Assembly: GCA_964017235.1 (NCBI GenBank)
Contig: OZ024936.1
Coordinates: 12,562,496-12,626,495 of the forward strand
DNA: 64,000 nt
Direction of reading: 5' to 3'
Source of the DNA: Sabellastarte sp. h YS-2021
Taxonomy: Eukaryota; Annelida; Polychaeta; Sabellida; Sabellidae
Part shown: positions 1 to 64,000 of the stretch, piece by piece
How positions within the stretch are numbered: position 1 is the first letter of the stretch
Layout: each line of letters starts with the position of its first letter
Notes under the pieces: model-generated
The model's input: only the letters and a program-made list of their open reading frames with translations
Databases searched by the model: none
What the model was told of the DNA's origin: nothing
Program-made: the position numbers and the translations under genes

Positions 1-143
1 TTTTGGTCGTTCCGAGGGACACCAATTTTTTTCCACCAATGGATAGAGTGGTCCAGTCTGAGTCTATACAATATAACAGGGTAGGGTCTAAAGACCTTAA
101 TTTCGTAGATATGAGCAGAAACAGTATTTCCCATTGATTTTAA
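1..143. repeat. Partial monomer at the left edge
   Basis: This is the last 143 bp of a monomer cut by the window boundary. The variable box is missing, so the class is not visible directly. Position 1 corresponds to 31715 in the 31,714-bp duplicate, where the monomer (31665-31857) is S1, so S1 is likely here. Confidence 0.9.
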
Positions 144-344
144 ATGGGGATTTTGCCATGCATATACACTAGTACAGGTGCCTTACCATCGAGTACGCCA
201 ATTTTGGTCGTTCCGAGGGACACCAATTTTTTTCCACCAATGGATAGAGTGGTCCAGTCTGAGTCTATACAATATAACAGGGTAGGGTCTAAAGACCTTA
301 ATTTCGTAGATATGAGCAGAAACAGTATTTCCCATTGATTTTAA
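144..344. repeat. Type example of long monomer class L1 (201 bp)
   Basis: L1 carries TGCCATGCAT at monomer positions 11-20, followed by ATACACTA, which the 193-bp monomers lack, and then GTACAGGTGCC. The box contains the palindromes ATGCAT and ACTAGT. There are 87 complete L1 copies. Relative to S1 the box differs by the 8-bp indel and seven substitutions, all transitions. L1 sub-variants are L1k (C to G at 1312 and 33026) and L1c (CAGTCTCAGTC, monomers starting 17384, 20319, 26390 and 29518). Confidence 0.95.
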
Positions 345-545
345 ATGGGGATTTTGCAATGCATATACACTAGTACAGGTGCCTTACCATCGAGTACGCC
401 AATTTTGGTCGTTCCGAGGGACACCAATTTTTTTCCACCAATGGATAGAGTGGTCCAGTCTGAGTCTATACAATATAACAGGGTAGGGTCTAAAGACCTT
501 AATTTCGTAGATATGAGCAGAAACAGTATTTCCCATTGATTTTAA
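345..545. repeat. Type example of long monomer class L2 (201 bp)
   Basis: L2 is L1 with TGCAATGCAT instead of TGCCATGCAT in the box. The 20 complete copies start at 345, 2709, 4486, 7236, 11731, 13307, 19925, 22860, 24436, 29124, 32059, 34423, 36200, 38950, 43445, 45021, 49701, 55933, 58273 and 60613. L2 is never followed by S2 or S3. The copies at 19925 and 29124 also carry the AGACTGG change (L2p). Confidence 0.95.
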
Positions 546-738
546 ATGGGGATTTCGTCGTACATGTGTAGATGCCTTACCATCGAGTACGCCAATTTTG
601 GTCGTTCCGAGGGACACCAATTTTTTTCCACCAATGGATAGAGTGGTCCAGTCTGAGTCTATACAATATAACAGGGTAGGGTCTAAAGACCTTAATTTCG
701 TAGATATGAGCAGAAACAGTATTTCCCATTGATTTTAA
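546..738. repeat. Type example of short monomer class S1 (193 bp)
   Basis: S1 has the box CGTCGTACAT followed by GTGTAGATGCC, then CTTACCATCGAG. It is the commonest class, with 106 complete copies, and has seven CpGs. Sub-variants are S1k (AAAGAGT for AAACAGT; monomers 18357, 21292, 27363, 30491), an AAACACC form (11932, 43646) and a 192-bp form with one fewer T (61594). Confidence 0.95.
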
Positions 739-939
739 ATGGGGATTTTGCCATGCATATACACTAGTACAGGTGCCTTACCATCGAGTACGCCAATTTT
801 GGTCGTTCCGAGGGACACCAATTTTTTTCCACCAATGGATAGAGTGGTCCAGTCTGAGTCTATACAATATAACAGGGTAGGGTCTAAAGACCTTAATTTC
901 GTAGATATGAGCAGAAACAGTATTTCCCATTGATTTTAA

Positions 940-1132
940 ATGGGGATTTCGTCATACATGTGTAGATGCCGTACGATCGAGTACGCCAATTTTGGTCATT
1001 CCGAGGGACACCAATTTTTTTCCACCAATGGATAGAGTGGTCCAGTCTGAGTCTATACAATATAACAGGGTAGGGTCTAAAGACCTTAATTTCGTAGATA
1101 TGAGCAGAAACAGTATTTCCCATTGATTTTAA
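940..1132. repeat. Type example of short monomer class S2
   Basis: S2 has CGTCATACAT in the box, CCGTACGATCG in place of CCTTACCATCG, and GTCATT in place of GTCGTT. There are 31 copies, from 940 to 63145. Every S2 directly follows an L1 monomer, so the pair L1-S2 behaves as a 394-bp dimer unit. The class contains the overlapping palindromes CGTACG and CGATCG. Confidence 0.95.
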
Positions 1133-1928
1133 ATGGGGATTTTGCCATGCATATACACTAGTACAGGTGCCTTACCATCGAGTACGCCAATTTTGGTCGT
1201 TCCGAGGGACACCAATTTTTTTCCACCAATGGATAGAGTGGTCCAGTCTGAGTCTATACAATATAACAGGGTAGGGTCTAAAGACCTTAATTTCGTAGAT
1301 ATGAGCAGAAAGAGTATTTCCCATTGATTTTAAATGGGGATTTTGCCATGCATATACACTAGTACAGGTGCCTTACCATCGAGTACGCCAATTTTGGTCG
1401 TTCCGAGGGACACCAATTTTTTTCCACCAATGGATAGAGTGGTCCAGTCTGAGTCTATACAATATAACAGGGTAGGGTCTAAAGACCTTAATTTCGTAGA
1501 TATGAGCAGAAACAGTATTTCCCATTGATTTTAAATGGGGATTTCGTCGTACATGTGTAGATGCCTTACCATCGAGTACGCCAATTTTGGTCGTTCCGAG
1601 GGACACCAATTTTTTTCCACCAATGGATAGAGTGGTCCAGTCTGAGTCTATACAATATAACAGGGTAGGGTCTAAAGACCTTAATTTCGTAGATATGAGC
1701 AGAAACAGTATTTCCCATTGATTTTAAATGGGGATTTTGCCATGCATATACACTAGTACAGGTGCCTTACCATCGAGTACGCCAATTTTGGTCGTTCCGA
1801 GGGACACCAATTTTTTTCCACCAATGGATAGAGTGGTCCAGTCTGAGTCTATACAATATAACAGGGTAGGGTCTAAAGACCTTAATTTCGTAGATATGAG
1901 CAGAAACAGTATTTCCCATTGATTTTAA

Positions 1929-2121
1929 ATGGGGATTTCGTCATACATGTGTAGATGCCGTACGATCGAGTACGCCAATTTTGGTCGTTCCGAGGGACAC
2001 CAATTTTTTTCCACCAATGGATAGAGTGGTCCAGTCTGAGTCTATACAATATAACAGGGTAGGGTCTAAAGACCTTAATTTCGTAGATATGAGCAGAAAC
2101 AGTATTTCCCATTGATTTTAA
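1929..2121. repeat. Type example of short monomer class S3
   Basis: S3 is like S2 but keeps GTCGTT. The 19 copies start at 1929, 3899, 5475, 10155, 16226, 19145, 22080, 23849, 28151, 31279, 33643, 35613, 37189, 41869, 47940, 48921, 54172, 55153 and 63724. S3 follows either L1 or S6. S2 is most simply S3 with one CpG to CpA transition. Confidence 0.93.
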
Positions 2122-5100
2122 ATGGGGATTTCGTCGTACATGTGTAGATGCCTTACCATCGAGTACGCCAATTTTGGTCGTTCCGAGGGACACCAATTTT
2201 TTTCCACCAATGGATAGAGTGGTCCAGTCTGAGTCTATACAATATAACAGGGTAGGGTCTAAAGACCTTAATTTCGTAGATATGAGCAGAAACAGTATTT
2301 CCCATTGATTTTAAATGGGGATTTCGTCGTACATGTGTAGATGCCTTACCATCGAGTACGCCAATTTTGGTCGTTCCGAGGGACACCAATTTTTTTCCAC
2401 CAATGGATAGAGTGGTCCAGTCTGAGTCTATACAATATAACAGGGTAGGGTCTAAAGACCTTAATTTCGTAGATATGAGCAGAAACAGTATTTCCCATTG
2501 ATTTTAAATGGGGATTTTGCCATGCATATACACTAGTACAGGTGCCTTACCATCGAGTACGCCAATTTTGGTCGTTCCGAGGGACACCAATTTTTTTCCA
2601 CCAATGGATAGAGTGGTCCAGTCTGAGTCTATACAATATAACAGGGTAGGGTCTAAAGACCTTAATTTCGTAGATATGAGCAGAAACAGTATTTCCCATT
2701 GATTTTAAATGGGGATTTTGCAATGCATATACACTAGTACAGGTGCCTTACCATCGAGTACGCCAATTTTGGTCGTTCCGAGGGACACCAATTTTTTTCC
2801 ACCAATGGATAGAGTGGTCCAGTCTGAGTCTATACAATATAACAGGGTAGGGTCTAAAGACCTTAATTTCGTAGATATGAGCAGAAACAGTATTTCCCAT
2901 TGATTTTAAATGGGGATTTCGTCGTACATGTGTAGATGCCTTACCATCGAGTACGCCAATTTTGGTCGTTCCGAGGGACACCAATTTTTTTCCACCAATG
3001 GATAGAGTGGTCCAGTCTGAGTCTATACAATATAACAGGGTAGGGTCTAAAGACCTTAATTTCGTAGATATGAGCAGAAACAGTATTTCCCATTGATTTT
3101 AAATGGGGATTTTGCCATGCATATACACTAGTACAGGTGCCTTACCATCGAGTACGCCAATTTTGGTCGTTCCGAGGGACACCAATTTTTTTCCACCAAT
3201 GGATAGAGTGGTCCAGTCTGAGTCTATACAATATAACAGGGTAGGGTCTAAAGACCTTAATTTCGTAGATATGAGCAGAAACAGTATTTCCCATTGATTT
3301 TAAATGGGGATTTCGTCATACATGTGTAGATGCCGTACGATCGAGTACGCCAATTTTGGTCATTCCGAGGGACACCAATTTTTTTCCACCAATGGATAGA
3401 GTGGTCCAGTCTGAGTCTATACAATATAACAGGGTAGGGTCTAAAGACCTTAATTTCGTAGATATGAGCAGAAACAGTATTTCCCATTGATTTTAAATGG
3501 GGATTTTGCCATGCATATACACTAGTACAGGTGCCTTACCATCGAGTACGCCAATTTTGGTCGTTCCGAGGGACACCAATTTTTTTCCACCAATGGATAG
3601 AGTGGTCCAGTCTGAGTCTATACAATATAACAGGGTAGGGTCTAAAGACCTTAATTTCGTAGATATGAGCAGAAACAGTATTTCCCATTGATTTTAAATG
3701 GGGATTTTGCCATGCATATACACTAGTACAGGTGCCTTACCATCGAGTACGCCAATTTTGGTCGTTCCGAGGGACACCAATTTTTTTCCACCAATGGATA
3801 GAGTGGTCCAGTCTGAGTCTATACAATATAACAGGGTAGGGTCTAAAGACCTTAATTTCGTAGATATGAGCAGAAACAGTATTTCCCATTGATTTTAAAT
3901 GGGGATTTCGTCATACATGTGTAGATGCCGTACGATCGAGTACGCCAATTTTGGTCGTTCCGAGGGACACCAATTTTTTTCCACCAATGGATAGAGTGGT
4001 CCAGTCTGAGTCTATACAATATAACAGGGTAGGGTCTAAAGACCTTAATTTCGTAGATATGAGCAGAAACAGTATTTCCCATTGATTTTAAATGGGGATT
4101 TCGTCGTACATGTGTAGATGCCTTACCATCGAGTACGCCAATTTTGGTCGTTCCGAGGGACACCAATTTTTTTCCACCAATGGATAGAGTGGTCCAGTCT
4201 GAGTCTATACAATATAACAGGGTAGGGTCTAAAGACCTTAATTTCGTAGATATGAGCAGAAACAGTATTTCCCATTGATTTTAAATGGGGATTTTGCCAT
4301 GCATATACACTAGTACAGGTGCCTTACCATCGAGTACGCCAATTTTGGTCGTTCCGAGGGACACCAATTTTTTTCCACCAATGGATAGAGTGGTCCAGTC
4401 TGAGTCTATACAATATAACAGGGTAGGGTCTAAAGACCTTAATTTCGTAGATATGAGCAGAAACAGTATTTCCCATTGATTTTAAATGGGGATTTTGCAA
4501 TGCATATACACTAGTACAGGTGCCTTACCATCGAGTACGCCAATTTTGGTCGTTCCGAGGGACACCAATTTTTTTCCACCAATGGATAGAGTGGTCCAGT
4601 CTGAGTCTATACAATATAACAGGGTAGGGTCTAAAGACCTTAATTTCGTAGATATGAGCAGAAACAGTATTTCCCATTGATTTTAAATGGGGATTTCGTC
4701 GTACATGTGTAGATGCCTTACCATCGAGTACGCCAATTTTGGTCGTTCCGAGGGACACCAATTTTTTTCCACCAATGGATAGAGTGGTCCAGTCTGAGTC
4801 TATACAATATAACAGGGTAGGGTCTAAAGACCTTAATTTCGTAGATATGAGCAGAAACAGTATTTCCCATTGATTTTAAATGGGGATTTTGCCATGCATA
4901 TACACTAGTACAGGTGCCTTACCATCGAGTACGCCAATTTTGGTCGTTCCGAGGGACACCAATTTTTTTCCACCAATGGATAGAGTGGTCCAGTCTGAGT
5001 CTATACAATATAACAGGGTAGGGTCTAAAGACCTTAATTTCGTAGATATGAGCAGAAACAGTATTTCCCATTGATTTTAAATGGGGATTTCGTCATACAT

Positions 5101-7436
5101 GTGTAGATGCCGTACGATCGAGTACGCCAATTTTGGTCATTCCGAGGGACACCAATTTTTTTCCACCAATGGATAGAGTGGTCCAGTCTGAGTCTATACA
5201 ATATAACAGGGTAGGGTCTAAAGACCTTAATTTCGTAGATATGAGCAGAAACAGTATTTCCCATTGATTTTAAATGGGGATTTTGCCATGCATATACACT
5301 AGTACAGGTGCCTTACCATCGAGTACGCCAATTTTGGTCGTTCCGAGGGACACCAATTTTTTTCCACCAATGGATAGAGTGGTCCAGTCTGAGTCTATAC
5401 AATATAACAGGGTAGGGTCTAAAGACCTTAATTTCGTAGATATGAGCAGAAACAGTATTTCCCATTGATTTTAAATGGGGATTTCGTCATACATGTGTAG
5501 ATGCCGTACGATCGAGTACGCCAATTTTGGTCGTTCCGAGGGACACCAATTTTTTTCCACCAATGGATAGAGTGGTCCAGTCTGAGTCTATACAATATAA
5601 CAGGGTAGGGTCTAAAGACCTTAATTTCGTAGATATGAGCAGAAACAGTATTTCCCATTGATTTTAAATGGGGATTTCGTCGTACATGTGTAGATGCCTT
5701 ACCATCGAGTACGCCAATTTTGGTCGTTCCGAGGGACACCAATTTTTTTCCACCAATGGATAGAGTGGTCCAGTCTGAGTCTATACAATATAACAGGGTA
5801 GGGTCTAAAGACCTTAATTTCGTAGATATGAGCAGAAACAGTATTTCCCATTGATTTTAAATGGGGATTTCGTCGTACATGTGTAGATGCCTTACCATCG
5901 AGTACGCCAATTTTGGTCGTTCCGAGGGACACCAATTTTTTTCCACCAATGGATAGAGTGGTCCAGTCTGAGTCTATACAATATAACAGGGTAGGGTCTA
6001 AAGACCTTAATTTCGTAGATATGAGCAGAAACAGTATTTCCCATTGATTTTAAATGGGGATTTTGCCATGCATATACACTAGTACAGGTGCCTTACCATC
6101 GAGTACGCCAATTTTGGTCGTTCCGAGGGACACCAATTTTTTTCCACCAATGGATAGAGTGGTCCAGTCTGAGTCTATACAATATAACAGGGTAGGGTCT
6201 AAAGACCTTAATTTCGTAGATATGAGCAGAAACAGTATTTCCCATTGATTTTAAATGGGGATTTTGCCATGCATATACACTAGTACAGGTGCCTTACCAT
6301 CGAGTACGCCAATTTTGGTCGTTCCGAGGGACACCAATTTTTTTCCACCAATGGATAGAGTGGTCCAGTCTGAGTCTATACAATATAACAGGGTAGGGTC
6401 TAAAGACCTTAATTTCGTAGATATGAGCAGAAACAGTATTTCCCATTGATTTTAAATGGGGATTTCGTCATACATGTGTAGATGCCGTACGATCGAGTAC
6501 GCCAATTTTGGTCATTCCGAGGGACACCAATTTTTTTCCACCAATGGATAGAGTGGTCCAGTCTGAGTCTATACAATATAACAGGGTAGGGTCTAAAGAC
6601 CTTAATTTCGTAGATATGAGCAGAAACAGTATTTCCCATTGATTTTAAATGGGGATTTTGCCATGCATATACACTAGTACAGGTGCCTTACCATCGAGTA
6701 CGCCAATTTTGGTCGTTCCGAGGGACACCAATTTTTTTCCACCAATGGATAGAGTGGTCCAGTCTGAGTCTATACAATATAACAGGGTAGGGTCTAAAGA
6801 CCTTAATTTCGTAGATATGAGCAGAAACAGTATTTCCCATTGATTTTAAATGGGGATTTCGTCGTACATGTGTAGATGCCTTACCATCGAGTACGCCAAT
6901 TTTGGTCGTTCCGAGGGACACCAATTTTTTTCCACCAATGGATAGAGTGGTCCAGTCTGAGTCTATACAATATAACAGGGTAGGGTCTAAAGACCTTAAT
7001 TTCGTAGATATGAGCAGAAACAGTATTTCCCATTGATTTTAAATGGGGATTTCGTCGTACATGTGTAGATGCCTTACCATCGAGTACGCCAATTTTGGTC
7101 GTTCCGAGGGACACCAATTTTTTTCCACCAATGGATAGAGTGGTCCAGTCTGAGTCTATACAATATAACAGGGTAGGGTCTAAAGACCTTAATTTCGTAG
7201 ATATGAGCAGAAACAGTATTTCCCATTGATTTTAAATGGGGATTTTGCAATGCATATACACTAGTACAGGTGCCTTACCATCGAGTACGCCAATTTTGGT
7301 CGTTCCGAGGGACACCAATTTTTTTCCACCAATGGATAGAGTGGTCCAGTCTGAGTCTATACAATATAACAGGGTAGGGTCTAAAGACCTTAATTTCGTA
7401 GATATGAGCAGAAACAGTATTTCCCATTGATTTTAA

Positions 7437-7629
7437 ATGGGGATTTCGTCATACATGTGTAGATGCCTTACCATGGAGTACGCCAATTTTGGTCGTTCCG
7501 AGGGACACCAATTTTTTTCCACCAATGGATAGAGTGGTCCAGTCTGAGTCTATACAATATAACAGGGTAGGGTCTAAAGACCTTAATTTCGTAGATATGA
7601 GCAGAAACAGTATTTCCCATTGATTTTAA
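7437..7629. repeat. Type example of short monomer class S4
   Basis: S4 has CGTCATACAT with CCTTACCATGGAG, where other S1-like monomers have CATCGAG. The nine copies start at 7437, 13508, 25425, 39151, 45222, 49902, 56134, 58474 and 60814. Eight of the nine follow an L2 monomer; the one at 25425 follows S1. Confidence 0.93.
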
Positions 7630-8602
7630 ATGGGGATTTCGTCGTACATGTGTAGATGCCTTACCATCGAGTACGCCAATTTTGGTCGTTCCGAGGGACA
7701 CCAATTTTTTTCCACCAATGGATAGAGTGGTCCAGTCTGAGTCTATACAATATAACAGGGTAGGGTCTAAAGACCTTAATTTCGTAGATATGAGCAGAAA
7801 CAGTATTTCCCATTGATTTTAAATGGGGATTTTGCCATGCATATACACTAGTACAGGTGCCTTACCATCGAGTACGCCAATTTTGGTCGTTCCGAGGGAC
7901 ACCAATTTTTTTCCACCAATGGATAGAGTGGTCCAGTCTGAGTCTATACAATATAACAGGGTAGGGTCTAAAGACCTTAATTTCGTAGATATGAGCAGAA
8001 ACAGTATTTCCCATTGATTTTAAATGGGGATTTCGTCATACATGTGTAGATGCCGTACGATCGAGTACGCCAATTTTGGTCATTCCGAGGGACACCAATT
8101 TTTTTCCACCAATGGATAGAGTGGTCCAGTCTGAGTCTATACAATATAACAGGGTAGGGTCTAAAGACCTTAATTTCGTAGATATGAGCAGAAACAGTAT
8201 TTCCCATTGATTTTAAATGGGGATTTCGTCGTACATGTGTAGATGCCTTACCATCGAGTACGCCAATTTTGGTCGTTCCGAGGGACACCAATTTTTTTCC
8301 ACCAATGGATAGAGTGGTCCAGTCTGAGTCTATACAATATAACAGGGTAGGGTCTAAAGACCTTAATTTCGTAGATATGAGCAGAAACAGTATTTCCCAT
8401 TGATTTTAAATGGGGATTTCGTCGTACATGTGTAGATGCCTTACCATCGAGTACGCCAATTTTGGTCGTTCCGAGGGACACCAATTTTTTTCCACCAATG
8501 GATAGAGTGGTCCAGTCTGAGTCTATACAATATAACAGGGTAGGGTCTAAAGACCTTAATTTCGTAGATATGAGCAGAAACAGTATTTCCCATTGATTTT
8601 AA

Positions 8603-8795
8603 ATGGGGATTTCGTCGTACATGTGTAGATGCCGTACGATCGAGTACGCCAATTTTGGTCGTTCCGAGGGACACCAATTTTTTTCCACCAATGGATAGAC
8701 TGGTCCAGTCTGAGTCTATACAATATAACAGGGTAGGGTCTAAAGACCTTAATTTCGTAGATATGAGCAGAAACAGTATTTCCCATTGATTTTAA
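8603..8795. repeat. Type example of short monomer class S7
   Basis: S7 combines the S1 box (CGTCGTACAT) with the S2/S3-type CCGTACGATCG and the S6-type AGACTGG, so it looks like a mosaic of three classes. The eight copies start at 8603, 14674, 40317, 46388, 51068, 52620, 57300 and 59640. Each is followed by S5. Confidence 0.92.
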
Positions 8796-8988
8796 ATGGG
8801 GATTTTGTCGTACATGTGTAGATGCCTTACCATCGAGTACGCCAATTTTGGTCGTTCCGAGGGACACCAATTTTTTTCCACCAATTGATAGAGTGGTCCA
8901 GTCTGAGTCTATACAATATAACAGGGTAGGGTCTAAAGACCTTAATTTCGTAGATATGAGCAAAAACAGTATTTCCCATTGATTTTAA
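8796..8988. repeat. Type example of short monomer class S5
   Basis: S5 carries three linked changes: TGTCGTACAT in the box, CCACCAATTG for CCACCAATGG, and GAGCAAAAAC for GAGCAGAAAC. They travel together in all 22 copies, which start at 8796, 9182, 14867, 15253, 16805, 17191, 20126, 25811, 26197, 29325, 40510, 40896, 46581, 46967, 51261, 52813, 53199, 57493, 59833, 62172, 62558 and 62751. Confidence 0.94.
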
Positions 8989-9181
8989 ATGGGGATTTCG
9001 TCGTACATGTGTAGATGCCTTACCATCGAGTACGCCAATTTTGGTCGTTCCGAGGGACACCAATTTTTTTCCACCAATGGATAGACTGGTCCAGTCTGAG
9101 TCTATACAATATAACAGGGTAGGGTCTAAAGACCTTAATTTCGTAGATATGAGCAGAAACAGTATTTCCCATTGATTTTAA
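8989..9181. repeat. Type example of short monomer class S6
   Basis: S6 is S1 with AGACTGG for AGAGTGG at monomer positions 95-101. The change completes a 15-bp inverted repeat, AGACTGG-T-CCAGTCT. The 19 copies start at 8989, 9962, 15060, 16033, 16998, 17971, 20906, 26004, 26977, 30105, 40703, 41676, 46774, 47747, 53006, 53979, 61979, 62365 and 63531. Confidence 0.93.
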
Positions 9182-10540
9182 ATGGGGATTTTGTCGTACA
9201 TGTGTAGATGCCTTACCATCGAGTACGCCAATTTTGGTCGTTCCGAGGGACACCAATTTTTTTCCACCAATTGATAGAGTGGTCCAGTCTGAGTCTATAC
9301 AATATAACAGGGTAGGGTCTAAAGACCTTAATTTCGTAGATATGAGCAAAAACAGTATTTCCCATTGATTTTAAATGGGGATTTTGCCATGCATATACAC
9401 TAGTACAGGTGCCTTACCATCGAGTACGCCAATTTTGGTCGTTCCGAGGGACACCAATTTTTTTCCACCAATGGATAGAGTGGTCCAGTCTGAGTCTATA
9501 CAATATAACAGGGTAGGGTCTAAAGACCTTAATTTCGTAGATATGAGCAGAAACAGTATTTCCCATTGATTTTAAATGGGGATTTCGTCATACATGTGTA
9601 GATGCCGTACGATCGAGTACGCCAATTTTGGTCATTCCGAGGGACACCAATTTTTTTCCACCAATGGATAGAGTGGTCCAGTCTGAGTCTATACAATATA
9701 ACAGGGTAGGGTCTAAAGACCTTAATTTCGTAGATATGAGCAGAAACAGTATTTCCCATTGATTTTAAATGGGGATTTCGTCGTACATGTGTAGATGCCT
9801 TACCATCGAGTACGCCAATTTTGGTCGTTCCGAGGGACACCAATTTTTTTCCACCAATGGATAGAGTGGTCCAGTCTGAGTCTATACAATATAACAGGGT
9901 AGGGTCTAAAGACCTTAATTTCGTAGATATGAGCAGAAACAGTATTTCCCATTGATTTTAAATGGGGATTTCGTCGTACATGTGTAGATGCCTTACCATC
10001 GAGTACGCCAATTTTGGTCGTTCCGAGGGACACCAATTTTTTTCCACCAATGGATAGACTGGTCCAGTCTGAGTCTATACAATATAACAGGGTAGGGTCT
10101 AAAGACCTTAATTTCGTAGATATGAGCAGAAACAGTATTTCCCATTGATTTTAAATGGGGATTTCGTCATACATGTGTAGATGCCGTACGATCGAGTACG
10201 CCAATTTTGGTCGTTCCGAGGGACACCAATTTTTTTCCACCAATGGATAGAGTGGTCCAGTCTGAGTCTATACAATATAACAGGGTAGGGTCTAAAGACC
10301 TTAATTTCGTAGATATGAGCAGAAACAGTATTTCCCATTGATTTTAAATGGGGATTTCGTCGTACATGTGTAGATGCCTTACCATCGAGTACGCCAATTT
10401 TGGTCGTTCCGAGGGACACCAATTTTTTTCCACCAATGGATAGAGTGGTCCAGTCTGAGTCTATACAATATAACAGGGTAGGGTCTAAAGACCTTAATTT
10501 CGTAGATATGAGCAGAAACAGTATTTCCCATTGATTTTAA

Positions 10541-13306
10541 ATGGGGATTTTGCCATGCATATACACTAGTACAGGTGCCTTACCATCGAGTACGCCAATT
10601 TTGGTCGTTCCGAGGGACACCAATTTTTTTCCACCAATGGATAGAGTGGTCCAGTCTGAGTCTATACAATATAACAGGGTAGGGTCTAAAGACCTTAATT
10701 TCGTAGATATGAGCAGAAACAGTATTTCCCATTGATTTTAAATGGGGATTTTGCCATGCATATACACTAGTACAGGTGCCTTACCATCGAGTACGCCAAT
10801 TTTGGTCGTTCCGAGGGACACCAATTTTTTTCCACCAATGGATAGAGTGGTCCAGTCTGAGTCTATACAATATAACAGGGTAGGGTCTAAAGACCTTAAT
10901 TTCGTAGATATGAGCAGAAACAGTATTTCCCATTGATTTTAAATGGGGATTTTGCCATGCATATACACTAGTACAGGTGCCTTACCATCGAGTACGCCAA
11001 TTTTGGTCGTTCCGAGGGACACCAATTTTTTTCCACCAATGGATAGAGTGGTCCAGTCTGAGTCTATACAATATAACAGGGTAGGGTCTAAAGACCTTAA
11101 TTTCGTAGATATGAGCAGAAACAGTATTTCCCATTGATTTTAAATGGGGATTTCGTCGTACATGTGTAGATGCCTTACCATCGAGTACGCCAATTTTGGT
11201 CGTTCCGAGGGACACCAATTTTTTTCCACCAATGGATAGAGTGGTCCAGTCTGAGTCTATACAATATAACAGGGTAGGGTCTAAAGACCTTAATTTCGTA
11301 GATATGAGCAGAAACAGTATTTCCCATTGATTTTAAATGGGGATTTCGTCGTACATGTGTAGATGCCTTACCATCGAGTACGCCAATTTTGGTCGTTCCG
11401 AGGGACACCAATTTTTTTCCACCAATGGATAGAGTGGTCCAGTCTGAGTCTATACAATATAACAGGGTAGGGTCTAAAGACCTTAATTTCGTAGATATGA
11501 GCAGAAACAGTATTTCCCATTGATTTTAAATGGGGATTTTGCCATGCATATACACTAGTACAGGTGCCTTACCATCGAGTACGCCAATTTTGGTCGTTCC
11601 GAGGGACACCAATTTTTTTCCACCAATGGATAGAGTGGTCCAGTCTGAGTCTATACAATATAACAGGGTAGGGTCTAAAGACCTTAATTTCGTAGATATG
11701 AGCAGAAACAGTATTTCCCATTGATTTTAAATGGGGATTTTGCAATGCATATACACTAGTACAGGTGCCTTACCATCGAGTACGCCAATTTTGGTCGTTC
11801 CGAGGGACACCAATTTTTTTCCACCAATGGATAGAGTGGTCCAGTCTGAGTCTATACAATATAACAGGGTAGGGTCTAAAGACCTTAATTTCGTAGATAT
11901 GAGCAGAAACAGTATTTCCCATTGATTTTAAATGGGGATTTCGTCGTACATGTGTAGATGCCTTACCATCGAGTACGCCAATTTTGGTCGTTCCGAGGGA
12001 CACCAATTTTTTTCCACCAATGGATAGAGTGGTCCAGTCTGAGTCTATACAATATAACAGGGTAGGGTCTAAACACCTTAATTTCGTAGATATGAGCAGA
12101 AACAGTATTTCCCATTGATTTTAAATGGGGATTTTGCCATGCATATACACTAGTACAGGTGCCTTACCATCGAGTACGCCAATTTTGGTCGTTCCGAGGG
12201 ACACCAATTTTTTTCCACCAATGGATAGAGTGGTCCAGTCTGAGTCTATACAATATAACAGGGTAGGGTCTAAAGACCTTAATTTCGTAGATATGAGCAG
12301 AAACAGTATTTCCCATTGATTTTAAATGGGGATTTCGTCATACATGTGTAGATGCCGTACGATCGAGTACGCCAATTTTGGTCATTCCGAGGGACACCAA
12401 TTTTTTTCCACCAATGGATAGAGTGGTCCAGTCTGAGTCTATACAATATAACAGGGTAGGGTCTAAAGACCTTAATTTCGTAGATATGAGCAGAAACAGT
12501 ATTTCCCATTGATTTTAAATGGGGATTTTGCCATGCATATACACTAGTACAGGTGCCTTACCATCGAGTACGCCAATTTTGGTCGTTCCGAGGGACACCA
12601 ATTTTTTTCCACCAATGGATAGAGTGGTCCAGTCTGAGTCTATACAATATAACAGGGTAGGGTCTAAAGACCTTAATTTCGTAGATATGAGCAGAAACAG
12701 TATTTCCCATTGATTTTAAATGGGGATTTCGTCGTACATGTGTAGATGCCTTACCATCGAGTACGCCAATTTTGGTCGTTCCGAGGGACACCAATTTTTT
12801 TCCACCAATGGATAGAGTGGTCCAGTCTGAGTCTATACAATATAACAGGGTAGGGTCTAAAGACCTTAATTTCGTAGATATGAGCAGAAACAGTATTTCC
12901 CATTGATTTTAAATGGGGATTTCGTCGTACATGTGTAGATGCCTTACCATCGAGTACGCCAATTTTGGTCGTTCCGAGGGACACCAATTTTTTTCCACCA
13001 ATGGATAGAGTGGTCCAGTCTGAGTCTATACAATATAACAGGGTAGGGTCTAAAGACCTTAATTTCGTAGATATGAGCAGAAACAGTATTTCCCATTGAT
13101 TTTAAATGGGGATTTTGCCATGCATATACACTAGTACAGGTGCCTTACCATCGAGTACGCCAATTTTGGTCGTTCCGAGGGACACCAATTTTTTTCCACC
13201 AATGGATAGAGTGGTCCAGTCTGAGTCTATACAATATAACAGGGTAGGGTCTAAAGACCTTAATTTCGTAGATATGAGCAGAAACAGTATTTCCCATTGA
13301 TTTTAA
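10541..13306. repeat. 14-monomer connecting block with a triple L1
   Basis: The order is L1-L1-L1-S1-S1-L1-L2-S1-L1-S2-L1-S1-S1-L1. The run of three L1 monomers (10541-11143) is found only here and in its duplicate at 42255-42857. The S1 at 11932 has AAACACC for AAAGACC (C at 12074), which breaks the GGTCT-AA-AGACC dyad. Confidence 0.9.
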
Positions 13307-16300
13307 ATGGGGATTTTGCAATGCATATACACTAGTACAGGTGCCTTACCATCGAGTACGCCAATTTTGGTCGTTCCGAGGGACACCAATTTTTTTCCAC
13401 CAATGGATAGAGTGGTCCAGTCTGAGTCTATACAATATAACAGGGTAGGGTCTAAAGACCTTAATTTCGTAGATATGAGCAGAAACAGTATTTCCCATTG
13501 ATTTTAAATGGGGATTTCGTCATACATGTGTAGATGCCTTACCATGGAGTACGCCAATTTTGGTCGTTCCGAGGGACACCAATTTTTTTCCACCAATGGA
13601 TAGAGTGGTCCAGTCTGAGTCTATACAATATAACAGGGTAGGGTCTAAAGACCTTAATTTCGTAGATATGAGCAGAAACAGTATTTCCCATTGATTTTAA
13701 ATGGGGATTTCGTCGTACATGTGTAGATGCCTTACCATCGAGTACGCCAATTTTGGTCGTTCCGAGGGACACCAATTTTTTTCCACCAATGGATAGAGTG
13801 GTCCAGTCTGAGTCTATACAATATAACAGGGTAGGGTCTAAAGACCTTAATTTCGTAGATATGAGCAGAAACAGTATTTCCCATTGATTTTAAATGGGGA
13901 TTTTGCCATGCATATACACTAGTACAGGTGCCTTACCATCGAGTACGCCAATTTTGGTCGTTCCGAGGGACACCAATTTTTTTCCACCAATGGATAGAGT
14001 GGTCCAGTCTGAGTCTATACAATATAACAGGGTAGGGTCTAAAGACCTTAATTTCGTAGATATGAGCAGAAACAGTATTTCCCATTGATTTTAAATGGGG
14101 ATTTCGTCATACATGTGTAGATGCCGTACGATCGAGTACGCCAATTTTGGTCATTCCGAGGGACACCAATTTTTTTCCACCAATGGATAGAGTGGTCCAG
14201 TCTGAGTCTATACAATATAACAGGGTAGGGTCTAAAGACCTTAATTTCGTAGATATGAGCAGAAACAGTATTTCCCATTGATTTTAAATGGGGATTTCGT
14301 CGTACATGTGTAGATGCCTTACCATCGAGTACGCCAATTTTGGTCGTTCCGAGGGACACCAATTTTTTTCCACCAATGGATAGAGTGGTCCAGTCTGAGT
14401 CTATACAATATAACAGGGTAGGGTCTAAAGACCTTAATTTCGTAGATATGAGCAGAAACAGTATTTCCCATTGATTTTAAATGGGGATTTCGTCGTACAT
14501 GTGTAGATGCCTTACCATCGAGTACGCCAATTTTGGTCGTTCCGAGGGACACCAATTTTTTTCCACCAATGGATAGAGTGGTCCAGTCTGAGTCTATACA
14601 ATATAACAGGGTAGGGTCTAAAGACCTTAATTTCGTAGATATGAGCAGAAACAGTATTTCCCATTGATTTTAAATGGGGATTTCGTCGTACATGTGTAGA
14701 TGCCGTACGATCGAGTACGCCAATTTTGGTCGTTCCGAGGGACACCAATTTTTTTCCACCAATGGATAGACTGGTCCAGTCTGAGTCTATACAATATAAC
14801 AGGGTAGGGTCTAAAGACCTTAATTTCGTAGATATGAGCAGAAACAGTATTTCCCATTGATTTTAAATGGGGATTTTGTCGTACATGTGTAGATGCCTTA
14901 CCATCGAGTACGCCAATTTTGGTCGTTCCGAGGGACACCAATTTTTTTCCACCAATTGATAGAGTGGTCCAGTCTGAGTCTATACAATATAACAGGGTAG
15001 GGTCTAAAGACCTTAATTTCGTAGATATGAGCAAAAACAGTATTTCCCATTGATTTTAAATGGGGATTTCGTCGTACATGTGTAGATGCCTTACCATCGA
15101 GTACGCCAATTTTGGTCGTTCCGAGGGACACCAATTTTTTTCCACCAATGGATAGACTGGTCCAGTCTGAGTCTATACAATATAACAGGGTAGGGTCTAA
15201 AGACCTTAATTTCGTAGATATGAGCAGAAACAGTATTTCCCATTGATTTTAAATGGGGATTTTGTCGTACATGTGTAGATGCCTTACCATCGAGTACGCC
15301 AATTTTGGTCGTTCCGAGGGACACCAATTTTTTTCCACCAATTGATAGAGTGGTCCAGTCTGAGTCTATACAATATAACAGGGTAGGGTCTAAAGACCTT
15401 AATTTCGTAGATATGAGCAAAAACAGTATTTCCCATTGATTTTAAATGGGGATTTTGCCATGCATATACACTAGTACAGGTGCCTTACCATCGAGTACGC
15501 CAATTTTGGTCGTTCCGAGGGACACCAATTTTTTTCCACCAATGGATAGAGTGGTCCAGTCTGAGTCTATACAATATAACAGGGTAGGGTCTAAAGACCT
15601 TAATTTCGTAGATATGAGCAGAAACAGTATTTCCCATTGATTTTAAATGGGGATTTCGTCATACATGTGTAGATGCCGTACGATCGAGTACGCCAATTTT
15701 GGTCATTCCGAGGGACACCAATTTTTTTCCACCAATGGATAGAGTGGTCCAGTCTGAGTCTATACAATATAACAGGGTAGGGTCTAAAGACCTTAATTTC
15801 GTAGATATGAGCAGAAACAGTATTTCCCATTGATTTTAAATGGGGATTTCGTCGTACATGTGTAGATGCCTTACCATCGAGTACGCCAATTTTGGTCGTT
15901 CCGAGGGACACCAATTTTTTTCCACCAATGGATAGAGTGGTCCAGTCTGAGTCTATACAATATAACAGGGTAGGGTCTAAAGACCTTAATTTCGTAGATA
16001 TGAGCAGAAACAGTATTTCCCATTGATTTTAAATGGGGATTTCGTCGTACATGTGTAGATGCCTTACCATCGAGTACGCCAATTTTGGTCGTTCCGAGGG
16101 ACACCAATTTTTTTCCACCAATGGATAGACTGGTCCAGTCTGAGTCTATACAATATAACAGGGTAGGGTCTAAAGACCTTAATTTCGTAGATATGAGCAG
16201 AAACAGTATTTCCCATTGATTTTAAATGGGGATTTCGTCATACATGTGTAGATGCCGTACGATCGAGTACGCCAATTTTGGTCGTTCCGAGGGACACCAA

Positions 16301-16611
16301 TTTTTTTCCACCAATGGATAGAGTGGTCCAGTCTGAGTCTATACAATATAACAGGGTAGGGTCTAAAGACCTTAATTTCGTAGATATGAGCAGAAACAGT
16401 ATTTCCCATTGATTTTAAATGGGGATTTCGTCGTACATGTGTAGATGCCTTACCATCGAGTACGCCAATTTTGGTCGTTCCGAGGGACACCAATTTTTTT
16501 CCACCAATGGATAGAGTGGTCCAGTCTGAGTCTATACAATATAACAGGGTAGGGTCTAAAGACCTTAATTTCGTAGATATGAGCAGAAACAGTATTTCCC
16601 ATTGATTTTAA
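13307..16611. repeat. 17-monomer unit (3,305 bp), copy 2
   Basis: Same class order as 7236-10540, at an offset of 6,071 bp. After it the array continues with S1-S5-S6-S5, whereas copy 1 is followed by L1. Confidence 0.92.
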
Positions 16612-17383
16612 ATGGGGATTTCGTCGTACATGTGTAGATGCCTTACCATCGAGTACGCCAATTTTGGTCGTTCCGAGGGACACCAATTTTTTTCCACCAA
16701 TGGATAGAGTGGTCCAGTCTGAGTCTATACAATATAACAGGGTAGGGTCTAAAGACCTTAATTTCGTAGATATGAGCAGAAACAGTATTTCCCATTGATT
16801 TTAAATGGGGATTTTGTCGTACATGTGTAGATGCCTTACCATCGAGTACGCCAATTTTGGTCGTTCCGAGGGACACCAATTTTTTTCCACCAATTGATAG
16901 AGTGGTCCAGTCTGAGTCTATACAATATAACAGGGTAGGGTCTAAAGACCTTAATTTCGTAGATATGAGCAAAAACAGTATTTCCCATTGATTTTAAATG
17001 GGGATTTCGTCGTACATGTGTAGATGCCTTACCATCGAGTACGCCAATTTTGGTCGTTCCGAGGGACACCAATTTTTTTCCACCAATGGATAGACTGGTC
17101 CAGTCTGAGTCTATACAATATAACAGGGTAGGGTCTAAAGACCTTAATTTCGTAGATATGAGCAGAAACAGTATTTCCCATTGATTTTAAATGGGGATTT
17201 TGTCGTACATGTGTAGATGCCTTACCATCGAGTACGCCAATTTTGGTCGTTCCGAGGGACACCAATTTTTTTCCACCAATTGATAGAGTGGTCCAGTCTG
17301 AGTCTATACAATATAACAGGGTAGGGTCTAAAGACCTTAATTTCGTAGATATGAGCAAAAACAGTATTTCCCATTGATTTTAA
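16612..17383. repeat. Four-monomer junction block S1-S5-S6-S5
   Basis: Links the 17-monomer unit to the 2,935-bp units. It equals the S5-S6-S5 core of the 17-monomer unit but is preceded by S1 rather than S7. The same block recurs at 25618-26389. Confidence 0.88.
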
Positions 17384-20318
17384 ATGGGGATTTTGCCATG
17401 CATATACACTAGTACAGGTGCCTTACCATCGAGTACGCCAATTTTGGTCGTTCCGAGGGACACCAATTTTTTTCCACCAATGGATAGAGTGGTCCAGTCT
17501 CAGTCTATACAATATAACAGGGTAGGGTCTAAAGACCTTAATTTCGTAGATATGAGCAGAAACAGTATTTCCCATTGATTTTAAATGGGGATTTCGTCAT
17601 ACATGTGTAGATGCCGTACGATCGAGTACGCCAATTTTGGTCATTCCGAGGGACACCAATTTTTTTCCACCAATGGATAGAGTGGTCCAGTCTGAGTCTA
17701 TACAATATAACAGGGTAGGGTCTAAAGACCTTAATTTCGTAGATATGAGCAGAAACAGTATTTCCCATTGATTTTAAATGGGGATTTCGTCGTACATGTG
17801 TAGATGCCTTACCATCGAGTACGCCAATTTTGGTCGTTCCGAGGGACACCAATTTTTTTCCACCAATGGATAGAGTGGTCCAGTCTGAGTCTATACAATA
17901 TAACAGGGTAGGGTCTAAAGACCTTAATTTCGTAGATATGAGCAGAAACAGTATTTCCCATTGATTTTAAATGGGGATTTCGTCGTACATGTGTAGATGC
18001 CTTACCATCGAGTACGCCAATTTTGGTCGTTCCGAGGGACACCAATTTTTTTCCACCAATGGATAGACTGGTCCAGTCTGAGTCTATACAATATAACAGG
18101 GTAGGGTCTAAAGACCTTAATTTCGTAGATATGAGCAGAAACAGTATTTCCCATTGATTTTAAATGGGGATTTCGTCACACATGTGTAGATGCCGTACGA
18201 TCGAGTACGCCAATTTTGGTCGTTCCGAGGGACACCAATTTTTTTCCACCAATGGATAGAGTGGTCCAGTCTGAGTCTATACAATATAACAGGGTAGGGT
18301 CTAAAGACCTTAATTTCGTAGATATGAGCAGAAACAGTATTTCCCATTGATTTTAAATGGGGATTTCGTCGTACATGTGTAGATGCCTTACCATCGAGTA
18401 CGCCAATTTTGGTCGTTCCGAGGGACACCAATTTTTTTCCACCAATGGATAGAGTGGTCCAGTCTGAGTCTATACAATATAACAGGGTAGGGTCTAAAGA
18501 CCTTAATTTCGTAGATATGAGCAGAAAGAGTATTTCCCATTGATTTTAAATGGGGATTTTGCCATGCATATACACTAGTACAGGTGCCTTACCATCGAGT
18601 ACGCCAATTTTGGTCGTTCCGAGGGACACCAATTTTTTTCCACCAATGGATAGAGTGGTCCAGTCTGAGTCTATACAATATAACAGGGTAGGGTCTAAAG
18701 ACCTTAATTTCGTAGATATGAGCAGAAACAGTATTTCCCATTGATTTTAAATGGGGATTTCGTCGTACATGTGTAGATGCCTTACCATCGAGTACGCCAA
18801 TTTTGGTCGTTCCGAGGGACACCAATTTTTTTCCACCAATGGATAGAGTGGTCCAGTCTGAGTCTATACAATATAACAGGGTAGGGTCTAAAGACCTTAA
18901 TTTCGTAGATATGAGCAGAAACAGTATTTCCCATTGATTTTAAATGGGGATTTTGCCATGCATATACACTAGTACAGGTGCCTTACCATCGAGTACGCCA
19001 ATTTTGGTCGTTCCGAGGGACACCAATTTTTTTCCACCAATGGATAGAGTGGTCCAGTCTGAGTCTATACAATATAACAGGGTAGGGTCTAAAGACCTTA
19101 ATTTCGTAGATATGAGCAGAAACAGTATTTCCCATTGATTTTAAATGGGGATTTCGTCATACATGTGTAGATGCCGTACGATCGAGTACGCCAATTTTGG
19201 TCGTTCCGAGGGACACCAATTTTTTTCCACCAATGGATAGAGTGGTCCAGTCTGAGTCTATACAATATAACAGGGTAGGGTCTAAAGACCTTAATTTCGT
19301 AGATATGAGCAGAAACAGTATTTCCCATTGATTTTAAATGGGGATTTCGTCGTACATGTGTAGATGCCTTACCATCGAGTACGCCAATTTTGGTCGTTCC
19401 GAGGGACACCAATTTTTTTCCACCAATGGATAGAGTGGTCCAGTCTGAGTCTATACAATATAACAGGGTAGGGTCTAAAGACCTTAATTTCGTAGATATG
19501 AGCAGAAACAGTATTTCCCATTGATTTTAAATGGGGATTTCGTCGTACATGTGTAGATGCCTTACCATCGAGTACGCCAATTTTGGTCGTTCCGAGGGAC
19601 ACCAATTTTTTTCCACCAATGGATAGAGTGGTCCAGTCTGAGTCTATACAATATAACAGGGTAGGGTCTAAAGACCTTAATTTCGTAGATATGAGCAGAA
19701 ACAGTATTTCCCATTGATTTTAAATGGGGATTTTGCCATGCATATACACTAGTACAGGTGCCTTACCATCGAGTACGCCAATTTTGGTCGTTCCGAGGGA
19801 CACCAATTTTTTTCCACCAATGGATAGAGTGGTCCAGTCTGAGTCTATACAATATAACAGGGTAGGGTCTAAAGACCTTAATTTCGTAGATATGAGCAGA
19901 AACAGTATTTCCCATTGATTTTAAATGGGGATTTTGCAATGCATATACACTAGTACAGGTGCCTTACCATCGAGTACGCCAATTTTGGTCGTTCCGAGGG
20001 ACACCAATTTTTTTCCACCAATGGATAGACTGGTCCAGTCTGAGTCTATACAATATAACAGGGTAGGGTCTAAAGACCTTAATTTCGTAGATATGAGCAG
20101 AAACAGTATTTCCCATTGATTTTAAATGGGGATTTTGTCGTACATGTGTAGATGCCTTACCATCGAGTACGCCAATTTTGGTCGTTCCGAGGGACACCAA
20201 TTTTTTTCCACCAATTGATAGAGTGGTCCAGTCTGAGTCTATACAATATAACAGGGTAGGGTCTAAAGACCTTAATTTCGTAGATATGAGCAAAAACAGT
20301 ATTTCCCATTGATTTTAA
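17384..20318. repeat. 15-monomer unit (2,935 bp), L1c/S8 lineage, copy 1
   Basis: The order is L1c-S2-S1-S6-S8-S1k-L1-S1-L1-S3-S1-S1-L1-L2p-S5. Five long and ten short monomers give 2,935 bp. Private markers are CAGTCTCAGTC in the first monomer (C at 17501), CACACATG in the fifth, AAAGAGT in the sixth and AGACTGG in the L2. Confidence 0.92.
18164..18356. repeat. Type example of short monomer class S8
   Basis: S8 is S3 with CGTCACACAT in the box, which creates the perfect palindrome ACACATGTGT. There are four copies, at 18164, 21099, 27170 and 30298, each between S6 and S1k. The 27170 copy (S8b) has CATCACACAT, a further CpG to CpA change at 27181. S8 occupies the slot that S3 fills in the related units at 47160 and 53392. 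Confidence 0.92.
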
Positions 20319-23060
20319 ATGGGGATTTTGCCATGCATATACACTAGTACAGGTGCCTTACCATCGAGTACGCCAATTTTGGTCGTTCCGAGGGACACCA
20401 ATTTTTTTCCACCAATGGATAGAGTGGTCCAGTCTCAGTCTATACAATATAACAGGGTAGGGTCTAAAGACCTTAATTTCGTAGATATGAGCAGAAACAG
20501 TATTTCCCATTGATTTTAAATGGGGATTTCGTCATACATGTGTAGATGCCGTACGATCGAGTACGCCAATTTTGGTCATTCCGAGGGACACCAATTTTTT
20601 TCCACCAATGGATAGAGTGGTCCAGTCTGAGTCTATACAATATAACAGGGTAGGGTCTAAAGACCTTAATTTCGTAGATATGAGCAGAAACAGTATTTCC
20701 CATTGATTTTAAATGGGGATTTCGTCGTACATGTGTAGATGCCTTACCATCGAGTACGCCAATTTTGGTCGTTCCGAGGGACACCAATTTTTTTCCACCA
20801 ATGGATAGAGTGGTCCAGTCTGAGTCTATACAATATAACAGGGTAGGGTCTAAAGACCTTAATTTCGTAGATATGAGCAGAAACAGTATTTCCCATTGAT
20901 TTTAAATGGGGATTTCGTCGTACATGTGTAGATGCCTTACCATCGAGTACGCCAATTTTGGTCGTTCCGAGGGACACCAATTTTTTTCCACCAATGGATA
21001 GACTGGTCCAGTCTGAGTCTATACAATATAACAGGGTAGGGTCTAAAGACCTTAATTTCGTAGATATGAGCAGAAACAGTATTTCCCATTGATTTTAAAT
21101 GGGGATTTCGTCACACATGTGTAGATGCCGTACGATCGAGTACGCCAATTTTGGTCGTTCCGAGGGACACCAATTTTTTTCCACCAATGGATAGAGTGGT
21201 CCAGTCTGAGTCTATACAATATAACAGGGTAGGGTCTAAAGACCTTAATTTCGTAGATATGAGCAGAAACAGTATTTCCCATTGATTTTAAATGGGGATT
21301 TCGTCGTACATGTGTAGATGCCTTACCATCGAGTACGCCAATTTTGGTCGTTCCGAGGGACACCAATTTTTTTCCACCAATGGATAGAGTGGTCCAGTCT
21401 GAGTCTATACAATATAACAGGGTAGGGTCTAAAGACCTTAATTTCGTAGATATGAGCAGAAAGAGTATTTCCCATTGATTTTAAATGGGGATTTTGCCAT
21501 GCATATACACTAGTACAGGTGCCTTACCATCGAGTACGCCAATTTTGGTCGTTCCGAGGGACACCAATTTTTTTCCACCAATGGATAGAGTGGTCCAGTC
21601 TGAGTCTATACAATATAACAGGGTAGGGTCTAAAGACCTTAATTTCGTAGATATGAGCAGAAACAGTATTTCCCATTGATTTTAAATGGGGATTTCGTCG
21701 TACATGTGTAGATGCCTTACCATCGAGTACGCCAATTTTGGTCGTTCCGAGGGACACCAATTTTTTTCCACCAATGGATAGAGTGGTCCAGTCTGAGTCT
21801 ATACAATATAACAGGGTAGGGTCTAAAGACCTTAATTTCGTAGATATGAGCAGAAACAGTATTTCCCATTGATTTTAAATGGGGATTTTGCCATGCATAT
21901 ACACTAGTACAGGTGCCTTACCATCGAGTACGCCAATTTTGGTCGTTCCGAGGGACACCAATTTTTTTCCACCAATGGATAGAGTGGTCCAGTCTGAGTC
22001 TATACAATATAACAGGGTAGGGTCTAAAGACCTTAATTTCGTAGATATGAGCAGAAACAGTATTTCCCATTGATTTTAAATGGGGATTTCGTCATACATG
22101 TGTAGATGCCGTACGATCGAGTACGCCAATTTTGGTCGTTCCGAGGGACACCAATTTTTTTCCACCAATGGATAGAGTGGTCCAGTCTGAGTCTATACAA
22201 TATAACAGGGTAGGGTCTAAAGACCTTAATTTCGTAGATATGAGCAGAAACAGTATTTCCCATTGATTTTAAATGGGGATTTCGTCGTACATGTGTAGAT
22301 GCCTTACCATCGAGTACGCCAATTTTGGTCGTTCCGAGGGACACCAATTTTTTTCCACCAATGGATAGAGTGGTCCAGTCTGAGTCTATACAATATAACA
22401 GGGTAGGGTCTAAAGACCTTAATTTCGTAGATATGAGCAGAAACAGTATTTCCCATTGATTTTAAATGGGGATTTCGTCGTACATGTGTAGATGCCTTAC
22501 CATCGAGTACGCCAATTTTGGTCGTTCCGAGGGACACCAATTTTTTTCCACCAATGGATAGAGTGGTCCAGTCTGAGTCTATACAATATAACAGGGTAGG
22601 GTCTAAAGACCTTAATTTCGTAGATATGAGCAGAAACAGTATTTCCCATTGATTTTAAATGGGGATTTTGCCATGCATATACACTAGTACAGGTGCCTTA
22701 CCATCGAGTACGCCAATTTTGGTCGTTCCGAGGGACACCAATTTTTTTCCACCAATGGATAGAGTGGTCCAGTCTGAGTCTATACAATATAACAGGGTAG
22801 GGTCTAAAGACCTTAATTTCGTAGATATGAGCAGAAACAGTATTTCCCATTGATTTTAAATGGGGATTTTGCAATGCATATACACTAGTACAGGTGCCTT
22901 ACCATCGAGTACGCCAATTTTGGTCGTTCCGAGGGACACCAATTTTTTTCCACCAATGGATAGAGTGGTCCAGTCTGAGTCTATACAATATAACAGGGTA
23001 GGGTCTAAAGACCTTAATTTCGTAGATATGAGCAGAAACAGTATTTCCCATTGATTTTAA
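20319..23060. repeat. 15-monomer unit, L1c/S8 lineage, copy 2 (3-prime end altered)
   Basis: The order L1c-S2-S1-S6-S8-S1k-L1-S1-L1-S3-S1-S1-L1 matches copy 1 at an offset of 2,935 bp. It then ends in a plain L2 without AGACTGG and is followed by S1 rather than S5. The last part therefore looks exchanged with the L1-L2-S1-L1-S2-L1 type seen at 144 and 31858. Confidence 0.9.
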
Positions 23061-25617
23061 ATGGGGATTTCGTCGTACATGTGTAGATGCCTTACCATCG
23101 AGTACGCCAATTTTGGTCGTTCCGAGGGACACCAATTTTTTTCCACCAATGGATAGAGTGGTCCAGTCTGAGTCTATACAATATAACAGGGTAGGGTCTA
23201 AAGACCTTAATTTCGTAGATATGAGCAGAAACAGTATTTCCCATTGATTTTAAATGGGGATTTTGCCATGCATATACACTAGTACAGGTGCCTTACCATC
23301 GAGTACGCCAATTTTGGTCGTTCCGAGGGACACCAATTTTTTTCCACCAATGGATAGAGTGGTCCAGTCTGAGTCTATACAATATAACAGGGTAGGGTCT
23401 AAAGACCTTAATTTCGTAGATATGAGCAGAAACAGTATTTCCCATTGATTTTAAATGGGGATTTCGTCATACATGTGTAGATGCCGTACGATCGAGTACG
23501 CCAATTTTGGTCATTCCGAGGGACACCAATTTTTTTCCACCAATGGATAGAGTGGTCCAGTCTGAGTCTATACAATATAACAGGGTAGGGTCTAAAGACC
23601 TTAATTTCGTAGATATGAGCAGAAACAGTATTTCCCATTGATTTTAAATGGGGATTTTGCCATGCATATACACTAGTACAGGTGCCTTACCATCGAGTAC
23701 GCCAATTTTGGTCGTTCCGAGGGACACCAATTTTTTTCCACCAATGGATAGAGTGGTCCAGTCTGAGTCTATACAATATAACAGGGTAGGGTCTAAAGAC
23801 CTTAATTTCGTAGATATGAGCAGAAACAGTATTTCCCATTGATTTTAAATGGGGATTTCGTCATACATGTGTAGATGCCGTACGATCGAGTACGCCAATT
23901 TTGGTCGTTCCGAGGGACACCAATTTTTTTCCACCAATGGATAGAGTGGTCCAGTCTGAGTCTATACAATATAACAGGGTAGGGTCTAAAGACCTTAATT
24001 TCGTAGATATGAGCAGAAACAGTATTTCCCATTGATTTTAAATGGGGATTTCGTCGTACATGTGTAGATGCCTTACCATCGAGTACGCCAATTTTGGTCG
24101 TTCCGAGGGACACCAATTTTTTTCCACCAATGGATAGAGTGGTCCAGTCTGAGTCTATACAATATAACAGGGTAGGGTCTAAAGACCTTAATTTCGTAGA
24201 TATGAGCAGAAACAGTATTTCCCATTGATTTTAAATGGGGATTTTGCCATGCATATACACTAGTACAGGTGCCTTACCATCGAGTACGCCAATTTTGGTC
24301 GTTCCGAGGGACACCAATTTTTTTCCACCAATGGATAGAGTGGTCCAGTCTGAGTCTATACAATATAACAGGGTAGGGTCTAAAGACCTTAATTTCGTAG
24401 ATATGAGCAGAAACAGTATTTCCCATTGATTTTAAATGGGGATTTTGCAATGCATATACACTAGTACAGGTGCCTTACCATCGAGTACGCCAATTTTGGT
24501 CGTTCCGAGGGACACCAATTTTTTTCCACCAATGGATAGAGTGGTCCAGTCTGAGTCTATACAATATAACAGGGTAGGGTCTAAAGACCTTAATTTCGTA
24601 GATATGAGCAGAAACAGTATTTCCCATTGATTTTAAATGGGGATTTTGCCATGCATATACACTAGTACAGGTGCCTTACCATCGAGTACGCCAATTTTGG
24701 TCGTTCCGAGGGACACCAATTTTTTTCCACCAATGGATAGAGTGGTCCAGTCTGAGTCTATACAATATAACAGGGTAGGGTCTAAAGACCTTAATTTCGT
24801 AGATATGAGCAGAAACAGTATTTCCCATTGATTTTAAATGGGGATTTCGTCATACATGTGTAGATGCCGTACGATCGAGTACGCCAATTTTGGTCATTCC
24901 GAGGGACACCAATTTTTTTCCACCAATGGATAGAGTGGTCCAGTCTGAGTCTATACAATATAACAGGGTAGGGTCTAAAGACCTTAATTTCGTAGATATG
25001 AGCAGAAACAGTATTTCCCATTGATTTTAAATGGGGATTTTGCCATGCATATACACTAGTACAGGTGCCTTACCATCGAGTACGCCAATTTTGGTCGTTC
25101 CGAGGGACACCAATTTTTTTCCACCAATGGATAGAGTGGTCCAGTCTGAGTCTATACAATATAACAGGGTAGGGTCTAAAGACCTTAATTTCGTAGATAT
25201 GAGCAGAAACAGTATTTCCCATTGATTTTAAATGGGGATTTCGTCGTACATGTGTAGATGCCTTACCATCGAGTACGCCAATTTTGGTCGTTCCGAGGGA
25301 CACCAATTTTTTTCCACCAATGGATAGAGTGGTCCAGTCTGAGTCTATACAATATAACAGGGTAGGGTCTAAAGACCTTAATTTCGTAGATATGAGCAGA
25401 AACAGTATTTCCCATTGATTTTAAATGGGGATTTCGTCATACATGTGTAGATGCCTTACCATGGAGTACGCCAATTTTGGTCGTTCCGAGGGACACCAAT
25501 TTTTTTCCACCAATGGATAGAGTGGTCCAGTCTGAGTCTATACAATATAACAGGGTAGGGTCTAAAGACCTTAATTTCGTAGATATGAGCAGAAACAGTA
25601 TTTCCCATTGATTTTAA
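23061..25617. repeat. 13-monomer block resembling the long-monomer-rich region
   Basis: The order is S1-L1-S2-L1-S3-S1-L1-L2-L1-S2-L1-S1-S4. It resembles 4687-6053 but is shortened; L2 followed directly by L1 at 24436-24637 is unique in the window, and the S4 at 25425 is the only one not preceded by L2. Both suggest deletion junctions. Confidence 0.85.
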
Positions 25618-26389
25618 ATGGGGATTTCGTCGTACATGTGTAGATGCCTTACCATCGAGTACGCCAATTTTGGTCGTTCCGAGGGACACCAATTTTTTTC
25701 CACCAATGGATAGAGTGGTCCAGTCTGAGTCTATACAATATAACAGGGTAGGGTCTAAAGACCTTAATTTCGTAGATATGAGCAGAAACAGTATTTCCCA
25801 TTGATTTTAAATGGGGATTTTGTCGTACATGTGTAGATGCCTTACCATCGAGTACGCCAATTTTGGTCGTTCCGAGGGACACCAATTTTTTTCCACCAAT
25901 TGATAGAGTGGTCCAGTCTGAGTCTATACAATATAACAGGGTAGGGTCTAAAGACCTTAATTTCGTAGATATGAGCAAAAACAGTATTTCCCATTGATTT
26001 TAAATGGGGATTTCGTCGTACATGTGTAGATGCCTTACCATCGAGTACGCCAATTTTGGTCGTTCCGAGGGACACCAATTTTTTTCCACCAATGGATAGA
26101 CTGGTCCAGTCTGAGTCTATACAATATAACAGGGTAGGGTCTAAAGACCTTAATTTCGTAGATATGAGCAGAAACAGTATTTCCCATTGATTTTAAATGG
26201 GGATTTTGTCGTACATGTGTAGATGCCTTACCATCGAGTACGCCAATTTTGGTCGTTCCGAGGGACACCAATTTTTTTCCACCAATTGATAGAGTGGTCC
26301 AGTCTGAGTCTATACAATATAACAGGGTAGGGTCTAAAGACCTTAATTTCGTAGATATGAGCAAAAACAGTATTTCCCATTGATTTTAA
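25618..26389. repeat. Four-monomer junction block S1-S5-S6-S5, second copy
   Basis: Same classes as 16612-17383 at an offset of 9,006 bp. It is part of the larger duplication that includes the following 2,935-bp units. Confidence 0.88.
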
Positions 26390-29300
26390 ATGGGGATTTT
26401 GCCATGCATATACACTAGTACAGGTGCCTTACCATCGAGTACGCCAATTTTGGTCGTTCCGAGGGACACCAATTTTTTTCCACCAATGGATAGAGTGGTC
26501 CAGTCTCAGTCTATACAATATAACAGGGTAGGGTCTAAAGACCTTAATTTCGTAGATATGAGCAGAAACAGTATTTCCCATTGATTTTAAATGGGGATTT
26601 CGTCATACATGTGTAGATGCCGTACGATCGAGTACGCCAATTTTGGTCATTCCGAGGGACACCAATTTTTTTCCACCAATGGATAGAGTGGTCCAGTCTG
26701 AGTCTATACAATATAACAGGGTAGGGTCTAAAGACCTTAATTTCGTAGATATGAGCAGAAACAGTATTTCCCATTGATTTTAAATGGGGATTTCGTCGTA
26801 CATGTGTAGATGCCTTACCATCGAGTACGCCAATTTTGGTCGTTCCGAGGGACACCAATTTTTTTCCACCAATGGATAGAGTGGTCCAGTCTGAGTCTAT
26901 ACAATATAACAGGGTAGGGTCTAAAGACCTTAATTTCGTAGATATGAGCAGAAACAGTATTTCCCATTGATTTTAAATGGGGATTTCGTCGTACATGTGT
27001 AGATGCCTTACCATCGAGTACGCCAATTTTGGTCGTTCCGAGGGACACCAATTTTTTTCCACCAATGGATAGACTGGTCCAGTCTGAGTCTATACAATAT
27101 AACAGGGTAGGGTCTAAAGACCTTAATTTCGTAGATATGAGCAGAAACAGTATTTCCCATTGATTTTAAATGGGGATTTCATCACACATGTGTAGATGCC
27201 GTACGATCGAGTACGCCAATTTTGGTCGTTCCGAGGGACACCAATTTTTTTCCACCAATGGATAGAGTGGTCCAGTCTGAGTCTATACAATATAACAGGG
27301 TAGGGTCTAAAGACCTTAATTTCGTAGATATGAGCAGAAACAGTATTTCCCATTGATTTTAAATGGGGATTTCGTCGTACATGTGTAGATGCCTTACCAT
27401 CGAGTACGCCAATTTTGGTCGTTCCGAGGGACACCAATTTTTTTCCACCAATGGATAGAGTGGTCCAGTCTGAGTCTATACAATATAACAGGGTAGGGTC
27501 TAAAGACCTTAATTTCGTAGATATGAGCAGAAAGAGTATTTCCCATTGATTTTAAATGGGGATTTTGCCATGCATATACACTAGTACAGGTGCCTTACCA
27601 TCGAGTACGCCAATTTTGGTCGTTCCGAGGGACACCAATTTTTTTCCACCAATGGATAGAGTGGTCCAGTCTGAGTCTATACAATATAACAGGGTAGGGT
27701 CTAAAGACCTTAATTTCGTAGATATGAGCAGAAACAGTATTTCCCATTGATTTTAAATGGGGATTTCGTCGTACATGTGTAGATGCCTTACCATCGAGTA
27801 CGCCAATTTTGGTCGTTCCGAGGGACACCAATTTTTTTCCACCAATGGATAGAGTGGTCCAGTCTGAGTCTATACAATATAACAGGGTAGGGTCTAAAGA
27901 CCTTAATTTCGTAGATATGAGCAGAAACAGTATTTCCCATTGATTTTAAATGGGGATTTTGCCATGCATATACACTAGTACAGGTGCCTTACCATCGAGT
28001 ACGCCAATTTTGGTCGTTCCGAGGGACACCAATTTTTTTCCACCAATGGATAGAGTGGTCCAGTCTGAGTCTATACAATATAACAGGGTAGGGTCTAAAG
28101 ACCTTAATTTCGTAGATATGAGCAGAAACAGTATTTCCCATTGATTTTAAATGGGGATTTCGTCATACATGTGTAGATGCCGTACGATCGAGTACGCCAA
28201 TTTTGGTCGTTCCGAGGGACACCAATTTTTTTCCACCAATGGATAGAGTGGTCCAGTCTGAGTCTATACAATATAACAGGGTAGGGTCTAAAGACCTTAA
28301 TTTCGTAGATATGAGCAGAAACAGTATTTCCCATTGATTTTAAATGGGGATTTCGTCGTACATGTGTAGATGCCTTACCATCGAGTACGCCAATTTTGGT
28401 CGTTCCGAGGGACACCAATTTTTTTCCACCAATGGATAGAGTGGTCCAGTCTGAGTCTATACAATATAACAGGGTAGGGTCTAAAGACCTTAATTTCGTA
28501 GATATGAGCAGAAACAGTATTTCCCATTGATTTTAAATGGGGATTTCGTCATACATGTGTAGATGCCTTACCATCGAGTACGCCAATTTTGGTCGTTCCG
28601 AGGGACACCAATTTTTTTCCACCAATGGATAGAGTGGTCCAGTCTGAGTCTATACAATATAACAGGGTAGGGTCTAAAGACCTTAATTTCGTAGATATGA
28701 GCAGAAACAGTATTTCCCATTGATTTTAAATGGGGATTTCGTCGTACATGTGTAGATGCCTTACCATCGAGTACGCCAATTTTGGTCGTTCCGAGGGACA
28801 CCAATTTTTTTCCACCAATGGATAGAGTGGTCCAGTCTGAGTCTATACAATATAACAGGGTAGGGTCTAAAGACCTTAATTTCGTAGATATGAGCAGAAA
28901 CAGTATTTCCCATTGATTTTAAATGGGGATTTTGCCATGCATATACACTAGTACAGGTGCCTTACCATCGAGTACGCCAATTTTGGTCGTTCCGAGGGAC
29001 ACCAATTTTTTTCCACCAATGGATAGAGTGGTCCAGTCTGAGTCTATACAATATAACAGGGTAGGGTCTAAAGACCTTAATTTCGTAGATATGAGCAGAA
29101 ACAGTATTTCCCATTGATTTTAAATGGGGATTTTGCAATGCATATACACTAGTACAGGTGCCTTACCATCGAGTACGCCAATTTTGGTCGTTCCGAGGGA
29201 CACCAATTTTTTTCCACCAATGGATAGACTGGTCCAGTCTGAGTCTATACAATATAACAGGGTAGGGTCTAAAGACCTTAATTTCGTAGATATGAGCAGA

Positions 29301-29517
29301 AACAGTATTTCCCATTGATTTTAAATGGGGATTTTGTCGTACATGTGTAGATGCCTTACCATCGAGTACGCCAATTTTGGTCGTTCCGAGGGACACCAAT
29401 TTTTTTCCACCAATTGATAGAGTGGTCCAGTCTGAGTCTATACAATATAACAGGGTAGGGTCTAAAGACCTTAATTTCGTAGATATGAGCAAAAACAGTA
29501 TTTCCCATTGATTTTAA
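26390..29517. repeat. 15-monomer unit, L1c/S8 lineage, copy 3 with one inserted monomer (3,128 bp)
   Basis: The order is L1c-S2-S1-S6-S8b-S1k-L1-S1-L1-S3-S1-S4b-S1-L1-L2p-S5. It is copy 1 plus one extra 193-bp monomer at 28537 and a CpG to CpA change at 27181. Confidence 0.92.
28537..28729. repeat. Unique monomer S4b, inserted in copy 3
   Basis: This monomer has the CGTCATACAT box of S4, S2 and S3 but the S1-type CCTTACCATCGAG. No other monomer has this combination. It may be the precursor of S4 before its C to G change, or an S3/S1 recombinant. Its presence shifts the offset between the two large copies from 9,006 to 9,199. Confidence 0.9.
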
Positions 29518-31857
29518 ATGGGGATTTTGCCATGCATATACACTAGTACAGGTGCCTTACCATCGAGTACGCCAATTTTGGTCGTTCCGAGGGACACCAA
29601 TTTTTTTCCACCAATGGATAGAGTGGTCCAGTCTCAGTCTATACAATATAACAGGGTAGGGTCTAAAGACCTTAATTTCGTAGATATGAGCAGAAACAGT
29701 ATTTCCCATTGATTTTAAATGGGGATTTCGTCATACATGTGTAGATGCCGTACGATCGAGTACGCCAATTTTGGTCATTCCGAGGGACACCAATTTTTTT
29801 CCACCAATGGATAGAGTGGTCCAGTCTGAGTCTATACAATATAACAGGGTAGGGTCTAAAGACCTTAATTTCGTAGATATGAGCAGAAACAGTATTTCCC
29901 ATTGATTTTAAATGGGGATTTCGTCGTACATGTGTAGATGCCTTACCATCGAGTACGCCAATTTTGGTCGTTCCGAGGGACACCAATTTTTTTCCACCAA
30001 TGGATAGAGTGGTCCAGTCTGAGTCTATACAATATAACAGGGTAGGGTCTAAAGACCTTAATTTCGTAGATATGAGCAGAAACAGTATTTCCCATTGATT
30101 TTAAATGGGGATTTCGTCGTACATGTGTAGATGCCTTACCATCGAGTACGCCAATTTTGGTCGTTCCGAGGGACACCAATTTTTTTCCACCAATGGATAG
30201 ACTGGTCCAGTCTGAGTCTATACAATATAACAGGGTAGGGTCTAAAGACCTTAATTTCGTAGATATGAGCAGAAACAGTATTTCCCATTGATTTTAAATG
30301 GGGATTTCGTCACACATGTGTAGATGCCGTACGATCGAGTACGCCAATTTTGGTCGTTCCGAGGGACACCAATTTTTTTCCACCAATGGATAGAGTGGTC
30401 CAGTCTGAGTCTATACAATATAACAGGGTAGGGTCTAAAGACCTTAATTTCGTAGATATGAGCAGAAACAGTATTTCCCATTGATTTTAAATGGGGATTT
30501 CGTCGTACATGTGTAGATGCCTTACCATCGAGTACGCCAATTTTGGTCGTTCCGAGGGACACCAATTTTTTTCCACCAATGGATAGAGTGGTCCAGTCTG
30601 AGTCTATACAATATAACAGGGTAGGGTCTAAAGACCTTAATTTCGTAGATATGAGCAGAAAGAGTATTTCCCATTGATTTTAAATGGGGATTTTGCCATG
30701 CATATACACTAGTACAGGTGCCTTACCATCGAGTACGCCAATTTTGGTCGTTCCGAGGGACACCAATTTTTTTCCACCAATGGATAGAGTGGTCCAGTCT
30801 GAGTCTATACAATATAACAGGGTAGGGTCTAAAGACCTTAATTTCGTAGATATGAGCAGAAACAGTATTTCCCATTGATTTTAAATGGGGATTTCGTCGT
30901 ACATGTGTAGATGCCTTACCATCGAGTACGCCAATTTTGGTCGTTCCGAGGGACACCAATTTTTTTCCACCAATGGATAGAGTGGTCCAGTCTGAGTCTA
31001 TACAATATAACAGGGTAGGGTCTAAAGACCTTAATTTCGTAGATATGAGCAGAAACAGTATTTCCCATTGATTTTAAATGGGGATTTTGCCATGCATATA
31101 CACTAGTACAGGTGCCTTACCATCGAGTACGCCAATTTTGGTCGTTCCGAGGGACACCAATTTTTTTCCACCAATGGATAGAGTGGTCCAGTCTGAGTCT
31201 ATACAATATAACAGGGTAGGGTCTAAAGACCTTAATTTCGTAGATATGAGCAGAAACAGTATTTCCCATTGATTTTAAATGGGGATTTCGTCATACATGT
31301 GTAGATGCCGTACGATCGAGTACGCCAATTTTGGTCGTTCCGAGGGACACCAATTTTTTTCCACCAATGGATAGAGTGGTCCAGTCTGAGTCTATACAAT
31401 ATAACAGGGTAGGGTCTAAAGACCTTAATTTCGTAGATATGAGCAGAAACAGTATTTCCCATTGATTTTAAATGGGGATTTCGTCGTACATGTGTAGATG
31501 CCTTACCATCGAGTACGCCAATTTTGGTCGTTCCGAGGGACACCAATTTTTTTCCACCAATGGATAGAGTGGTCCAGTCTGAGTCTATACAATATAACAG
31601 GGTAGGGTCTAAAGACCTTAATTTCGTAGATATGAGCAGAAACAGTATTTCCCATTGATTTTAAATGGGGATTTCGTCGTACATGTGTAGATGCCTTACC
31701 ATCGAGTACGCCAATTTTGGTCGTTCCGAGGGACACCAATTTTTTTCCACCAATGGATAGAGTGGTCCAGTCTGAGTCTATACAATATAACAGGGTAGGG
31801 TCTAAAGACCTTAATTTCGTAGATATGAGCAGAAACAGTATTTCCCATTGATTTTAA
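29518..31857. repeat. 15-monomer unit, L1c/S8 lineage, copy 4 (first 12 monomers)
   Basis: The order is L1c-S2-S1-S6-S8-S1k-L1-S1-L1-S3-S1-S1, then L1-L2-S1 at 31858 onward. As in copy 2, the expected L2p-S5 ending is replaced. Confidence 0.9.
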
Positions 31858-34800
31858 ATGGGGATTTTGCCATGCATATACACTAGTACAGGTGCCTTAC
31901 CATCGAGTACGCCAATTTTGGTCGTTCCGAGGGACACCAATTTTTTTCCACCAATGGATAGAGTGGTCCAGTCTGAGTCTATACAATATAACAGGGTAGG
32001 GTCTAAAGACCTTAATTTCGTAGATATGAGCAGAAACAGTATTTCCCATTGATTTTAAATGGGGATTTTGCAATGCATATACACTAGTACAGGTGCCTTA
32101 CCATCGAGTACGCCAATTTTGGTCGTTCCGAGGGACACCAATTTTTTTCCACCAATGGATAGAGTGGTCCAGTCTGAGTCTATACAATATAACAGGGTAG
32201 GGTCTAAAGACCTTAATTTCGTAGATATGAGCAGAAACAGTATTTCCCATTGATTTTAAATGGGGATTTCGTCGTACATGTGTAGATGCCTTACCATCGA
32301 GTACGCCAATTTTGGTCGTTCCGAGGGACACCAATTTTTTTCCACCAATGGATAGAGTGGTCCAGTCTGAGTCTATACAATATAACAGGGTAGGGTCTAA
32401 AGACCTTAATTTCGTAGATATGAGCAGAAACAGTATTTCCCATTGATTTTAAATGGGGATTTTGCCATGCATATACACTAGTACAGGTGCCTTACCATCG
32501 AGTACGCCAATTTTGGTCGTTCCGAGGGACACCAATTTTTTTCCACCAATGGATAGAGTGGTCCAGTCTGAGTCTATACAATATAACAGGGTAGGGTCTA
32601 AAGACCTTAATTTCGTAGATATGAGCAGAAACAGTATTTCCCATTGATTTTAAATGGGGATTTCGTCATACATGTGTAGATGCCGTACGATCGAGTACGC
32701 CAATTTTGGTCATTCCGAGGGACACCAATTTTTTTCCACCAATGGATAGAGTGGTCCAGTCTGAGTCTATACAATATAACAGGGTAGGGTCTAAAGACCT
32801 TAATTTCGTAGATATGAGCAGAAACAGTATTTCCCATTGATTTTAAATGGGGATTTTGCCATGCATATACACTAGTACAGGTGCCTTACCATCGAGTACG
32901 CCAATTTTGGTCGTTCCGAGGGACACCAATTTTTTTCCACCAATGGATAGAGTGGTCCAGTCTGAGTCTATACAATATAACAGGGTAGGGTCTAAAGACC
33001 TTAATTTCGTAGATATGAGCAGAAAGAGTATTTCCCATTGATTTTAAATGGGGATTTTGCCATGCATATACACTAGTACAGGTGCCTTACCATCGAGTAC
33101 GCCAATTTTGGTCGTTCCGAGGGACACCAATTTTTTTCCACCAATGGATAGAGTGGTCCAGTCTGAGTCTATACAATATAACAGGGTAGGGTCTAAAGAC
33201 CTTAATTTCGTAGATATGAGCAGAAACAGTATTTCCCATTGATTTTAAATGGGGATTTCGTCGTACATGTGTAGATGCCTTACCATCGAGTACGCCAATT
33301 TTGGTCGTTCCGAGGGACACCAATTTTTTTCCACCAATGGATAGAGTGGTCCAGTCTGAGTCTATACAATATAACAGGGTAGGGTCTAAAGACCTTAATT
33401 TCGTAGATATGAGCAGAAACAGTATTTCCCATTGATTTTAAATGGGGATTTTGCCATGCATATACACTAGTACAGGTGCCTTACCATCGAGTACGCCAAT
33501 TTTGGTCGTTCCGAGGGACACCAATTTTTTTCCACCAATGGATAGAGTGGTCCAGTCTGAGTCTATACAATATAACAGGGTAGGGTCTAAAGACCTTAAT
33601 TTCGTAGATATGAGCAGAAACAGTATTTCCCATTGATTTTAAATGGGGATTTCGTCATACATGTGTAGATGCCGTACGATCGAGTACGCCAATTTTGGTC
33701 GTTCCGAGGGACACCAATTTTTTTCCACCAATGGATAGAGTGGTCCAGTCTGAGTCTATACAATATAACAGGGTAGGGTCTAAAGACCTTAATTTCGTAG
33801 ATATGAGCAGAAACAGTATTTCCCATTGATTTTAAATGGGGATTTCGTCGTACATGTGTAGATGCCTTACCATCGAGTACGCCAATTTTGGTCGTTCCGA
33901 GGGACACCAATTTTTTTCCACCAATGGATAGAGTGGTCCAGTCTGAGTCTATACAATATAACAGGGTAGGGTCTAAAGACCTTAATTTCGTAGATATGAG
34001 CAGAAACAGTATTTCCCATTGATTTTAAATGGGGATTTCGTCGTACATGTGTAGATGCCTTACCATCGAGTACGCCAATTTTGGTCGTTCCGAGGGACAC
34101 CAATTTTTTTCCACCAATGGATAGAGTGGTCCAGTCTGAGTCTATACAATATAACAGGGTAGGGTCTAAAGACCTTAATTTCGTAGATATGAGCAGAAAC
34201 AGTATTTCCCATTGATTTTAAATGGGGATTTTGCCATGCATATACACTAGTACAGGTGCCTTACCATCGAGTACGCCAATTTTGGTCGTTCCGAGGGACA
34301 CCAATTTTTTTCCACCAATGGATAGAGTGGTCCAGTCTGAGTCTATACAATATAACAGGGTAGGGTCTAAAGACCTTAATTTCGTAGATATGAGCAGAAA
34401 CAGTATTTCCCATTGATTTTAAATGGGGATTTTGCAATGCATATACACTAGTACAGGTGCCTTACCATCGAGTACGCCAATTTTGGTCGTTCCGAGGGAC
34501 ACCAATTTTTTTCCACCAATGGATAGAGTGGTCCAGTCTGAGTCTATACAATATAACAGGGTAGGGTCTAAAGACCTTAATTTCGTAGATATGAGCAGAA
34601 ACAGTATTTCCCATTGATTTTAAATGGGGATTTCGTCGTACATGTGTAGATGCCTTACCATCGAGTACGCCAATTTTGGTCGTTCCGAGGGACACCAATT
34701 TTTTTCCACCAATGGATAGAGTGGTCCAGTCTGAGTCTATACAATATAACAGGGTAGGGTCTAAAGACCTTAATTTCGTAGATATGAGCAGAAACAGTAT

Positions 34801-37800
34801 TTCCCATTGATTTTAAATGGGGATTTTGCCATGCATATACACTAGTACAGGTGCCTTACCATCGAGTACGCCAATTTTGGTCGTTCCGAGGGACACCAAT
34901 TTTTTTCCACCAATGGATAGAGTGGTCCAGTCTGAGTCTATACAATATAACAGGGTAGGGTCTAAAGACCTTAATTTCGTAGATATGAGCAGAAACAGTA
35001 TTTCCCATTGATTTTAAATGGGGATTTCGTCATACATGTGTAGATGCCGTACGATCGAGTACGCCAATTTTGGTCATTCCGAGGGACACCAATTTTTTTC
35101 CACCAATGGATAGAGTGGTCCAGTCTGAGTCTATACAATATAACAGGGTAGGGTCTAAAGACCTTAATTTCGTAGATATGAGCAGAAACAGTATTTCCCA
35201 TTGATTTTAAATGGGGATTTTGCCATGCATATACACTAGTACAGGTGCCTTACCATCGAGTACGCCAATTTTGGTCGTTCCGAGGGACACCAATTTTTTT
35301 CCACCAATGGATAGAGTGGTCCAGTCTGAGTCTATACAATATAACAGGGTAGGGTCTAAAGACCTTAATTTCGTAGATATGAGCAGAAACAGTATTTCCC
35401 ATTGATTTTAAATGGGGATTTTGCCATGCATATACACTAGTACAGGTGCCTTACCATCGAGTACGCCAATTTTGGTCGTTCCGAGGGACACCAATTTTTT
35501 TCCACCAATGGATAGAGTGGTCCAGTCTGAGTCTATACAATATAACAGGGTAGGGTCTAAAGACCTTAATTTCGTAGATATGAGCAGAAACAGTATTTCC
35601 CATTGATTTTAAATGGGGATTTCGTCATACATGTGTAGATGCCGTACGATCGAGTACGCCAATTTTGGTCGTTCCGAGGGACACCAATTTTTTTCCACCA
35701 ATGGATAGAGTGGTCCAGTCTGAGTCTATACAATATAACAGGGTAGGGTCTAAAGACCTTAATTTCGTAGATATGAGCAGAAACAGTATTTCCCATTGAT
35801 TTTAAATGGGGATTTCGTCGTACATGTGTAGATGCCTTACCATCGAGTACGCCAATTTTGGTCGTTCCGAGGGACACCAATTTTTTTCCACCAATGGATA
35901 GAGTGGTCCAGTCTGAGTCTATACAATATAACAGGGTAGGGTCTAAAGACCTTAATTTCGTAGATATGAGCAGAAACAGTATTTCCCATTGATTTTAAAT
36001 GGGGATTTTGCCATGCATATACACTAGTACAGGTGCCTTACCATCGAGTACGCCAATTTTGGTCGTTCCGAGGGACACCAATTTTTTTCCACCAATGGAT
36101 AGAGTGGTCCAGTCTGAGTCTATACAATATAACAGGGTAGGGTCTAAAGACCTTAATTTCGTAGATATGAGCAGAAACAGTATTTCCCATTGATTTTAAA
36201 TGGGGATTTTGCAATGCATATACACTAGTACAGGTGCCTTACCATCGAGTACGCCAATTTTGGTCGTTCCGAGGGACACCAATTTTTTTCCACCAATGGA
36301 TAGAGTGGTCCAGTCTGAGTCTATACAATATAACAGGGTAGGGTCTAAAGACCTTAATTTCGTAGATATGAGCAGAAACAGTATTTCCCATTGATTTTAA
36401 ATGGGGATTTCGTCGTACATGTGTAGATGCCTTACCATCGAGTACGCCAATTTTGGTCGTTCCGAGGGACACCAATTTTTTTCCACCAATGGATAGAGTG
36501 GTCCAGTCTGAGTCTATACAATATAACAGGGTAGGGTCTAAAGACCTTAATTTCGTAGATATGAGCAGAAACAGTATTTCCCATTGATTTTAAATGGGGA
36601 TTTTGCCATGCATATACACTAGTACAGGTGCCTTACCATCGAGTACGCCAATTTTGGTCGTTCCGAGGGACACCAATTTTTTTCCACCAATGGATAGAGT
36701 GGTCCAGTCTGAGTCTATACAATATAACAGGGTAGGGTCTAAAGACCTTAATTTCGTAGATATGAGCAGAAACAGTATTTCCCATTGATTTTAAATGGGG
36801 ATTTCGTCATACATGTGTAGATGCCGTACGATCGAGTACGCCAATTTTGGTCATTCCGAGGGACACCAATTTTTTTCCACCAATGGATAGAGTGGTCCAG
36901 TCTGAGTCTATACAATATAACAGGGTAGGGTCTAAAGACCTTAATTTCGTAGATATGAGCAGAAACAGTATTTCCCATTGATTTTAAATGGGGATTTTGC
37001 CATGCATATACACTAGTACAGGTGCCTTACCATCGAGTACGCCAATTTTGGTCGTTCCGAGGGACACCAATTTTTTTCCACCAATGGATAGAGTGGTCCA
37101 GTCTGAGTCTATACAATATAACAGGGTAGGGTCTAAAGACCTTAATTTCGTAGATATGAGCAGAAACAGTATTTCCCATTGATTTTAAATGGGGATTTCG
37201 TCATACATGTGTAGATGCCGTACGATCGAGTACGCCAATTTTGGTCGTTCCGAGGGACACCAATTTTTTTCCACCAATGGATAGAGTGGTCCAGTCTGAG
37301 TCTATACAATATAACAGGGTAGGGTCTAAAGACCTTAATTTCGTAGATATGAGCAGAAACAGTATTTCCCATTGATTTTAAATGGGGATTTCGTCGTACA
37401 TGTGTAGATGCCTTACCATCGAGTACGCCAATTTTGGTCGTTCCGAGGGACACCAATTTTTTTCCACCAATGGATAGAGTGGTCCAGTCTGAGTCTATAC
37501 AATATAACAGGGTAGGGTCTAAAGACCTTAATTTCGTAGATATGAGCAGAAACAGTATTTCCCATTGATTTTAAATGGGGATTTCGTCGTACATGTGTAG
37601 ATGCCTTACCATCGAGTACGCCAATTTTGGTCGTTCCGAGGGACACCAATTTTTTTCCACCAATGGATAGAGTGGTCCAGTCTGAGTCTATACAATATAA
37701 CAGGGTAGGGTCTAAAGACCTTAATTTCGTAGATATGAGCAGAAACAGTATTTCCCATTGATTTTAAATGGGGATTTTGCCATGCATATACACTAGTACA

Positions 37801-38949
37801 GGTGCCTTACCATCGAGTACGCCAATTTTGGTCGTTCCGAGGGACACCAATTTTTTTCCACCAATGGATAGAGTGGTCCAGTCTGAGTCTATACAATATA
37901 ACAGGGTAGGGTCTAAAGACCTTAATTTCGTAGATATGAGCAGAAACAGTATTTCCCATTGATTTTAAATGGGGATTTTGCCATGCATATACACTAGTAC
38001 AGGTGCCTTACCATCGAGTACGCCAATTTTGGTCGTTCCGAGGGACACCAATTTTTTTCCACCAATGGATAGAGTGGTCCAGTCTGAGTCTATACAATAT
38101 AACAGGGTAGGGTCTAAAGACCTTAATTTCGTAGATATGAGCAGAAACAGTATTTCCCATTGATTTTAAATGGGGATTTCGTCATACATGTGTAGATGCC
38201 GTACGATCGAGTACGCCAATTTTGGTCATTCCGAGGGACACCAATTTTTTTCCACCAATGGATAGAGTGGTCCAGTCTGAGTCTATACAATATAACAGGG
38301 TAGGGTCTAAAGACCTTAATTTCGTAGATATGAGCAGAAACAGTATTTCCCATTGATTTTAAATGGGGATTTTGCCATGCATATACACTAGTACAGGTGC
38401 CTTACCATCGAGTACGCCAATTTTGGTCGTTCCGAGGGACACCAATTTTTTTCCACCAATGGATAGAGTGGTCCAGTCTGAGTCTATACAATATAACAGG
38501 GTAGGGTCTAAAGACCTTAATTTCGTAGATATGAGCAGAAACAGTATTTCCCATTGATTTTAAATGGGGATTTCGTCGTACATGTGTAGATGCCTTACCA
38601 TCGAGTACGCCAATTTTGGTCGTTCCGAGGGACACCAATTTTTTTCCACCAATGGATAGAGTGGTCCAGTCTGAGTCTATACAATATAACAGGGTAGGGT
38701 CTAAAGACCTTAATTTCGTAGATATGAGCAGAAACAGTATTTCCCATTGATTTTAAATGGGGATTTCGTCGTACATGTGTAGATGCCTTACCATCGAGTA
38801 CGCCAATTTTGGTCGTTCCGAGGGACACCAATTTTTTTCCACCAATGGATAGAGTGGTCCAGTCTGAGTCTATACAATATAACAGGGTAGGGTCTAAAGA
38901 CCTTAATTTCGTAGATATGAGCAGAAACAGTATTTCCCATTGATTTTAA
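31858..38949. repeat. Long-monomer-rich block, second copy (36 monomers)
   Basis: Same class order as 144-7235. Sub-block starts are 31858, 34222, 35999 and 37768. The L1k monomer at 32847 (G at 33026) matches the one at 1133. Confidence 0.92.
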
Positions 38950-41900
38950 ATGGGGATTTTGCAATGCATATACACTAGTACAGGTGCCTTACCATCGAGT
39001 ACGCCAATTTTGGTCGTTCCGAGGGACACCAATTTTTTTCCACCAATGGATAGAGTGGTCCAGTCTGAGTCTATACAATATAACAGGGTAGGGTCTAAAG
39101 ACCTTAATTTCGTAGATATGAGCAGAAACAGTATTTCCCATTGATTTTAAATGGGGATTTCGTCATACATGTGTAGATGCCTTACCATGGAGTACGCCAA
39201 TTTTGGTCGTTCCGAGGGACACCAATTTTTTTCCACCAATGGATAGAGTGGTCCAGTCTGAGTCTATACAATATAACAGGGTAGGGTCTAAAGACCTTAA
39301 TTTCGTAGATATGAGCAGAAACAGTATTTCCCATTGATTTTAAATGGGGATTTCGTCGTACATGTGTAGATGCCTTACCATCGAGTACGCCAATTTTGGT
39401 CGTTCCGAGGGACACCAATTTTTTTCCACCAATGGATAGAGTGGTCCAGTCTGAGTCTATACAATATAACAGGGTAGGGTCTAAAGACCTTAATTTCGTA
39501 GATATGAGCAGAAACAGTATTTCCCATTGATTTTAAATGGGGATTTTGCCATGCATATACACTAGTACAGGTGCCTTACCATCGAGTACGCCAATTTTGG
39601 TCGTTCCGAGGGACACCAATTTTTTTCCACCAATGGATAGAGTGGTCCAGTCTGAGTCTATACAATATAACAGGGTAGGGTCTAAAGACCTTAATTTCGT
39701 AGATATGAGCAGAAACAGTATTTCCCATTGATTTTAAATGGGGATTTCGTCATACATGTGTAGATGCCGTACGATCGAGTACGCCAATTTTGGTCATTCC
39801 GAGGGACACCAATTTTTTTCCACCAATGGATAGAGTGGTCCAGTCTGAGTCTATACAATATAACAGGGTAGGGTCTAAAGACCTTAATTTCGTAGATATG
39901 AGCAGAAACAGTATTTCCCATTGATTTTAAATGGGGATTTCGTCGTACATGTGTAGATGCCTTACCATCGAGTACGCCAATTTTGGTCGTTCCGAGGGAC
40001 ACCAATTTTTTTCCACCAATGGATAGAGTGGTCCAGTCTGAGTCTATACAATATAACAGGGTAGGGTCTAAAGACCTTAATTTCGTAGATATGAGCAGAA
40101 ACAGTATTTCCCATTGATTTTAAATGGGGATTTCGTCGTACATGTGTAGATGCCTTACCATCGAGTACGCCAATTTTGGTCGTTCCGAGGGACACCAATT
40201 TTTTTCCACCAATGGATAGAGTGGTCCAGTCTGAGTCTATACAATATAACAGGGTAGGGTCTAAAGACCTTAATTTCGTAGATATGAGCAGAAACAGTAT
40301 TTCCCATTGATTTTAAATGGGGATTTCGTCGTACATGTGTAGATGCCGTACGATCGAGTACGCCAATTTTGGTCGTTCCGAGGGACACCAATTTTTTTCC
40401 ACCAATGGATAGACTGGTCCAGTCTGAGTCTATACAATATAACAGGGTAGGGTCTAAAGACCTTAATTTCGTAGATATGAGCAGAAACAGTATTTCCCAT
40501 TGATTTTAAATGGGGATTTTGTCGTACATGTGTAGATGCCTTACCATCGAGTACGCCAATTTTGGTCGTTCCGAGGGACACCAATTTTTTTCCACCAATT
40601 GATAGAGTGGTCCAGTCTGAGTCTATACAATATAACAGGGTAGGGTCTAAAGACCTTAATTTCGTAGATATGAGCAAAAACAGTATTTCCCATTGATTTT
40701 AAATGGGGATTTCGTCGTACATGTGTAGATGCCTTACCATCGAGTACGCCAATTTTGGTCGTTCCGAGGGACACCAATTTTTTTCCACCAATGGATAGAC
40801 TGGTCCAGTCTGAGTCTATACAATATAACAGGGTAGGGTCTAAAGACCTTAATTTCGTAGATATGAGCAGAAACAGTATTTCCCATTGATTTTAAATGGG
40901 GATTTTGTCGTACATGTGTAGATGCCTTACCATCGAGTACGCCAATTTTGGTCGTTCCGAGGGACACCAATTTTTTTCCACCAATTGATAGAGTGGTCCA
41001 GTCTGAGTCTATACAATATAACAGGGTAGGGTCTAAAGACCTTAATTTCGTAGATATGAGCAAAAACAGTATTTCCCATTGATTTTAAATGGGGATTTTG
41101 CCATGCATATACACTAGTACAGGTGCCTTACCATCGAGTACGCCAATTTTGGTCGTTCCGAGGGACACCAATTTTTTTCCACCAATGGATAGAGTGGTCC
41201 AGTCTGAGTCTATACAATATAACAGGGTAGGGTCTAAAGACCTTAATTTCGTAGATATGAGCAGAAACAGTATTTCCCATTGATTTTAAATGGGGATTTC
41301 GTCATACATGTGTAGATGCCGTACGATCGAGTACGCCAATTTTGGTCATTCCGAGGGACACCAATTTTTTTCCACCAATGGATAGAGTGGTCCAGTCTGA
41401 GTCTATACAATATAACAGGGTAGGGTCTAAAGACCTTAATTTCGTAGATATGAGCAGAAACAGTATTTCCCATTGATTTTAAATGGGGATTTCGTCGTAC
41501 ATGTGTAGATGCCTTACCATCGAGTACGCCAATTTTGGTCGTTCCGAGGGACACCAATTTTTTTCCACCAATGGATAGAGTGGTCCAGTCTGAGTCTATA
41601 CAATATAACAGGGTAGGGTCTAAAGACCTTAATTTCGTAGATATGAGCAGAAACAGTATTTCCCATTGATTTTAAATGGGGATTTCGTCGTACATGTGTA
41701 GATGCCTTACCATCGAGTACGCCAATTTTGGTCGTTCCGAGGGACACCAATTTTTTTCCACCAATGGATAGACTGGTCCAGTCTGAGTCTATACAATATA
41801 ACAGGGTAGGGTCTAAAGACCTTAATTTCGTAGATATGAGCAGAAACAGTATTTCCCATTGATTTTAAATGGGGATTTCGTCATACATGTGTAGATGCCG

Positions 41901-42254
41901 TACGATCGAGTACGCCAATTTTGGTCGTTCCGAGGGACACCAATTTTTTTCCACCAATGGATAGAGTGGTCCAGTCTGAGTCTATACAATATAACAGGGT
42001 AGGGTCTAAAGACCTTAATTTCGTAGATATGAGCAGAAACAGTATTTCCCATTGATTTTAAATGGGGATTTCGTCGTACATGTGTAGATGCCTTACCATC
42101 GAGTACGCCAATTTTGGTCGTTCCGAGGGACACCAATTTTTTTCCACCAATGGATAGAGTGGTCCAGTCTGAGTCTATACAATATAACAGGGTAGGGTCT
42201 AAAGACCTTAATTTCGTAGATATGAGCAGAAACAGTATTTCCCATTGATTTTAA
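38950..42254. repeat. 17-monomer unit (3,305 bp), copy 3
   Basis: Class order as at 7236-10540, of which it is the large-duplication counterpart. Confidence 0.92.
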
Positions 42255-45020
42255 ATGGGGATTTTGCCATGCATATACACTAGTACAGGTGCCTTACCAT
42301 CGAGTACGCCAATTTTGGTCGTTCCGAGGGACACCAATTTTTTTCCACCAATGGATAGAGTGGTCCAGTCTGAGTCTATACAATATAACAGGGTAGGGTC
42401 TAAAGACCTTAATTTCGTAGATATGAGCAGAAACAGTATTTCCCATTGATTTTAAATGGGGATTTTGCCATGCATATACACTAGTACAGGTGCCTTACCA
42501 TCGAGTACGCCAATTTTGGTCGTTCCGAGGGACACCAATTTTTTTCCACCAATGGATAGAGTGGTCCAGTCTGAGTCTATACAATATAACAGGGTAGGGT
42601 CTAAAGACCTTAATTTCGTAGATATGAGCAGAAACAGTATTTCCCATTGATTTTAAATGGGGATTTTGCCATGCATATACACTAGTACAGGTGCCTTACC
42701 ATCGAGTACGCCAATTTTGGTCGTTCCGAGGGACACCAATTTTTTTCCACCAATGGATAGAGTGGTCCAGTCTGAGTCTATACAATATAACAGGGTAGGG
42801 TCTAAAGACCTTAATTTCGTAGATATGAGCAGAAACAGTATTTCCCATTGATTTTAAATGGGGATTTCGTCGTACATGTGTAGATGCCTTACCATCGAGT
42901 ACGCCAATTTTGGTCGTTCCGAGGGACACCAATTTTTTTCCACCAATGGATAGAGTGGTCCAGTCTGAGTCTATACAATATAACAGGGTAGGGTCTAAAG
43001 ACCTTAATTTCGTAGATATGAGCAGAAACAGTATTTCCCATTGATTTTAAATGGGGATTTCGTCGTACATGTGTAGATGCCTTACCATCGAGTACGCCAA
43101 TTTTGGTCGTTCCGAGGGACACCAATTTTTTTCCACCAATGGATAGAGTGGTCCAGTCTGAGTCTATACAATATAACAGGGTAGGGTCTAAAGACCTTAA
43201 TTTCGTAGATATGAGCAGAAACAGTATTTCCCATTGATTTTAAATGGGGATTTTGCCATGCATATACACTAGTACAGGTGCCTTACCATCGAGTACGCCA
43301 ATTTTGGTCGTTCCGAGGGACACCAATTTTTTTCCACCAATGGATAGAGTGGTCCAGTCTGAGTCTATACAATATAACAGGGTAGGGTCTAAAGACCTTA
43401 ATTTCGTAGATATGAGCAGAAACAGTATTTCCCATTGATTTTAAATGGGGATTTTGCAATGCATATACACTAGTACAGGTGCCTTACCATCGAGTACGCC
43501 AATTTTGGTCGTTCCGAGGGACACCAATTTTTTTCCACCAATGGATAGAGTGGTCCAGTCTGAGTCTATACAATATAACAGGGTAGGGTCTAAAGACCTT
43601 AATTTCGTAGATATGAGCAGAAACAGTATTTCCCATTGATTTTAAATGGGGATTTCGTCGTACATGTGTAGATGCCTTACCATCGAGTACGCCAATTTTG
43701 GTCGTTCCGAGGGACACCAATTTTTTTCCACCAATGGATAGAGTGGTCCAGTCTGAGTCTATACAATATAACAGGGTAGGGTCTAAACACCTTAATTTCG
43801 TAGATATGAGCAGAAACAGTATTTCCCATTGATTTTAAATGGGGATTTTGCCATGCATATACACTAGTACAGGTGCCTTACCATCGAGTACGCCAATTTT
43901 GGTCGTTCCGAGGGACACCAATTTTTTTCCACCAATGGATAGAGTGGTCCAGTCTGAGTCTATACAATATAACAGGGTAGGGTCTAAAGACCTTAATTTC
44001 GTAGATATGAGCAGAAACAGTATTTCCCATTGATTTTAAATGGGGATTTCGTCATACATGTGTAGATGCCGTACGATCGAGTACGCCAATTTTGGTCATT
44101 CCGAGGGACACCAATTTTTTTCCACCAATGGATAGAGTGGTCCAGTCTGAGTCTATACAATATAACAGGGTAGGGTCTAAAGACCTTAATTTCGTAGATA
44201 TGAGCAGAAACAGTATTTCCCATTGATTTTAAATGGGGATTTTGCCATGCATATACACTAGTACAGGTGCCTTACCATCGAGTACGCCAATTTTGGTCGT
44301 TCCGAGGGACACCAATTTTTTTCCACCAATGGATAGAGTGGTCCAGTCTGAGTCTATACAATATAACAGGGTAGGGTCTAAAGACCTTAATTTCGTAGAT
44401 ATGAGCAGAAACAGTATTTCCCATTGATTTTAAATGGGGATTTCGTCGTACATGTGTAGATGCCTTACCATCGAGTACGCCAATTTTGGTCGTTCCGAGG
44501 GACACCAATTTTTTTCCACCAATGGATAGAGTGGTCCAGTCTGAGTCTATACAATATAACAGGGTAGGGTCTAAAGACCTTAATTTCGTAGATATGAGCA
44601 GAAACAGTATTTCCCATTGATTTTAAATGGGGATTTCGTCGTACATGTGTAGATGCCTTACCATCGAGTACGCCAATTTTGGTCGTTCCGAGGGACACCA
44701 ATTTTTTTCCACCAATGGATAGAGTGGTCCAGTCTGAGTCTATACAATATAACAGGGTAGGGTCTAAAGACCTTAATTTCGTAGATATGAGCAGAAACAG
44801 TATTTCCCATTGATTTTAAATGGGGATTTTGCCATGCATATACACTAGTACAGGTGCCTTACCATCGAGTACGCCAATTTTGGTCGTTCCGAGGGACACC
44901 AATTTTTTTCCACCAATGGATAGAGTGGTCCAGTCTGAGTCTATACAATATAACAGGGTAGGGTCTAAAGACCTTAATTTCGTAGATATGAGCAGAAACA
45001 GTATTTCCCATTGATTTTAA
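42255..45020. repeat. 14-monomer connecting block, second copy
   Basis: Same order as 10541-13306, including the triple L1 at 42255-42857 and the AAACACC monomer at 43646 (C at 43788). Confidence 0.92.
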
Positions 45021-48000
45021 ATGGGGATTTTGCAATGCATATACACTAGTACAGGTGCCTTACCATCGAGTACGCCAATTTTGGTCGTTCCGAGGGACAC
45101 CAATTTTTTTCCACCAATGGATAGAGTGGTCCAGTCTGAGTCTATACAATATAACAGGGTAGGGTCTAAAGACCTTAATTTCGTAGATATGAGCAGAAAC
45201 AGTATTTCCCATTGATTTTAAATGGGGATTTCGTCATACATGTGTAGATGCCTTACCATGGAGTACGCCAATTTTGGTCGTTCCGAGGGACACCAATTTT
45301 TTTCCACCAATGGATAGAGTGGTCCAGTCTGAGTCTATACAATATAACAGGGTAGGGTCTAAAGACCTTAATTTCGTAGATATGAGCAGAAACAGTATTT
45401 CCCATTGATTTTAAATGGGGATTTCGTCGTACATGTGTAGATGCCTTACCATCGAGTACGCCAATTTTGGTCGTTCCGAGGGACACCAATTTTTTTCCAC
45501 CAATGGATAGAGTGGTCCAGTCTGAGTCTATACAATATAACAGGGTAGGGTCTAAAGACCTTAATTTCGTAGATATGAGCAGAAACAGTATTTCCCATTG
45601 ATTTTAAATGGGGATTTTGCCATGCATATACACTAGTACAGGTGCCTTACCATCGAGTACGCCAATTTTGGTCGTTCCGAGGGACACCAATTTTTTTCCA
45701 CCAATGGATAGAGTGGTCCAGTCTGAGTCTATACAATATAACAGGGTAGGGTCTAAAGACCTTAATTTCGTAGATATGAGCAGAAACAGTATTTCCCATT
45801 GATTTTAAATGGGGATTTCGTCATACATGTGTAGATGCCGTACGATCGAGTACGCCAATTTTGGTCATTCCGAGGGACACCAATTTTTTTCCACCAATGG
45901 ATAGAGTGGTCCAGTCTGAGTCTATACAATATAACAGGGTAGGGTCTAAAGACCTTAATTTCGTAGATATGAGCAGAAACAGTATTTCCCATTGATTTTA
46001 AATGGGGATTTCGTCGTACATGTGTAGATGCCTTACCATCGAGTACGCCAATTTTGGTCGTTCCGAGGGACACCAATTTTTTTCCACCAATGGATAGAGT
46101 GGTCCAGTCTGAGTCTATACAATATAACAGGGTAGGGTCTAAAGACCTTAATTTCGTAGATATGAGCAGAAACAGTATTTCCCATTGATTTTAAATGGGG
46201 ATTTCGTCGTACATGTGTAGATGCCTTACCATCGAGTACGCCAATTTTGGTCGTTCCGAGGGACACCAATTTTTTTCCACCAATGGATAGAGTGGTCCAG
46301 TCTGAGTCTATACAATATAACAGGGTAGGGTCTAAAGACCTTAATTTCGTAGATATGAGCAGAAACAGTATTTCCCATTGATTTTAAATGGGGATTTCGT
46401 CGTACATGTGTAGATGCCGTACGATCGAGTACGCCAATTTTGGTCGTTCCGAGGGACACCAATTTTTTTCCACCAATGGATAGACTGGTCCAGTCTGAGT
46501 CTATACAATATAACAGGGTAGGGTCTAAAGACCTTAATTTCGTAGATATGAGCAGAAACAGTATTTCCCATTGATTTTAAATGGGGATTTTGTCGTACAT
46601 GTGTAGATGCCTTACCATCGAGTACGCCAATTTTGGTCGTTCCGAGGGACACCAATTTTTTTCCACCAATTGATAGAGTGGTCCAGTCTGAGTCTATACA
46701 ATATAACAGGGTAGGGTCTAAAGACCTTAATTTCGTAGATATGAGCAAAAACAGTATTTCCCATTGATTTTAAATGGGGATTTCGTCGTACATGTGTAGA
46801 TGCCTTACCATCGAGTACGCCAATTTTGGTCGTTCCGAGGGACACCAATTTTTTTCCACCAATGGATAGACTGGTCCAGTCTGAGTCTATACAATATAAC
46901 AGGGTAGGGTCTAAAGACCTTAATTTCGTAGATATGAGCAGAAACAGTATTTCCCATTGATTTTAAATGGGGATTTTGTCGTACATGTGTAGATGCCTTA
47001 CCATCGAGTACGCCAATTTTGGTCGTTCCGAGGGACACCAATTTTTTTCCACCAATTGATAGAGTGGTCCAGTCTGAGTCTATACAATATAACAGGGTAG
47101 GGTCTAAAGACCTTAATTTCGTAGATATGAGCAAAAACAGTATTTCCCATTGATTTTAAATGGGGATTTTGCCATGCATATACACTAGTACAGGTGCCTT
47201 ACCATCGAGTACGCCAATTTTGGTCGTTCCGAGGGACACCAATTTTTTTCCACCAATGGATAGAGTGGTCCAGTCTGAGTCTATACAATATAACAGGGTA
47301 GGGTCTAAAGACCTTAATTTCGTAGATATGAGCAGAAACAGTATTTCCCATTGATTTTAAATGGGGATTTCGTCATACATGTGTAGATGCCGTACGATCG
47401 AGTACGCCAATTTTGGTCATTCCGAGGGACACCAATTTTTTTCCACCAATGGATAGAGTGGTCCAGTCTGAGTCTATACAATATAACAGGGTAGGGTCTA
47501 AAGACCTTAATTTCGTAGATATGAGCAGAAACAGTATTTCCCATTGATTTTAAATGGGGATTTCGTCGTACATGTGTAGATGCCTTACCATCGAGTACGC
47601 CAATTTTGGTCGTTCCGAGGGACACCAATTTTTTTCCACCAATGGATAGAGTGGTCCAGTCTGAGTCTATACAATATAACAGGGTAGGGTCTAAAGACCT
47701 TAATTTCGTAGATATGAGCAGAAACAGTATTTCCCATTGATTTTAAATGGGGATTTCGTCGTACATGTGTAGATGCCTTACCATCGAGTACGCCAATTTT
47801 GGTCGTTCCGAGGGACACCAATTTTTTTCCACCAATGGATAGACTGGTCCAGTCTGAGTCTATACAATATAACAGGGTAGGGTCTAAAGACCTTAATTTC
47901 GTAGATATGAGCAGAAACAGTATTTCCCATTGATTTTAAATGGGGATTTCGTCATACATGTGTAGATGCCGTACGATCGAGTACGCCAATTTTGGTCGTT

Positions 48001-48325
48001 CCGAGGGACACCAATTTTTTTCCACCAATGGATAGAGTGGTCCAGTCTGAGTCTATACAATATAACAGGGTAGGGTCTAAAGACCTTAATTTCGTAGATA
48101 TGAGCAGAAACAGTATTTCCCATTGATTTTAAATGGGGATTTCGTCGTACATGTGTAGATGCCTTACCATCGAGTACGCCAATTTTGGTCGTTCCGAGGG
48201 ACACCAATTTTTTTCCACCAATGGATAGAGTGGTCCAGTCTGAGTCTATACAATATAACAGGGTAGGGTCTAAAGACCTTAATTTCGTAGATATGAGCAG
48301 AAACAGTATTTCCCATTGATTTTAA
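45021..48325. repeat. 17-monomer unit (3,305 bp), copy 4
   Basis: Class order as at 13307-16611. Unlike that copy it is followed by L1-S1-L1-S3-S1-S1, so the 31,714-bp-offset identity ends at its right edge. Confidence 0.92.
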
Positions 48326-50094
48326 ATGGGGATTTTGCCATGCATATACACTAGTACAGGTGCCTTACCATCGAGTACGCCAATTTTGGTCGTTCCGAGG
48401 GACACCAATTTTTTTCCACCAATGGATAGAGTGGTCCAGTCTGAGTCTATACAATATAACAGGGTAGGGTCTAAAGACCTTAATTTCGTAGATATGAGCA
48501 GAAACAGTATTTCCCATTGATTTTAAATGGGGATTTCGTCGTACATGTGTAGATGCCTTACCATCGAGTACGCCAATTTTGGTCGTTCCGAGGGACACCA
48601 ATTTTTTTCCACCAATGGATAGAGTGGTCCAGTCTGAGTCTATACAATATAACAGGGTAGGGTCTAAAGACCTTAATTTCGTAGATATGAGCAGAAACAG
48701 TATTTCCCATTGATTTTAAATGGGGATTTTGCCATGCATATACACTAGTACAGGTGCCTTACCATCGAGTACGCCAATTTTGGTCGTTCCGAGGGACACC
48801 AATTTTTTTCCACCAATGGATAGAGTGGTCCAGTCTGAGTCTATACAATATAACAGGGTAGGGTCTAAAGACCTTAATTTCGTAGATATGAGCAGAAACA
48901 GTATTTCCCATTGATTTTAAATGGGGATTTCGTCATACATGTGTAGATGCCGTACGATCGAGTACGCCAATTTTGGTCGTTCCGAGGGACACCAATTTTT
49001 TTCCACCAATGGATAGAGTGGTCCAGTCTGAGTCTATACAATATAACAGGGTAGGGTCTAAAGACCTTAATTTCGTAGATATGAGCAGAAACAGTATTTC
49101 CCATTGATTTTAAATGGGGATTTCGTCGTACATGTGTAGATGCCTTACCATCGAGTACGCCAATTTTGGTCGTTCCGAGGGACACCAATTTTTTTCCACC
49201 AATGGATAGAGTGGTCCAGTCTGAGTCTATACAATATAACAGGGTAGGGTCTAAAGACCTTAATTTCGTAGATATGAGCAGAAACAGTATTTCCCATTGA
49301 TTTTAAATGGGGATTTCGTCGTACATGTGTAGATGCCTTACCATCGAGTACGCCAATTTTGGTCGTTCCGAGGGACACCAATTTTTTTCCACCAATGGAT
49401 AGAGTGGTCCAGTCTGAGTCTATACAATATAACAGGGTAGGGTCTAAAGACCTTAATTTCGTAGATATGAGCAGAAACAGTATTTCCCATTGATTTTAAA
49501 TGGGGATTTTGCCATGCATATACACTAGTACAGGTGCCTTACCATCGAGTACGCCAATTTTGGTCGTTCCGAGGGACACCAATTTTTTTCCACCAATGGA
49601 TAGAGTGGTCCAGTCTGAGTCTATACAATATAACAGGGTAGGGTCTAAAGACCTTAATTTCGTAGATATGAGCAGAAACAGTATTTCCCATTGATTTTAA
49701 ATGGGGATTTTGCAATGCATATACACTAGTACAGGTGCCTTACCATCGAGTACGCCAATTTTGGTCGTTCCGAGGGACACCAATTTTTTTCCACCAATGG
49801 ATAGAGTGGTCCAGTCTGAGTCTATACAATATAACAGGGTAGGGTCTAAAGACCTTAATTTCGTAGATATGAGCAGAAACAGTATTTCCCATTGATTTTA
49901 AATGGGGATTTCGTCATACATGTGTAGATGCCTTACCATGGAGTACGCCAATTTTGGTCGTTCCGAGGGACACCAATTTTTTTCCACCAATGGATAGAGT
50001 GGTCCAGTCTGAGTCTATACAATATAACAGGGTAGGGTCTAAAGACCTTAATTTCGTAGATATGAGCAGAAACAGTATTTCCCATTGATTTTAA
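47160..50094. repeat. 15-monomer unit (2,935 bp), plain lineage, copy 1
   Basis: The order is L1-S2-S1-S6-S3-S1-L1-S1-L1-S3-S1-S1-L1-L2-S4. It has the same length and slot order as the unit at 17384 but lacks its private markers: plain L1 for L1c, S3 for S8, S1 for S1k, L2 for L2p, S4 for S5. It overlaps the end of the 17-monomer unit above. Confidence 0.9.
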
Positions 50095-51839
50095 ATGGGG
50101 ATTTCGTCGTACATGTGTAGATGCCTTACCATCGAGTACGCCAATTTTGGTCGTTCCGAGGGACACCAATTTTTTTCCACCAATGGATAGAGTGGTCCAG
50201 TCTGAGTCTATACAATATAACAGGGTAGGGTCTAAAGACCTTAATTTCGTAGATATGAGCAGAAACAGTATTTCCCATTGATTTTAAATGGGGATTTTGC
50301 CATGCATATACACTAGTACAGGTGCCTTACCATCGAGTACGCCAATTTTGGTCGTTCCGAGGGACACCAATTTTTTTCCACCAATGGATAGAGTGGTCCA
50401 GTCTGAGTCTATACAATATAACAGGGTAGGGTCTAAAGACCTTAATTTCGTAGATATGAGCAGAAACAGTATTTCCCATTGATTTTAAATGGGGATTTCG
50501 TCATACATGTGTAGATGCCGTACGATCGAGTACGCCAATTTTGGTCATTCCGAGGGACACCAATTTTTTTCCACCAATGGATAGAGTGGTCCAGTCTGAG
50601 TCTATACAATATAACAGGGTAGGGTCTAAAGACCTTAATTTCGTAGATATGAGCAGAAACAGTATTTCCCATTGATTTTAAATGGGGATTTCGTCGTACA
50701 TGTGTAGATGCCTTACCATCGAGTACGCCAATTTTGGTCGTTCCGAGGGACACCAATTTTTTTCCACCAATGGATAGAGTGGTCCAGTCTGAGTCTATAC
50801 AATATAACAGGGTAGGGTCTAAAGACCTTAATTTCGTAGATATGAGCAGAAACAGTATTTCCCATTGATTTTAAATGGGGATTTCGTCGTACATGTGTAG
50901 ATGCCTTACCATCGAGTACGCCAATTTTGGTCGTTCCGAGGGACACCAATTTTTTTCCACCAATGGATAGAGTGGTCCAGTCTGAGTCTATACAATATAA
51001 CAGGGTAGGGTCTAAAGACCTTAATTTCGTAGATATGAGCAGAAACAGTATTTCCCATTGATTTTAAATGGGGATTTCGTCGTACATGTGTAGATGCCGT
51101 ACGATCGAGTACGCCAATTTTGGTCGTTCCGAGGGACACCAATTTTTTTCCACCAATGGATAGACTGGTCCAGTCTGAGTCTATACAATATAACAGGGTA
51201 GGGTCTAAAGACCTTAATTTCGTAGATATGAGCAGAAACAGTATTTCCCATTGATTTTAAATGGGGATTTTGTCGTACATGTGTAGATGCCTTACCATCG
51301 AGTACGCCAATTTTGGTCGTTCCGAGGGACACCAATTTTTTTCCACCAATTGATAGAGTGGTCCAGTCTGAGTCTATACAATATAACAGGGTAGGGTCTA
51401 AAGACCTTAATTTCGTAGATATGAGCAAAAACAGTATTTCCCATTGATTTTAAATGGGGATTTCGTCGTACATGTGTAGATGCCTTACCATCGAGTACGC
51501 CAATTTTGGTCGTTCCGAGGGACACCAATTTTTTTCCACCAATGGATAGAGTGGTCCAGTCTGAGTCTATACAATATAACAGGGTAGGGTCTAAAGACCT
51601 TAATTTCGTAGATATGAGCAGAAACAGTATTTCCCATTGATTTTAAATGGGGATTTCGTCGTACATGTGTAGATGCCTTACCATCGAGTACGCCAATTTT
51701 GGTCGTTCCGAGGGACACCAATTTTTTTCCACCAATGGATAGAGTGGTCCAGTCTGAGTCTATACAATATAACAGGGTAGGGTCTAAAGACCTTAATTTC
51801 GTAGATATGAGCAGAAACAGTATTTCCCATTGATTTTAA
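49500..51839. repeat. 12-monomer unit (2,340 bp), isolated copy
   Basis: The order is L1-L2-S4-S1-L1-S2-S1-S1-S7-S5-S1-S1. The same unit occurs at 55732 and 58072. S5-S1-S1 replaces the S5-S6-S5 of the 17-monomer unit. Confidence 0.92.
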
Positions 51840-54557
51840 ATGGGGATTTTGCCATGCATATACACTAGTACAGGTGCCTTACCATCGAGTACGCCAATTT
51901 TGGTCGTTCCGAGGGACACCAATTTTTTTCCACCAATGGATAGAGTGGTCCAGTCTGAGTCTATACAATATAACAGGGTAGGGTCTAAAGACCTTAATTT
52001 CGTAGATATGAGCAGAAACAGTATTTCCCATTGATTTTAAATGGGGATTTCGTCATACATGTGTAGATGCCGTACGATCGAGTACGCCAATTTTGGTCAT
52101 TCCGAGGGACACCAATTTTTTTCCACCAATGGATAGAGTGGTCCAGTCTGAGTCTATACAATATAACAGGGTAGGGTCTAAAGACCTTAATTTCGTAGAT
52201 ATGAGCAGAAACAGTATTTCCCATTGATTTTAAATGGGGATTTCGTCGTACATGTGTAGATGCCTTACCATCGAGTACGCCAATTTTGGTCGTTCCGAGG
52301 GACACCAATTTTTTTCCACCAATGGATAGAGTGGTCCAGTCTGAGTCTATACAATATAACAGGGTAGGGTCTAAAGACCTTAATTTCGTAGATATGAGCA
52401 GAAACAGTATTTCCCATTGATTTTAAATGGGGATTTCGTCGTACATGTGTAGATGCCTTACCATCGAGTACGCCAATTTTGGTCGTTCCGAGGGACACCA
52501 ATTTTTTTCCACCAATGGATAGAGTGGTCCAGTCTGAGTCTATACAATATAACAGGGTAGGGTCTAAAGACCTTAATTTCGTAGATATGAGCAGAAACAG
52601 TATTTCCCATTGATTTTAAATGGGGATTTCGTCGTACATGTGTAGATGCCGTACGATCGAGTACGCCAATTTTGGTCGTTCCGAGGGACACCAATTTTTT
52701 TCCACCAATGGATAGACTGGTCCAGTCTGAGTCTATACAATATAACAGGGTAGGGTCTAAAGACCTTAATTTCGTAGATATGAGCAGAAACAGTATTTCC
52801 CATTGATTTTAAATGGGGATTTTGTCGTACATGTGTAGATGCCTTACCATCGAGTACGCCAATTTTGGTCGTTCCGAGGGACACCAATTTTTTTCCACCA
52901 ATTGATAGAGTGGTCCAGTCTGAGTCTATACAATATAACAGGGTAGGGTCTAAAGACCTTAATTTCGTAGATATGAGCAAAAACAGTATTTCCCATTGAT
53001 TTTAAATGGGGATTTCGTCGTACATGTGTAGATGCCTTACCATCGAGTACGCCAATTTTGGTCGTTCCGAGGGACACCAATTTTTTTCCACCAATGGATA
53101 GACTGGTCCAGTCTGAGTCTATACAATATAACAGGGTAGGGTCTAAAGACCTTAATTTCGTAGATATGAGCAGAAACAGTATTTCCCATTGATTTTAAAT
53201 GGGGATTTTGTCGTACATGTGTAGATGCCTTACCATCGAGTACGCCAATTTTGGTCGTTCCGAGGGACACCAATTTTTTTCCACCAATTGATAGAGTGGT
53301 CCAGTCTGAGTCTATACAATATAACAGGGTAGGGTCTAAAGACCTTAATTTCGTAGATATGAGCAAAAACAGTATTTCCCATTGATTTTAAATGGGGATT
53401 TTGCCATGCATATACACTAGTACAGGTGCCTTACCATCGAGTACGCCAATTTTGGTCGTTCCGAGGGACACCAATTTTTTTCCACCAATGGATAGAGTGG
53501 TCCAGTCTGAGTCTATACAATATAACAGGGTAGGGTCTAAAGACCTTAATTTCGTAGATATGAGCAGAAACAGTATTTCCCATTGATTTTAAATGGGGAT
53601 TTCGTCATACATGTGTAGATGCCGTACGATCGAGTACGCCAATTTTGGTCATTCCGAGGGACACCAATTTTTTTCCACCAATGGATAGAGTGGTCCAGTC
53701 TGAGTCTATACAATATAACAGGGTAGGGTCTAAAGACCTTAATTTCGTAGATATGAGCAGAAACAGTATTTCCCATTGATTTTAAATGGGGATTTCGTCG
53801 TACATGTGTAGATGCCTTACCATCGAGTACGCCAATTTTGGTCGTTCCGAGGGACACCAATTTTTTTCCACCAATGGATAGAGTGGTCCAGTCTGAGTCT
53901 ATACAATATAACAGGGTAGGGTCTAAAGACCTTAATTTCGTAGATATGAGCAGAAACAGTATTTCCCATTGATTTTAAATGGGGATTTCGTCGTACATGT
54001 GTAGATGCCTTACCATCGAGTACGCCAATTTTGGTCGTTCCGAGGGACACCAATTTTTTTCCACCAATGGATAGACTGGTCCAGTCTGAGTCTATACAAT
54101 ATAACAGGGTAGGGTCTAAAGACCTTAATTTCGTAGATATGAGCAGAAACAGTATTTCCCATTGATTTTAAATGGGGATTTCGTCATACATGTGTAGATG
54201 CCGTACGATCGAGTACGCCAATTTTGGTCGTTCCGAGGGACACCAATTTTTTTCCACCAATGGATAGAGTGGTCCAGTCTGAGTCTATACAATATAACAG
54301 GGTAGGGTCTAAAGACCTTAATTTCGTAGATATGAGCAGAAACAGTATTTCCCATTGATTTTAAATGGGGATTTCGTCGTACATGTGTAGATGCCTTACC
54401 ATCGAGTACGCCAATTTTGGTCGTTCCGAGGGACACCAATTTTTTTCCACCAATGGATAGAGTGGTCCAGTCTGAGTCTATACAATATAACAGGGTAGGG
54501 TCTAAAGACCTTAATTTCGTAGATATGAGCAGAAACAGTATTTCCCATTGATTTTAA
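51840..54557. repeat. 14-monomer block equal to the 3-prime part of the 17-monomer unit
   Basis: The order is L1-S2-S1-S1-S7-S5-S6-S5-L1-S2-S1-S6-S3-S1, which is the 17-monomer unit without its leading L2-S4-S1. Confidence 0.9.
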
Positions 54558-56326
54558 ATGGGGATTTTGCCATGCATATACACTAGTACAGGTGCCTTAC
54601 CATCGAGTACGCCAATTTTGGTCGTTCCGAGGGACACCAATTTTTTTCCACCAATGGATAGAGTGGTCCAGTCTGAGTCTATACAATATAACAGGGTAGG
54701 GTCTAAAGACCTTAATTTCGTAGATATGAGCAGAAACAGTATTTCCCATTGATTTTAAATGGGGATTTCGTCGTACATGTGTAGATGCCTTACCATCGAG
54801 TACGCCAATTTTGGTCGTTCCGAGGGACACCAATTTTTTTCCACCAATGGATAGAGTGGTCCAGTCTGAGTCTATACAATATAACAGGGTAGGGTCTAAA
54901 GACCTTAATTTCGTAGATATGAGCAGAAACAGTATTTCCCATTGATTTTAAATGGGGATTTTGCCATGCATATACACTAGTACAGGTGCCTTACCATCGA
55001 GTACGCCAATTTTGGTCGTTCCGAGGGACACCAATTTTTTTCCACCAATGGATAGAGTGGTCCAGTCTGAGTCTATACAATATAACAGGGTAGGGTCTAA
55101 AGACCTTAATTTCGTAGATATGAGCAGAAACAGTATTTCCCATTGATTTTAAATGGGGATTTCGTCATACATGTGTAGATGCCGTACGATCGAGTACGCC
55201 AATTTTGGTCGTTCCGAGGGACACCAATTTTTTTCCACCAATGGATAGAGTGGTCCAGTCTGAGTCTATACAATATAACAGGGTAGGGTCTAAAGACCTT
55301 AATTTCGTAGATATGAGCAGAAACAGTATTTCCCATTGATTTTAAATGGGGATTTCGTCGTACATGTGTAGATGCCTTACCATCGAGTACGCCAATTTTG
55401 GTCGTTCCGAGGGACACCAATTTTTTTCCACCAATGGATAGAGTGGTCCAGTCTGAGTCTATACAATATAACAGGGTAGGGTCTAAAGACCTTAATTTCG
55501 TAGATATGAGCAGAAACAGTATTTCCCATTGATTTTAAATGGGGATTTCGTCGTACATGTGTAGATGCCTTACCATCGAGTACGCCAATTTTGGTCGTTC
55601 CGAGGGACACCAATTTTTTTCCACCAATGGATAGAGTGGTCCAGTCTGAGTCTATACAATATAACAGGGTAGGGTCTAAAGACCTTAATTTCGTAGATAT
55701 GAGCAGAAACAGTATTTCCCATTGATTTTAAATGGGGATTTTGCCATGCATATACACTAGTACAGGTGCCTTACCATCGAGTACGCCAATTTTGGTCGTT
55801 CCGAGGGACACCAATTTTTTTCCACCAATGGATAGAGTGGTCCAGTCTGAGTCTATACAATATAACAGGGTAGGGTCTAAAGACCTTAATTTCGTAGATA
55901 TGAGCAGAAACAGTATTTCCCATTGATTTTAAATGGGGATTTTGCAATGCATATACACTAGTACAGGTGCCTTACCATCGAGTACGCCAATTTTGGTCGT
56001 TCCGAGGGACACCAATTTTTTTCCACCAATGGATAGAGTGGTCCAGTCTGAGTCTATACAATATAACAGGGTAGGGTCTAAAGACCTTAATTTCGTAGAT
56101 ATGAGCAGAAACAGTATTTCCCATTGATTTTAAATGGGGATTTCGTCATACATGTGTAGATGCCTTACCATGGAGTACGCCAATTTTGGTCGTTCCGAGG
56201 GACACCAATTTTTTTCCACCAATGGATAGAGTGGTCCAGTCTGAGTCTATACAATATAACAGGGTAGGGTCTAAAGACCTTAATTTCGTAGATATGAGCA
56301 GAAACAGTATTTCCCATTGATTTTAA
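53392..56326. repeat. 15-monomer unit (2,935 bp), plain lineage, copy 2
   Basis: The class order is the same as 47160-50094, displaced by 6,232 bp as part of the tandem duplication. Confidence 0.9.
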
Positions 56327-58071
56327 ATGGGGATTTCGTCGTACATGTGTAGATGCCTTACCATCGAGTACGCCAATTTTGGTCGTTCCGAGGGACACCA
56401 ATTTTTTTCCACCAATGGATAGAGTGGTCCAGTCTGAGTCTATACAATATAACAGGGTAGGGTCTAAAGACCTTAATTTCGTAGATATGAGCAGAAACAG
56501 TATTTCCCATTGATTTTAAATGGGGATTTTGCCATGCATATACACTAGTACAGGTGCCTTACCATCGAGTACGCCAATTTTGGTCGTTCCGAGGGACACC
56601 AATTTTTTTCCACCAATGGATAGAGTGGTCCAGTCTGAGTCTATACAATATAACAGGGTAGGGTCTAAAGACCTTAATTTCGTAGATATGAGCAGAAACA
56701 GTATTTCCCATTGATTTTAAATGGGGATTTCGTCATACATGTGTAGATGCCGTACGATCGAGTACGCCAATTTTGGTCATTCCGAGGGACACCAATTTTT
56801 TTCCACCAATGGATAGAGTGGTCCAGTCTGAGTCTATACAATATAACAGGGTAGGGTCTAAAGACCTTAATTTCGTAGATATGAGCAGAAACAGTATTTC
56901 CCATTGATTTTAAATGGGGATTTCGTCGTACATGTGTAGATGCCTTACCATCGAGTACGCCAATTTTGGTCGTTCCGAGGGACACCAATTTTTTTCCACC
57001 AATGGATAGAGTGGTCCAGTCTGAGTCTATACAATATAACAGGGTAGGGTCTAAAGACCTTAATTTCGTAGATATGAGCAGAAACAGTATTTCCCATTGA
57101 TTTTAAATGGGGATTTCGTCGTACATGTGTAGATGCCTTACCATCGAGTACGCCAATTTTGGTCGTTCCGAGGGACACCAATTTTTTTCCACCAATGGAT
57201 AGAGTGGTCCAGTCTGAGTCTATACAATATAACAGGGTAGGGTCTAAAGACCTTAATTTCGTAGATATGAGCAGAAACAGTATTTCCCATTGATTTTAAA
57301 TGGGGATTTCGTCGTACATGTGTAGATGCCGTACGATCGAGTACGCCAATTTTGGTCGTTCCGAGGGACACCAATTTTTTTCCACCAATGGATAGACTGG
57401 TCCAGTCTGAGTCTATACAATATAACAGGGTAGGGTCTAAAGACCTTAATTTCGTAGATATGAGCAGAAACAGTATTTCCCATTGATTTTAAATGGGGAT
57501 TTTGTCGTACATGTGTAGATGCCTTACCATCGAGTACGCCAATTTTGGTCGTTCCGAGGGACACCAATTTTTTTCCACCAATTGATAGAGTGGTCCAGTC
57601 TGAGTCTATACAATATAACAGGGTAGGGTCTAAAGACCTTAATTTCGTAGATATGAGCAAAAACAGTATTTCCCATTGATTTTAAATGGGGATTTCGTCG
57701 TACATGTGTAGATGCCTTACCATCGAGTACGCCAATTTTGGTCGTTCCGAGGGACACCAATTTTTTTCCACCAATGGATAGAGTGGTCCAGTCTGAGTCT
57801 ATACAATATAACAGGGTAGGGTCTAAAGACCTTAATTTCGTAGATATGAGCAGAAACAGTATTTCCCATTGATTTTAAATGGGGATTTCGTCGTACATGT
57901 GTAGATGCCTTACCATCGAGTACGCCAATTTTGGTCGTTCCGAGGGACACCAATTTTTTTCCACCAATGGATAGAGTGGTCCAGTCTGAGTCTATACAAT
58001 ATAACAGGGTAGGGTCTAAAGACCTTAATTTCGTAGATATGAGCAGAAACAGTATTTCCCATTGATTTTAA
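55732..58071. repeat. 12-monomer unit (2,340 bp), tandem copy 1
   Basis: The order is L1-L2-S4-S1-L1-S2-S1-S1-S7-S5-S1-S1. It is followed directly by an identical class string. Confidence 0.93.
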
Positions 58072-60411
58072 ATGGGGATTTTGCCATGCATATACACTAG
58101 TACAGGTGCCTTACCATCGAGTACGCCAATTTTGGTCGTTCCGAGGGACACCAATTTTTTTCCACCAATGGATAGAGTGGTCCAGTCTGAGTCTATACAA
58201 TATAACAGGGTAGGGTCTAAAGACCTTAATTTCGTAGATATGAGCAGAAACAGTATTTCCCATTGATTTTAAATGGGGATTTTGCAATGCATATACACTA
58301 GTACAGGTGCCTTACCATCGAGTACGCCAATTTTGGTCGTTCCGAGGGACACCAATTTTTTTCCACCAATGGATAGAGTGGTCCAGTCTGAGTCTATACA
58401 ATATAACAGGGTAGGGTCTAAAGACCTTAATTTCGTAGATATGAGCAGAAACAGTATTTCCCATTGATTTTAAATGGGGATTTCGTCATACATGTGTAGA
58501 TGCCTTACCATGGAGTACGCCAATTTTGGTCGTTCCGAGGGACACCAATTTTTTTCCACCAATGGATAGAGTGGTCCAGTCTGAGTCTATACAATATAAC
58601 AGGGTAGGGTCTAAAGACCTTAATTTCGTAGATATGAGCAGAAACAGTATTTCCCATTGATTTTAAATGGGGATTTCGTCGTACATGTGTAGATGCCTTA
58701 CCATCGAGTACGCCAATTTTGGTCGTTCCGAGGGACACCAATTTTTTTCCACCAATGGATAGAGTGGTCCAGTCTGAGTCTATACAATATAACAGGGTAG
58801 GGTCTAAAGACCTTAATTTCGTAGATATGAGCAGAAACAGTATTTCCCATTGATTTTAAATGGGGATTTTGCCATGCATATACACTAGTACAGGTGCCTT
58901 ACCATCGAGTACGCCAATTTTGGTCGTTCCGAGGGACACCAATTTTTTTCCACCAATGGATAGAGTGGTCCAGTCTGAGTCTATACAATATAACAGGGTA
59001 GGGTCTAAAGACCTTAATTTCGTAGATATGAGCAGAAACAGTATTTCCCATTGATTTTAAATGGGGATTTCGTCATACATGTGTAGATGCCGTACGATCG
59101 AGTACGCCAATTTTGGTCATTCCGAGGGACACCAATTTTTTTCCACCAATGGATAGAGTGGTCCAGTCTGAGTCTATACAATATAACAGGGTAGGGTCTA
59201 AAGACCTTAATTTCGTAGATATGAGCAGAAACAGTATTTCCCATTGATTTTAAATGGGGATTTCGTCGTACATGTGTAGATGCCTTACCATCGAGTACGC
59301 CAATTTTGGTCGTTCCGAGGGACACCAATTTTTTTCCACCAATGGATAGAGTGGTCCAGTCTGAGTCTATACAATATAACAGGGTAGGGTCTAAAGACCT
59401 TAATTTCGTAGATATGAGCAGAAACAGTATTTCCCATTGATTTTAAATGGGGATTTCGTCGTACATGTGTAGATGCCTTACCATCGAGTACGCCAATTTT
59501 GGTCGTTCCGAGGGACACCAATTTTTTTCCACCAATGGATAGAGTGGTCCAGTCTGAGTCTATACAATATAACAGGGTAGGGTCTAAAGACCTTAATTTC
59601 GTAGATATGAGCAGAAACAGTATTTCCCATTGATTTTAAATGGGGATTTCGTCGTACATGTGTAGATGCCGTACGATCGAGTACGCCAATTTTGGTCGTT
59701 CCGAGGGACACCAATTTTTTTCCACCAATGGATAGACTGGTCCAGTCTGAGTCTATACAATATAACAGGGTAGGGTCTAAAGACCTTAATTTCGTAGATA
59801 TGAGCAGAAACAGTATTTCCCATTGATTTTAAATGGGGATTTTGTCGTACATGTGTAGATGCCTTACCATCGAGTACGCCAATTTTGGTCGTTCCGAGGG
59901 ACACCAATTTTTTTCCACCAATTGATAGAGTGGTCCAGTCTGAGTCTATACAATATAACAGGGTAGGGTCTAAAGACCTTAATTTCGTAGATATGAGCAA
60001 AAACAGTATTTCCCATTGATTTTAAATGGGGATTTCGTCGTACATGTGTAGATGCCTTACCATCGAGTACGCCAATTTTGGTCGTTCCGAGGGACACCAA
60101 TTTTTTTCCACCAATGGATAGAGTGGTCCAGTCTGAGTCTATACAATATAACAGGGTAGGGTCTAAAGACCTTAATTTCGTAGATATGAGCAGAAACAGT
60201 ATTTCCCATTGATTTTAAATGGGGATTTCGTCGTACATGTGTAGATGCCTTACCATCGAGTACGCCAATTTTGGTCGTTCCGAGGGACACCAATTTTTTT
60301 CCACCAATGGATAGAGTGGTCCAGTCTGAGTCTATACAATATAACAGGGTAGGGTCTAAAGACCTTAATTTCGTAGATATGAGCAGAAACAGTATTTCCC
60401 ATTGATTTTAA
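58072..60411. repeat. 12-monomer unit (2,340 bp), tandem copy 2
   Basis: Second adjacent copy with the same class order and exact 2,340-bp spacing. This is the only place in the window where complete copies of the 12-monomer unit are adjacent. Confidence 0.93.
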
Positions 60412-61593
60412 ATGGGGATTTTGCCATGCATATACACTAGTACAGGTGCCTTACCATCGAGTACGCCAATTTTGGTCGTTCCGAGGGACACCAATTTTTT
60501 TCCACCAATGGATAGAGTGGTCCAGTCTGAGTCTATACAATATAACAGGGTAGGGTCTAAAGACCTTAATTTCGTAGATATGAGCAGAAACAGTATTTCC
60601 CATTGATTTTAAATGGGGATTTTGCAATGCATATACACTAGTACAGGTGCCTTACCATCGAGTACGCCAATTTTGGTCGTTCCGAGGGACACCAATTTTT
60701 TTCCACCAATGGATAGAGTGGTCCAGTCTGAGTCTATACAATATAACAGGGTAGGGTCTAAAGACCTTAATTTCGTAGATATGAGCAGAAACAGTATTTC
60801 CCATTGATTTTAAATGGGGATTTCGTCATACATGTGTAGATGCCTTACCATGGAGTACGCCAATTTTGGTCGTTCCGAGGGACACCAATTTTTTTCCACC
60901 AATGGATAGAGTGGTCCAGTCTGAGTCTATACAATATAACAGGGTAGGGTCTAAAGACCTTAATTTCGTAGATATGAGCAGAAACAGTATTTCCCATTGA
61001 TTTTAAATGGGGATTTCGTCGTACATGTGTAGATGCCTTACCATCGAGTACGCCAATTTTGGTCGTTCCGAGGGACACCAATTTTTTTCCACCAATGGAT
61101 AGAGTGGTCCAGTCTGAGTCTATACAATATAACAGGGTAGGGTCTAAAGACCTTAATTTCGTAGATATGAGCAGAAACAGTATTTCCCATTGATTTTAAA
61201 TGGGGATTTTGCCATGCATATACACTAGTACAGGTGCCTTACCATCGAGTACGCCAATTTTGGTCGTTCCGAGGGACACCAATTTTTTTCCACCAATGGA
61301 TAGAGTGGTCCAGTCTGAGTCTATACAATATAACAGGGTAGGGTCTAAAGACCTTAATTTCGTAGATATGAGCAGAAACAGTATTTCCCATTGATTTTAA
61401 ATGGGGATTTCGTCATACATGTGTAGATGCCGTACGATCGAGTACGCCAATTTTGGTCATTCCGAGGGACACCAATTTTTTTCCACCAATGGATAGAGTG
61501 GTCCAGTCTGAGTCTATACAATATAACAGGGTAGGGTCTAAAGACCTTAATTTCGTAGATATGAGCAGAAACAGTATTTCCCATTGATTTTAA

Positions 61594-61785
61594 ATGGGGA
61601 TTTCGTCGTACATGTGTAGATGCCTTACCATCGAGTACGCCAATTTTGGTCGTTCCGAGGGACACCAATTTTTTCCACCAATGGATAGAGTGGTCCAGTC
61701 TGAGTCTATACAATATAACAGGGTAGGGTCTAAAGACCTTAATTTCGTAGATATGAGCAGAAACAGTATTTCCCATTGATTTTAA
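61594..61785. repeat. 192-bp S1 monomer with a T6 tract
   Basis: The run that is T7 elsewhere is T6 at 61669-61674. It is the only length change in 326 monomers apart from the 193/201 dimorphism. It also fuses two reverse-strand reading frames into a spurious 168-codon frame. Confidence 0.95.
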
Positions 61786-62750
61786 ATGGGGATTTCGTCG
61801 TACATGTGTAGATGCCTTACCATCGAGTACGCCAATTTTGGTCGTTCCGAGGGACACCAATTTTTTTCCACCAATGGATAGAGTGGTCCAGTCTGAGTCT
61901 ATACAATATAACAGGGTAGGGTCTAAAGACCTTAATTTCGTAGATATGAGCAGAAACAGTATTTCCCATTGATTTTAAATGGGGATTTCGTCGTACATGT
62001 GTAGATGCCTTACCATCGAGTACGCCAATTTTGGTCGTTCCGAGGGACACCAATTTTTTTCCACCAATGGATAGACTGGTCCAGTCTGAGTCTATACAAT
62101 ATAACAGGGTAGGGTCTAAAGACCTTAATTTCGTAGATATGAGCAGAAACAGTATTTCCCATTGATTTTAAATGGGGATTTTGTCGTACATGTGTAGATG
62201 CCTTACCATCGAGTACGCCAATTTTGGTCGTTCCGAGGGACACCAATTTTTTTCCACCAATTGATAGAGTGGTCCAGTCTGAGTCTATACAATATAACAG
62301 GGTAGGGTCTAAAGACCTTAATTTCGTAGATATGAGCAAAAACAGTATTTCCCATTGATTTTAAATGGGGATTTCGTCGTACATGTGTAGATGCCTTACC
62401 ATCGAGTACGCCAATTTTGGTCGTTCCGAGGGACACCAATTTTTTTCCACCAATGGATAGACTGGTCCAGTCTGAGTCTATACAATATAACAGGGTAGGG
62501 TCTAAAGACCTTAATTTCGTAGATATGAGCAGAAACAGTATTTCCCATTGATTTTAAATGGGGATTTTGTCGTACATGTGTAGATGCCTTACCATCGAGT
62601 ACGCCAATTTTGGTCGTTCCGAGGGACACCAATTTTTTTCCACCAATTGATAGAGTGGTCCAGTCTCAGTCTATACAATATAACAGGGTAGGGTCTAAAG
62701 ACCTTAATTTCGTAGATATGAGCAAAAACAGTATTTCCCATTGATTTTAA

Positions 62751-62943
62751 ATGGGGATTTTGTCGTACATGTGTAGATGCCTTACCATCGAGTACGCCAA
62801 TTTTGGTCGTTCCGAGGGACACCAATTTTATTCCACCAATTGATAGAGTGGTCCAGTCTGAGTCTATACAATATAACAGGGTAGGGTCTAAAGACCTTAA
62901 TTTCGTAGATATGAGCAAAAACAGTATTTCCCATTGATTTTAA
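62751..62943. repeat. S5 monomer with an interrupted T tract
   Basis: The T7 tract reads TTTTATT, with A at 62830. No other monomer has this substitution. It is the second of two adjacent S5 monomers. Confidence 0.95.
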
Positions 62944-64000
62944 ATGGGGATTTTGCCATGCATATACACTAGTACAGGTGCCTTACCATCGAGTACGCCA
63001 ATTTTGGTCGTTCCGAGGGACACCAATTTTTTTCCACCAATGGATAGAGTGGTCCAGTCTGAGTCTATACAATATAACAGGGTAGGGTCTAAAGACCTTA
63101 ATTTCGTAGATATGAGCAGAAACAGTATTTCCCATTGATTTTAAATGGGGATTTCGTCATACATGTGTAGATGCCGTACGATCGAGTACGCCAATTTTGG
63201 TCATTCCGAGGGACACCAATTTTTTTCCACCAATGGATAGAGTGGTCCAGTCTGAGTCTATACAATATAACAGGGTAGGGTCTAAAGACCTTAATTTCGT
63301 AGATATGAGCAGAAACAGTATTTCCCATTGATTTTAAATGGGGATTTCGTCGTACATGTGTAGATGCCTTACCATCGAGTACGCCAATTTTGGTCGTTCC
63401 GAGGGACACCAATTTTTTTCCACCAATGGATAGAGTGGTCCAGTCTGAGTCTATACAATATAACAGGGTAGGGTCTAAAGACCTTAATTTCGTAGATATG
63501 AGCAGAAACAGTATTTCCCATTGATTTTAAATGGGGATTTCGTCGTACATGTGTAGATGCCTTACCATCGAGTACGCCAATTTTGGTCGTTCCGAGGGAC
63601 ACCAATTTTTTTCCACCAATGGATAGACTGGTCCAGTCTGAGTCTATACAATATAACAGGGTAGGGTCTAAAGACCTTAATTTCGTAGATATGAGCAGAA
63701 ACAGTATTTCCCATTGATTTTAAATGGGGATTTCGTCATACATGTGTAGATGCCGTACGATCGAGTACGCCAATTTTGGTCGTTCCGAGGGACACCAATT
63801 TTTTTCCACCAATGGATAGAGTGGTCCAGTCTGAGTCTATACAATATAACAGGGTAGGGTCTAAAGACCTTAATTTCGTAGATATGAGCAGAAACAGTAT
63901 TTCCCATTGATTTTAAATGGGGATTTCGTCGTACATGTGTAGATGCCTTACCATCGAGTACGCCAATTTTGGTCGTTCCGAGGGACACCAATTTTTTTCC
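62944..64000. repeat. Start of a further plain-lineage unit, cut by the window edge
   Basis: The order is L1-S2-S1-S6-S3-S1(partial), which matches the first six slots of the units at 47160 and 53392. The last monomer begins at 63917 and is cut after 84 bp. Confidence 0.88.

What the first reader, a model, noticed from the sequence alone, without database searches (positions are those of the whole stretch)
1..64000. A 64-kb pure satellite with nested higher-order repeats and no interruption
All 326 complete monomers are in one orientation, with no transposon, inversion or unique spacer. Units of 12, 15 and 17 monomers are embedded in duplications of 6.2, 9 and at least 16.6 kb. Such multi-level order is established for human alphoid DNA but is described in detail for few other satellites. 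The centromeric role is inference.
Basis: partly seen in the sequence, partly recalled or inferred. Interest (0 to 1): 0.7.

Follow-up and report, generated by a model that had tools for sequence, protein, structure and literature searches.

The report
Feather-duster worm megabase satellite array
The window is an uninterrupted piece of a roughly 2.5-million-base run of near-identical 193/201-base repeats on chromosome 10 of a feather duster worm, probably at or near its centromere, and it interests because the repeats keep two versions of one short segment while the rest is shared by both.

Summary
In detail: 326 complete monomers (219 of 193 bp, 106 of 201 bp, 1 of 192 bp), one orientation, no spacer, nested exact duplications. 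The largest is 19,784 bp without a mismatch, starting 3.2 kb left of the window. The window lies in a satellite block of about 2.5 Mb. Related arrays or clusters lie on chr6-12 and chr14; chr1-5 show only scattered hits.

A textbook 13-mer HOR lies on chr11. HiFi reads average ~9 kb, so the longest duplications are not independently proven.

New: S and L monomers have the same body on chr10 and nearly so on chr11, and bodies differ between those chromosomes, whereas the S/L segment sorts mostly by type across chromosomes (chr11 S is an exception). A 14-bp core, CAATATAACAGGGT, is invariant across relatives only ~58% alike. Centromeric or pericentromeric location is likely, not shown.

The parts
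1..64000 (+). Segment of the chr10 satellite array: 326 complete head-to-tail monomers, S = 193 bp and L = 201 bp
1..16621 (+). Copy 1 (its part inside the window) of a 19,784-bp exact duplication that starts 3.16 kb left of the window; lag 31,714 bp
28552..48335 (+). Copy 2 of the 19,784-bp exact duplication
   Evidence: coordinates = copy 1 + 31,714
17044..22913 (+). Tandem 15-monomer unit, 2 copies
30537..35264 (+). Tandem 12-monomer unit, 2 copies
45268..58125 (+). Tandem 32-monomer (6.2-kb) unit, 2.06 copies
49948..53051 (+). Tandem 8-monomer unit, 2 copies, nested in the 32-mer duplication
55392..61639 (+). Tandem 12-monomer unit, 2.67 copies
19384..23701 (+). 22-monomer block repeated exactly at 28583-32900 (lag 47 monomers, 9.2 kb)
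7089..10393 (+). 17-monomer block repeated exactly at 13160-16464 and at 38803-42107 (dispersed, not tandem)

Best explanation
The window is a young, recently homogenised stretch of a ~2.5-Mb satellite block on chromosome 10 of the sabellid annelid Sabellastarte sp. h YS-2021. The block belongs to a family with clusters on chr6-12 and chr14, several of them with variants of their own. It most likely lies at or next to the chr10 centromere (inferred). It grows and is made uniform by unequal exchange and duplication of blocks of 8 to about 100 monomers, which leaves nested, irregular higher-order repeats (the repeats are shown; the process is inferred). On chr10 and chr11 the monomer body has been made alike in S and L monomers of the same chromosome, while two versions of a ~30-bp segment (S, and L with an 8-bp insertion) persist side by side (pattern shown, with chr11 S an exception). 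My guess is that the cassettes, or the invariant CAATATAACAGGGT core, are contact sites of a DNA-binding protein (inferred, weak).
For: Block: 26 of 26 sampled pieces between 11.8626 and 14.379 Mb are satellite, the only uncovered bases being a 200-N gap. Homogeneity: 34 distinct monomers among 429 over 84 kb around the window. Locality: share of monomers whose exact sequence occurs in those 84 kb is 15/19 and 10/19 at 46-50 kb, 7/19 and 13/19 at about 100 kb, 8/19 at about 200 kb, 1/19 at 0.4 Mb, and 3-7 of 19-20 in the seven pieces L017 and L039-L044 at 1.0-1.75 Mb (not monotone). Family: exact 39-mer 26,035 copies; 14-mer core 37,922 copies against 13 for the reversed control. Sites: chr6 134.83 and 135.15 Mb, chr7 33.34 and 36.87-36.92, chr8 15.7, chr9 29.08-29.10, chr10 11.86-14.5, chr11 7.96-9.99, chr12 5.2-5.8, chr14 0.34-0.63. 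Flanks: a 681-bp satellite on both sides of the chr10 block, also found as internal clusters on chr1 at 71.1 Mb and chr2 at 37.7 Mb, and a diverged 381-bp dimeric relative from 11.468 Mb. Bodies and cassettes: identical 152-bp body consensus in 754 S and 405 L; the commonest body in 364 of 754 S and 189 of 405 L; chr10 S-L body 99%, cassette flanks 74%; cassette flanks chr10L-chr7L 90%, chr10L-chr11L 88%, chr10S-chr8S 93%.
Against: No array of the family on chr1-5 (9 scattered exact 14-mer hits; the reversed control has 13 in the whole genome), so it is not a universal centromere sequence as assembled. chr13 has no hit in the listing, which sees variant copies only, so this is weak. chr7 and chr6 each have two sites. 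No CENP-A, FISH or Hi-C data. Within-chromosome homogenisation of bodies is not seen on chr7 and chr8: their copies are less like each other (86-90%) than like chr10 (90-92%), and chr12 bodies (4 monomers) are close to chr10 (95-98%). chr11 S has an L-like right flank (cassette flanks 77% to chr10S, 87% to chr11L), so cassette separation is not absolute. chr9 (21 monomers) shows S only and chr6 no L cassette. No convincing CENP-B box: best core score 7 of 9 in chr10 S (294 of 1000 shuffles reach 7), 8 of 9 in chr11 S (28 of 1000 shuffles reach 8, one of 13 consensi tried).
Confidence: 0.6

Rival explanations
1. A non-centromeric heterochromatin satellite: the block is an interstitial or subtelomeric knob amplified on a subset of chromosomes, while centromeres use other DNA (for instance the 681-bp satellite or transposons).
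For: No arrays on chr1-5; the 681-bp satellite, not this one, has internal clusters on chr1 and chr2; the chr14 array lies 0.34-0.63 Mb from the contig start; chr6 and chr7 have two sites each.
Against: Restricted clusters on chr6-12 and chr14, megabase arrays on chr10 and chr11, local multimers peculiar to chr7, chr9 and chr11, diverged relatives beside the main block.
Confidence: 0.33
2. The longest nested duplications (above about 9-15 kb) are partly assembly artefacts, made when reads shorter than the exact repeat were threaded twice.
For: 19,784 bp without a mismatch against a mean HiFi read length of 9.1 kb (figures); 136 breaks and 102 joins in curation of the whole assembly; the left edge and the orientation flip of the chr10 block coincide with 200-N gaps.
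Against: Short units (8-, 12-, 15-, 32-mers) fit within or near read length; hifiasm usually collapses exact repeats rather than duplicating them (recalled).
Confidence: 0.25
3. The S/L difference is neutral: an old 8-bp indel suppresses gene conversion around itself, and both types were seeded on each chromosome, so no function keeps them.
For: On chr10 the differences are confined to the 41 (S) or 49 (L) bp outside the shared 152-bp body; chr9 and chr6 samples lack L, as loss by drift (or an S-only ancestor) would give; the outgroup dimers lack the insertion; chr11 S is already L-like on one side.
Against: L share is similar where sampled: chr10 405 of 1159 monomers (35%), chr11 16 of 42 (38%), chr7 7 of 20 (35%), chr8 2 of 8, chr12 1 of 4, though monomers are linked and samples small.
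Confidence: 0.5

Closest known systems
Primate alpha-satellite (alphoid) DNA with HORs and A/B-box monomers (recalled)
   Same: Nucleosome-scale monomers, megabase arrays, chromosome-specific multimers, older relatives beside young core arrays; two alternative short boxes at one fixed place in the monomer.
   Different: Unrelated sequence as far as tested (no alignment to alphoid was run); window monomers ~1% apart, so no canonical HOR in the window (one exists on chr11); no significant CENP-B box; S and L do not alternate strictly.
Tribolium (peri)centromeric satellites with macro-dyad symmetries (PMC13081366, passages read)
   Same: Megabase (peri)centromeric-type regions whose arrays change orientation (without N on chr11, tightly on chr9 here).
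   Different: Different repeat lengths (~110 bp and its derivatives there); the chr10 arms are very unequal (0.54 vs about 1.97 Mb) and their junction is a scaffold gap; conserved inversion sites not tested.
Arabidopsis CEN180 arrays (recalled)
   Same: Highly similar monomers with local, irregular higher-order duplications.
   Different: Different kingdom; length dimorphism through an 8-bp insertion here.

Membership tests
Satellite DNA (tandem array) | Long head-to-tail array of near-identical units | tested here: met
   TRF 1-64000; 326 complete monomers; 26 of 26 sampled pieces of the chr10 block
Alphoid-type HOR array | A multimer repeated with near-zero difference between units and clear divergence among the monomers inside | tested here: not met
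   Window: S monomers ~1.1% apart, no dominant unit, 138 of 326 monomers in local multimers. chr11 piece L088 meets it
Alphoid-type HOR array | Chromosome-specific variants or multimers | tested here: met
   chr9 variant: 71 of 71 copies on C11; chr11 variant: 11,372 copies, the 100 listed all on C18; chr11 2,555-bp HOR, chr7 2,542-bp composite unit. Exception: chr12 monomers are close to chr10
Alphoid-type HOR array | CENP-B box | tested here: inconclusive
   chr10 S 7 of 9 core bases (294 of 1000 shuffles reach 7); chr11 S 8 of 9 (28 of 1000 shuffles reach 8; one of 13 consensi; 22 of 42 chr11 monomers score 8) (motif recalled). Not met for the window's own monomers
Centromeric satellite | Occupied by cenH3/CENP-A nucleosomes | not testable with these tools
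   No ChIP or CUT&RUN data; three other annelids have a cenH3 gene (passages of PMC12153100)
Centromeric satellite | Present at the primary constriction of all (or most) chromosomes | tested here: inconclusive
   Arrays or clusters on chr6-12 and chr14, only scattered 14-mer hits on chr1-5, chr13 unclear; constrictions not known
Tribolium-type macro-dyad satellite array | Subarrays of opposite orientation joined in continuous sequence | tested here: met
   chr11 L069 flip near 9,666,275 without N; chr9 flip with 43 bp between a hit and one. chr10, the window's own block: flip at a 200-N gap, so not shown there
Tribolium-type macro-dyad satellite array | Roughly equal arms and conserved inversion sites | tested here: inconclusive
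   chr10 arms about 0.54 and 1.97 Mb, i.e. unequal; inversion-site conservation not examined

The most novel reading that the evidence does not exclude
An annelid has independently evolved a two-box centromeric satellite: the repeat body is continually made uniform, but two alternative ~30-bp cassettes, and an invariant 14-bp core (CAATATAACAGGGT), are held by selection because different kinetochore or chromatin proteins bind them, a convergent counterpart of the alphoid A/B-box system.
Probability: 0.15. Interest if true: 0.75.

Novelty: new member of a known kind. Interest (0 to 1): 0.5.

Why it matters
The paper searches made here listed no description of an annelid centromeric satellite (9 of 9, 12 of 1,600 and 2 of 2 matching papers seen as listings; open-access library only). 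This family gives concrete sequence targets on chr10-12 for a cenH3 experiment. The contrast between a shared body and a persistent two-type cassette is an accessible test of whether short protein-binding boxes escape concerted evolution outside primates. The orientation flips would extend to an annelid a pattern that a 2026 paper (PMC13081366, passages) says is documented only in Tribolium.

Tried and rejected
Zebra mussel: I first guessed a bivalve from genome size and a flanking repeat; species-specific COI assay oligos failed on the mitochondrial locus, so rejected. Phage and plasmid matches: none. CENP-B box: not convincing. S as an inverted copy of L: a by-eye idea dropped when the family alignment showed a simple 8-bp insertion. 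chr7 as a 13-mer HOR: the regular 2,541/2,542-bp spacing turned out to be a composite unit, with 42% of the 5.2-kb piece matching the satellite and five recognisable cores per unit. DNA-mode search of the own genome returned nothing, because common words are skipped. Body homogenisation on every chromosome: dropped on re-reading, which shows it for chr10 and chr11 but not for chr7 and chr8; the odds of the novel case were lowered from 0.17 to 0.15 for that reason.

Two genome searches did not do what I meant: I wrote an ambiguity letter that still allowed the consensus base, so they list ordinary copies; I used only as such, and not at all. Listings stop at the first 100 places, in contig order, so counts are whole but places are not; one search listed all 71. 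Rows dropped before counts: units containing N (a limit of 300 bp dropped nothing); units other than 193/201 bp (1,159 of 1,186 used); units outside 150-260 bp, 170-215 bp and 185-206 bp; one search used the first 60 window monomers plus two chr10 pieces for chr10. The six rows of the core-motif shuffle test were chosen by me from 13 consensi. Samples are small for chr8 (8 monomers), chr12 (4) and chr6 (9).
Full report
What was checked. TRF covers the whole window with one array of period 193 (394 for dimers). Cutting at a fixed anchor gives 326 complete monomers: 219 of 193 bp (S), 106 of 201 bp (L), one of 192 bp, all on the + strand. Composition is flat, 40.4-41.2% in satellite pieces and 40.7% G+C over the window. 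No other sequence interrupts the array. Treating each distinct monomer as a letter, the longest string that occurs twice is 83 monomers, against a mean of 5.2 and a maximum of 8 in 100 shuffles. With 10 kb added on each side, the largest duplication is 19,784 bp without a single mismatch, at a lag of 31,714 bp. Tandem multimers of two or more copies hold 138 of 326 monomers.

Where it is. The window is C14:12562496-12626495 of a 1.786-Gb genome. Contig lengths equal Table 3 of the genome note on Sabellastarte sp. h YS-2021 (PMC13234546; I saw the outline and found passages): for example chr1 193.65, chr5 155.04, chr11 94.87 Mb, and C14+C15+C16+C17 = 102.92 Mb = chromosome 10. The words 'satellite' and 'centromer' do not occur in the main text of that note. 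HiFi yield there is 129.26 Gb in 14.21 million reads, a mean of 9.1 kb by my division.

The block. From 11.8626 Mb the satellite runs on the minus strand to a 200-N gap at about 12.407 Mb, then on the plus strand to at least 14.379 Mb; 26 of 26 sampled pieces are satellite. Outside it come a 681-bp satellite on the left (11.847-11.862 Mb) and on the right (the pieces at 14.42 and 14.45 Mb match it at 99.9-100%), a further minus-strand piece at 14.50 Mb, and a 381-bp dimeric relative on the left from 11.468 Mb (258 exact copies genome-wide, all on the reverse strand, the 100 listed all on chr10). The window is among the most homogeneous parts: 34 distinct monomers in 429 over 84 kb, against 34 in 252 just right of the gap and 72 in 204 just left of it. 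The share of monomers that exactly match those 84 kb is 15/19 and 10/19 at 46-50 kb, 7/19 and 13/19 at about 100 kb, 8/19 at about 200 kb, 1/19 at 0.4 Mb and 3-7 of 19-20 in seven pieces at 1.0-1.75 Mb. So homogenisation is local, though the decline is not smooth.

The family. The exact 39-mer core has 26,035 copies; 41 of the listed places come before chr10. Two searches with an ambiguity letter (128 and 107 hits, the first 100 of each listed) reveal arrays on chr10, chr11, chr12, chr14 and two further contigs, C24 and C37, besides the known chr7 and chr9 clusters. The 14-mer CAATATAACAGGGT has 37,922 copies against 13 for the reversed control, with 9 scattered hits on chr1-5 and a 381-bp-spaced array on chr6 at 134.83 Mb (L089). 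chr9 has a variant of its own (71 copies, all within 29.077-29.103 Mb) with partial six-monomer order (94.8% at lag 6 against 91-93% at other lags, one of 14 pairs identical). chr7 has a 2,542-bp composite unit. chr11 has a textbook HOR: 13 monomers, 2,555 bp, two units identical over 2,645 bp, monomers within the unit about 93% alike. Orientation flips occur without N on chr11 (L069, near 9,666,275) and within 43 bp on chr9.

Two cassettes. In alignment, L is S with an 8-bp insertion and a few neighbouring substitutions; relatives on chr7, chr8, chr11 and chr12 show both types, chr9 and chr6 samples no L, and the outgroup dimers lack the insertion. On chr10, 754 S and 405 L monomers have the same 152-bp body consensus; the commonest body is found in 364 S and 189 L, and 20 of 46 body variants occur in both. 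Body identity S to L equals identity within a type on chr10 (99%) and nearly so on chr11 (97.2 against 97.6-97.9), chr7 (85.3 against 86.1-87.1) and chr8 (89.6 against 89.8-90.3), so S and L are nowhere separate lineages along the body. Bodies of chr10 and chr11 differ (about 94.6%). But chr7 and chr8 bodies are less like each other within the chromosome (86-90%) than like chr10 (90-92%), so homogenisation by chromosome is shown only for chr10 and chr11; chr12 (4 monomers) is close to chr10. The 28 bp flanking the insertion behave the other way: chr10 S-L 74%, but chr10L-chr7L 90%, chr10L-chr11L 88%, chr10L-chr8L 87%, chr10S-chr8S 93%, chr10S-chr9S 89%, chr10S-chr7S 85%. The exception is chr11 S, closer to chr11 L (87%) and chr8 L (83%) than to chr10 S (77%). 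Selection is one reading; suppressed conversion around an indel is another, and I cannot separate them.

A constrained core. Among six consensi including both halves of the 381-bp dimer (54-62% identical to the rest), 78 of 195 columns are invariant, with a run of 14; shuffled columns reach 14 with frequency 0.00015. The rows were my choice, so this is suggestive. A CENP-B box is not established: the chr10 S best core score is 7 of 9, which 294 of 1000 shuffles reach; chr11 S scores 8 of 9, which 28 of 1000 shuffles reach, and it is one of 13 consensi tried, though 22 of 42 chr11 monomers carry it.

Function. Centromeric or pericentromeric location is favoured by clusters at one or two sites per chromosome, megabase size on chr10 and chr11, multimers peculiar to a chromosome and older relatives beside the core. 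Against it stand the lack of arrays on chr1-5 and of any cenH3 data. The 681-bp satellite, which flanks this block, has internal clusters on chr1 (71.1 Mb) and chr2 (37.7 Mb), but copies 91-92% alike also lie at the starts of the chr11 and chr12 contigs, so it is not a clean marker.

Literature. Searches for annelid satellites or centromeres listed nothing on an annelid centromeric satellite; I saw listings only, 12 of 1,600. Passages of PMC12153100 say three other annelids keep a cenH3 gene. Passages of PMC13081366 describe macro-dyad symmetries and state that they are documented exclusively in Tribolium to date. Comparisons with alphoid A/B boxes and Arabidopsis CEN180 are recalled.

Verdict. 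A real and well-read observation, an ordinary kind of sequence in a group where I found none described, with one feature (body shared by S and L, cassette not) that deserves a direct test.

Noticed in passing
L035:1-7366, L036:1801-10000 (chr10 11.847-11.862 Mb); L058, L081 (chr10 14.42-14.45 Mb); chr1 71.125-71.167 Mb; chr2 37.717-37.756 Mb: A 681-bp satellite (99-100% between copies at chr10) flanks the block on both sides; 6,034 exact copies of a 35-mer genome-wide (first 100 places listed), with internal clusters on chr1 and chr2; chr2 mixes 677-bp and ~885-bp spacings.
   Followed up: partly
L047, L048, L051, L064 (starts of the chr1, chr2, chr5, chr13 contigs): These contig starts share another repeat (89-93% alike), different from the 681-bp satellite whose relatives (91-92%) lie at the starts of chr11 and chr12 (L062, L063): two kinds of terminal repeat.
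   Followed up: partly
L016 (chr10 11.5625 Mb) and L089 (chr6 134.84 Mb): A 381-bp dimeric satellite, two halves only ~58% alike, is a distant relative of the window satellite and keeps the same 14-bp core.
   Followed up: partly
L087 (chr7 36.8965-36.9017 Mb): A 2,542-bp composite repeat in tandem: 42% of the piece matches the satellite, with five recognisable cores per unit and one interval of 1,706 bp.
   Followed up: partly
chr11 7.957-8.076 Mb: Short stretches of opposite orientation lie within about 2 kb of each other (hits + at 8,073,228, - at 8,074,672, + at 8,075,209).
   Followed up: no
L045:1985-4000 (chr10 14.50 Mb): Beside the right edge: AT-rich inverted-repeat stretches (TCAACATGTTGA motifs) and what looks like a tRNA-derived SINE (by eye).
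   Followed up: no
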